Shown here: piece after piece, positions 1 through 64,000 of the stretch
Layout: each line of letters starts with the position of its first letter
How positions within the stretch are numbered: the stretch's first letter is position 1
NCBI RefSeq assembly: GCF_002234675.1
Contig: NC_019878.2
Coordinates: 4,218,688 to 4,282,687, forward strand
Direction of reading: 5' to 3'
Source of the DNA: Oryzias latipes
Taxonomy: Eukaryota > Chordata > Actinopteri > Beloniformes > Adrianichthyidae
Length of the DNA stretch: 64,000 nt
The notes under the pieces: model-generated
Database searches by the model: none
What the model was told of the DNA's origin: nothing
What the model saw: the letters and a program-made list of their open reading frames with translations, nothing else
Made by a program: the position numbers and the translations under genes

Positions 1-1413
<1,413 letters not shown>

Positions 1414-1554
1414 TATACCACCTTAAACTTTTTCTACTTGTCGATATTTTTGTAAGTAGACGCGCCGCTGCCCATCGCGGTATTTTTCCCCCCCTTGCAT
1501 TTCATTTTTCTTCCTTTCCTTTAACTTTCCTTAATGAGTACCGAACACGGATGA

Positions 1555-3882
1555 CCCAACATTTTTCAGTAAAGTATTTGACTTGTTGCTGGATGAAAAT
1601 GACTCAAACATAATAATCTCAGGAGATTGGAACTGCTACTTAGATCCTTTCCTTGATCGTCTACCCTTGCGCCCTCTTCCAGAGAGTGTATCTCTGCGGG
1701 ATTTGCATAATCTCATGAAGAATAGAAATTTAGCAGATAATTGGAGAATTCAACACCCCACAGATAAAGATACTTTTTCTTTTCCAGTGTGCACAAATCT
1801 CATAGTCGGATAGATTATTTTTTAACCAGCTCTAACCTTATTTCACATATCACAAACTCTAAATACCAAAACATTTTGATATCAGATCACAACACTGTGT
1901 CTATATCACTGTCCCTAAATCTACCTAAACAAAACTATTCCTGGCGCTTCAACCCCACCCTTCTCAGTGATGATCACTTTATTAAACACATTGCTTTTAA
2001 ACTCAAAGAATTTATTGAAAGAAATCACAATGGGGAGGTGTCAGACTCAACTGAAAGTTGTTATACGTGGTGACATTATTTCTTATACCTCAGCTCTCAA
2101 AAAGGAAAAAAATAAATGGCTTTCTGAAATTAAAATTGCAGTTCTATTCTAGAAAAGACATAGGAAACTTCTAAATCCCCCTCTGATTTCAGAGAAATGC
2201 TGAAACTTAAGTATGAATCCAATGTAATCATGAGCGATAACATTAATAATCGAAACTGAGGCAAAAACATTTTGAGATAGGATATAAACCCAATAAGCTC
2301 CTAGCACAACTTAAAGGAATGCAGGCTTCTAGAGCCATTCAAAAAAAAACAACCAAAAATGTCACTCTTTTAACAAACCCAGCAGAAATTAACAATCGTT
2401 TTTAAAGAGTTTTATCATGAACTTTACTGTTCTGATCAGAACATATCACAGTCAGACTTGGATAAATTCTTTGGCTTGCTTCATTTGCCCAGGTTAACTG
2501 ATGCTGCAAGGCATCATCTGGACTCCAATTTCACACTGCAAGAAGTGATTGCAGCCATCAAGTCATTTCCATAAGGCAAGACTTAACGCCCTGATAGCTT
2601 TGGCTCATAGTTTTACTAAAAATTCTGTGATGATCCTTCTCCTCTCATGCTTATGATGATATGCGAGTCCAAACGCAGAGATATAGCTCTGTGTGAAGCC
2701 AACATCTCCTTAATCTTGAAGTAAGGCAGAGATCCAGCTTGTTTCAGAACCATTGCTCTCCAAAACTTTGATCAGAAGGTAATAACCAAAATTTTAGCAA
2801 CCAGAATAACCCTTGTGCTCTCCTAGGCATTTTAACATTGAGAGTTGGGTCATCTAGACCCAATAGACAGTGCTCTGAACCTTTTTTCTTCAATGATTTG
2901 TGATCTTCACTGGTGTCCATGGATTACATGAAATCTTCACACCTTTATCCACCTTTGTCATGGTAGGGAGAACACGTCAATGTATGGGTGGGGTCATCTA
3001 AGATAGCACAAGGGTCAAACACATATTTAACTTCTATTATCCACCCTGACCAGACAGGAATCATCCCAGGCAGACATTCCTTTTCCATGTTAGGCGTCTT
3101 CTAGACACCATCTATGCCGAACACAATGGCTCTGGTGGAGCTGCGGTTTTGACTCTTACATAAAGCCTTTGACCAGGTTAAATGGACTTTACCTGTTTGA
3201 ATCGCTGTGAGGGTTTGGGTTTAGTGAAACGTTTACATCTTGGGTGAAACTAATATATGCAGGTCCATTGTATTCATTTCTGACTAATGCGGAAAGATCA
3301 ACGCCATTCCCGTTACAGCATTCTGTCCAGCAAGGCTGCCCTCTTTTTCCTGCTCTGTTGGCCCTAGCTTTGGAACCTCTTGCTGTTAAAATAAGAGCAC
3401 ATTCACATATCCAAGGCATTCTGGTTGGGGGAACAGAAACTGTTGTTAGCTTGTGTGCAGACGATGTACTGCTATACTTGCGAAATGCTGGGGAGTCTGT
3501 GCCCCTCCTTATTGATTTAAATGCTTCTTTAAGCAAAATTTCAGTTTACTCAATAAATTGGACTAAAAGCGAATTAATGCCTTTATCTAAAACTTATTCG
3601 CCAAATTCTCTTCAAAATGTTTTGAAGTATTCAGAGATTTTGAATTAATCTTTACCTTAAATTTCACAACAGTTTTATCAAAATTAAAGCAGAATATTGA
3701 GACTTGGAAGACTCTTCCCCATCCATGATCGGCCGAATAAACTCTATAAAAATGTTTTTTCTTTTTAGATTCTTGTATCTATGCCAGAATCTCCCTCTTT
3801 ACCTCACAGCTTCTTTCTTTAAGGAGTTAGACTCAATAATCAGATTTACAAAATCCAAGTTGGAAGAAGGTCTTGGTCTACC
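1555..3882 (+). mobile_element. L1-type LINE, decayed, 5' part (endonuclease and RT fragments)
   Basis: This is a dead, 5'-truncated L1-clade (Tx1/L1-like) non-LTR retrotransposon. Around 1600-1640 it encodes an endonuclease core with the IISGDWN motif; around 1790-1900 it encodes the endonuclease C-terminal signatures SRIDYFL and SDHNTV. A reverse transcriptase fragment at 3244-3648 retains QQGCP and the catalytic ADD (CADDVLLYL). Around 3704-3860 comes the GRINSIKM segment that follows the RT in L1 proteins. Frameshifts and stops break the frame many times, so no protein can be made. The body is interrupted by a MITE at 2810-3014 and by an L2 LINE at 3883-5488, and resumes after each in matching register of L1 protein content. 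Confidence 0.85.
2810..3014. mobile_element. MITE, piggyBac-like, nested in the L1
   Basis: The ends are mutual inverted repeats: CCCTTGTGCT at the left, AGCACAAGGG at the right. The flanks read ATAA and TCAA, consistent with decayed TTAA target duplications. L1 coding content stops at the left edge and resumes at the right edge. A second copy of the same family lies at 22935-23148, where the right flank is an intact TTAA. Assignment to piggyBac rests only on the TTAA flank and the end motif. Confidence 0.65.
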
Positions 3883-4622
3883 TCCTCTTGAACCCAGAAA
3901 AAACTGAGGTCATTATACTTGGTCCTAAAAACCTCAGAGATGCTCTGTCTGCTCAGATAGTCTCCCTGGATGACATAAGTATAGCCCCCAATTCCACAGT
4001 TAGAAACCTTGGGGTTTTACTTGACCAGGATTTATCATTTAAGGCTCACATATCTCAGGCGTGTAGAACTGCCTTTTTTCACCTGCGGAATATTGCTAAG
4101 ATCAGAAATATACTTTCTAAGAGTGATGCTGAAAAACTCATCCATGCATTTGTTACGTCGAGGCTGGATTACTGTAACTCCTTGTTAGCAGCGTGTCCTA
4201 AGAGTTCCTTGAGAAGTCTCCAGCTTGTTCAGAACGCAGCTGCTAGATTGTTAGCAGGAACTAGCAGAAGAGATCACATCACTTCTGTGTTAGTTTCGCT
4301 CCATTGGCTCCCAGTTGATTCTAGAATCAAGTTCAAGATCCTCCTGTTAACCTATAAAGCCTTATATGGAATGGCCCCGTCCTATATTAAGGACCTCATA
4401 GTCCCTTACCATCCAATCAGAACACTTCGCTCGCAAAATGCAGGACTGCTTGTGGTTCCTAGAATTAGTAAAAGTACGGTTGGAGGTAGAGCGTTTAGCC
4501 ACCAAGCCCCTGTTTTATGGAATAAACTCCCAGCTCATGTAAGAGAGGCCGACTCAGTTTCTACATTCAAAGCTAGACTGAAAACATTCCTCTTTGGACA
4601 GGCTTATTGTCACACTAGTTAG
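3883..4622 (+). pseudogene. L2 ORF2 C-terminal fragment
   Basis: An open frame encodes roughly the last 245 residues of an L2 reverse transcriptase protein, ending FLFGQAYCHTS. The catalytic YADD box and the endonuclease lie upstream in a full protein and are missing here. The frame is intact from the truncation point to the natural stop, suggesting a younger insertion than the L1 around it. The first codons before about 3883 belong to the L1, so an ATG at 3873 is chimeric and not a real start. Confidence 0.8.
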
Positions 4623-5488
4623 TATTCAGAGATTATTTAACTTAATGTTAGTTTGTTTAAATTAAACTTAATAATAACTATTTCTTTTAAAAGGCTGCTA
4701 GAAGTTGAAGCTGGGGTAACTATGGTGCACTGGGGTTCTGTCCTCTTTCCTTTTTTACTTCTACCCTTCCTCTCCTCTATTCTTGATCATAATTTATCAT
4801 TTAGTTCTCCATGCCTCTGTTTGGTACAGTGCGATTCATGTATTGTCCCTCTTTTCCTCTCCCCTCCTGGGGAGTGGGAGTGCTTCCAGACTCCAGTTGT
4901 TTCATCCGTGCTCCTGTTCCTGACCGTTTACCTCGCCTTTGCTCCTGCTCCTACACCTGGCTGTGGATCCTGCCTCTGGCTCATCTTTGGCTCGTCTCTG
5001 CTCTGTGCCTGACCGAGTACCTCGCCTCTGCTCCTGCTCCTACACCTGGCTGTGGTTCCTGTCTCCGGCTCGACTCGCGCCTTTGACTGTCCCCACAACC
5101 ACGGCTGGATGAAGCTCGTCTGCTGGACTTTTATATATGTAGTTGTAGATTTAGATAAGTTAATTCTTCTCTAAGAGTTCTGGTAAATCGCCTGTCCGTC
5201 CTGGGGGAGGATCCCTCCTTCATGTGGACACCCCTGAGGTTCCTTGTTTTTTCCGGAATCCGTTTTTTTTGGGAGTTTTTCCTTACCGCGAAGGGGGGTC
5301 TAAGGGCAGGGATGTCAGTATAGCTTAGTCAGTTTGTTAGTTCATTTTAGTATTTTTCTATTGAACTCTTTGTATTCGTGATCCTTTTGATTTCATGTTT
5401 TACTTCGAAGCCCATCGAGACGACTGTTGTTGTGATTTTGGGCTATACAAATAAAATTGAATTGAATTGAAATTGAATTGAATTGAAT
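3883..5488 (+). mobile_element. L2-type LINE, 5'-truncated, inserted in the L1
   Basis: The insertion carries the C-terminal half of an L2-clade ORF2 protein, open from about 3883 to 4622. It includes KTEVIILGPK, NLGVLLDQDLSFKAH, HAFVTSRLDYCNSLL and SLHWLPV, all hallmarks of the region after the RT palm. A 3' UTR of about 850 bp follows and ends in a TTGAA-type microsatellite tail after 'gggctatacaaataaaattg', the standard tail of this fish L2 family. L1 protein sequence (GLGLP / EFKHYYWAANIRALMFW) is split exactly by this insertion. Because it is 5'-truncated it is itself immobile. Confidence 0.88.
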
Positions 5489-6885
5489 ACCAGAATTCAA
5501 ACACTATTACTGGGCTGCCAATATCAGAGCATTGATGTTTTGGCAGTAGGGACGACCAGACACCATTGGTCCCACCACTCCGCTATGGGTTAAAATGGAG
5601 GGCCGAGTGGGAGATTTCTCGTGTTTACATGCTTTGCTCTTCTCCAAACTGGAGAGGGCGGAATCTCTCCGAAAACTGGGTTTTGTCCCAAAACAATCGG
5701 TGCGCATTTAAAATCAAGTTAGAAGCTTTCTTTCTTTGCCGGACATTTCTGTTCAGTCACCAATATGCCATAATCACTCTTTTTTGCCTCCTTGGGATGA
5801 TAAATTGTATCAGGAATGGAATGAGATGGGTTTGACTAAACTTGAAGATTTGTAAATAGATAACAAATTTGCATCATTTAATCAACTTAAACAAAAATCT
5901 TTAGCTTTACCAATTCACACTTCTATAGGTACTTACAAATTAAACATTACGTTCAGTCCAAAATTAAACAATTTCAAGATCTTCCAGCTGAACATAATCT
6001 TTATGACATTTTCCAAAGTGCCCCTGGCTGCAGACATTTGGTTTCTAGAATAGTGCATTTATTTGATGACAGCACCAGGGTGAAATCGACAAAAATGAAA
6101 GATGCTTGGAGCGAGGAGTTGGGCATAGAAATATTCGAATCAATGTGGGAAAAGTGTTTATCCAAGATTCACTCTTGCTATGTTAACAGCAGACATCAAC
6201 TGATACAATTTAAAATCATCCATCTGCTCCACTACTCCAAAGTACGATTGCACAAAATACATCCTTCAATTACTCCCATTTGTGATAAATGTAAAATATC
6301 TCAAAAGCACATTGGTTCAAGCTTTTTGGTCTTATCCCTCATTGGCTGGCTTTTGAAACAGAGTATTTGATTGGTATTTCAAAGCCTATGGTTGCTTAAT
6401 TCCACCCAATGCAGAGCCTGCCATTTGTGGCTGCATATGTACCAGAACTATCCCGACTGTAATACAGCAGCCACTAAAACTTGGGTTTATGACTGCAAAA
6501 AGATACATTTTGAGAGATTGGAAATCTACGGCTTCTCCCTACTTTACAGTATGGCTCACTGACATGCTCTTTCTCATTCACATGGAAAAAATTGTTCACA
6601 AAAATGTTCACAATGAACTCTGGACACAATTTCTAAATCACTTTCAGAAGGTTAAAATTATTTAGCTCTTTACTGAGACTGCATTTTTCTTTCTTCTCTT
6701 TATGCCCAATTTGGACGGCCTGTAAATATTATTGAATAGAGTGTAACTGGCAATTATTTATTTACTTGTATTTTTTCATTCGGTTTTGTAATGGTCAAAA
6801 TAGCACCTGAACTGTTTGTTTTGCTTGTCTGTGATTTTGTCTATTTGAAGACGAAAATAAAATATTGAAAAAATTAAAATAAAAA
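5489..6885 (+). mobile_element. L1-type LINE, 3' part
   Basis: This resumes the L1 interrupted at 3882. Across several frames it encodes the typical L1 C-terminal domain: YYWAANIRALMFW, then SWEEELGI-like text (here WSEELGIEIFESMWEKC at about 6100-6160), then QLIQFKIIHLLHYSKVRLHKI and a cysteine pair in CDKCKIS. It ends in an A-rich tail at about 6840-6885 (AATAAAATATTG followed by A-runs), the expected retrotransposition tail. Multiple frameshifts make it non-functional. Confidence 0.82.
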
Positions 6886-7984
6886 AAATGTGTTTTGGAC
6901 AGACAATAAATATTATCAATATTTTATCATCAATATATATGTTTGCAGATTTGACATTCTTTCCATATTTGGACATGATTTTCCAACTGCAAAATCCTTT
7001 GGACAGGAAGAGAACTATACTGCAAATTTTGCCAGCAGTTTTGGCTCCGCCCACTACAGGTAGCTGCTATGAGCAGAGCTGCAGAGATGTGAATGAAGGC
7101 GGAGCAGTCAGAGTTCAGTCAGAACTCAGAATCAATCTGTTCTTAAAGTGTGTCTCTGCTGAAGCAGCTGCTGTCTCCTTACTGCGCTGAAGAATCACTT
7201 TGCTCCACACGACTGCAGGAGAATGTAAGCTGTCACGGTGTTTGAACGCCTGACAAAACCATTCATGCCGAGGACTTTCACCGTTTGATTTATGTTCCTC
7301 CTCTGAGCGCTAAAACAAGCTGAAGAGGATCAGAGGAGAAAACTAATGACAGTAAAAAAAACAGCAGGAGAGAAAAGCAGCAGAACAAGAGGAGATCAGC
7401 AGGAGAGGAGTGATGGGAGAGAAGGAGATCTGAAAGAAAGATGAAGGCTGAGGAGGAGGGAGGACATGGAAGCAACAGAAATGAAAGAGACTCTTTTATT
7501 ATCAGCTGCCCCCCGCCTCACTGTAACACCTGCCTGATGTGCCGTTTGCCCTGCAGAAAACCAGCAGAACCTTTAAAGCCTGACCATCATTATCGGGCTC
7601 TGCATGTTTCTGCACATTCATGTTTCATCGCATTCCGACAAACAGCCTTCATGACGGACATCCAGCCTGCTGAGAGGCCTGCAGGGACATCCTGTAGATT
7701 CACCCCCCGAAAGTTTCAGCTAAATCCGGAGAGGAAAGGCTGGAGCCGAGCAGGAGAGCTGCACAGCGCGTTCAGGAGAACAGGAAACATTTGAAGCAGC
7801 AGAGTCCAGAGAAGCTTTAAGCAGACATGACTTAAAAAAAAATTATTAATGTTCTGCTAGGGACTGTTTCTGTGCTGCTTCCATTAACAGTAAATGTTTG
7901 ACTTTTTTCTAAAACAAAAGGATTTTACGTAGCAAATTAATCGGTTAGTTCAGAAGGGGCCCAAGTTCATAATTTTTCAAAATA
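6886..7984. other. No recognised gene
   Basis: This is a unique-looking stretch with moderate GC content at 7030-7800. A possible splice donor (GAAT|GTAAGC) lies near 7226 on the plus strand, so a noncoding first exon of some transcript cannot be excluded. No protein family is recognisable in any frame. Confidence 0.35.
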
Positions 7985-8440
7985 ATTCAATTCAATTAAA
8001 TTTTATTTGTATAGCCCAAATTCACAACAACAGTCGTCTCGATGGGCTTCGTATCGGTAATTGAGAAAGTTAAACATGAAATCAAAAGGATCATGAAAAC
8101 TAAATTTAACTAACAAACTGACTGAGCCAAACTGGACATCCCTGCCAGTAGACCCCCCTTCGCGGTAAGGAATAACTCCTAAAAAAACGGATTCCGGAAA
8201 AAACGAAGAAACCTCAGGAGTGCCCACATGAAGGAGGGATCCTTCCCCAGGACAGACAGGCGATTTATCAGAACTCATAGAGAAGAATTAACTTATCTAA
8301 ATCTACGACTACATATTTAAAGTTCAGCAGACGAGCTTCATCCAGATGGAGTTGGAGGCACAGTCGGAGTCGAGCCGGAGACAGGATCCACAGCCAGTTG
8401 TAGGAGCAGGAGCAGAGACGAGGTACACGGCCAATAGATA
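7985..8440 (-). mobile_element. L2 LINE 3' UTR fragment
   Basis: On the minus strand this matches the 3' UTR of the L2 at 4950-5488. It shares the 'gggctatacaaataaaa' tail followed by a TTGAA-type microsatellite, the 'agggatgtc' block and the 'gaatccgttttt' block. It is a short 5'-truncated insertion without coding sequence. Confidence 0.8.
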
Positions 8441-8737
8441 TATTATATGTTCTATGGTCTTCAAGGGGAAAAGCTATCTGATTATGTGCAAAAAAGTCCC
8501 AAGTTCATTGTAATGTATTGACGATGCTTGACATATAAAATGCATTAAGTCCAAATTCCTGTCTCTCTACAAATGCTAAAGAACCACAGAGAGCAGCCCC
8601 AGAAGCATCTGAGCAGTTCTGAATCAAATGATGGAGGAAGTTTAAACATTCTGTTGGGATGGAAATGTCCTTTTTCTGACGTCCAAAAAAACAGACTCCC
8701 GCACCGCACTGACAGCTCTCACTGAGGATCGGTTAAG
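8441..8737. other. Nothing recognised
   Basis: This short spacer lies between an L2 tail and a SINE. No feature is seen. Confidence 0.4.
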
Positions 8738-8999
8738 ATAAAGGTAAAGTCCCACTAGCTGTCAAAGACCAGGGTGTGTGAAGTTTGTTCTCCGCATTTG
8801 ACCCGCCCCCTGAGGGAGGGGTGAGCTGCACGCAGCGCCACATTCGGAAACCATTTGTGGTTTAACCCCCCAATCCAAACCCCTTTGTTCTGAATGTCAA
8901 TTTTAAAGTCTTTGGGATGAATCAACCGGGGATTTGAACCCCCCAACCTGTCTGGCCTCATGGGATGACACTCTACCACATGACCACTGAGTTGGTCCT
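8738..8999 (-). mobile_element. tRNA-derived SINE
   Basis: Read on the minus strand, the 5' end has an A-box-like TGGTCATGTGG followed about 45 nt later by a perfect B-box-type GGTTCAAATCC. This is the internal Pol III promoter arrangement of tRNA-derived SINEs. The remaining 180 bp or so is the non-tRNA body. No further copy of it was recognised in this window, so the family name is left open. Confidence 0.7.
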
Positions 9000-9147
9000 A
9001 AGTGATTAGAAAGTGTTGTGCTCTTGATTTTTAGTGCAGTCTTTGGTTTTGTTGATCCTGTGTTTATACTGACATTCTTTGTTTTAAAAACCCAACAAAC
9101 GTCGTCCTGGCGGCAGAAGTTTAAAGTGAGGAACTAGCTTGACTCAC

Positions 9148-9372
9148 CAGTCGCTGCAGGATCTTCTTGCTCTTTTCATCAGAGCAGTAATCAGACAGGA
9201 TGCTCCTGTGGACCAGAACCAGACCATTCAGGAACAACCAGGACCCGAACCAGAGCAGAACGAAGACCAGGGTTCCCCGGCGGGACAACATCCTGAGGCC
9301 CAGCCACTTCAGCAGGCACAGCCCACCTCCCCAGCCCCCTCCGCCCACCACCGGTCCTCCGGGCAGCATCAT
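9148..9372 (-). CDS. dipk1c: dipk1c (fam69c) first coding exon
   Basis: This exon encodes the N-terminus of a divergent protein kinase domain protein of the FAM69/DIPK1 family. These are type II membrane proteins of the ER/secretory pathway with a cytoplasmic tail, one transmembrane anchor and a lumenal cysteine-rich kinase-like domain. Visible here are a glycine-rich start (ATG at 9370-9372, or the next at 9367-9369), a basic RR, a hydrophobic anchor (about residues 36-57, GTLVFVLLWFGSWLFLNGLV), and a lumenal stretch HRSILSDYCSDEKSKKILQRL. That stretch matches the CTDEKSRRIL region of mammalian DIPK1C as I remember it. The exon ends in phase 0 at a good donor, CTG|GTGAGT. No later exon was found in 1-9147, so the next intron is more than 9 kb and full of transposons. 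The paralogues dipk1a/b are less likely. Confidence 0.8.
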
Positions 9373-10767
9373 GGCCTGGGAAGCGACTCCTCAAGAGGCT
9401 CACCTACCAAACCGGCTACTGGTTCGAAAACATCTGCTGGTGAAAACGTCAGCGGAGGTTCTGTGTCGGCAAAGTCAAAGTTCACCAGAAAGATTCAGGA
9501 AAGAACTTTCACATAGAAAAGGTTCCTCGATGCTTCGCTGTCCTCCTCATCATCATGCAGACCTGAGTCTGCTGTTAGCAACAAAAAGTTTGTCTGAACA
9601 GAGACCAGATTCAATCCCAGAGTCCATGGTTCCCAACGCAGAAACTTTCCAGTCTCCAAACTGACTTTTCATGTCCGGCTTTTCATCTTTTTCCACAAAA
9701 AAACAGAAGATCACAGAATGAGGTGAGGAGATTCCAGCTTGAGGGCAACTGAGCGCATGGAAGGTAGACTCCAAGGGTTTGCACTCATATCCCTAAAAGG
9801 ATCACAATGATCCCGAAAAAAAAAACAGAAGATAAACATCCAAAAACCAGGATCCAGCAAAGCTGCAGAAAAATTAGATGAGTTAAAAAAGATTCATTTA
9901 ATATTGTAACAAAAGTTTATTATATTAATATTAAACACTGACATGTCTCAACTAAAGAAAGATTCAGTTTTCTCTACTAGACTTTTGAACATCTAATTTA
10001 CAGATCAGTTACTCATGTTAGTTAAACTCTAAATCAGAAAATACAGCTAAACATCATCTGCATTGAAACTATTTCACTGTGTTTTTAAACACTAAGAAGT
10101 TGTCTTTCAAAATAAAAGGACCCAAATTCAAGAACTCCATAAAATGGAGAAAAACATAGGACACGTTTACCTTTACAGTATCTTGAGTAAAAAATAGACA
10201 GTTCCAATTCTGTACAAAATGGCAAAGCCTTTCAAAGGTGCAGCAGTGCAGATGTGTAGATTTATTAACCTTTATTAAAAAGGTTAATTAAACACTCATC
10301 TTAAGTTAATTAACATTTTTGAAAAAGGTTAATTAGCTGAAAGTAAGTTATAGTAAAAAGTTTGAGTTTTAAAAAAGCTAGAAAGAGTGTCCTGAGTTTT
10401 AATCCACTTTTTTAGGCCTCGTTCCGCTGCCTGTGGTTGCTTCCCCTAAAGCATGCAAACTATTAACTGAGAAAAAAACACAAAAATGAAGACTAGAAAT
10501 TGTGGGTTAGCTCACCAGCAGAGTGGGGCTCCGTCAGGCTCTCAACCTCTTTCAGAAATATGGAGACTCAGAGGTCCAGAAATGAAACAAGGAGCTGCTC
10601 CTTCTGAAAGAAAAGAGCAAACGCTCAGTCACCGTTTGCTTTTGTTTCCTTCTGACGATGGAAAAAGGACAGCTGCTCTCAAACTGCTGTCCCCCTGAGA
10701 CCAGGAAGAGCTTTAGTTGCTGGTTATATCATCTCCAACAGCAGATTCCTGCAGCCGAGTCCTCCCC
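9373..10767. other. dipk1c upstream region
   Basis: The segment nearest the exon should contain the 5' UTR and promoter of dipk1c on the minus strand, but I see no clear TATA box or CpG island. The rest is AT-rich unique sequence. A long plus-strand open frame over 9139-9516 is the antisense of the dipk1c exon. Confidence 0.35.
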
Positions 10768-10847
10768 TATGGTGGCCGAGAGGTGCAAGACACGCTTACA
10801 TTTAAGATACAGCAACAGCAAATCCCAGTATAAATGAACAAATCACA

Positions 10848-11946
10848 AAACACAACAGCAAATCATGAAACACAACAGCAAATCAGGAAACACAACAGCA
10901 AATCAGGAAACACAACAGCAAATACTGAAACACAACAGCAAATCATGAAACACAACAGCAAATCATGAAACACAACAGCAAATCATGAAACGCAACAGCA
11001 AATCACGAAACACAACAGCAAATACTGAAACACAACAGCAAATACTGAAACACAACAGCAAATCAGGAAACACAACAGCAAATACGGAAACACAACAGCA
11101 AATCATGAAACACAACAGCAAATCATGAAACGCAACAGCAAATCATGAAACGCAACAGCAAATCACGAAACACAACAGCAAATACTGAAACACAACAGCA
11201 AATCATGAAACACAACAGCAAATACTGAAACAGAACAGCAAATCACGAAACACAACAGCAAATACTGAAACACAACTGCAACTCACGAAACACAACAGCA
11301 AATCACGAAACACAACAGCAAATACTGAAACGCAACAGCAAATCATGAAACACAACAGCAAATACTGAAACAGAACAGCAAATCACGAAACACAACAGCA
11401 AATACTGAAACACAACTGCAACTCACGAAACACAACAGCAAATCACGAAACACAACAGCAAATACTGAAACGCAACAGCAAATCACGAAACACAACTGCA
11501 AATCACGAAACACAACAGCAAATACTGAAACACAACAGCAAATACTGAAACACAACAGCAAATACTGAAACACAACAGCAAATCATGAAACACAACAGCA
11601 AATACTGAAACACAACAGCAAATCACGAAACACAACTGCAACTCACGAAACACAACAGCAAATCACGCAACACAACAGCAAATCACGCAACACAACAGCA
11701 AATACTGAAACACAACTGCAAATCACAAAACACAACAGCAAATCATGAAACACAACAGCAAATCACGAAACACAACAGCAAATCACGAAACACAACAGCA
11801 AATACTGAAACACAACATCAAATCATGAAACACAACAGCAAATCATGAAACACAACAGCAAATCATGAAACACAACAGCAAATCACGAAACACAACAGCA
11901 AATCACGAAACACAACAGCAAATACTGAAACACAACAGCAAATCAT
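10848..11946 (+). repeat. 20-bp tandem repeat array, left arm
   Basis: About 55 units of AAACACAACAGCAAATCATG, varying mainly at the last five positions (TCATG, TCACG, TACTG, TCAGG). Longer blocks of variants recur, for example around 11225-11345 and 11345-11465, showing local block duplications. It forms the left arm of the foldback-like element. Confidence 0.95.
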
Positions 11947-12668
11947 AAAAATTACAGTCCTGAAACAAATACAGAATTACAAAAAAATAACCCTGTTACA
12001 AATGACCAAAACCAGAAACACAACAATGAAAGCGGAGACATGGCTTCTAACAGAAATGGACGTTATATAAAACTAATTGTGTATGATTTTTTTTAAATAT
12101 TATTAATTACTGTTTTCTTTCTGTGGACATTTTAAATACATGAAACAGTCCTGAAACATTCTTGCTAGAGTGGTCTTAACGGAGAGGGAATACCCTTAAT
12201 ACCGGAAAAGCAAAAACTTTACCTTGTTAAACGTTGTTGTAATTTTTATTGTAGTAATACAATTGAAGAAATGCTTTTGGACTGTCTCATGTATTGAAAA
12301 TGTCCACATAAAAAAGACAGTAACAAGGAAATGTAGAAAATAATACACAATTAGTTTTATATTACGTCACTTCCGGGATTCAGGATGTTCCGTTTCAGTT
12401 AGACAGCGTTTCTCCGCTTTCCATGTTGTGTTTCTGGATTTGTTCATTTGTATCGAGATTGTTTTTGTAATTCAGTATTTGTTAGTTTTCACCCAAAATT
12501 GCTTTTGTGTTCCAGGATTCTGTCATTTGTTCCGTGGTTTGCTGTTGTGTTTCATTATTTGTTCATTTGTTCCGAGATTGTTATCAGTGCTTTGTGATTT
12601 ATTAGTTTGGGATTTATTGTTGGTTGTGTCCTAAATATAAATGTGTCTTGCACCTCCCGGCCACCATA

Positions 12669-13530
12669 GGTTTCATGATTTGCTGTTGTGTTTCAGTATT
12701 TGCTATAGTGTTTCATGATTTGCTGTTGTGTTTCGTGATTTGCTGTTGTGTTTCAGTATTTGCTATAGTGTTTCATGATTTGCTGTTGTGTTTCGTGATT
12801 TGCTGTTGTGTTTCAGTATTTGCTATAGTGTTTCATGATTTGCTGTTGTGTTTCAGTTTTTGCTGTTGTGTTTTGTGATTTGCAGTTGTGTTTCAGTATT
12901 TGCTGTTGTGTTGCGTGATTTGCAGTTGTGTTTCAGTATTTGCTGTTGTGTTGCGTGATTTGCTGTTGTGTTTCGTGAGTTGCAGTTGTGTTTCAGTATT
13001 TGCTGTTGTGTTTCGTGATTTGCTGTTGTGTTTCAGTATTTGCTGTTGTGTTTCGTGATTTGCTGTTGTGTTTCAGTATTTGCTGTTGTGTTTCACTTCT
13101 TGCTGATGTGTGTTTCATGATTTGATGTTGTGTTTCAGTATTTGCTGTTGTGTTGCGTGATTTGCTGTTGTGTTTCGTGAGTTGCAGTTGTGTTTCAGTA
13201 TTTGCTGTTGTGTTTCGTGATTTGCTGTTGTGTTTCAGTATTTGCTGTTGTGTTTCGTGATTTGCTGTTGTGTTTCAGTATTTGCTGTTGTGTTTCACTT
13301 CTTGCTGATGTGTGTTTCATGATTTGATGTTGTGTTTCAGTATTTGCTGTTGTGTTGCATGATTTGCTGTTGTGTTTCAGTATTTGCTGTTGTGTTTCAG
13401 TTCTTGCTGATGTGTATTTCATGATTTGATGTTGTGTTTCAGTATTTGCTGTTGTGTTTCGTGATTTGCTGTTGTGTTTCAGTATTTGCTGTTGTGTTTC
13501 GTGATTTGCTGTTGTGTTTCGTGATTTGTT
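12669..13530 (-). repeat. 20-bp tandem repeat array, right arm
   Basis: This is the same 20-bp unit as in the left arm but in inverse orientation (reads TGCTGTTGTGTTTC...), with about 43 units. Blocks of about 60 bp recur at 12670-12840, and a longer block with a 'cacttcttgctgatgtg' variant recurs three times at 13090-13420. It starts directly after an internal copy of the element's terminal motif. Confidence 0.95.
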
Positions 13531-13605
13531 CATTTGTACTGGGATTTGCTGTTGCTGTATCTTAAATGTAAGCGTGTCTTGCACCTCTCGGCCACCGTAC
13601 TCCCC

Positions 13606-14362
13606 ACACAAATTTCACACAAAACCAAACATTTCACCGACAAAGACTTTTTGAAGGCTAAAAGCTATTTAATGTTTAAGTCTTTCAAAAAATGTTTCTT
13701 TAAAAACATTGCAAATATAAAGCATCTACTTAATTTCTTATTTTTACGATAAATATGGTCTCCAGATCAAAATCCGCATCTGCCATTAATCTGCCTTTGC
13801 AACAGTTTCGCTCCCCCTACCCTCTCAATGACCTTTATTTTCATTTTTACATATTATGTGATGATTGCCTGATGTCTGGAAATGTCAGACTGTGATGAAC
13901 CAATCAGGTTGCAGGAGAGTGGTACGGCAGCAGCAGGGTAAGTTAGCTTGGCATTCACCTGCTGAAGTTCACGGGTGGGTCTCTTCTACTGCTCAAAAGA
14001 ACTAACACTAAAAAGGTTTGGATTATCAAAAAAATATCGTGTTTCTTTGCTCCCAAAGGTTATTTACATCAGGCAGCAGTGGATGCAGTTTGTTTTTTTT
14101 CAGAGACGGAAACAAGGCTGTTTTAACTGACGTGAAAACAGAGAGTCAATATATATATCACATCTGTGTAACCACTGTAAAAATAGATTTGTTTGCAGGG
14201 ATTAAACTGCTTTATTTGATTCCTGTTATATCTTTACTTCAAAAATCAACATAAACATAAATGAGTTACATCGTGTTTAGGAAGAGCCACAGTTATTTAG
14301 AACTAAATAACTGCCATGTCATGTCTGCAAATGAAGGTATGATGATACTTATCCAACCACTG
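13606..14362. other. No recognised gene
   Basis: AT-rich unique sequence. I recognise no gene, RNA or repeat. Confidence 0.4.
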
Positions 14363-14859
14363 ACTGTATACGAGAACTGGAGTGAATGAGTGAGTGTGTT
14401 GTCCCCTATAGGAAACGGCTTACTTATGGCTCCAATCAAGTGATGTCAATTCAGTCGCCATTTTTTGGGATATGCATGCCAACATATTGGAGCCAAATGT
14501 TGTTAGTAAAATTGTCTAAATCAACTTTTCTATGGCAGCCACGCTTGCCAGTCAGGAGTGAGCACGTTAGAAGGCCACACCCACCAGTTAAACACAGGCT
14601 CAGTGGAATCTGTCAAATAAATGCTTCAAAAGTTTGACGTGCAATCACCTACTTTTACTTTTAATCAGTTATAAACTGATTGGTCAGTTTATAACATGAT
14701 TAACTTGAACTACAGAAAAAAAATCAAGAAAATGTTGATAAAATGTACCAGAGCAACAATGGTTATTCTGACAAATGTAATGACTAAATGATAGCTGTTT
14801 ATTTAATAATTTCTATGGTATTTTGGCTTCTTAGTCACAGTCCAGTTCTCATATAAAGT
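14363..14859. mobile_element. MITE with 22-bp inverted ends
   Basis: The left end ACTGTATACGAGAACTGGAG and the right end (minus strand ACTTTATATGAGAACTGGAC) match at 19 of 22 positions. Related pieces with the same 'CAGTCCAGTTCTC' end occur at 22655-22834, 23833-24006 and 40925-41150. No coding capacity is seen. The transposon superfamily is not assigned. Confidence 0.65.
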
Positions 14860-17800
14860 GAATGTATTCAACACTTTATTTTGTAAGTTACTCTGCACTG
14901 TGGACAAAATTGGTGAGACATAATTAATCACGCATTTGATCATTTTTAAATCGTTTTTCACATTTAGCTCTCTCTCTTCAAAGAAGTAGTGAGATGCAGT
15001 CTCAAAATTTAGTTAGTGGTTTAACACCCAATCCAACCCTTACAGCTATGAAGGGAGTTGGTATGCCCCATTTTTAGAGTATTTGGTATGATCCAATTGT
15101 GTTTTGAAATCTTCTATATCTCAGGCTAATGATAGCCTGACCTCTAGCCAAGTGAAGAAGAAGGAAAAAAACACGCCTTTTTTTTTAAATGCAATGCTTT
15201 AAAAAGTCACATCGAGGCAGAGTTCACAAAGCTGGAATAGTTTTACTAAAAAACAATTAGTTGTCTCAGTCATTCTCTTTGTTTCACATGCAGGGGACTG
15301 AAGGTATCACCTTTGAGCGGAACTTGAATAGGTTTTATATTATGTACGGTAATTAATGTTATTACATGGACATTCTTTTTATTCTACATTTTTACAATTC
15401 TGCTGCTCTGTTTTTCATTTTAAATCTTTTTCTTTGTGTTTCAGTCACTCTTCTTTCTGTTGAAAGAATAAATAAAGTTGTCCCCCCAAGTGCAAAGTTT
15501 TACAATTAAACAGGAGCTGCTCGCGTGCCCCAAAGCCTAAATAACCTGCAGGTTCCATCATCTAGGCTTGATGTGGCTGTGCAACTGCGACCAATCCGGT
15601 CTTTCTACAGCTGCATGTTTGCTCACTTCTCACCATTTAAGACTTACAGCAGCTCCTGCAGGTAAGTGTCAGGTTCAGACCTGCAACTTTACAGCTCTCA
15701 ACATAAACTTTACTCTTAACTAGTTAAAGTTTCAAGCGGAATTGGAGAACGAGGCAGAGGCAACGATGATTTTTGTAAGAATCATGCAAAGGGAAAACTT
15801 TTCTCACCATTCTGGAAGCCTGTGAAGTGATGATCTGCAGAAAAAAAAACTCCTGCTTTATTCCTTTCTTCACTTGTGAGGGTAGAAAGATCAACTATTA
15901 AATAAAATTAGAAATTTCTTTGGTTTTAATCCAGTTTAACCTATAACTCTTCTGAGATATTTTTCGTCTGATTTTTGAGCTCCCGATGATAAAGATTCTT
16001 CATTTCCTGAATTGACAATCGAAAGTGCAGGTCTAACTTTGCTCAAGAGAAATCCCAGTGCCACAGGCAGCTCATCTCCACGGTCCAGATAAGAGCACTT
16101 AATTGAGTCAGGCTTGTTTTTCTCTCTCTGAGGAGCTGAAGAAAGCAGGATTTGCCTGCAGACGATCCTGCTTCTGTGTGTCAGAGAAACCAGCTGAAGC
16201 TTCCAGTGGACATCAGGGTTGGGGTTCCTCGAGGTGATGGACCAGAGTGGGTCTGACCAAAGACAGTCTAACATGGGTCTGACTGAGATGCTCCAGAGGG
16301 ACTGCGTGGGCCATCCAGCTGCTGGCGGAGAGTAAACCCTGACTCTGGACTGCCAGGCCACCTCTGAGGCTCCAGCAGCCGTCTGGTGTTCCTGCAGCTC
16401 CAGTTCCTCCTCTTCCTCGCTCTTAGACAGAGTGTGTGTGCGCCTGTGAGAGAGAGTGTGTGTCGCGCTCAGGCTTGTTTGCGCAGCCTCATTCCTCCTC
16501 CTTCGCTTTGCTTTCCCACCAAGTCTGTGTGTTTGTGTCATAACTCATTCTGCAGAGAAGGCTCCTCTCAGCTGCTCTGCCACTAACAGCAATCGCATTT
16601 AAGGCTACAGATGTCCCTGGGAGGATTGAAAGCAGGACTCTGTGTGCACCCTTCCACCTTAACCCCTCCCCCAGATCCCTCTTAGCCGTTACCACGGTAG
16701 CAAGTCACTGTTCAGGTTCAGTCCCCACATGGTGCTTTCCTGAGCCTCGACAAACTGAAAGCTCTTGGCCAGGTTTATCTTTCCTCCTCCCCACAAACGT
16801 GCACGTTAATAACGGCTCAGAGGCTTGTGGCGTGTTGGTAATAGCTTTGTTTGTAAAAATGCCAATAAAGTTGTGCAAACACGAGGAAGGGTGTGGCGTT
16901 TGCACGGGCCCCTCACGCCTTCAGGGGTTAAAAATGCTGTGACTGTTTGGCTGAAACTGTTGATGATGAACGCTCGGGGAATATGCTCCAGTTTACACCA
17001 ACCTCTTTAATAAGTTTGGCTGACACATAAACGATTGCTGGTTTTGGTAATTTTGAGCCATAGAGGCAGTAAACACATGCTGCAGAACCCACCATTAACT
17101 CTTTCATGGATTTAAAGACAATTTTAGACATTTTATAGGCCAGTTGGTGTAATCAATACTCACACATTTAAATAATTATCAAAATGAAAAAAGTCCTCAG
17201 ATTTTAGGCTCACTTTTATATAGTTTTACTCCCCTGACAGTTACGGGACAGCAAGTCATCAAACTGGGTAACAGAGAGAGATGGAGGGTCAGCTGAGAAG
17301 AGAAAAAAAAGAAAACGTCATTCTGACGCAGCTCTAAAAAGCTCCCATGAACCCGGACATGGAGACATGTTTACTGTCTCTTTTGTTTGAGCACAGTTGA
17401 TCATTTCTTATTCCTAATGAACTCCTGCAGCTCTGCAGAGACTATGTCCTAAAAAACTACACAGGTTTTTATGATTTTGGCTATAAAGGGCATTACCATA
17501 ATTAAAAGACCACCGGAAACACCTTTACAACAGATCAAAAGATGATCAGAATGGGACGTTAAAGTACTTTATAGACAAATCCTCCATCAAAAAACAGAAA
17601 GAAGAGTGACTGCTTACTATTTAAAGTTCACCACAACCTGAAATAAATAAAAAAGAATTACATCTCATCTTTAATTTCTCTTTCATCATGATTTCTTTTC
17701 TCAGTTGTCCCCGTCTTCCAATGCCTACCCCAACTATATGAACAAATTTAGTCTTCAGACTTAACTAACATCTACAGGACTACAGGTTTCTATTGATGCA

Positions 17801-18069
17801 GGGGAAAAGTTCCTTTAATCCCAGTGAAGGTGAAGCATTACTGTGTTTTTGTTAGAACTATTGGGCAGAATGAAGCATTTTCTTTCAGAATAAGATCATT
17901 TAGCTTTGTTTCAACCTACTATATCAGCTCATCTTTTTTAATGACTGAAAAAAATCCCATGCAGAACCTGGAAGTCCAGACACCAAACAGATCTAGATCT
18001 GCTTAGCAGCACATCTAGACAGATGTTGAATGACTATCTCTTTGCTTCTATGAACATATTATCCATGAA
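14860..18069. other. No confidently recognised gene
   Basis: This region is mostly AT-rich. A 201-codon open frame on the minus strand (15936-16541) is rich in low-complexity and charged residues and matches nothing I know. It could be part of a transcript leader or chance. No splice-supported exon was found. Confidence 0.35.
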
Positions 18070-18200
18070 CCATCCATCCATTTTCCAAACTCAATCTTTT
18101 TTGGGGTTTCAGGGTTGTTGGAGCCTATCCCAGGTACCGTTGAGGGCGGGGTCACCGGTGTGTCGCAGGGCTGACCCTTTCGGAGGGGGAATGGATTGAA
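18070..18200. repeat. Dispersed fish repeat fragment
   Basis: The stretch starts with CCATCCATCCATTTTCC and contains 'gagcctatccca', the wording of a very common fish interspersed repeat tail ('tatcccagctg...'). It is short and diverged, so the family is uncertain. Confidence 0.45.
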
Positions 18201-21200
18201 CAGAAGTTCTTCTGGAAGCCCTCCCCCCTTTTAAGGCGCCACTGCCAGTGATCAGTTCAGTTATCCCTATTTTTCCTCATAAAACCAAACAGTAAGAGGC
18301 TCTGCTGATACATTTTTCCTGTAAAAGTCCACTTAATTGCCCACAGAGTCAAACAGCTGTACCTGCAGTGAGATCAATGATGCAGAAACACAAAGACAAG
18401 AAGATTTAAAAAAAAAAACAAAGCTTGGCTGCAAGACAGAGGAGGATCCTGCAGCCACTCTGTTCCTCTAATTGCCAATTAAAACATCTTTGCTGCTCAG
18501 TGGTCGATGGCAGAGCGGGATTTCGTAAACAGAACAGAACCACTGATCTCCCTTTCATAACTTCCTGCTTATCTGCAGCCAATTATCCGAGTCGGCTCGT
18601 TAGAGGGAGCTGCCTCTCCTGCAGTGTGTTAGAGATGCTGCAGCAGCACCTTCAGCTGTGACACAGCCGTTTAAAACAGAAGAGGGTCTGAGACTTTCAT
18701 CCCTGATGTAAACTCTGTTGGACAGTCTGGACCTGAAAACAGTTAGAATGTTAAATTGTGTCGCCCCCTGGTGATTGTGGATGTACATTACAGCAAAGAG
18801 AAGTCCCTGACCTTCTGGCCTGTAAAAAGCAGGGCGACCTTTTCTTGACATTCTGTGCCTTTTAGTTGTCTTGGTTCATGTTTTGAACTCTGTTCATGTT
18901 GGTCTGTTCTCCCTCAGTCACAGCTCAGTGTGATTGTCAGCATCAGGTTCAGTGGGTAATAATGATGCTTCTAGTGACGGGCGATAACACACTTTTAGGA
19001 TTTGATACACAGTATTCAATTGTAGCAATACAGATTACTGGTAGTTTCTTATTGTTAAGTTTTTTCTCATGCATATTATTTGTTATCCTAAGAACAAATA
19101 CCATCAATAACTTTATTGTGAAAGGTTCAAAATTCAAGTGTTCTTTCTAAAATCGCCTGCTCATGCTGTGCTGCTCGTGGCTCGTCTGGTCCCATGACTC
19201 GTGGAGCTGTTCAATATGCTGTAGGTGGGGTGTGTTTTGGCACTAAATGCTGGAATATCTCACCTAATAACCATTGGTCATCTCAATACTTTAATATTTA
19301 AACTAAACTTGGTGACATTCGGGAATCTGTATTTTGATACCTTGGTATTGACACTCCCATCACTAATGCTTTTCCATTTAGCTGACATAATGCTCTGTGC
19401 TAATGTATGGTATTCACATTTCATACCATTACATTTCCGGAAATCTTGCAGACACACCGGCCCTCGAGGCCTGGGTTGTCTATCCCTGCACTGGCCTCTG
19501 AATCCAGAGATCCCAGTTAATCCAACCACAAGGGGGCCCAGTCCAGTTCTTTCATGCTCCAGTCCAAGCTCAGGTAAATGCAGAGTTTTGTCAGGAAGGG
19601 TATCTGACCTGAAACCAAAGTCTCATCAGTCATGTTAATCACAAACAGAACTTTCACATGGATCAGCCGTGACCTGAGTTAACAACAACTGGTGCTGTTG
19701 ATCAATAGTGTTCTGGTGGAAGTTGGACTTTTGTTGGAAGGAGAAGACCAAAACGAGTTTGTAGACCGAGAGAGAAAGACAGGAGTGAAGAACTTAGAGC
19801 AGAAACTTTGGTAAGATGGGTTTTCACAGACCAGATGGAAAGAGATCAAAGTTTTTAGACTGGAAGCAGCTTCAAGATGTTTTATCATGGTGTAAATGGA
19901 AAGAGAAAAAGATCCTGAAGGAGGAGTTTGTTCTGAAGTGAAGGGAGGGTCAGATAGGTTGGGGCTGGAAGTTAAAGGTGTGATGTTAATTGTTGTCAGT
20001 GATTATGACCCCCAGATATAAAGTGAGCTATAAAGGAGATGGAGAAATTTGAAATTTTAGTCTAGTGCAGCTGGAGATTCCTTTGTAGTTTTCTCTTGAC
20101 TGTCACCTTTTGTTTGCTCCGTGTGGGAAAAACAGAAAATCTTTTCCTGTAATCTGTAGGTCACTTTGCCATTACTAAAATCACCTTATTGGAAATGTCT
20201 GGACTACAATGGATCTTTACAATCAAAAGTAATTAACTGGGTTTGGTGTTGGTTGCTTTCTGTGCAACACCTTCAGATGACCTAAATTATTACCTGGAGC
20301 TTAATAAATAAGCTGACTTAGCAGACACAAGGTTAAGGCACCATGAAAACAATGAAGGAGCTTCTGATTGGCCTCTGAAGTCAAGTGAAAAATAAATATT
20401 AAATCTGACAAATCCACCAAATGCAGAGGGATTAGCTTTAATTAGACTATTAACTCTCACTTGTTCGATTGAATTGTAAAATGCCTTTTAAAAACACATG
20501 CGAAATGCATTTTCAGTAGAATTTCACTACATTGAAATTAAGGTTTTATTTATAAATGAAAAAGACCAAGTTTTCATTTTTTATATTATGAATCAGAAAT
20601 TGGAAAAACTGCTCAACTAAATTGCAGATTGAATTCCTAATCAAGAATTAAGTATATCTAGAATAATTAGTATGAAGAAGATATTTTTATGGTTTGTTTT
20701 CCAGTTAAGTTTTGTCTTTTGGCTCTGCCAGCAGTCCACAAACCGAGCCCTCAGCTGGAGCTGAAGCGACTGCTGATGCGATATGAACGCTGCAGACACA
20801 AAGAGCTGATCCACTGTCTGATTTTGTCTTTGGCAGCAAGATTTGCCGCCGCTCGGCTCATAATCCCCCCCCCACAAACAGAACTGCTGTGAAATGAAGG
20901 CCGGGGATTTACGGGTTCTGATGGTGCTGCAGTAAAAATGCCTTTCAACTTAAAGCTCCACATTCAGGTTGGTATTTCCAGGAACACCAAGTTTAAACCA
21001 ACGTTCAGCACAAAAGCTTCAATAGGAACTAGTTTGCAGTTAGATTTACAACAGTTTTGTTTAAACCTTTTAACCTCAAGAAAAAAAATTTTAAATTGTA
21101 AAGTTTGAAATGGCACACTGAAATAAATTTAAAAGAGGAAAAAAAGTGTCAAGGCAAAAAAAGGTCATGTAGGTTTTTTTCAAACCAAACCGCTCTTCCC

Positions 21201-21507
21201 TTTACAAATATCAAAACAGAATAATAAACAAAACAGTTTAAGGTTTTCAACAAAACTTTTATCGCCCAATTATTCTGCCCCTTCAGGAAACCCCGCCATA
21301 ACAATTCCAGGGTTCTGAGCTCCACGTCAGTCATCACTGTTTTTCAGAAATAAAAATAAAATCAAGTGGACACTGGTTGGTTGCTCAATAATGTTGTTGG
21401 TCTTAATAGATAAGAAAATTCCATCTTTATTATATCAATTTGCTGTCCTAATGCTAAAATTTAAAACAAGACTTAAAAAAGACTTTTTTAATGATTTAGA
21501 AATGCTT
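18201..21507. other. Intergenic, no recognised gene
   Basis: This is the region between dipk1c and the tubb6 3' end. A fragment at about 19443-19500 carries 'ccggccctcgagg', wording common in fish hAT-type repeats. Otherwise I recognise nothing. Hydrophobic open frames here have no family resemblance. Confidence 0.35.
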
Positions 21508-21525
21508 TTTATTTGTCGGTTTATT
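21508..21525 (-). terminator. tubb6: tubb6 polyadenylation signals
   Basis: Two AATAAA hexamers on the minus strand (21508-21513 and 21520-21525) lie about 48-65 nt after the tubb6 stop codon. They imply an unusually short 3' UTR unless a more distal site is used. Confidence 0.55.
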
Positions 21526-21572
21526 TTTTGGAATCATCACGTTGGTTCTTCTGCTTTGTATGACTCAGCTCC

Positions 21573-29073
<7,501 letters not shown>

Positions 29074-29260
29074 TGTTTTCCTCTTTCGCAGGTTCGGGTC
29101 TCGTGCCGCTCCTCTGAGAGCTCCACGTGAGTCTGCGACGGAGCGCGCGCGCCTTCATGTGCCCCTCTGGCCGCGCACGCGGCCACGCCTTGACCGGGCG
29201 CGCTCATTTTGAGGTCCAGTTTTTACGGTGAGCAGAAGCCGGGCCACCTCCCCTTTGGAC
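29074..29260 (-). promoter_or_regulatory. tubb6: Probable tubb6 promoter / CpG-rich 5' region
   Basis: Immediately upstream of the tubb6 start codon the sequence becomes rich in CG dinucleotides (GCGCGCGCGCC, GGCCGCGCACGCGGCC, GGGCGCGC), unlike the AT-rich surroundings. This is typical of a housekeeping-type promoter and 5' UTR. No sure TATA box was seen and the transcription start is not defined. Confidence 0.45.
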
Positions 29261-29727
29261 AACATGAGTTTGAAGGGAGCTCCAGAACATAGGACATGTG
29301 TGAAGGACCATCTTGAAAGCAACAAGGAGAAACATTCACAAACCCCTCACAATAAAGAAAGAACACAAAGTAAACGAATGACTTTTCACACACAAAAAGT
29401 GACTTGAAAGACCAGATATTGTTATTGCAATGGCTATTTTTTTTCTTCCTTTCTACCTTTTTGGATCAAAATTTGACCCCTTTAACATGCACTCAAACTG
29501 CCCAAAATTTCCAGACACATCCGGTCTGGTGAAAAATAATTTATTTTGTGGTAGGTTTCCAAGCCATGGCATCACAGCAGCCCCAATTGTGCTATTCTTT
29601 TAAAGTTGACATATAAAATTATGGGAGGCGTCTCCACTTCTTTAAGATTTGACAGGTGAAACCCCATAACCATACAAGGCACATTAAACAGTAACAGTCC
29701 CAAATACGTATGTATTTAATTGGTTGC
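29261..29727. other. No recognised feature
   Basis: Unique AT-rich sequence upstream of tubb6. I see nothing in it. Confidence 0.4.
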
Positions 29728-29870
29728 TCTGCTTTGGACCCTGCAACAGACTGGCGACCTGTCCAGGGTGTTCCCTGCCTTTGCGAATAAGTGGCCGGGA
29801 ATGGGGATAGGCTCCGGCAGCCCAGTGACCCCGAAAGGGATAAACGGAAGAAAATGAATGACTGAATGAA
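29728..29870. repeat. Dispersed fish repeat (LINE/SINE tail) with ATGA tail
   Basis: Contains 'gactggcgacctgtccaggg' and 'ggataggctccggcag', ending in ATGAATG repeats. This is the well-known wording of a fish LINE/SINE 3' tail. It is short and 5'-truncated. Confidence 0.6.
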
Positions 29871-30373
29871 TGAATGCTCTACTTTGTGTTTTACTTTGCA
29901 CCATCTAGTTACGGTGGCGCTGAAGTGCAAACCATTCAACAAATCACTCGATACAAAAACATTTTAGAAAACAAAACAAAATTTCAAAAAACAAAATTTA
30001 AAAAACAAAAATGAAAAACACAAGTAAGACATTTCAGAAAAGGAAATTAATTTCCAGGATATAAAATATTAAAAAATGAAAACATTTCAGAAAACAAAAC
30101 GAAATCTTCAAAAATGAAAAACATTTCCAAACCGGAAGAGGCAGGCACTATGGGACAACGCTGATTGGATGATGATGTTTGTCAATCATTTGAACTGAAA
30201 AGTATTTTAAATGAAGCAATGCCGGATTTTATCGTCCAAACAACAATGTACCATATTAATCCATGTAATTCCCATTAACATATTAAATCAAAAATGCAGC
30301 AAACGGATAATGAAGGTTTAAATTCTTTTTTTAATATTTCGTCTGAAGCAGAACGGTCACCCGGAAGTAGTTT
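29871..30373. other. A-rich low-complexity stretch
   Basis: About 29940-30130 consists of repeated variants of 'aaaacatttcagaaaacaaaac', an A-rich low-complexity segment. No gene is recognised. Confidence 0.4.
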
Positions 30374-31461
30374 GTGTGGATGTCGTTTGTTCTGCAGGTA
30401 AACAATGAAGGGGAAAGACGAAAGGATAAAACGTTAACTCAAACGTTAATCTTTGAATATTTAGCGGATGTGATGACAGAACGCACACAGAAATATCAAC
30501 ACCAACCAGGTTTACAAATGTTTCGAAATGTCTGTGGGAGGATTCTGTCTGAAGCAGCAGCTGCGAAGAAACGGGTGTTAAAGACGGCGCACAGATCAGG
30601 AAATGCAGTCCCGCCATCCACTGATAAGGTATGGAGGCACATTTGTTTGATCTAATACATGTAGCGTTAAACGTGATTTCTAGTTGGGTGTTTACAGACA
30701 GATCCAAGATCCTTCAGTCATACGTTAATGACAGGTTACCTCATCAGCTGGAGAGGGGGGGTCACGTGGGCAGGATTCTCAGACAGGTGTACCAGCCGCA
30801 TAAATCAGGGAAGCTGTCAGGTAAACTGCAGCAGTTTGTGTCTCAGAATAACATTTATGAATGCTTCTTATTCACACTATTAAGATCTGTGACTTTAGAG
30901 TGTGTCAGTGCACAGAAACATGACAGTAAATGACTGGATGTGCACATCCTCAGACACGCCCAGGTGTGTAACAAACGGTGGCAAAGTCTTTAGTCTAAAA
31001 AAAATCTTAAAAAAAAAAATTTTAGTCTTTCAGGCAGAGGAGGAATACCAAATTGTTTTAGAATGTATTTTTATAAGACTGAAATAATGTATTTTAATCT
31101 GAGTTTGGTGTTTTGACCCCTCCCTAATGAATTTCTGGTATAACCCATTTTCTCCTCATTTTGATGAACTCAATTTTTTCCTGAACGAAAGATTAACGGC
31201 AGCTGATATTTTTCCTGTCAGGGATTTTCATTTATAAATTTATTTCTGTCAGGGATTTCAGTGGAGCTGGAGTCCAGTGCAGAGGAAGCTGCAAGCATGT
31301 ACGAGCAAGAACTGGGGTCCCTTACCTGTGCATCTTCCTCTGGATGTGATGCTGAGCAGCAATGTGGACAAACCTTCCCTGACATGACTCTTTTTGATAT
31401 AATTGTTAAGCACAAACAGACTTTTCCTAGATGCATTTTTTCCTCTAATAAATGTGACTGA
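30374..31461 (+). CDS. Unrecognised exon set, possible small gene
   Basis: I do not recognise this protein. Three non-repetitive open segments in one direction look exon-like. 30374-30628 (EYLADVMTERTQKYQHQPGL...) ends at GATAAG|GTATGG. About 30700-30820 (RSKILQSYVNDRLPHQLERG...) follows a TTTACAG acceptor and ends at CTGTCAG|GTAAAC. About 31259-31461 (VELESSAEEAASMYEQELGS...) follows GGATTTCAG and ends at a stop, with AATAAA signals at about 31563. The phases of segments 1 and 2 do not join simply, so the exon model is incomplete or the locus is a pseudogene. Domesticated transposon sequence is also possible. Confidence 0.25.
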
Positions 31462-31737
31462 CAGGTACGCTGAGTAAATGCTGAATGTAAACGTAACATT
31501 TGATTGACTGCATGAAGAAGCCCATAAAGGAAAATCCACAACTGTTTCTTTGTTTCTGTTATTGAATAAAGTTTTCACATTAAGTTTTCAATAAATATAC
31601 TGCATTGCTATGAAACAAATTTGTTTATTTTCATATCCATTATTACAATCCTCACGTCAGCATTCAGTTTTTATTGACAAATAAACATTTCTAAACAACA
31701 GCTTTGAAAATCAAACATCAACTTTGAAAAGTTTGAT
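31462..31737. other. AT-rich spacer
   Basis: Contains AATAAA-type signals (about 31563 and 31590) that could end a plus-strand transcript. Otherwise nothing is recognised. It ends abruptly where the Dada terminal remnant begins. Confidence 0.35.
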
Positions 31738-31871
31738 TGGCTGTAGTGTGGACTTACTTTGGATTTACCTTACGTGATTGGCTGTAGTGAGGCAGGGATG
31801 TACTAACTTTGTACTAACTTAGAACTAAGTAAATCAATTTTGGCTCAAAATCTGCTCTCCAGCAGGCGCAA
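31738..31871 (-). mobile_element. Dada-like transposon, terminal remnant (copy 0)
   Basis: Nearly identical to the last ~130 bp of Dada copy 1 (about 41985-42110), including the doubled 'gattggctgtag' and the final CTCCAGCAG followed by GCGCAA. The rest of this copy is absent to the left. Directly after GCGCAA comes the 3' half of a tRNA-Ala gene, so this copy sat at the same site in its tRNA as the other two. Confidence 0.85.
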
Positions 31872-31906
31872 GTGAGAGGTAGGGGGATCGACACCCTCAT
31901 TCTCCA
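31872..31906 (+). pseudogene. tRNA-Ala 3' half, split by Dada copy 0
   Basis: Begins at the 3' strand of the anticodon stem (GTGAG) and continues through the T arm and acceptor strand to ATTCTCCA. The 5' half is missing. It cannot fold alone. Confidence 0.9.
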
Positions 31907-32584
31907 TTATCTTCAGTTGTTGACTAGTGTAACTAATGCACACCTAAAGATTAAACCTTTCATGAAATACATTACGTGGTTTTAAAACAATCACCATTGC
32001 TATCTGCTTACTAAGGACTATACAGCTGCAAGAAATCTGCAGTCTTTTACTTGTTTATCACTAAAATCTTCTTGACGTATCCCATTTTTTAGTGGCTTTC
32101 AGATGTTGATGTCCAAGAATAGTATTCAGTGGGTTCCGCAACAACACAATGGCAACTCGTTGATCCCTCTTGATGGGTCTAAGTTTTTGCTCACGAGGAG
32201 TGTATAACCTCAGGTAAAAAGATGCATGCAAAATTACCATCAGGGAAAATGGACATCAGAAAGATTTGCTGGTCAGTCTCTTTTTATTCAGCACAACTAC
32301 GTACATAGGTAATGAGTCACCTTTTAAATTTTTTGATTCATGTAGAAGCCCCAGGTTTTTATTTTACCTTTGTAAATAGGGCCTTGCCAACCATTCTAGC
32401 ATTAGCTTGTAAACTGTGGAAACCAAAATAGTATCTTATAGTTGTCCACCATTGGAACATGTTGAGATTTTGCAGAGAAAAACTATAAAGACAGTGTTTG
32501 GATATGCAACCACGTTAGGAAGATTTGTCAATTCATTTTACAAAGTGAAATTAAAGCTTGGCACAGTAAAAACATCTAACGGAA

Positions 32585-32616
32585 GAGGAATTAGCTCAAA
32601 TGGTAGAGCGCTCGCT
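32585..32616 (+). pseudogene. tRNA-Ala 5' half, split by Dada copy 1
   Basis: Covers acceptor strand, D arm and the 5' side of the anticodon stem (GAGGAATTAGCTC...GCTCGCT). It breaks off in the anticodon loop, where the GCGCAA repeat and Dada sequence begin. One change (GGGG to GAGG) affects acceptor position 2. Confidence 0.9.
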
Positions 32617-32622
32617 GCGCAA

Positions 32623-33383
32623 AGGCGGGGGGCTGATCTTCCCACTCGCGCACGAGGCAAAAGCACGCGCAAACCGGAAATCTGCGGCGCGGTTTTCACG
32701 CTGAAAGACTCTGGATATACGTCTACATATTGTGGATTGTTTTCAGTAATATGTGAAACGAGACTCTCTCCCAAAGCTGGACTCGAACCGAAGGTCTGTC
32801 CGTCCGCTCAGGTATCCAAGGACGCTGTTCGTCGCCGTCTTTCGGATGACGTATTTGAAACGTAAAACGCGAATGGTCAGACGCTCAGTCACGTTATCAT
32901 GAATCTTTCTTCATTGATAAATATGCAAGCTCATGTCTTCTGCAGTTTTCACAAGTTATTTATCGATAATAACTATCATGCCATGGATATTAATGCAAAA
33001 AAGCATGTTAACTTGCTTATTTTGACAATAAATGAATGTTTCTTTGTGTTGACACTTGTGTGCAGGACCTTTTTGCGGCTGTATAATTATCTATAACTGT
33101 ATAATACATATGATAGTTACATATTATTTATGTATTTTATTACTTTGTTTTTACAAGTTGTCTGTGACGTGTCACAAAACCTATTTACAGCTTTCGAATT
33201 GTATTATTTTCCCAAAAAAAGAAGCCTTTGACATGTTTACATTATTAAACATAACAGATTTAAAAAAAAATATTTTCTTCTTTTTTTTCTTGAGTGGGGT
33301 GTGGAGGGGACAAATTCTGGGAAACTGAAAGCTTATTTGTAGCTTTAATTGACCAGACAAATGATACTTCAAATGTAAAATGT
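32623..33383 (-). other. Dada copy 1 non-coding 3' terminal region
   Basis: Sequence between the transposon edge and the end of its gene. Near 32786-32796 the minus strand carries GGTTCGAGTCC, an exact Pol III B-box motif. Two AT-rich open frames here are almost unchanged in copy 2 (59256-60015), but the two copies are near-identical throughout, so this is no evidence of coding. Confidence 0.5.
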
Positions 33384-33389
33384 TTTATT
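33384..33389 (-). terminator. Polyadenylation signal of Dada gene, copy 1
   Basis: AATAAA on the minus strand, about 150 nt after the original stop codon region. The matching signal in copy 2 is at 60016-60021. Confidence 0.5.
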
Positions 33390-33709
33390 AAAATGAAGAC
33401 ACAGAAAACTAACATGAATCACATTGACAAAAAGTAAATATTAGAAAATAACAAAAAAAATTTTTTTAAATAACTAAAGAATGTACTTACAACAATAATT
33501 TACTATCTACATTACGATGATATTACCGAAGAGTACCTATGAAAGAGGAGGAGGAGGAGGTGATCTGCCTTTGTGCTGTTGGCGCTGTTCTGCCAACACG
33601 TCATCCAATGATCGTCCATTTGAAGCCCGCGAGCAAAATGTGGCATTTTTGTAGCGACTATGACCGTATTCTTTTGTTTTGGGCTGTCCACATTTGCTGC
33701 ACGTATTAT

Positions 33710-35457
33710 ATCAAATCAAATCAAATCAACCTTTATTTATATAGCACTTTTTCAACAACATATGTCACTCAAAGTGCTGTGCATAAAATACAATAAAACT
33801 TAAAAACAAGATGACAAGACAAACCGTGCGACAACCCCCCCCCCCCCCCCCCCCCCGCAAAAACACACACACCCACAGAAACACACACATCAATAAATAA
33901 ATAAATAAATGAATAAATAAATTAAAAAAGTGCTAAAATGATAGAATGTAGAGACCAGGCTTTGTCCTGAAGTGGGGAAACGATAGTTTGGGGACATGTC
34001 CACACCAGCGACCCCCCAACCCAAGTTCATGGAGAACACTACCACAGAACCCCGCAGATCCGATCAAAAGAGTCAGACCCAGGAGATCCCACTGCAGCGT
34101 CCCCGCTCACTGAGAAGGGTCAGTCACTGATGTGCAGGATCCCTCAGAGGAAAACACTGGAGTGTAATTAAATGTAAAAGGAATAAAATTAAAATATATA
34201 TAAAACATGGACAAAAAACAAATAATTACATGAACCTTAATAGGCATATGAAATAGTAAGAGCGACCAAAAAATTAATAGGATAAATAAATAAATAAATT
34301 TATTTACATACACATATAAAACTAGTTAAAAGAAAAATAAATAAATAATTAAAATATTTAAAAAATAAATAAATAAATAAAAATAAAATAAAAATTTAAA
34401 ATCCTAAAATTCAACTAAAAGCTAAATTAAAAAGGTAGGTCTTAAGCCTTCCTTTAAAAACATGAACAGTCTCTGCGGCCCTGAGGCTCTCTGGGAGGCT
34501 GTTCCACAGGCGAGGTCCGTAAAAACTGAATGAGGCCTCGCCGTATGTTTTTGTTCTTACTTTTGGAATAACCAAAAGGCCTGTATCAGAGGACCTCAGG
34601 GTCCGCGAGGGCTCATACTTTAAAATCATGTCAGATAAATATGAAGGCCCGAGACCATAAAAACATTTGTAAACCAATAAAAGAACTTTAAAATCAATTC
34701 TGAATTACACAGGGAGCCAATGCAACGATCTTAAAACTGGTGTAATGTGTTCCCGCCCCCTGGTCCTCGTCAACACGCGTGCTGCTGAATTTTGCAGCAG
34801 TTGAAGATTTGATATTCTTGTTCTGGGAACACCAGAGAGCAGGGCATTACAATAATCTAGTCTGCTGGTAATAAAAGCATGCATTAGCACCTCTGTACTG
34901 GCAAGAGAGAGAAACGGGCGGACTCTGGCTATATTTTTTAGATGATAAAATCCTGTTTTTGTGATATTTTTAATTTGTGGGATAAAATTCATCTCAGAGT
35001 CAAAAATGACACCCAGGTTTCTCACACACTGAGAAGTTTTGTAATTCTTTAGTTTAGATAAAACTATCTCTCTCTTGTCTTCAGAACCAATCACTAAAAC
35101 CTCTGTTTTGTCCTGGTTTAGCTGTAGGAAGTTCTCTGCCATCCATGACTCAATGTCTAAAATGCATTTTAAGAGTGTGTTGACCGACTCTTCATCATCA
35201 GGAGACACAGCGATGTAGAGTTGAGTGTCATCAGCATAGCTGTGGAAACAAACGCCATGCCTCCTGATGACGTCCCCCACTGGCAACATATATAGATTAA
35301 AAAGTAGTGGGCCTAAAATTGAACCTTGGGGGACCCCACAGTTGATGTCGAAGACCCTTGAGGAGCAAGTATCCATACTTACGTAAAAACTTCGATCTGT
35401 GAGATAGGAATAAAACCACTTTAGTACGGTACCAGAGATGCCCAAACCTCTCAGTCT
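33710..35457 (-). mobile_element. L2-type LINE, 5'-truncated, inside Dada copy 1
   Basis: Comparison with the uninterrupted copy 2 (around 60360) shows extra DNA between 'cgtattat' and 'ttcactcctcg'. It encodes an L2 reverse transcriptase on the minus strand: GVPQGSILGPLLF, YADDTQLYIA (catalytic YADD), QDKTEVLVIG, FITSRLDYCNALL and SLHWLPV. It then has an in-frame TAA near 34705 and continues to FKGRLKTYLFNLAFS (ending at 34411). The 3' UTR contains a C-homopolymer (about 33836-33856), A/T-rich simple repeats and an ATTTG-type tail. It is a different subfamily from the L2 at 3883. No clear target duplication is seen. Confidence 0.85.
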
Positions 35458-36007
35458 GTTCACTCCTCGTATGTATTTTCTTTTGTGGATGCCGCTTTCT
35501 TCCTCCAAGGCCCGTCTTTGCCTGTTCTTCTGTGTGGAGCGTGACACAGGGACAGTAGGGACAGCTGGGGCAGTCGCAGGTGGAACGAAGCCTGCACTGC
35601 TTGTTGTTGCTCCAGGAAATGGATAAGCGGTGGGCACAGCCATAACTGGGAAAGGAATTATGGTCCCCAACAATAATCCAGGTGCTGACACAGGTGGAAT
35701 AAAAGCAGTTACACTGGTGGCAGGTGTGATGGGGCACATCATACTGTCAGTAGCAGCAGAGGAAGAGGAAGAAGCAGTAGCAGTAGCAGTAGCAGCAGCA
35801 GGCCTGCGACCTGGTCTCAGAATAGGAGCCTGTCCTGCTCTATTTAGAGGAAGAATGAATTTGAATTTGGGCCCAGATGTGGATGGTGCCTCATCCATTT
35901 TTTGCCTTGGAGCAGGAAGGTCGCTTGCAGCTACAGCAACTGGCTCGGGTGGTGTCAATCCCTGGGCGAGGACACTCCTTTCTTGGTTTTTCTCCCGCCG
36001 CTGAAAC
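34705..36007 (-). pseudogene. Chimeric open frame: Dada last exon fused to L2 reverse transcriptase
   Basis: The Dada last exon reads through the insertion junction (…KYIRGVN | RLRGLGISG…) without a stop into the L2 RT domain and on to SLHWLPV at 34705. The joined frame is open from the splice acceptor at 36007, about 434 codons. It is an accident of insertion, yet a spliced transcript would encode a transposase with a C-terminal RT piece in place of its zinc knuckle. Confidence 0.7.
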
Positions 36008-39000
36008 CTGAAATGAATCAACGGTATTATGATAATGTTTAGAAAAAGTCATTGAAATAGAAGAAAATAAGGCGCTGTGCTCACCACTGAATGAGTGTCC
36101 TCTGATTGAGCTCAAACAGCTGGATCATTGTTTCCTCCATCAGCCTGCGACTGCTCAGCACTAAATCCCGGATATGGTGGTAATCCGTGAGGATTTTGGA
36201 CCACCTTGGGGTGCTAACTCCAGCCTTCTTGGTGGGCGTCTTGTGCAAACGGCTAAGCTTAATGCAAATAGCCTCAACCAATCGGCTGGTGCTTGGCCAC
36301 TGAGCTGGACCCCCAGGATGTCCAATGAGACACCTTTTCACGCTTTCCACTCCTGGTGTCACCCCGGAGCGTTTAGGTGCCTTAAAGCGGCCGTGTGAAA
36401 GCTGAGGCTGGTGCCGAGGCTGGTAGTTGACCCGCTTTTTGTCCACATCCAGGAGAGCTGTCCATAGTCGAATGGCCTCTGTAACTTGTGGGTCAGTGAG
36501 GTAAGGAGCCTCACGGAGTCCCACTAAGTAAGAGGCCAGATCCTGGACTTTGTCCCACCCAGCTATGCCGTCGGGTCCTACAACAGCAGACTAATAAATG
36601 CAAATGAATGTTAGAAATGCTGAACCAGATGAGACTAAAATGAAAGGATGGTCCTTTAAAACGTCTCACCTCTGCCTCGTCTGAAGGGCTGCTTTCACTC
36701 TCAGTTGGCTGTGACACCACCACAGAGGAAAGACGATGAGCAGAAGATTCAGGTCCACCTGGTGATACTGAGAGTTGAGGCTGAGGTGAAGATAAGAGGC
36801 TGGCAACAACATCAAGAGGGGGGTCATCCAACACTGGAACAGTGATGTCCTCCATGTTGTCTTCCCCAAACCCCTCGTCTTGGAAGTCCTGGTCATCGAT
36901 TCCCTCCAGCAGCCTGTCCTCCTCTTCAGGGGTCTGAAGCATGGCAGTAAATGTTTTGCCAGTCTGGCTGTACAGGTATTCTATTCCAAGCAATTCCCCT
37001 ACACAAATTAAAAGAAAAAGAGAGCTGTAAACACAGACATTACGAGCTAAATAGATCAATCTCAAAATAACAAATATATTTCTTACCCGTATATGCTCCA
37101 GGAGGGCGATAACGCTCATCCCAGGGCTTCCCTAGCACTGCTTGGCTGAGTTGGTCCACAGCCTCTCTCATTGAAGTTTCGAATAACCGGAAGGAGGAAT
37201 TTCCTTTGACAGCATCCTCCATCCGGTCATCATTCCAGCGCATCAAGCCCTCAAGGAGATATGCCTGGAAATGCGCGTCACTGGCACTGGTTCCTGAGTG
37301 AAACAAACAGGGTTTGATAAGTCTCTGTTTACAAGATGTGAACCACATGAAAGCAAATGTTAGAAATGTTTACAGAAAGGTTAGGAACCCAGATGTTCAG
37401 TGCACATTACCTGGTATAAAACGGTTCAGGTGGAGGTGGAAGGACTCCAAGGAGGTCGACCCACGGGCACACCTGTAGCAAGACAGCTCCACGCCGCCTT
37501 TCTTTAGTGTGCCCGTCTTCATGTAGAGTGGGAAGTTCTCGGGGTCTTGGATGCACAGCAGGTGGTTTTGCTGTTCCTTCCAAATCTGTTGGATGCGTTC
37601 GTGGTCCAACAGTGGAACTCCAAGGGTGTCCTTCCCATCTGCACTGTCGAACTGATGGATTAGTGCTCTTAATAATGCTGCAGTCTCCTCCACTCCCCTG
37701 GTCCTCCTCCGACAGTGGAGTGCCAACTCCCTGCGACTAATCTGAGCACTGACCGTCCTTCTGGAAACATGGCCACTTTTCTTTGCTGCCAGCTCAGCCT
37801 CCTTAGCGCAGCGAAGAGCAGCCACATCCTCTGGATCCCACTCAAAAATGCACGCAGACAGACGTGCCATGAAGATCCCGTAGAGCGGATGAGCCTCTGT
37901 CGTGACACCTGCAGCGAATCGCCGCATGAAATGCCAGATGTCCAGGCGCACCTCAAGCTTATCCCACTCTGAAAACAGGGTCTTCACCAGAGACCGGCCG
38001 TGTCTGCTGCAGCAGTCTCTGTCCACGTACATCACTTTTGGGGGTGCCTCTCCTGCCTCCCTGTAGCGCCTCATCAGGCCAGCCGCCATGGCGTCCAGTC
38101 CATGTCCTTCAGCGGCTGTCAGAACAGAGACCAGAACCTGGCCATGTTCATTGCCGACATTTGTGCACCAGGCAGCTGTTCCTGAAGCAGCCCCCGCAAG
38201 CTTCTTTGTGACCTATTGACAAAAAAGTAAAAACTGTTTATTATTTATGTAAGCATATTAATATCTGTTTAAAAAAGTTTTGAAAAAGTACCTTTTTTGT
38301 GGAGTCCATCTTCAAAACACATCCAAACACAGATGTGATTTTGGCCTTCACTTCGTTGATCCGCCCCAGAACATCCCTTGCATAAACAGCTAACAGCCAC
38401 TTAGGCTTAGGCAAGGCCGGCATGGGGGGGGGCTCAGCAAACACTGGTCGCTGAAGAGAGGCCCTTGTGAACGGTTCACACACTGTGAGGTACTGTAGGA
38501 CGCGCTGTGTCCATGCCTCACTGTGCTGTTCCAGTAACTTTTTATAAAGTTGTGTCACGCTGTTGCCCAGTGTCCTCTCCCTCATCATTCTCAGCACCCG
38601 CTTGTCACATGAGTACCTAAGGAAACAACAGCATAGGATAGGCATGCAAACCTTAGGTTAGGCAAAAATGAAAACACAAAGTCAGCTCATTATGAACATG
38701 CGTCAATATGTCCCACCTGTATGTCAGCAGAGCTGGGAAATGGCTGCGATGACCCATGTCCATCTGCCCCAAAATGTCCTCTGACCAGGATGGGTATTTT
38801 CTCTTGCAGCGTTTACATTCCAGATACTCCGTGGCGAGGTCATACCACCCATCAATGTCCAGGACTTTACGAACAGTCCTGTAAATTCCAGCCGCCGTAA
38901 GTCTGTGCTGACCACATTGTGGACGACCGCAGACAAAAAGAAATGACCACATTTTTTGTGGCATCCACAGGAACAGGGGCCGGCAGAAGAAGATGTCTGG

Positions 39001-40712
39001 TGAGGCGGGAGGCTGAGTATGAACCAGAGCGGGCTGAGGAGGATGCCACCAAAGCTTTAGCTGAGACACAAGTTCTGCCTTGCCGGTTCGTGGGTTGGCT
39101 TTGAAAAGCGTCTTTGCAATCCACTCGTGCTGGAAGCGTGGCAGTTGTTCTTTCCAGTGGACTGGAAGCTCCAGCGCTGACTTTGCTGCTGCCACAGATG
39201 GAGAGGGACCAGGACAGGCCTCTGAGGGAACAGGAACAAACAGAAGAATGACTCTTCCAGCTGCTATAGCATAAATGACACAAATGACAGTGGAGAACAG
39301 AAAGAGGATCAAATGGTAAAGATTAAAGAAATGAGGCTCAAAATTAGGCTTTTTTGCAAGCAAAAAAATGCTTTTTTATAATGCTTCTAAAAGTGTCTTT
39401 GATTAAAAAAAACAGTCTCCTAAGGTTACTGTCTGGTTAATATAACACACCTGCATTTAGCTGTGCTTCACATTGTGCTGCAGCAAGAAGCAGCTCCTCG
39501 TCATCAGCCTCCTTAGCAGGAGGAATGGAAGTGTCTAGAAGAAAGTATAAACATATTACTCTAAGAAACACATAAAGACAAACTTATGTAAAATAGAGCT
39601 TAATTACCAGCAGTAAAAAGCTGCCTTCGGCCCAAATTTTTGGCTGGAGGTTCTCCTCCTCCTCTTGGAGGAGGCAGTACAGGATCTTAAAAAAGAGCAA
39701 TTGGACACTTTTACCATATTGCTAAATGCATGTGGAATTGCTCTGAGAACAAATAAATATGCATGTATACTCACGGTGCTTAGCTGGTGATGTGAGTTTT
39801 TTGACGAGCTGGGAAGTAGGGATATTTTTGCCAAGTCCTAAGAGTGCCTTCACAGCAGCAGTCTGCTGGATGCCGGTTCGGATCTGGGTGGCAGAAGGGG
39901 TAGTGGCACGGGTGGGTGTAGTTGCACTGAAGGATGGAGTTGCAGTGGCAAGCGAAGGTGCAGCAGGAGGGGCAGTAGCACGAGATGATGCCCGTCTTTT
40001 TATGACGTATGCCTTGAAAATTGCCATGTTGGTGTTGGGCCTGGCATGTGCTGTCACCAGATACTTGATAAGGGCTTGGGCCTCCTTGCTCCCGTCCTCA
40101 TAAACCTCCTTCATGGACCGGCCCTGGAAGTCGCCAAACTCAACCATCAAGTAGCCCTGGTCTCCAGTTGCTCGGGCTTCTGCTTGCATTTCCTGCTTTC
40201 TCTTGTACTTTTCACCTTCTTCTCCCATCTCTCTAATTTGAGAAGTGTACTGAAGGAAGAGTTGCTTGTTTTCTGACAACGGTGATGTATGTGCTGCCTC
40301 GTCAGAGATGCTAAGCATTAAATACACAGCATAGCCCAGAGAGTTTTCCAGGAGCCATCTAAATCGTTGGCCTTGGTATTTACCAAACTGTAGTCTGCAG
40401 TGAGCCAATACCAAAAACTGGTCACTGGGGTCACCTCCGTTTGTGCTGACAAACGTCCGGGCCTCTTTAAGCACCTCCGCCTTTGGTTTCGCACGTCCAG
40501 TCTCCACATTTTCAAGGCGCTTTGCCTCGGCTGAAGGTGCCAGAAGGAGACGGGTTGATGTTGCAGATTGGCGACGGAAAACAGGATAAGCATACATTTT
40601 CTGCAATGAAAATATAGCCATTAACAATTTGCATTTTAAGGGTGTGACAATAATTTAACAAGCTATATGTAAACAATAATCATGGGGTAATAAACACTGC
40701 CATAACCCATGG

Positions 40713-40824
40713 CAGACAGACAGACAGACAGACAGTGAGTGAGTGAGTGAGTGAGTGAGTGAGTGAGTGAGTGAGTGAGTGAGTGAGTGAGTGAGTGAGT
40801 GAGTGAGTGAGTGAGTGAGTGAGT
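40713..40824 (+). repeat. (GTGA)n microsatellite
   Basis: A run of CAGA units followed by about 24 GTGA units, ending in GTGTGTGT. It lies in Dada intron 1, about 110 bp upstream of the first coding exon. Confidence 0.97.
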
Positions 40825-40924
40825 GTGTGTGGGGGACCCCCTTCCCCAGGAGAAACCTCGACCCCACCCTCAATAGAAAACCAACCAAACAACGTCAATA
40901 CAGTCCCCATTTTCTGGGTGAGAT

Positions 40925-41150
40925 GAACGCCGCTATGTTGGAGAGAAAGAGCCAGACACTGTCAGTCCATAAAAAACATGAACAAATTAGAATAATAAGG
41001 AGATGCCAATAAAGAGGTATCAGAGACAGAATTGTTATCTGACCAATAGAATGACTGAGTAACAGGTTTTTTCTCCATATGGTATTTTGGCTTCTTGGAG
41101 CCAGCGAGGGGGGGGGGGGGGTCCTTCAGTCCAGTTCTCCTACAGTAAGG
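40925..41150. repeat. MITE fragment within Dada copy 1 intron 1
   Basis: Shares 'tatggtattttggcttctt' and the end 'CAGTCCAGTTCTC' with the MITE at 14363-14859. A run of G's interrupts it near 41110. Limits are approximate. Confidence 0.5.
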
Positions 41151-41496
41151 GCTAAAACTCTTGATGGCTGCTCACTGTACTTTTGAAACTACAGTTTCAC
41201 CGAATATTTACAACTCATTCATCCAGAGTTAACTGACATCTCCACACATTTTATTACTTTATTATGAGCGTTGTTATAACTGTTGTTGTTAGAAAAACAT
41301 CCCCCTTAAACCATATTGGAGGATTTACACTTTCAAAGCAATATAAATGATTATGGCGATGTTTAACGTATCTGATCAGATCTGTAGCATCATTGGATTT
41401 GTTTGTGCAGCATCGATCACAATTAAAAGTTTAACGTAATGGGGGGGAAAAGGGACTGCCGACTATCGATATTTCCCCTTTTCTAACAAATACGTA

Positions 41497-41843
41497 TCGA
41501 AGGTGAACAATCAATGTCTGATCGCTAGCAAACCACTTTACCTGTTATTACGAAGACGTGAAAAGATGGCGGCCGCTGGCCGATCAAACGTAAACACAAG
41601 CACAGAAACGGGATGGAACAAAAGGTCGCGGATTAAATAAAAAAACTACAGACTATCATAATCATACCGAAGGTGGACAATCAATAAATAAATAAAGAAT
41701 GAAACCAGTTTACCTGTGTTGTTACGAACTCGAAGACGTGAAAATGGCGGTTGATCTGAGCGGTCGATGAGCGATCAAGCATGAACAAGAGCACAAAAAC
41801 GTGGTCGAACAAAAGGTCGCAGATTAAATCCAAGAAAAATGCC
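41497..41843 (-). promoter_or_regulatory. Duplicated first exon/promoter of the Dada gene
   Basis: Two tandem, diverged copies of about 170 bp (roughly 41497-41650 and 41668-41843) each contain 'cgaagacgtgaaaa', an (A)AGATGGCGG-type YY1-like motif (41563-41573 in the first) and a perfect splice donor on the minus strand: CAG|GTAAAG, exon ending at 41542, and CAG|GTAAAC, exon ending at 41714. These look like alternative noncoding first exons spliced to the acceptor at 40600. Confidence 0.5.
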
Positions 41844-41908
41844 AGCTATAAACGAACAACCCACAGGAGGGAACAGTAAAAGTGACGAATCACTACTTGG
41901 AGCACGGC

Positions 41909-41916
41909 TATTTAAA
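41909..41916 (-). promoter_or_regulatory. TATA-like box upstream of the Dada gene
   Basis: Minus-strand TTTAAATA lies about 70 bp upstream of the distal duplicated first-exon region, within 200 bp of the element's end. Weak evidence by motif alone. Confidence 0.3.
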
Positions 41917-42116
41917 CATCCGCTCACAGCCGCTCACAGCAAGCTAACGCGCACGGATGATTGGTCAAGTATGAGCTAGAGAGGAACGTCATTGGCTGTA
42001 GTGTGGACTTACTTTGGATTTACCTTACGTGATTGGCTGTAGAGAGGCAGGGATGTACTAACTTTGAACTAACTTAGATCAACTTTGGCTCAAAATCTGC
42101 GCTCCAGCAGGCGCAA

Positions 42117-42152
42117 TGTGAGAGGTAGGGGGATCGATGCCCTCATTCTCCA
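42117..42152 (+). pseudogene. tRNA-Ala 3' half, split by Dada copy 1
   Basis: The 36-nt 3' half (TGTGAG...ATTCTCCA) immediately after the right GCGCAA repeat. It is the partner of the 5' half at 32585-32616. Confidence 0.92.
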
Positions 42153-42184
42153 TTATCTTCAGTTGTTGACTAGTGTAACTAATG

Positions 42185-42189
42185 TACAC
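42185..42189 (+). repeat. Target duplication of the BEL/Pao element, left
   Basis: TACAC here and at 49568-49572. Removing the element and one copy restores the spacer sequence 'aatgtacaccttaaaatt' seen in the other array units. Confidence 0.9.
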
Positions 42190-42639
42190 TGTAGCTGCTC
42201 CTCAAGTTTTTCAATATGATCAGGAAAAAGCCACGCTCCGACTCCTGATCTTTTGGTTGTTTATTTTTCACGTAACCAAACGAATCACCGTGAAAAACTA
42301 AAGAAAAACAAATTACACTTTCAGATTACACTTATACATAAAGATATACAAAATTACAATAAAATGAAACAATATTACCGTGTGCCCTCTGATCAAATTT
42401 TAAGGAGTTGCTTTTCCATTTGAAAGTCTTTGCACCATGCTCTGTTCCGTCTTCTTCCAGCTTGTTCTCTGCTTCTTGCTTATAACGCTAATGCTGCCCA
42501 TCAGACTTTTTATGACCAAACGGATGGACAGCGCATGCACAATCAATTTTCAGTTCACCACAAGGGGTCAGCAATGAGTCACAAAAAATTGAACATAAAG
42601 AACATTTACAAAATGAAAACTTATTTTGTGACAGCTACA
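42190..42639 (-). repeat. BEL/Pao 3' LTR
   Basis: 450-bp direct repeat of 49118-49567, starting TG and ending CA (TGTAGCTGCTCC...GACAGCTACA). The two LTRs differ at about six positions, so the insertion is fairly recent. Confidence 0.93.
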
Positions 42640-42746
42640 CTGCCACCAAAATTACATAAGATTTGTATGTACACATGTAAAATCTTGTAATTTTCAAAAA
42701 TAACAATATGAAGAACCTTAAACTGTCAACCTTCATTTTTAACATC

Positions 42747-43889
42747 TTACTCATGTTGAACTAAAACTACAAGTTTTTGAACTGGGCGTTCAAGAAAAGA
42801 CACTTGCTTCAAGCGTTCACCCTTTTCTCCCAAATCTCTCTGACCCATTTTAATCTTAACCTTTCGCACTAAACCATCATCGTCTTTGTTTGCTTCAGTT
42901 ACCCTCCCCAGTTTCCACTCATTTCTAGGCATGTTGTCTTCTTTGAGTAGCACAACATCTCCAACCTTCACATTTCTTTTAGGCATGTGCCACTGCTGTC
43001 TTAAGCTTATGGTGGTTAGATACTCTTTGCGCCACCTGTGCCAGAAATGCTCTGTCAGATACTGAACTCTGCGCCATCTTTTTCTAGCATACAAATCTTC
43101 TCTGACAAATCTACCTGGAGGTGGGAGTGGAACTGCTGTTTTCATCGTGAGTAAATGGTTAGGCGTTAAAGGCTCAACACTCATTGGATCGTTGATTGTC
43201 TCAATAGTGAGTGGACGGTTATTTACGATTGACATAGCCTCGTAAAACATGGTTCTTAAAGACGCGTCATCTAATCGTCCGGCGACTTGTGCAAGAACAG
43301 AACTCATCACGCTCTTTACCGTTCTGATCTGTCGCTCCCAAACTCCCCCTCTATGACTAGCGTTGGGAATGTTCATTTGGAAGTCACACTGGGTTTTGGC
43401 TAAATACCTAGCAATCCTGTCCTTGTCAAGTTCTGAAAGACACTTTTGAAACTCGTTTTTAGCTCCGACAAAATTTGTACCTTGATCTGATCTGATCTGA
43501 CGTACTGCTCCTCTGATGGCAATAAAACATCTCAACCCATTTATGAATGAGTCTGTAGAAAGATCTTCCAACATCTCAATGTGAATGGCCCTTGAACTCA
43601 AACAGGTAAACAAAAGACCATAACGCTTATTTTCCTTTCTTCCTTGTCTGGTAACAAAGGGACCAAAACAGTCTAGCCCAGTGTATGTGAAAGGGGGTGA
43701 GGGCTCCACTCGATCTACTGGCAAGTCAGCCATACGTTGCTCTGCTGTTGACCCTCTTAGCTTCCTACATGTCACACACCCTTTAATGAACTTTGCCACA
43801 ACCTTGCTGGCACTCACAATCCAATAGCCATTGGCTCTTAGTGCATTAAGTGTCTGGCCTCTGCCCTGATGTTGAGTTTTCTTGTGACA
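42747..43889 (-). pseudogene. BEL/Pao pol, integrase part downstream of a stop
   Basis: Continues in the same frame as the gag-pol frame above it, separated only by the TGA at 43890-43892. It begins CHKKTQHQGRGQTLNALRA, part of the HHCC zinc domain, then CVTCRKLRG, the catalytic core (YTGLDCFGPF, RSDQGTNFVGA, and the downstream acidic residue in HRGGVWERQIR) and a C-terminal DUF5641-like domain (VGDVVLLKEDNMPRNEWKLG). An internal ATG at 43815-43817 gives a 356-codon frame but is not a natural start. Confidence 0.88.
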
Positions 43890-46800
43890 TCAATCTAGAA
43901 TTAGCCGAGTTACAAGGCCTTCCTTGGGAAGAATCACAGGGTGTTTCAGCTCAAATGATGCAGTAGATTTTCTTAGCCTGCCTCCTACCCTAAGTACACC
44001 ATTATCGAAAATGGGATCAAGTTGGTACAACTTATGTGTTTTGGGTAGTTTTTCTGTATTTTGACTAAACTGCTTCCATTCCTGTTCAAAAGCTTCTCTT
44101 TGTGCAACTCTGATGAGCACCAATGAGGCTTCTTGTCTCTCTTCAACACTAACTGGTCCTGCTTTGTCTCTCTTTACAAGTCTTTTGATCCTTGCAACAA
44201 CATTTAGCACCGTATCCCAGTCAGAGAATCTAAAGAACCTCTCGAGAAAACTGTCCCTCTGCTGTGCTTGTGTTTTTAGAACTTTTACCTCAGGATCGCC
44301 TACTAAAAGCTCTGGAGAATGCTGTTTCGTGACAAACTTTCTTTCCCATAGAAAACTAGGCCCAGTGATCCAGTTTGATTCAGTCAGCTCTGCCACCTTG
44401 AGTCCTCTAGATGCATGATCTGCTGGATTTTGGTCTGTCTCAATGTAAAACCACTGGTTTGGGTCTGTGAGGTTTCTGATTTTCTGCACTCGGTTGGCAA
44501 CAAAAACATGAAAGCGACGCGCTTCATTTTTTATGTACCCTAGTACCACCTGGGAATCTGTCCAGAAAAATTCTTCGTCTATTTTCAGCTCAAGCTCTGT
44601 TCGGAGAAGATTACTTACTCCTGCAGAGACTGCAGCAGCTGTCAGTTCCAGACGTGGTATAGTCACTACTCTTGTGGGTGCTACTCTTGCCTTTGCCATA
44701 ACCAGGGCACAGTGTACTTTGTCCCTTGACACAACCCTTAAATATGAACACTGCCCGTAGCCGCTACTGCTGGCATCTGAGAAATGATGCAACTCTATTT
44801 TCTGGATTGCACCAATGTTTTCAGGGATGAGACATCTTTTTATTTGCACCTTTGGAAGGTTTTCCAGATCCCCAAGCCATGCTTTCCATTTGGTCTCCAA
44901 TGCAGGTGGGAGGGGTTCATCCCATCCAACTCCACATTTGCACATTTCTTGAAGAACTTGCTTTCCAGTTAGTATGAAGGGAGAAAGAAATCCTAGTGGA
45001 TCATACACGCTTGCGACAGTTGACAGGATTCCTCTCCGTGTGTTTTGCTTTTCTTTGAGATTGACACTGAATGAAAATGTATCTGTTTCCACATTCCATT
45101 TGACTCCGAGTACACTTTGCATTGGAAGTTCAGAGTAGTTCAGACTTACGTCTTTGTCATTACAAGCACGCTCAGACACTGGTATGGCATCCAGGACCTC
45201 TTTCTTGTTGCAAATGAATTTGTGCAAGCGCAACTTTCCCTTTTCGCAAATTTCTTGTGCTTCACTGACTAGCTGTTTTGCCCTTTGGATTGAATCAAGA
45301 CTGATGAGACCGTCATCCACATAGAAGTTTTTGTGAATGAAGCTGGCTGCTTCGGGGTATTCCTTCTCGTGTTCTTGAGCAAGAAACTTCAGGCCATAGT
45401 TTACACATCCTGGCGAAGATGACGCTCCAAAAATATGAACTCGCATGCGATAGTCTTTGGGTTCACTATCAATATTTCCATCCTGCCACCATATAAATCT
45501 TAGGAAGTCTCTGTCTTTGGGGCAAACATGAAAACGATGAAACATCTTCTCCACATCACAACTGATTGCAACTTGGTGTTGGCGGAACCTGCAAAGAACT
45601 CCTATGAGAGTATTAGTTAGGTCTGGGCCAGTCAGCAAATGATCATTTAGAGAGGTGCCTTCACTTTTAGCAGCACAGTCAAACACAACTCTGATTTTCT
45701 CTGGTTTTCTTGGATGATAAACTCCGTGGTGAGGAATATACCATGTGTTACCATCCTGAGATGTGCTGTCTGCTTCTTCTGCATCACCATCCTCAAACAC
45801 ACTGGCCATGAATCTCACATAGTCTTCTTTGTATTTTGGATTTCTTTGCATCTTTCCTTTTAGTTGTTTCAAACGCAGTTTTGCAAGCTGTTTATTGTTT
45901 GGAAGTTGAGGGCGCTCTTTGAAAGGTAGAGGCATTTCCAAATGGTCTTCGCTGTTGTAGTGAATGTTTTCATTCAGGAACTGCAGAAACTGGAAGTCTT
46001 CCTGAGATATGTTTTCTTCTGAAGGATTTGTGTCCATAAAATCTGTTTCCAACACTTTAATGACTGAAGAAGGTGTGATGGATGGCAGCTCTTTCACGTT
46101 ATTACGATGGCATGTTCCAGTTACATCCATAGCACTTGTCCATGGCTTCATGGATCCCACTATACTCCATCCTAAGTCTGTTTTCACTGCATAGGGGTCA
46201 TGGTCGTTGCCTGGGATTACTTTTCTTGGTTTTAGAGCTCTTGCACAATCATAACCAATCAGAAGTGCTGCAGGACAATCCAACAGATTGGGTATTTCTT
46301 TTGCAATGCTGTGCAAGTGAGGCCATGCTTCTGCTGTTTTACAAGTGGGTACACTGTTTTGTTCAAGCGGAATGTACTCACGAGTATATGCAGGGGGTAG
46401 TTCTATGTACTCTTGTGAGTAGTACCCTCTTACTTTCAATCCACTTACTCGAAAACTTGGCATGATTGAACCTTTGTCTGTCATTGTTGTAAGCTTTAAC
46501 TTCACAGGTTCAGAGTCTGCTTTGAGCTTGTCCGAAATTTCTTTGTCAATGAATGTATTGCTGCTCTGTGTGTCTAGCAAAGCGTAAACCAAGGTCTCCT
46601 GTTCATTACCTTTTGTGCATGACAGCCAGACAGGAACAATCATTGACGTGTGATCACTGTGGTCCACTTTCACATTGTTAGACACTGCTGATGCATTTTC
46701 CTCTGCCAACTGCGTCTCACATTTGTCCACTTTAGGATGATCTTCATGAAGTGGAGTGGGATGGTTTTTCCTGCAGATATTACAGTTAGCTTTCTGGCGG

Positions 46801-48773
46801 CAGTTCCTTGAAATGTGTCCAACTCTGAGGCAGCCAAAACACATATTGTTTTCAATAACAAACTTTCTCTTTTCTTGAAGGGACATTGCTGCGAATTTTT
46901 CACATTTGTAGATAAAGTGACTTTCCTTACAGCAAATACATTCAATCCGACTTTTGTTCCGAGCTGGAAAGGTGTCAGGATATGATTTGTTACTCTGCAC
47001 TGCACCACAGGTCCTCGAGTTTTTGATTGTCTTTGTTGTATTCAAGGCACTTGCCTTAATGCGTTTTTGCTCCTTGATTGGGTTCTCAAGTCCTTTTAAT
47101 GCTAACAAAGACGAGACTGGATTGCATGCTATTTGCGCTTCTTTTGCCACAAATTCTGCAAACTCAACAAATCCAGGATATTCCTTTTCCTCATCCAACG
47201 TTTTAGTCACATGTCTATTCCATCGAGCAGTCACCCAGTCAGGAAGTTTCAGGAGTATTTTTTGATTTTCCTCACAGTCATCCAAAATCTTGAGACCTTG
47301 CACATAGGGCATTGCATTCTTACATGAAATGAGAAAATCACTGAACTCTCTCAATCTAAGCGACTCTTTTGACCCAATCTTTGGCCAGCTGCTTAATTTT
47401 CCTCTGAATGCTCTCTGAATTACAAAAGGATGGCCATATCGCTTATTCAAGGCCCCCCAAGCCTGAACGTAGGCTTCCTCGTCACTGCGATAGAACGTTC
47501 CCTCCAACACACTAAGAGCTTCTCCACTTATGTATTTTTTCAAATAGAACAGTCTATGTGCTGAACTTACACAACCACTTTCTATAAGAGCCTTGAAACA
47601 TGTTCTCCACTCTACAAACTTGAGAGGATCTCCACTAAACACAAACGGTTCTGGAGCTGGAAGTCTTGTCATTGTCAGGGATTCTTTCAGTGCCTCAACT
47701 AGGGACACCTCACTATCTTTACCTGGGATCTGAATGTCACTAGTTTGGGGAACTGCAACTTTCTCGGAATCCTGAACATTTCTTGTGGCTGGAAAAGAAA
47801 GTGGAGCTGCACTCAGATGAACTTGAGGTTGCAAGGAACTGTGCCACTGTTCCAACGGCTGACTTAGTGAAGTGGCTTTTACCTCAATGTCTCTTATTTC
47901 AGCATTTGCCTTTGTTTCCTCTTCGACATACACATTATATTCTGCTTCAATTGCATCAAGATCTCGGTGAATTTCCAACATTTTTAGCCTTTCTTGTTGA
48001 ACAACAATCTCCCGTCTCTGCGCGGAAATTTCAATTTCTCGATTAACTTCAGCCCTTTTTGCTGCTAAGCGTGCAGCAGCTTCTGCCCTTTTTGCTGTTA
48101 CATGACTGCTTTGAGAACTTAAATCATGCTGACTCTTTTCTGCTCTTGATACCGTTGAGCCATATATTGACTTCGCATCCTGCCTTTGGAGTAACTTCTG
48201 AAGTGATTCTTTTACTGCTTCAGCGTCAAACTCCTTGTCTACGTCTGCATAACGCCTTTTCAACAGTAGAATGAGTTCAGCAGAGACTGATGTACAACTG
48301 TCCATTTTCCTCCTAACATCTTGAGGCGGTGCAGTTATAACACGTATTGACTCATAATGATGTTTGACATCACATTCAGACTGTTCAATCGAACGAATTC
48401 TCTCAACTAGCTCTGATTTGGAGCATTGCACTTTAAGTTTAGATCTTGTCAACTGAACTTCTGCCTTGAACTGCATGTAAGTTGACAAAAAGCTTTTCTC
48501 TCTCTTAATCAACTCATCTTTCTTCAACTCAAACATCCTTTCAGTCAAACGTTTCTCTCTTTCAGAACGTCTAACTTGCGGGTCAGCATGAGAACCTGGT
48601 TGTATTTCAATTTTGTGTATTTCCAGGTCTGCACAAATCTCTCCTATGCGTACCTCAATTTGTTCCTTTTCTGACTCATCAAGGTAAACACTGTTTAACT
48701 TTTCTTCCAGTTGAGTCTTTTCAGACTGTAACGCATTCATTATTGCCTCTAATTCACAAGTTTCAGTAGTCAT
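43890..48773 (-). CDS. BEL/Pao gag-pol polyprotein (gag, protease, RT, RNase H)
   Basis: 1627 residues, open throughout. An N-terminal charged coiled-coil-rich region (about 1-320) is followed by a DUF1759-type gag domain (FSGDPLKFVEWRTCFKALIE, about 370-520). Zinc knuckles include CFGCLRVGHISRNC (about 643-656). The aspartic protease has YALLDTQSSNTFID (about 730); the usual LLDSGS appears as LLDTQS. RT includes CDVEKMFHRF, FGASSSPGCV and the YVDD catalytic box (about 1151), followed by Pao-type RNase H (HHFSDASSSGYGQ, about 1328; FFWTDSQVVLGYI, about 1401) and the start of the integrase zinc domain. It stops at TGA 43890-43892. The function is reverse transcription of its own RNA. Confidence 0.92.
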   Translation of the reverse strand: MTTETCELEAIMNALQSEKTQLEEKLNSVYLDESEKEQIEVRIGEICADLEIHKIEIQPGSHADPQVRRSEREKRLTERMFELKKDELIKREKSFLSTYMQFKAEVQLTRSKLKVQCSKSELVERIRSIEQSECDVKHHYESIRVITAPPQDVRRKMDSCTSVSAELILLLKRRYADVDKEFDAEAVKESLQKLLQRQDAKSIYGSTVSRAEKSQHDLSSQSSHVTAKRAEAAARLAAKRAEVNREIEISAQRREIVVQQERLKMLEIHRDLDAIEAEYNVYVEEETKANAEIRDIEVKATSLSQPLEQWHSSLQPQVHLSAAPLSFPATRNVQDSEKVAVPQTSDIQIPGKDSEVSLVEALKESLTMTRLPAPEPFVFSGDPLKFVEWRTCFKALIESGCVSSAHRLFYLKKYISGEALSVLEGTFYRSDEEAYVQAWGALNKRYGHPFVIQRAFRGKLSSWPKIGSKESLRLREFSDFLISCKNAMPYVQGLKILDDCEENQKILLKLPDWVTARWNRHVTKTLDEEKEYPGFVEFAEFVAKEAQIACNPVSSLLALKGLENPIKEQKRIKASALNTTKTIKNSRTCGAVQSNKSYPDTFPARNKSRIECICCKESHFIYKCEKFAAMSLQEKRKFVIENNMCFGCLRVGHISRNCRQKANCNICRKNHPTPLHEDHPKVDKCETQLAEENASAVSNNVKVDHSDHTSMIVPVWLSCTKGNEQETLVYALLDTQSSNTFIDKEISDKLKADSEPVKLKLTTMTDKGSIMPSFRVSGLKVRGYYSQEYIELPPAYTREYIPLEQNSVPTCKTAEAWPHLHSIAKEIPNLLDCPAALLIGYDCARALKPRKVIPGNDHDPYAVKTDLGWSIVGSMKPWTSAMDVTGTCHRNNVKELPSITPSSVIKVLETDFMDTNPSEENISQEDFQFLQFLNENIHYNSEDHLEMPLPFKERPQLPNNKQLAKLRLKQLKGKMQRNPKYKEDYVRFMASVFEDGDAEEADSTSQDGNTWYIPHHGVYHPRKPEKIRVVFDCAAKSEGTSLNDHLLTGPDLTNTLIGVLCRFRQHQVAISCDVEKMFHRFHVCPKDRDFLRFIWWQDGNIDSEPKDYRMRVHIFGASSSPGCVNYGLKFLAQEHEKEYPEAASFIHKNFYVDDGLISLDSIQRAKQLVSEAQEICEKGKLRLHKFICNKKEVLDAIPVSERACNDKDVSLNYSELPMQSVLGVKWNVETDTFSFSVNLKEKQNTRRGILSTVASVYDPLGFLSPFILTGKQVLQEMCKCGVGWDEPLPPALETKWKAWLGDLENLPKVQIKRCLIPENIGAIQKIELHHFSDASSSGYGQCSYLRVVSRDKVHCALVMAKARVAPTRVVTIPRLELTAAAVSAGVSNLLRTELELKIDEEFFWTDSQVVLGYIKNEARRFHVFVANRVQKIRNLTDPNQWFYIETDQNPADHASRGLKVAELTESNWITGPSFLWERKFVTKQHSPELLVGDPEVKVLKTQAQQRDSFLERFFRFSDWDTVLNVVARIKRLVKRDKAGPVSVEERQEASLVLIRVAQREAFEQEWKQFSQNTEKLPKTHKLYQLDPIFDNGVLRVGGRLRKSTASFELKHPVILPKEGLVTRLILD

Positions 48774-49117
48774 TATCAGAACAGGATTAACAAATCACTA
48801 TCTTTAAATGTTCAACAATAACAAAATTCAAAAGGCATCAAGTAACACACTAATAACAAGTAACTTAGAACATCAGTAACATTAGTCTTTTTTTTTTTCC
48901 TTTTTTTTTTTGTCTTCTTCTTTTTCTAACCGACTCTAATGATACAGTCTGACCTGTTAGGCATAAAATGCACTGTGCTGAGAAGTTCAGTCCATTTTCG
49001 ACTCCATTGATGTGGCTGTGCTCTTCTTCAGCTCTAGCTGCTGCAGGCCTTTTCCAATGGCACCAAGGACGACTCCCGCTAGCTTCTCTCGTGGCACCGA
49101 CAGGTCACGTTTTTCAC

Positions 49118-49567
49118 TGTAGCTGCTCCTCAAGTTTTTCAATATGATCAGGAAAAAGCCACGCTCCGACTGCTGATCTTTTGGTTGTTTATTTTTCACG
49201 TAACCAAACGAATCACCGTGAAAAACTAAAGAAAAACAAATTACACTTTCAGATTACACTTATACATAAAGATATACAAAATTACAATAAAATGAAACAA
49301 TATTACCGTGTGCCCTCTGATCAAATTTTAAGGAGTTGCTTTTCCATTTGAAAGTCTTTGCACCATGCTCTGTTCCGTCTTCTTCCAGCTTGTTCTCTGC
49401 TTCTTTCTTATAACGCTAATGCTGCCCATCAGACTTTTTATGACCAAACGCATGGACAGCGCATGCACAATCAATTTTCAGTTCACCACAAGGGGTCAGC
49501 AATGAGTCACAAAAAATTAAACATAAAAGACATTTACAAAATGAAAACTTATTTTGTGACAGCTACA
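49118..49567 (-). repeat. BEL/Pao 5' LTR
   Basis: Twin of the LTR at 42190-42639. It is upstream of gag on the minus strand, so it would carry the promoter. I could not identify a convincing TGG-starting primer binding site directly next to it. Confidence 0.93.
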
Positions 49568-50213
49568 TACACCTTAAAATTAAACCATTCATCAAACACA
49601 TTACGTGGTTTTTAAACAATCACCATTGCTAAGTGCTTACTAAGCACTATTCAGCTGCAAGAAATCTGCAGTCTTTCAGTTGTTAATCACTAAGATCTTC
49701 TTGAGGTATCCCATTTTTTAGTGGCTTTCAGATGTTGATGTCCAAAAATAGTATTCAGTGGGTTCCGCAACAACACAATGGCAACTCGTTGATCCCTCTT
49801 GATGGGTCTAAGTTTTTGCTCATAAGGAGTGTATAACCTCATGTAAAAAGATGCATGCAAAATTACCATCAGGGAAAATGGACATCAGAAAGATTTGCTG
49901 GTCAGTCTCTTTTTACTCAGCACAACTACGGACATAGGTAATGAGTCACCTTTTAGATTTTTTGATTCATGTAGAAGCCCCAGGTTTTTATTTTACCTTT
50001 GTAAATAGGGCCTTGCCAACCATTCTAGCATTAGCGTGTCAACTGTGGAAACCAAAATAGTATCTTATAGTTGTCCACCATTGGAACATGTTGAGATTTT
50101 GCAGAGAAAAACTATAAAGACAGTGTTTGGATATGCAACCATGTTAGGAAGATTTGTCAATTCATTACACAAAGTGAAATTAAAGCTTGGCACAGTAAAA
50201 ACATCTAACGGAA

Positions 50214-50286
50214 GGGGAATTAGCTCAAATGGTAGAGCGCTTGCTTAGCATGTGAGAGGTAGGGGGATCGACGCCCTCATTCTCCA
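50214..50286 (+). tRNA. tRNA-Ala (AGC), copy 1
   Basis: 73 nt, GGGGAATTAGCTC...CATTCTCCA. The acceptor stem pairs with the G3·U70 wobble that specifies alanine charging. Anticodon AGC is at 50247-50249. A box TAGCTCAAATGG and B box GGATCGACGCC are present. The anticodon stem has CTTGC/GTGAG with a G·U pair. Confidence 0.93.
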
Positions 50287-50966
50287 TTATCTTCAGTTGT
50301 TGACTAGTGTAACTAATGCACACCTTCAAAATTAAACCATTCATCAAACACATTACATGGTTTTTAAACAATCACCATTGCTATCTGCTTAATAAGGACT
50401 ATCCATCTGCAAGAAATCTGCAGTCTTTCAGTTGTTAATTACTAAAAATCTTCTTGAGGTATCCCATTTTTTAGTGGCTTTCAGATGTTGATGTCCAAGA
50501 ATAGTATTCAGTGGGTTCCGCAAAAACACAATGGCAACTCGTTGATCCCTCTTGATGGGTCTAAGTTTTTGCTCACAAGGAGTGTATAACCTCAGGTAAA
50601 AAGATGCATGCAAAATTACCATCAGGGAAAATGGACATCAGAAAGATTTGCTGGTCAGTCTCTTTTCATTCAGCACAACTACGTACATAGGTAATGAGTC
50701 ACTTTTTAAATTTTTTGATTCATGTAGAAGCCCCAGGTTTTTATTTTACCTTTGTAAATAGGGCCTTGCCAACCATTCTAGCATTAGCTTGTAAACTGTG
50801 GAAACCAAAATAGTATCTTATGGTTGTCCACCATTGGAACATGTTGAGATTTTGCAGAGAAAAACTATAAAGACAGTGTTTGGATATGCAACCACGTTAG
50901 GAAGATTTGTCAATTCATTTCACAAAGTGAAATTAAAGCTTGGCACAGTAAAAACATCTAACAGAA

Positions 50967-51039
50967 GGGGAATTAGCTCAAATGGTAGAGCGCTCGCTTA
51001 GCATGTGAGAGGTAGGGGGATCGATGCTCTCATTCTCCA
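50967..51039 (+). tRNA. tRNA-Ala (AGC), copy 2
   Basis: Anticodon at 51000-51002. T stem has CTCTC in place of CCCTC, still pairing by G·U. G3·U70 is kept. The flanking bases read 'aacagaagggg' where other units have 'aacggaagggg'. Confidence 0.92.
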
Positions 51040-51717
51040 TTATCTTCAGTTGTTGACTAGTGTAACTAATGTACACCTTAAAATTAAACCATTCATCAAA
51101 CACATTATGTGGTTTTTAAACAATCACCATTGCTAAGTGCTTACTAAGCACTATTCAGCTGCAAGAAATCTGCAGTCTTTCAGTTGTTAATCACTAAGAT
51201 CTTCTTGAGGTATCCCATTTTTTAGTGGCTTTCAGATGTTGATGTCCAAAAATAGTATTCAGTGGGTTCCGCAACAACACAATGGCAACTCGTTGATCCC
51301 TCTTGATGGGTCTAAGTTTGTGCTCACGAGGAGTGTATAACCTCAGGTAAAAAGATGCATGCAAAATTACCATCAGGGAAAATGGACATCAGAAAGATTT
51401 GCTGGTCAGTCTCTTTTTACTCAGCACAACTACGGACATAGGTAATGAGTCACCTTTTAGATTTTTTGATTCATGTAGAAGCCCCAGGTTTTAATTTTAC
51501 CTTTGTATATAGGGCCTTGCCAACCATTCTAGCATTAGCGTGTCAACTGTGGAAACCAAAATAGTATCTTATGGTTGTCCACCATTGGAACATGTTGAGA
51601 TTCTGCAGAGAAAAACTATAAAGACAGTGTTTGGATATGCAACCACGTTAGGAAGATTTGTCAATTCATTACACAAAGTGAAATTAAAGCTTGGCACAGT
51701 AAAAACATCTAACGGAA

Positions 51718-51790
51718 GGGGAATAAGCTCAAATGGTAGAGCGCTCGCTTCGCATGTGAGAGGTAGGGGGATCGACACCCTCATTCTCCA
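51718..51790 (+). tRNA. tRNA-Ala (CGC), copy 3, with U8A change
   Basis: Anticodon CGC at 51751-51753. The near-invariant U8 is A (GGGGAATAAGCTC), and the T loop reads ATCGACA. The U8 change removes the U8-A14 tertiary pair and also alters the A box, so function is doubtful. Its 3' flank (AAATAACTTC) also differs. Confidence 0.85.
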
Positions 51791-52469
51791 AATAACTTCA
51801 GTTGTTGACTAGTGTTGCTAATGTACACCTTAAAATTAAACCTTTCACCAAACACATTACTTCGTTTTTAAACAATCACCATTGCTAAGTGCTTACTAAG
51901 GACTATACAGCTGCAAGTGCTCTGCAGTCTTTCATTTGTTAATCAGTAAGATCTTCTTGAGGTATCCCATTTTTTAGTGGCTTTCAGATGTTGATGTCCA
52001 AGAATAGTATTCAGTGGGTTCCGCAAAAACACAATGGCAACTCGTTGATCCCTCTTGATGAGTCTAAGTTTTTGCTCACAAAGGAGTATATAACCTCAGG
52101 TAAAAAGATGCATGCAAAATTACCATCAGGGAAAATGGACATCAGAAAGATTTGCTGGTCAGTCTCTTTTCATTCAGCACAACTACGTACATAGGTAATG
52201 AGTCACCTTTTAAATTTTTGATTCATGTAGAAGCCCCAGGTTTTTATTTTACCTTTGTAAATAGGGCCTTGCCAACCATTCTAGCATTAGCGTGTCAACT
52301 GTGGAAACCAAAATAGTATCTTATGGTTGTCCACCATTGGAACATGTTGAGATTTTGCAGAGAAAAACTATAAAGACAGTGTTTGGATATGCAACCATGT
52401 TAGGAAGATTTGTCAATTCATTACACAAAGTGAAATTAAAGCTTGGCACAGTAAAAACATCTAATGGAA

Positions 52470-52542
52470 GGGGAATTAGCTCAACTGGTAGAGCGCTCGC
52501 TTAGCATGTGAGAGGTAGGGGGATCGACGCCCTCATTCTCCA
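52470..52542 (+). tRNA. tRNA-Ala (AGC), copy 4
   Basis: Anticodon at 52503-52505. The D loop reads CAACTGGTA where other copies have CAAATGGTA. Stems are intact, G3·U70 present. Confidence 0.92.
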
Positions 52543-53218
52543 TTATCTTCAGTTGTTGACTAGTGTAACTAATGCACACCTTAAAATTAAACCATTCATC
52601 AAGCACATCACGTGGTTTTTAAACAATCACCATTGCTATCTGCTTACTAAGGACTATACAGCTGCAAGAAATCTGCAGTCTTTTACTTGTTTATCACTAA
52701 AATCTTCTTGACGTATCCCATTTTTTAGTGGCTTTCAGATGTTGATGTCCAAGAATAGTATTCAGTGGGTTCCACAAAAACACAATGGCAACTCGTTGAT
52801 CCCTCTTGATGAGTGTAAGTTTTTGCTCACAAGGAGTGTATAACCTCAGGTAAAAAGATGCATGCAAAATTACCATCAGGGAAAATGGACATCAGAAAGA
52901 TTTGCTGGTCAGTCTCTTTTTACTCAGCACAACTACGGACATAGGTAATGAGTCACCTTTTAGATTTTTTGATTCATGTAGAAGCCCCAGGTTTTTATTT
53001 TACCTTTGTAAATAGGGCCTTGCCAACCATTCTAGCATTAGCTTGTAAACTGTGGAAACCAAAATAGTATCCTATGATTGTCCACCATTGGAACATGTTG
53101 AGATTTCAGAGAAAAACTATAAAGACAGTGTTTGGATATGCAACCACGTTAGGAAGATTTGTCAATTCATTTCACAAAGTGAAATTAAAGCTTGGCACAG
53201 TAAAAACATCTAACGGAA

Positions 53219-53291
53219 GGGGAATTAGCTCAAATGGTAGAGCGCTTGCTTAGCATGTGAGAGGTAGGGGGATCGATGCCCTCATTCTCCA
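53219..53291 (+). tRNA. tRNA-Ala (AGC), copy 5
   Basis: Anticodon at 53252-53254. Anticodon stem variant CTTGC, as in copy 1. G3·U70 present. Confidence 0.92.
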
Positions 53292-53965
53292 TTATCTTCA
53301 GTTGTTGACTAGTGTAACTAATGTACACCTTAAAATTAAACCATTCATAAAACACATTACATGGTTTTTAATCACCATTGCTAAGTGCTTACTAAGCACT
53401 ATTCAGCTGCAAGAAATCTGCAGTCTTTCAGTTGTTAATCACTAAGATCTTCTTGAGGTATCCCATTTTTTAGTGGCTTTCAGATGTTGATGTCCAAAAA
53501 TAGTATTCAGTGGGTTCCGCAACAACACAATGGCAACTCGTTGATCCCTCTTGATGGGTCTAAGTTTTTGCTCATAAGGAGTGTATAACCTCATGTAAAA
53601 AGATGCATGCAAAATTACCATCAGGGAAAATGGACATCAGAAAGATTTGCTGGTCAGTCTCTTTTTACTCAGCACAACTACGGACATAGGTAATGAGTCA
53701 CCTTTTAGATTTTTTGATTCATGTAGAAGCCCCAGGTTTTTATTTTACCTTTGTATATAGGGCCTTGCCAACCATTCTAGCATTAGCGTGTCAACTGTGG
53801 AAACCAAAATAGTATCTTATGGTTGTCCACCATTGGAACATGTTGAGATTTTGCAGAGAAAAACTATAAAGACAGTGTTTGGATATGCAACCACGTTAGG
53901 AAGATTTGTCAATTCATTACACAAAGTGAAATTAAAGCTTGGCACAGTAAAAACATCTAACGGAA

Positions 53966-54038
53966 GGGGAATTAGCTCAAATGGTAGAGCGCTCGCTTCG
54001 CATGTGAGAGGTAGGGGGATCGATGCCCTCATTCTCCA
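53966..54038 (+). tRNA. tRNA-Ala (CGC), copy 6
   Basis: Anticodon CGC at 53999-54001, with all other positions as in the AGC copies, including U8 and G3·U70. A plausible functional tRNA-Ala reading GCG. Confidence 0.92.
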
Positions 54039-54716
54039 TTATCTTCAGTTGTTGACTAGTGTAACTAATGCACACCTTAAAATTAAACCATTCATCAAAC
54101 ACATCACGTGGTTTTTAAACAATCACCATTGCTATCTGCTTACTAAGGACTATACGGCTGCAAGAAATCTGCAATCTTTTACTTGTTTATCACTAAAATC
54201 TTCTTGACGTATCCCATTTTTTAGTGGCTTTCAGATGTTGATGTCCAAGAATAGTATTCAGTGGGTTCCGCAAAAACACAATGGCAACTCGTTGATCCCT
54301 CTTGATGAGTGTAAGTTTTTGCTCACAAGGAGTGTATAGCCTCAGGTAAAAAGATGCATGCAAAATTACCATCAGGGAAAATGGACATCAGAAAGATTTG
54401 CTGGTCAGTCTCTTTTTACTCAGCACAACTACGGACATAGGTAATGAGTCACCTTTTAGATTTTTTGATTCATGTAGAAGCCCCAGGTTTTTATTTTACC
54501 TTTGTATATAGGGCCTTGCCAACCATTCTAGCATTAGCGTGTCAACTGTGGAAACCAAAATAGTATCTTATGGTTGTCCACCATTGGAACATGTTGAGAT
54601 TTTGCAGAGAAAAACTATAAAGACAGTGTTTGGATATGCAACCACGTTAGGAAGATTTGTCAATTCATTACACAAAGTGAAATTAAAGCTTGGCACAGTA
54701 AAAACATCTAACGGAA

Positions 54717-54789
54717 GGGGAATTAGCTCAAATGGTAGAGCGCTCGCTTCGCATGTGAGAGGTAGGGGGATCGATGCCCTCATTCTCCA
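54717..54789 (+). tRNA. tRNA-Ala (CGC), copy 7
   Basis: Anticodon CGC at 54750-54752. The unit is almost identical to copy 6, indicating a very recent single-unit duplication. Confidence 0.92.
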
Positions 54790-55466
54790 TTATCTTCAGT
54801 TGTTGACTAGTGTAACTAATGCACACCTTAAAATTAAACCATTCATCAAGCACATCACGTGGTTTTTAAACAATCACCATTGCTATCTGCTTACTAAGGA
54901 CTATACGGCTGCAAGAAATCTGCAATCTTTTACTTGTTTATCACTAAAATCTTCTTGACGTATCCCATTTTTTAGTGGCTTTCAGATGTTGATGTCCAAG
55001 AATAGTATTCAGTGGGTTCCGCAAAAACACAATGGCAACTCGTTGATCCCTCTTGATGAGTGTAAGTTTTTGCTCACAAGGAGTGTATAGCCTCAGGTAA
55101 AAAGATGCATGCAAAATTACCATCAGGGAAAATGGACATCAGAAAGATTTGCTGGTCAGTCTCTTTTCATTCAGCACAACTACGTACATAGGTAATGAGT
55201 CACCTTTTAAATTTTTGATTCATGTAGAAGCCCCAGGTTTTTATTTTACCTTTGTAAATAGGGCCTTGCCAACCATTCTAGCATTAGCGTGTCAACTGTG
55301 GAAACCAAAATAGTATCTTATGGTTGTCCACCATTGGAACATGTTGAGATTTTGCAGAGAAAAACTATAAAGACAGTGTTTGGATATGCAACCACGTTAG
55401 GAAGATTTGTCAATTCATTTCACAAAGTGAAATTAAAGCTTGGCACAGTAAAAACATCTAACGGAA

Positions 55467-55539
55467 GGGGAATTAGCTCAAATGGTAGAGCGCTCGCTTA
55501 GCATGTGAGAGGTAGGGGGATCGATGCCCTCATTCTCCA
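55467..55539 (+). tRNA. tRNA-Ala (AGC), copy 8
   Basis: Anticodon at 55500-55502. Stems are canonical for this array. Sits 4500 bp from copy 2 and shares its spacer variants. Confidence 0.93.
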
Positions 55540-56217
55540 TTATCTTCAGTTGTTGACTAGTGTAACTAATGTACACCTTAAAATTAAACCATTCATCAAA
55601 CACATTACGTGGTTTTTAAACAATCACCATTGCTAAGTGCTTACTAAGCACTATTCAGCTGCAAGAAATCTGCAGTCTTTCAGTTGTTAATCACTAAGAT
55701 CTTCTTGAGGTATCCCATTTTTTAGTGGCTTTCAGATGTTGATGTCCAAAAATAGTATTCAGTGGGTTCCGCAACAACACAATGGCAACTCGTTGATCCC
55801 TCTTGATGGGTCTAAGTTTTTGCTCACAAGGAGTGTATAACCTCAGGTAAAAAGATGCATGCAAAATTACCATCAGGGAAAATGGACATCAGAAAGATTT
55901 GCTGGTCAGTCTCTTTTTACTCAGCACAACTACGGACATAGGTAATGAGTCACCTTTTAGATTTTTTGATTCATGTAGAAGCCCCAGGTTTTAATTTTAC
56001 CTTTGTATATAGGGCCTTGCCAACCATTCTAGCATTAGCGTGTCAACTGTGGAAACCAAAATAGTATCTTATGGTTGTCCACCATTGGAACATGTTGAGA
56101 TTCTGCAGAGAAAAACTATAAAGACAGTGTTTGGATATGCAACCACGTTAGGAAGATTTGTCAATTCATTACACAAAGTGAAATTAAAGCTTGGCACAGT
56201 AAAAACATCTAACGGAA

Positions 56218-56289
56218 GGGGAATAAGCTCAAATGGTAGAGCGCTCGCTTCGCATGTGAGAGGTAGGGGGATCGACCCCTCATTCTCCA
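56218..56289 (+). tRNA. tRNA-Ala (CGC), copy 9, degenerate
   Basis: Sister of copy 3 with the same U8A change and CGC anticodon (56251-56253). It has also lost one nucleotide in the T loop (72 nt in total), which breaks the B box spacing. Probably a pseudogene. Confidence 0.8.
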
Positions 56290-56964
56290 ATAACTTCAGT
56301 TGTTGACTAGTGTCTAATGTACACCTTAAAATTAAACCTTCACAAACACATTACTTCGGTTTTTAAACAATCACCATTGCTAAGTGCTTACTAAGGACTA
56401 TACAGCTGCAAGTGCTCTGCAGTCTTTCATTTGTTAATCAGTAAGATCTTCTTGAGGTATCCCATTTTTTAGTGGCTTTCAGATGTTGATGTCCAAGAAT
56501 AGTATTCAGTGGGTTCCGCAAAAACACAATGGCAACTCGTTGATCCCTCTTGATGAGTCTAAGTTTTTGCTCACAAGGAGTATATAACCTCAGGTAAAAA
56601 GATGCATGCAAAATTACCATCAGGGAAAATGGACATCAGAAAGATTTGCTGGTCAGTCTCTTTTCATTCAGCACAACTACGTACATAGGTAATGAGTCAC
56701 CTTTTAAATTCTTTGATTCATGTAGAAGCCCCAGGTTTTTATTTTACCTTTGTAAATAGGGCCTTGCCAACCATTCTAGCATTAGCGTGTCAACTGTGGA
56801 AACCAAAATAGTATCTTATGGTTGTCCACCATTGGAACATGTTGAGATTTTGCAGAGAAAAACTATAAAGACAGTGTTTGGATATGCAACCATGTTAGGA
56901 AGATTTGTCAATTCATTACACAAAGTGAAATTAAAGCTTGGCACAGTAAAAACATCTAATGGAA

Positions 56965-57037
56965 GGGGAATTAGCTCAAATGGTAGAGCGCTCGCTTAGC
57001 ATGTGAGAGGTAGGGGGATCGACGCCCTCATTCTCCA
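56965..57037 (+). tRNA. tRNA-Ala (AGC), copy 10
   Basis: Anticodon at 56998-57000. Shares the 'catctaatgg' 5' flank with copy 4. Stems intact. Confidence 0.93.
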
Positions 57038-57715
57038 TTATCTTCAGTTGTTGACTAGTGTAACTAATGCACACCTTAAAATTAAACCATTCATCAAACA
57101 CATTACGTGGTTTTTAAACAATCACCATTGCTATCTGCTTACTAAGGACTATACAGCTGCAAGAAATCTGCAGTCTTTTACTTGTTTATCACTAAAATCT
57201 TCTTGAGGTATCCCATTTTTTAGTGGCTTTCAGATGTTGATGTCCAAGAATAGTATTCAGTGGGTTCCGCAAAAACACAATGGCAACTCGTTGATCCCTC
57301 TTGATGAGTGTAAGTTTTTGCTCACAAGGAGTGTATAACCTCAGGTAAAAAGATGCATGCAAAATTACCATCAGGGAAAATGGACATCAGAAAGATTTGC
57401 TGGTCAGTCTCTTTTTACTCAGCACAACTACGTACATAGGTAATGAGTCACCTTTTAGATTTTTTGATTCATGTAGAAGCCCCAGGTTTTTATTTTACCT
57501 TTGTAAATAGGGCCTTGCCAACCATTCTAGCATTAGCTTGTAAACTGTGGAAACCAAAATAGTATCTTATGGTTGTCCACCATTGGAACATGTTGAGATT
57601 TTGCAGAGAAAAACTATAAAGACAGTGTTTGGATATGCAACCACGTTAGGAAGATTTGTCAATTCATTTCACAAAGTGAAATTAAAGCTTGGCACAGTAA
57701 AAACATCTAACGGAA

Positions 57716-57788
57716 GGGGAATTAGCTCAAATGGTAGAGCGCTCGCTTAGCATGTGAGAGGTAGGGGGATCGATGCCCTCATTCTCCA
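57716..57788 (+). tRNA. tRNA-Ala (AGC), copy 11
   Basis: Anticodon at 57749-57751. All stems and G3·U70 present. Counterpart of copy 5 in the six-unit repeat. Confidence 0.93.
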
Positions 57789-58466
57789 TTATCTTCAGTT
57801 GTTGACTAGTGTAACTAATGCACACCTTAAAATTAAACCATTCATGAAACACATTACATGGTTTTTAAACAATCACCATTGCTATCTGCTTACTAAGGAC
57901 TATCCAGCTGCAAGAAATCTGCAGTCTTTCAGTTGTTAATCACTAAAAATCTTCTTGAGGTATCCCATTTTTTAGTGGCTTTCAGATGTTGATGTCCAAG
58001 AATAGTATTCAGTGGGTTCCGCAAAAACACAATGGCAACTCGTTGATCCCTCTTGATGGGTCTAAGTTTTTGCTGACAAGGAGTGTATAACTCAGGTAAA
58101 AAGATGCATGCAAAATTACCATCAGGGAAAATGGACATCAGAAAGATTTGCTGGTCAGTCTCTTTTTACTCAGCACAACTACGGACATAGGTAATGAGTC
58201 ACCTTTTAGATTTTTTGATTCATGTAGAAGCCCCAGGTTTTTATTTTACCTTTGTATATAGGGCCTTGCCAACCATTCTAGCATTAGCGTGTCAACTGTG
58301 GAAACCAAAATAGTATCTTATGGTTGTCCACCATTGGAACATGTTGAGATTTTGCAGAGAAAAACTATAAAGACAGTGTTTGGATATGCAACCACGTTAG
58401 GAAGATTTGTCAATTCATTACACAAAGTGAAATTAAAGCTTGGCACAGTAAAAACATCTAACGGAA

Positions 58467-58539
58467 GGGGAATTAGCTCAAATGGTAGAGCGCTCGCTTA
58501 GCATGTGAGAGGTAGGGGGATCGATGCCCTCATTCTCCA
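58467..58539 (+). tRNA. tRNA-Ala (AGC), copy 12
   Basis: Anticodon at 58500-58502. Counterpart of copy 6 in the six-unit repeat, but with AGC where copy 6 has CGC. Confidence 0.93.
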
Positions 58540-59217
58540 TTATCTTCAGTTGTTGACTAGTGTAACTAATGCACACCTTAAAATTAAACCATTCATCAAA
58601 CACATTACGTGGTTTTTAAACAATCACCATTGCTATCTGCTTACTAAGGACTATACAGCTGCAAGAAATCTGCAGTCTTTTACTTGTTTATCACTAAAAT
58701 CTTCTTGACGTATCCCATTTTTTAGTGGCTTTCAGATGTTGATGTCCAAGAATAGTATTCAGTGGGTTCCGCAAAAACACAATGGCAACTCGTTGATCCC
58801 TCTTGATGAGTCTAAGTTTTTGCTCACAAGGAGTGTATAACCTCAGGTAAAAAGATGCATGCAAAATTACCATCAGGGAAAATGGACATCAGAAAGATTT
58901 GCTGGTCAGTCTCTTTTCATTCAGCACAACTACGTACATAGGTAATGAGTCACCTTTTAAATTTTTTGATTCATGTAGAAGCCCCAGGTTTTTATTTTAC
59001 CTTTGTAAATAGGGCCTTGCCAACCATTCTAGCATTAGCGTGTCAACTGTGGAAACCAAAATAGTATCTTATGGTTGTCCACCATTGGAACATGTTGAGA
59101 TTTTGCAGAGAAAAACTATAAAGACAGTGTTTGGATATGCAACCATGTTAGGAAGATTTGTCAATTCATTACACAAAGTGAAATTAAAGCTTGGCACAGT
59201 AAAAACATCTAACGGAA

Positions 59218-59249
59218 GGGGAATTAGCTCAAATGGTAGAGCGCTCGCT
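59218..59249 (+). pseudogene. tRNA-Ala 5' half, split by Dada copy 2
   Basis: GGGGAATTAGCTC...GCTCGCT, stopping in the anticodon loop at the same base as the 5' half at 32585-32616. It is followed by GCGCAA (59250-59255) and Dada sequence. The 3' half lies beyond the window. Confidence 0.92.
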
Positions 59250-60015
59250 GCGCAAAGGCGGGGGGCTGATCTTCCCGCTCGCGCACGAGGCAAAAGCACG
59301 CGCAAACCGGAAATCTGCGGCGCGGTTTTCACGCTGAAAGACTCTGGATATACGTCTACATATTGTGGATTGTTTTCAGTAATATGTGAAACGAGACTCT
59401 CTCCCAAAGCTGGACTCGAACCGAAGGTCTGTCCGTCCGCTCAGGTATCCAAGGACGCTGTTCGTCGCCGTCTTTCGGATGACGTATTTGAAACGTAAAA
59501 CGCGAATGGTCAGACGCTCAGTCACGTTATCATGAATCTTTCTTCATTGATAAATATGCAAGCTCATGTCTTGTGCAGTTTTCACAAGTTATTTATCGAT
59601 AATAACTATCATGCCATGGATATTAATGCAAAAAAGCATGTTAACTTGCTTATTTTGACAATAAATGAATGTTTCTTTGTGTTGACACTTGTGTGCAGGA
59701 CCTTTTTGCGGCTGTATAATTATCTATAACTGTATAATACATATGATAATTACATATTATTTATGTATTTTATTACTTTGTTTACACAAGTTGTCTGTGA
59801 CGTGTCACAAAACCTATTTACAGCTTTCGAATTGTATTATTTTCCAAAAAAAAAAAGACTTTGAGATGTTTACATTATTAAACATAACAGATTTAAAAAA
59901 AAATCTTTTCTTCTTTTTTTCTTGAGTGGGGTGTGGAGGGGACAAATTCTGGGAATGTGAAAGCTTATTTGTAGCTTTAATTGACCAGACAAATGATACT
60001 TCAAATGTAAAATGT

Positions 60016-60021
60016 TTTATT
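60016..60021 (-). terminator. Polyadenylation signal of Dada gene, copy 2
   Basis: AATAAA on the minus strand about 160 nt after the stop codon at 60180-60182. Confidence 0.55.
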
Positions 60022-60179
60022 AAAATGAAGACACAGAAAACTAACATGAATCACATTGACAAAAAGTAAATATTAGAAAATAACTAAAAAATAATAAAAA
60101 ATAAAATTTAAAATAACTAAAGAATGTACATACAACAATAATTTACTATCTACATTACGATAGTATTACTGAAGAGTAC

Positions 60180-63100
60180 CTATGAAAGAGGAGGAGGAGG
60201 AGGAGGAGGAGGTGGTGATCTGCCTTTGTGCTGTTGGCGCTGTTCTGCCAACCAGTCATCCAATGATCGTCCATTTGACGCCCGCGAGCAAAATGTGGCA
60301 TTTTTGTAGCGACTATGCCCGTATTCTTTTGTTTTGGGCTGTCCACATTTGCTACACGTATTATAGTTCACTCCTCGTATGTATTTTCTTTTGTGGATGC
60401 CGCTTTCTTCCTCCAAGGCCCGTCTTTGCCTGTTCTTCTGTGTGGAGCGTGACACAGGGACAGTAGGGACAGCTGGGGCAGTCGCAGGTGGAACGAAGCC
60501 TGCACTGCTTGTTGTTGCTCCAGGAAATCGATAAGCAGTGGGCACAGCCATAACTGGGAAAGGAATTATGGTCCCCAACAATAATCCAGGTGCTGACACA
60601 GGTGGAATAAAAGCAGTTACACTGGTGGCAGGTGTGATGGGGCACATCATACTGTCAGTAGCAGCAGAGGAAGAGGAAGAAGCAGTAGCAGTAGCAGTAG
60701 CAGCAGCAGGCCTGCGACCTGGTCTCAGAATAGGAGCCTGTCCTGCTCTATTTAGAGGAAGAATGAATTTGAATTTGGGCCCAGATGTGGATGGTGCCTC
60801 ATCCATTTTTTGCCTTGGAGCAGGAAGGTCGCTTGCAGCTACAGCAACTGGCTCGGGGGGTGTCAATCCCTGGGCGAGGACACTCCTTTCTTGGTTTTTC
60901 TCCCGCCGCTGAAACCTGAAATGAATCAACGGTATTATGATAATGTTTTGAAAAAGTCATTGAAATAGAATAAAATAAGGCGCTGTGCTCACCACTGAAT
61001 GAGTGTCCTCTGATTGAGCTCAAACAGCTGGATCATTGTTTCCTCCATCAGCCTGCGACTGCTCAGCACTAAATCCCGGATATGGTGGTAATCCGTGAGG
61101 ATTTTGGACCACCTTGGGGTGCTAACTCCAGCCTTCTTGGTGGGCGTCTTGTGCAAACGGCTAAGCTTAATGCAAATAGCCTCAACCAAGCGGCTGGTGC
61201 TTGGCCACTGAGCTGGACCCCCAGGATGTCCAATGAGACACCTTTTCACGCTTTCCACTCCTGGTGTCACCCCGGAGCGTTTAGGTGCCTTAAAGCGGCC
61301 GTGTGAAAGCTGAGGCTGGTGTCGAGGCTGGTAGTTGACCCGCTTTTTGTCCACGTCCAGGAGAGCTGTCCATAGTCGAATGGCCTCTGTAACTTGTGGG
61401 TCAGTGAGGTAAGGAGCCTCACGGAGTCCCACTAAGTAAGAGGCCAGATCCTGGACTTTGTCCCACCCAGCTATGCCGTCGGGTCCTACAACAGCAGACT
61501 AATAAATGCAAATGAATGTTAGAAATGCTGAACCAGATGAGACTAAAATGAAAGGATGGTCCTTTAAAACGTCTCACCTCTGCCTCGTCTGAAGGGCTGC
61601 TTTCACTCTCAGTTGGCTGTGACACCACCACAGAGGAAAGACGATGAGCAGAAGATTCAGGTCCACCTGGTGATACTGAGAGTTGAGGCTGAGGTGAAGA
61701 TAAGGGGCTGGCAACGACATCAAGAGGGGGGTCATCCAACACTGGAACAGTGATGTCCTCCATGTTGTCTTCCCCAAACCCCTCGTCTTGGAAGTCCTGG
61801 TCATCGATTCCCTCCAGCAGCCTGTCCTCCTCTTCAGGGGTCTGAAGCATGGCAGTAAATGTTTTGCCAGTCTGGCTGTACAGGTATTCTATTCCCAGCA
61901 ATTCACCTACAACAATAAAAAGAAAAGCTATAAACGCTGTCGTGACATTAGGATAAATAGATAAATCGCAAAATAACAAATGTATATATTTCTTACCCGT
62001 ATATGCTCCAGGAGGGCGATAACGCTCATCCCAGGGCTTCCCTAGCACTGCTTGGCTGAGTTGGTCCACAGCCTCTCTCATTGAAGTTTCGAATAACCGG
62101 AAGGAGGAATTTCCTTTGACAGCATCCTCCATCCGGTCATCATTCCAGCGCATCAAGCCCTCAAGGAGATATGCCTGGAAATGCGCGTCACTGGCACTGG
62201 TTCCTGAGTGAAACAAACAGGGTTTGATAAGTCTCTGTTTACAAGATGTGAACCACATGAAAGCAAATGTTAGAAATGTTTACAGAAAGGTTAGGAACCC
62301 AGATGTTCAGTGCACATTACCTGGTATAAAACGGTTCAGGTGGAGGTGGAAGGACTCCAAGGAGGTCGACCCACGGGCACACCTGTAGCAAGACAGCTCC
62401 ACGCCGCCTTTCTTTAGTGTGCCCGTCTTCATGTAGAGTGGGAAGTTCTCGGGGTCTTGGATGCACAGCAGGTGGTTTTGCTGTTCCTTCCAAATCTGTT
62501 GGATGCGTTCGTGGTCCAACAGTGGAACTCCAAGGGTGTCCTTCCCATCTGCACTGTCGAACTGATGGATGAGTGCTCCTAATAATGCTGCAGTCTCCTC
62601 CACTCCCCTGGTCCTCCTCCGACAGTGGAGTGCCAACTCCCTGCGACTAATCTGAGCACTGACCGTCCTTCTGGAAACATGGCCACTTTTCTTTGCTGCC
62701 AGCTCAGCCTCCTTGGCGCAGCGAAGAGCAGCCACATCTTCTGGATCCCACTCAAAAATGCACGCAGACAGACGTGCCATGAAGATCCCGTAGAGCGGAT
62801 GAGCCTCTGTCGTGACACCTGCAGCGAATCGCCGCATGAAATGCCAGATGTCCAGGCGCACCTCAAGCTCATCCCACTCTGAAAACAGGGTCTTCACCAG
62901 AGACCGGCCGTGTCTGCTGCAGCAGTCTCTGTCCACGTACATCACTTTTGGGGGTGCCTCTCCTGCCTCCCTGTAGCGCCTCATCAGGCCAGCCGCCATG
63001 GCGTCCAGTCCATGTCCTTCAGCGGCTGTCAGAACAGAGACCAGAACCTGGCCATGTTCATTGCCGACATTTGTGCACCAGGCAGCTGTTCCTGAAGCAG

Positions 63101-64000
63101 CCCCCGCAAGCTTCTTTGTGACCTATTGACAAAAAAGTAAAAACTGTTTATTATTTATGTAAGCATATTAATATCTGTTTAAAAAAGTTTTGAAAAAGTA
63201 CCTTTTTTGTGGAGTCCATCTTCAAAACACATCCAAACACAGATGTGATTTTGGCCTTCACTTCGTTGATCCGCCCCAGAACATCCCTTGCATAAACAGC
63301 TAACAGCCACTTAGGCTTAGGCAAGGCCGGCATGGGGGGGGGCTCAGCAAACACTGGTCGCTGAAGAGAGGCCCTTGTGAACGGTTCACACGCTGTGAGG
63401 TACTGTAGGACGCGCTGTGTCCATGCCTCACTGTGCTGTTCCAGTAACTTTTTATAAAGTTGTGTCACGCTGTTGCCCAGTGTCCTCTCCCTCATCATTC
63501 TCAGCACCCGCTTGTCACATGAGTACCTAAGGAAACAACAGCATAGGATAGGCATGCAAACCTTAGGTTAGGCAAAAATGAAAACACAAAGTCAGCTCAT
63601 TATGAACATGCGTCAATATGTCCCACCTGTATGTCAGCAGAGCTGGGAAATGGCTGCGATGACCCATGTCCATCTGCCCCAAAATGTCCTCTGACCAGGA
63701 TGGGTATTTTCTCTTGCAGCGTTTACATTCCAGATACTCCGTGGCGAGGTCATACCACCCATCAATGTCCAGGACTTTACGAACAGTCCTGTAAATTCCA
63801 GCCGCCGTAAGTCTGTGCTGACCACATTGTGGACGACCGCAGACAAAAAGAAATGACCACATTTTTTGTGGCATCCACAGGAACAGGGGCCGGCAGAAGA
63901 AGAGGTCTGGTGAGGCGGGAGGCTGAGTGTGAACCAGAGCGGGCTGGGGAGGATGCCACCAAAGCTTTAGCTGCGACACAAGTTCTGCCTTGCCGGTTCG
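60180..64000 (-). CDS. Dada-like DDE transposase gene, copy 2, 3' part, intact
   Basis: Exons on the minus strand within the window: 63627-64000 (exon 4, cut by the edge), 63202-63526, 62321-63122, 61997-62203, 61578-61906, 60993-61498 and 60180-60915. Every exon is open and every junction is GT/AG with matching phase. It carries the acidic triad (KMDSTKK, YVDRD, TSLESFH), the zinc-ribbon cysteines of exon 4 and, unlike copy 1, the full C-terminus: CSKCGQPKTKEYGHSRYKNA, FCSRAS, RSLDDWLAEQ and a proline run before the stop. It would bind and cut transposon ends and place them in the tRNA-Ala gene. This copy may still be functional if its 5' part is intact. Confidence 0.83.

Follow-up and report, generated by a model that had tools for sequence, protein, structure and literature searches.

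In the 64,000-nucleotide stretch of Oryzias latipes DNA analyzed here (the window), an element that fits Dada-tA in every testable feature breaks into a tandem array of tRNA-Ala genes (751-bp unit) at a single position of the anticodon loop. We conclude that the array has received separate insertions of this cut-and-paste DDE transposon, a reading to which we assign a probability of roughly 0.87. Reading the chromosome past the window revealed at least five insertions, a remnant and copies 2 to 5, with copies 4 and 5 located outside the window, further along the chromosome. The coordinates given in an earlier note on this DNA, a remnant ending at 31871, a full copy at 32623–42110, and a copy from 59256, are correct and all three copies are present, but its count of three was too low.

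The tRNA-Ala Array and Its Insertions

The array and its junctions are arranged as follows within the window.

31736..31865, minus strand: remnant of a Dada-tA element, preserving just the right end and oriented like copy 2 with respect to the transposase
31866..31871, plus strand: GCGCAA where the right end of the remnant meets the tRNA, which continues with GTGAG
31872..32616, plus strand: single tRNA-Ala unit (3′ half tRNA, spacer, 5′ half tRNA) separating the remnant from copy 2
32617..32622, plus strand: GCGCAA, left junction of copy 2
32623..42110, minus strand: copy 2, a 9488-bp Dada-tA element with a minus-strand transposase
42111..42116, plus strand: GCGCAA at the right end of copy 2, the next bases being TGTGAG
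42117..42189, plus strand: 3′ half of the tRNA interrupted by copy 2 and the beginning of its spacer
49568..59249, plus strand: remainder of the unit interrupted by copy 2, then 12 more tRNA-Ala units in steps of ~751 bp
59250..59255, plus strand: GCGCAA, left junction of copy 3
59256..64000, minus strand: copy 3, Dada-tA element, continuing past the window

The final 5′ half tRNA before copy 3 stops at 59249, and copy 3 itself ends at extended position 66989, giving 7734 bp in all. An assembly gap occupies extended positions 70590–71589. The count of uninterrupted tRNA genes in the window is 12 by Rfam and 10 by ARAGORN. Near-identical units occur in the array, such as those at 51003 and 55503, which show four differences. 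Three of the insertions are direct relative to the array, while copy 5 is inverted and divergent. The remnant differs from copy 2 by four substitutions in 120 aligned bases and a 10-bp indel, and the sequence further to its left shows no similarity to the element. The 91% blastn identity between the two was rejected as a measure of divergence, as it mostly reflects the indel. The remnant is too short for dating and by itself says little on the independence of its insertion.

Junctions and the Replaced Hexamer

At each of the seven junctions read in this array, the tRNA and the element meet at the identical position, with a leeway of one base at the copy 2 right end, and this recurrence excludes chance. 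The native target hexamer at uninterrupted sites is TAGCAT, TCGCAT, or TTGCAT, and GCGCAA was found at 0 of 23 such sites. As the earlier note stated, GCGCAA is present at every junction in the window (four junctions), each time fused to half of a tRNA-Ala gene at one base; among all those read in the array it occupies six of seven. The exception is copy 4, the recognizable left end of which adjoins TTGCAT, one of the native target hexamers. The right junction of copy 2 reads GCGCAA-TGTGAG, with one T more than the GCGCAA-GTGAG of the remnant, copy 3, and copy 5. As regards the 6–7-bp target site duplication of the Dada superfamily, six-base direct repeats flank copies 2 and 3, but their GCGCAA is no copy of any of the three native hexamers. 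Replacement of TAGCAT by GCGCAA has already been described for Dada-tA (PMC3706591, PMC8869645), and PMC3706591 (2013) reports that no intact tRNA gene with GCGCAA was found in zebrafish or medaka.

The Transposase Gene and Its Assignment to Dada-tA

Gene models for copies 2 and 3 were made by hand from the sequence, without transcripts. The copy 2 locus contains two features, both inside the element.

35458..40600, minus strand: copy 2 transposase gene with ten exons and GT-AG introns, coding for 1403 residues before the break
33711..35457, minus strand: retroelement fragment with an RVT_1 (reverse-transcriptase) domain, lying within the final coding exon

A spliced gene, as had been proposed, is indeed present, but the proposed 1478-residue model must pass over the RVT_1 fragment, since this fragment splits the final coding exon of that copy. 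No obvious target duplication surrounds the fragment, and it is absent from copy 3, the model of which comprises 10 exons and 1464 residues with no internal stop. Residues 351–580 of the copy 2 protein match Pfam DUF6729 (E 7.1e-93), of which no mention was found in the literature searched.

Motif residues were assigned from the positions printed for Dada-U6_DR in PMC3706591. The copy 2 model contains D601, D669, DIWH at 696–699, and E861, and thus displays the DDE transposase of the Dada superfamily, with DxxH after the second D. The distance between the two aspartic acids, 68, equals that in Dada-U6_DR, whereas the second D lies 192 residues from the E, compared with 176. The N-terminal CCCC zinc finger (C426, C431, C464, and C467) has spacing 5, 33, 3, compared with 5, 35, 3 in Dada-U6_DR, while the C-terminal CCHC finger, which begins at residue 1407 in copy 3, shares the spacing 3, 10, 9 with that protein. 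No terminal inverted repeat was found, the element ends failing to match when compared in register.

Set against the published descriptions, the assignment to Dada-tA is supported, as the earlier note had proposed. It rests on the protein motifs, which agree in most of their spacing, the two zinc fingers, the introns of the ten-exon gene, a transposase that runs opposite to the tRNAs, the anticodon-loop site, and the replacement by GCGCAA. The longer distance from the second D to the E and the shorter middle spacing of the CCCC finger count against it. Silent differences between copies outnumber protein-changing ones (Fisher p 1.6e-4 in the comparison of copies 2 and 3), with dN/dS between copies of 0.20–0.22.

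An A-Box Match at the Right End

A ten-base stretch in the right end of the element matches the A-box region of the tRNA except for a single transition.

42085..42094, plus strand: TTGGCTCAAA in the copy 2 right end, in register, counted from the junction, with TTAGCTCAAA of the tRNA

The zero register was the best of 61, with a shuffle p of 0.001–0.0017. The statistics are modest: this comparison was one of six pairings tried, and the score was reached at some register in 9.5% of shuffles. The left end of the element lacks the A-box sequence.

Occurrence Elsewhere in the Genome

A pattern search for element ends across the genome (734 Mb in 25 contigs) returned three right-end and three left-end matches, all in this array, and a pattern search for interrupted U6 genes gave 0 matches. 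Two decayed relatives lie outside the array, a point against our reading. The earlier note had asked about copies at sites unrelated to tRNA genes, and on this the two differ: the relative on C14 adjoins a tRNA-Ala gene, whereas the relative at C20:15.62 Mb has no tRNA in the 3.3 kb examined. Relatives with 58–60% identity over exon 6 were also recorded.

Origin of GCGCAA and of the Repeated Insertions

We envisage that the transposase would read the tRNA-Ala gene on the upstream side of the cut, in the region of A-box sequence that the right end of the element repeats in the same register; the odds for this recognition step seem to us a little short of even. The transposase would then make a 6-nt staggered cut in the target, while the element would depart its old site carrying 6-nt flaps of the donor flank. 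These flaps could fill the 6-nt target gaps, such that GCGCAA replaces TAGCAT; retention of the target strand would instead leave a native flank, as with TTGCAT at copy 4. The flap step is more tentative than the recognition step. The full combination, in which Dada-tA carries its own target-site repeat as flaps, aims by promoter copying, and persists as a working family in a single array of ~25 tRNA genes with its transposase still under selection, is speculative and unlikely to hold in every part.

The recurrence of GCGCAA at six of seven junctions, including that of the divergent copy 5, and its absence from all 23 native sites would also fit an element of which GCGCAA forms part at both ends, with insertion removing six target bases without duplication. 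However, the recognizable left end of copy 4 bears a native hexamer, and PMC8869645 (2022) reports that replacement may affect one side only. We hold this explanation to be doubtful.

Amplification, which the earlier note offered as an alternative, would require a single insertion in one tRNA unit, followed by tandem multiplication of the interrupted unit, with GCGCAA arising once and being copied along. The identical hexamer at six of seven junctions and the three direct insertions are consistent with such a history, and the copy number of tandem arrays does change, as the near-identical units here attest. Separate insertions are nevertheless favored by the native hexamer at the copy 4 left junction, the inverted and divergent copy 5, the dN/dS of ~0.2 with its excess of silent differences, and flanks that differ more than the elements. 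For copies 2 and 3, the two left flanks are not nearest relatives of one another and are more divergent than the non-coding parts of the element (p 0.035), although this test is weak and could be disturbed by gene conversion between units; the extra T at the right junction of copy 2 is also at odds with simple copying. Amplification is improbable as a general account, though it may apply to individual copies.

Least probable is an ordinary target duplication from a since-lost GCGCAA variant of tRNA-Ala. This would explain the six-base direct repeats that bracket copies 2 and 3, but not why GCGCAA is found at none of the 23 uninterrupted sites here and in no intact tRNA gene of zebrafish or medaka (PMC3706591), nor why the inserted copies have an identical flank on either side while the units around them are otherwise ordinary.

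Comparison with Known Systems

It is unusual for a DNA transposon to choose its target to the single base, and an application in targeted gene delivery has been suggested (PMC3706591). With several natural insertions next to one another, one of them with its flank not exchanged, the puzzle posed in print by the replaced hexamer becomes open to test; the A-box match in turn points to a candidate recognition sequence. The array also illustrates how small a niche may sustain a transposon family.

The core of these findings is already known, as the family, its occurrence in medaka, and the hexamer replacement are in print (PMC3706591, PMC8869645). The novelty that the earlier note suggested for the full gene model and for the association with a tRNA array is weaker than stated, the copy 2 model having to cross an insert and the target association having been published. 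Dada-tA_OL from medaka and Dada-tA_DR from zebrafish were described in PMC3706591 (2013), and more Dada-tA families in PMC8869645 (2022). By description, Dada-tA_OL and Dada-tA_DR share with the present element the tRNA-Ala target, the anticodon-loop site, a transposase gene running against the tRNA, the substitution of GCGCAA for TAGCAT, a DDE transposase with DxxH, CCCC and CCHC fingers, and introns. The TTGCAT junction of copy 4, the A-box repeat at the right end, and the confinement of recognized ends to a single array go beyond the published descriptions covered here. Dada-U6 and Dada-U1 have the same protein layout and GCGCAA or GCGAAA/GCGAAT flanks, but target snRNA genes, and there the motif corresponding to the A-box match occurs at both element ends, whereas here it stands at the right end only. 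Site-specific non-LTR retrotransposons such as R2, mentioned in PMC3706591, likewise live at one site in a repeated gene; however, they are moved by reverse transcription and not by a DDE transposase.

Insertion junctions in a tandem tRNA-Ala array

The earlier note had described one DNA transposon inserted three times at the same base of tRNA-Ala genes, with GCGCAA at the junctions. All three copies are confirmed where that note had placed them; each joins half of a tRNA-Ala gene at one and the same anticodon-loop base, and GCGCAA is present at all four junctions in the window.

Features of the window
10839-11945 and 12670-13528, opposite orientation: two 20-bp tandem repeat arrays, ~90% alike
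21576-22430, minus strand: tubulin gene exon (Pfam Tubulin_C, Tubulin)
31736-31865: remnant of the element, right end only
31868-59249: tandem tRNA-Ala array
32623-42110: copy 2 of the element
33711-35457: retroelement fragment in copy 2 (RVT_1), absent from copy 3
42190-49567, minus strand: BEL/Pao-type LTR retrotransposon (Pfam Peptidase_A17, RVT_1 and rve in two open frames)
From 59256, past the window end: copy 3

The array has a 751-bp unit, is interrupted by other elements and contains 12 (Rfam) or 10 (ARAGORN) uninterrupted tRNA genes in the window. The window spans C20:4218688-4282687, and the array continues past it (chromosome sequence to C20:4320000), with 1000 N at 70590-71589 on numbering extended from the window. 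The BEL/Pao element (LTRs of ~450 bp, 98.7% alike; 5-bp repeat TACAC) lies in a tRNA spacer, ~50 bp downstream of the tRNA broken by copy 2. Outside the array, the 20-bp repeats together form a large palindrome (10839-13528).

On the extended numbering, copy 3 ends at 66989 and is followed by GCGCAA-GTGAG. Copy 4 starts at 73871 and its left junction, GCGCTCGCT-TTGCAT-AAGCAGGGGG, shows a native hexamer in place of the GCGCAA of copies 2 and 3; a rearrangement has removed its right end. Copy 5, divergent in sequence, lies in inverted orientation, and its right end reads GCGCAA-GTGAG on the minus strand. Thus GCGCAA occupies six of the seven junction hexamers read and TTGCAT one. At its right junction, copy 2 carries an extra T that the other three right junctions lack.

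Genome-wide, a search that left hexamer bases 1, 2 and last open and allowed one mismatch found at least 23 uninterrupted target sites, a lower bound: 20 in the C20 array and single sites on C1, C13 and C14. The array sites read TAGCAT (13), TCGCAT (6) or TTGCAT (1). GCGCAA was found in none of the 23, so it is foreign to the target. The anticodons of these 20 array genes (50202-59249 and onward on C20) are AGC in 13, CGC in 6 and TGC in 1, so that, within the Dada-tA target hexamer, the three alanine anticodons vary at the wobble base only. The plain reading is tolerated isoacceptor variation; to see scars of excision in these differences would be a wild guess.

A candidate recognition sequence and a proposed model of joining

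The element right end TTGGCTCAAA and the tRNA sequence TTAGCTCAAA, the latter in what we take to be the A-box region, lie at an identical distance from the junction. This pairing was the only one to stand out among six end/flank pairings (shuffle p 0.001), and the best of 61 registers was zero (p 0.0017 at zero, 0.095 at any register). At the right end, the remnant and copies 2 and 3 carry the motif without mismatch and copy 5 with one; it is absent from the element left end. The A-box-like stretch is a candidate recognition sequence. For joining, we infer a flap-filling step, in which 6-nt donor flaps would fill 6-nt target gaps. Such a step would explain the equal lengths, the two-sided or one-sided replacement and the native flank at copy 4.

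Separate insertions or amplification

The alternative to separate insertions is a single insertion followed by tandem amplification of the interrupted unit. Over 1403 codons, copies 2 and 3 are separated by 14 silent and 9 protein-changing differences (dN/dS 0.20, Fisher p 1.6e-4). Over 1357 codons, with 46 gapped codons left out, copy 4 shows 43 silent and 30 protein-changing differences from copy 2, and 36 and 25 from copy 3. Such selection on the protein between copies suggests descent from working elements and not passive duplication. The comparison of flank variants proposed in the earlier note points the same way, as 19 of ~745 sites differ between the left flank of copy 2 and that of copy 3, a higher rate than in their non-coding element sequence (49 of 3500; p 0.035), but this is a weak test, open to disturbance by gene conversion. 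Each of the two flanks has another unit as its nearer relative. The copy 4 junction and the orientation of copy 5 further support separate insertions against passive duplication.

Relatives elsewhere in the genome

Patterns for the right and left ends each had three genome matches (up to three mismatches), all in the C20 array; recognised ends are therefore confined to one array, of ~25 genes, five with an insertion. A search with 161 bases of the right end gave 24 matches. Element sequence is present in four, which belong to the C20 array (remnant, copy 2, copy 3 and copy 5); the remaining 20 correspond to tRNA 3' halves, of which 18 lie in the array, one on C9 and one on C1.

Transposase exon 6 has 68 genome matches, and the four at ≥96% identity comprise copies 2, 3 and 4 together with a copy on C14 (C14:3337401-3347400). 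This C14 copy is decayed and mosaic, its 2.5-kb core being 95.7% like copy 3 and the remaining pieces 75-91%, which seems likely to reflect gene conversion or recombination. It has no recognised element ends, breaks off ~180 bases short of an intact tRNA-Ala gene, and adjoins that gene and two decayed ones. A second decayed relative, at C20:15.62 Mb, has a frame interrupted by stop codons, and no tRNA was found within the 3.3 kb examined. Thus, when insertions were sought elsewhere, as the earlier note had proposed, the association with the array held for recognised ends but not strictly for old debris.

The remaining exon 6 matches are partial or more distant (four at 58-60% across the whole exon); the best-preserved share DSTKK, VDRDCC, DIWHF and the ending STSLESFHLHLNRFIPG. 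On C6 (10152096-10168464), three Dada-like transposase matches in one direction, spaced ~7.7-7.9 kb, resemble a tandem series from another Dada family.

The transposase and the published Dada-tA record

The transposase gene runs opposite to the tRNAs; a hand-built model, with GT-AG introns, divides it into ten exons. The copy 2 model runs for 1403 residues and then meets the retroelement fragment with its reverse-transcriptase domain; that of copy 3 has 1464 residues and is stop-free until its end. The protein matches the printed Dada layout in D601, D669, DIWH (696-699), E861, a CCCC finger and a CCHC finger, but differs in the D-to-E spacing (192 compared with 176) and in one finger spacing (33 compared with 35). 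Pfam DUF6729 (PF20499), a domain of unknown function, matches residues 351-580 (E 7.1e-93; gene at 35458-40600) and may be a Dada zinc-finger region; its name was not found in the literature searched.

According to PMC3706591, GCGCAA replaces TAGCAT at five of six full-length zebrafish copies, medaka copies likewise adjoin GCGCAA, and neither species yielded an intact tRNA gene that carries GCGCAA. A 2022 survey (PMC8869645) restates the replacement, allows that it may be one-sided and speculates that a former flank moved along with the element. A word search of that survey's main text returned nothing on subterminal or inverted repeats, and the passages found on such repeats in PMC3706591 concern the U6 and U1 elements, in which the motif lies at both ends. 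The element in the array is a well-supported case of Dada-tA, a type described before, to which our analysis adds details of the junctions and of the surrounding array, as well as a candidate recognition sequence.
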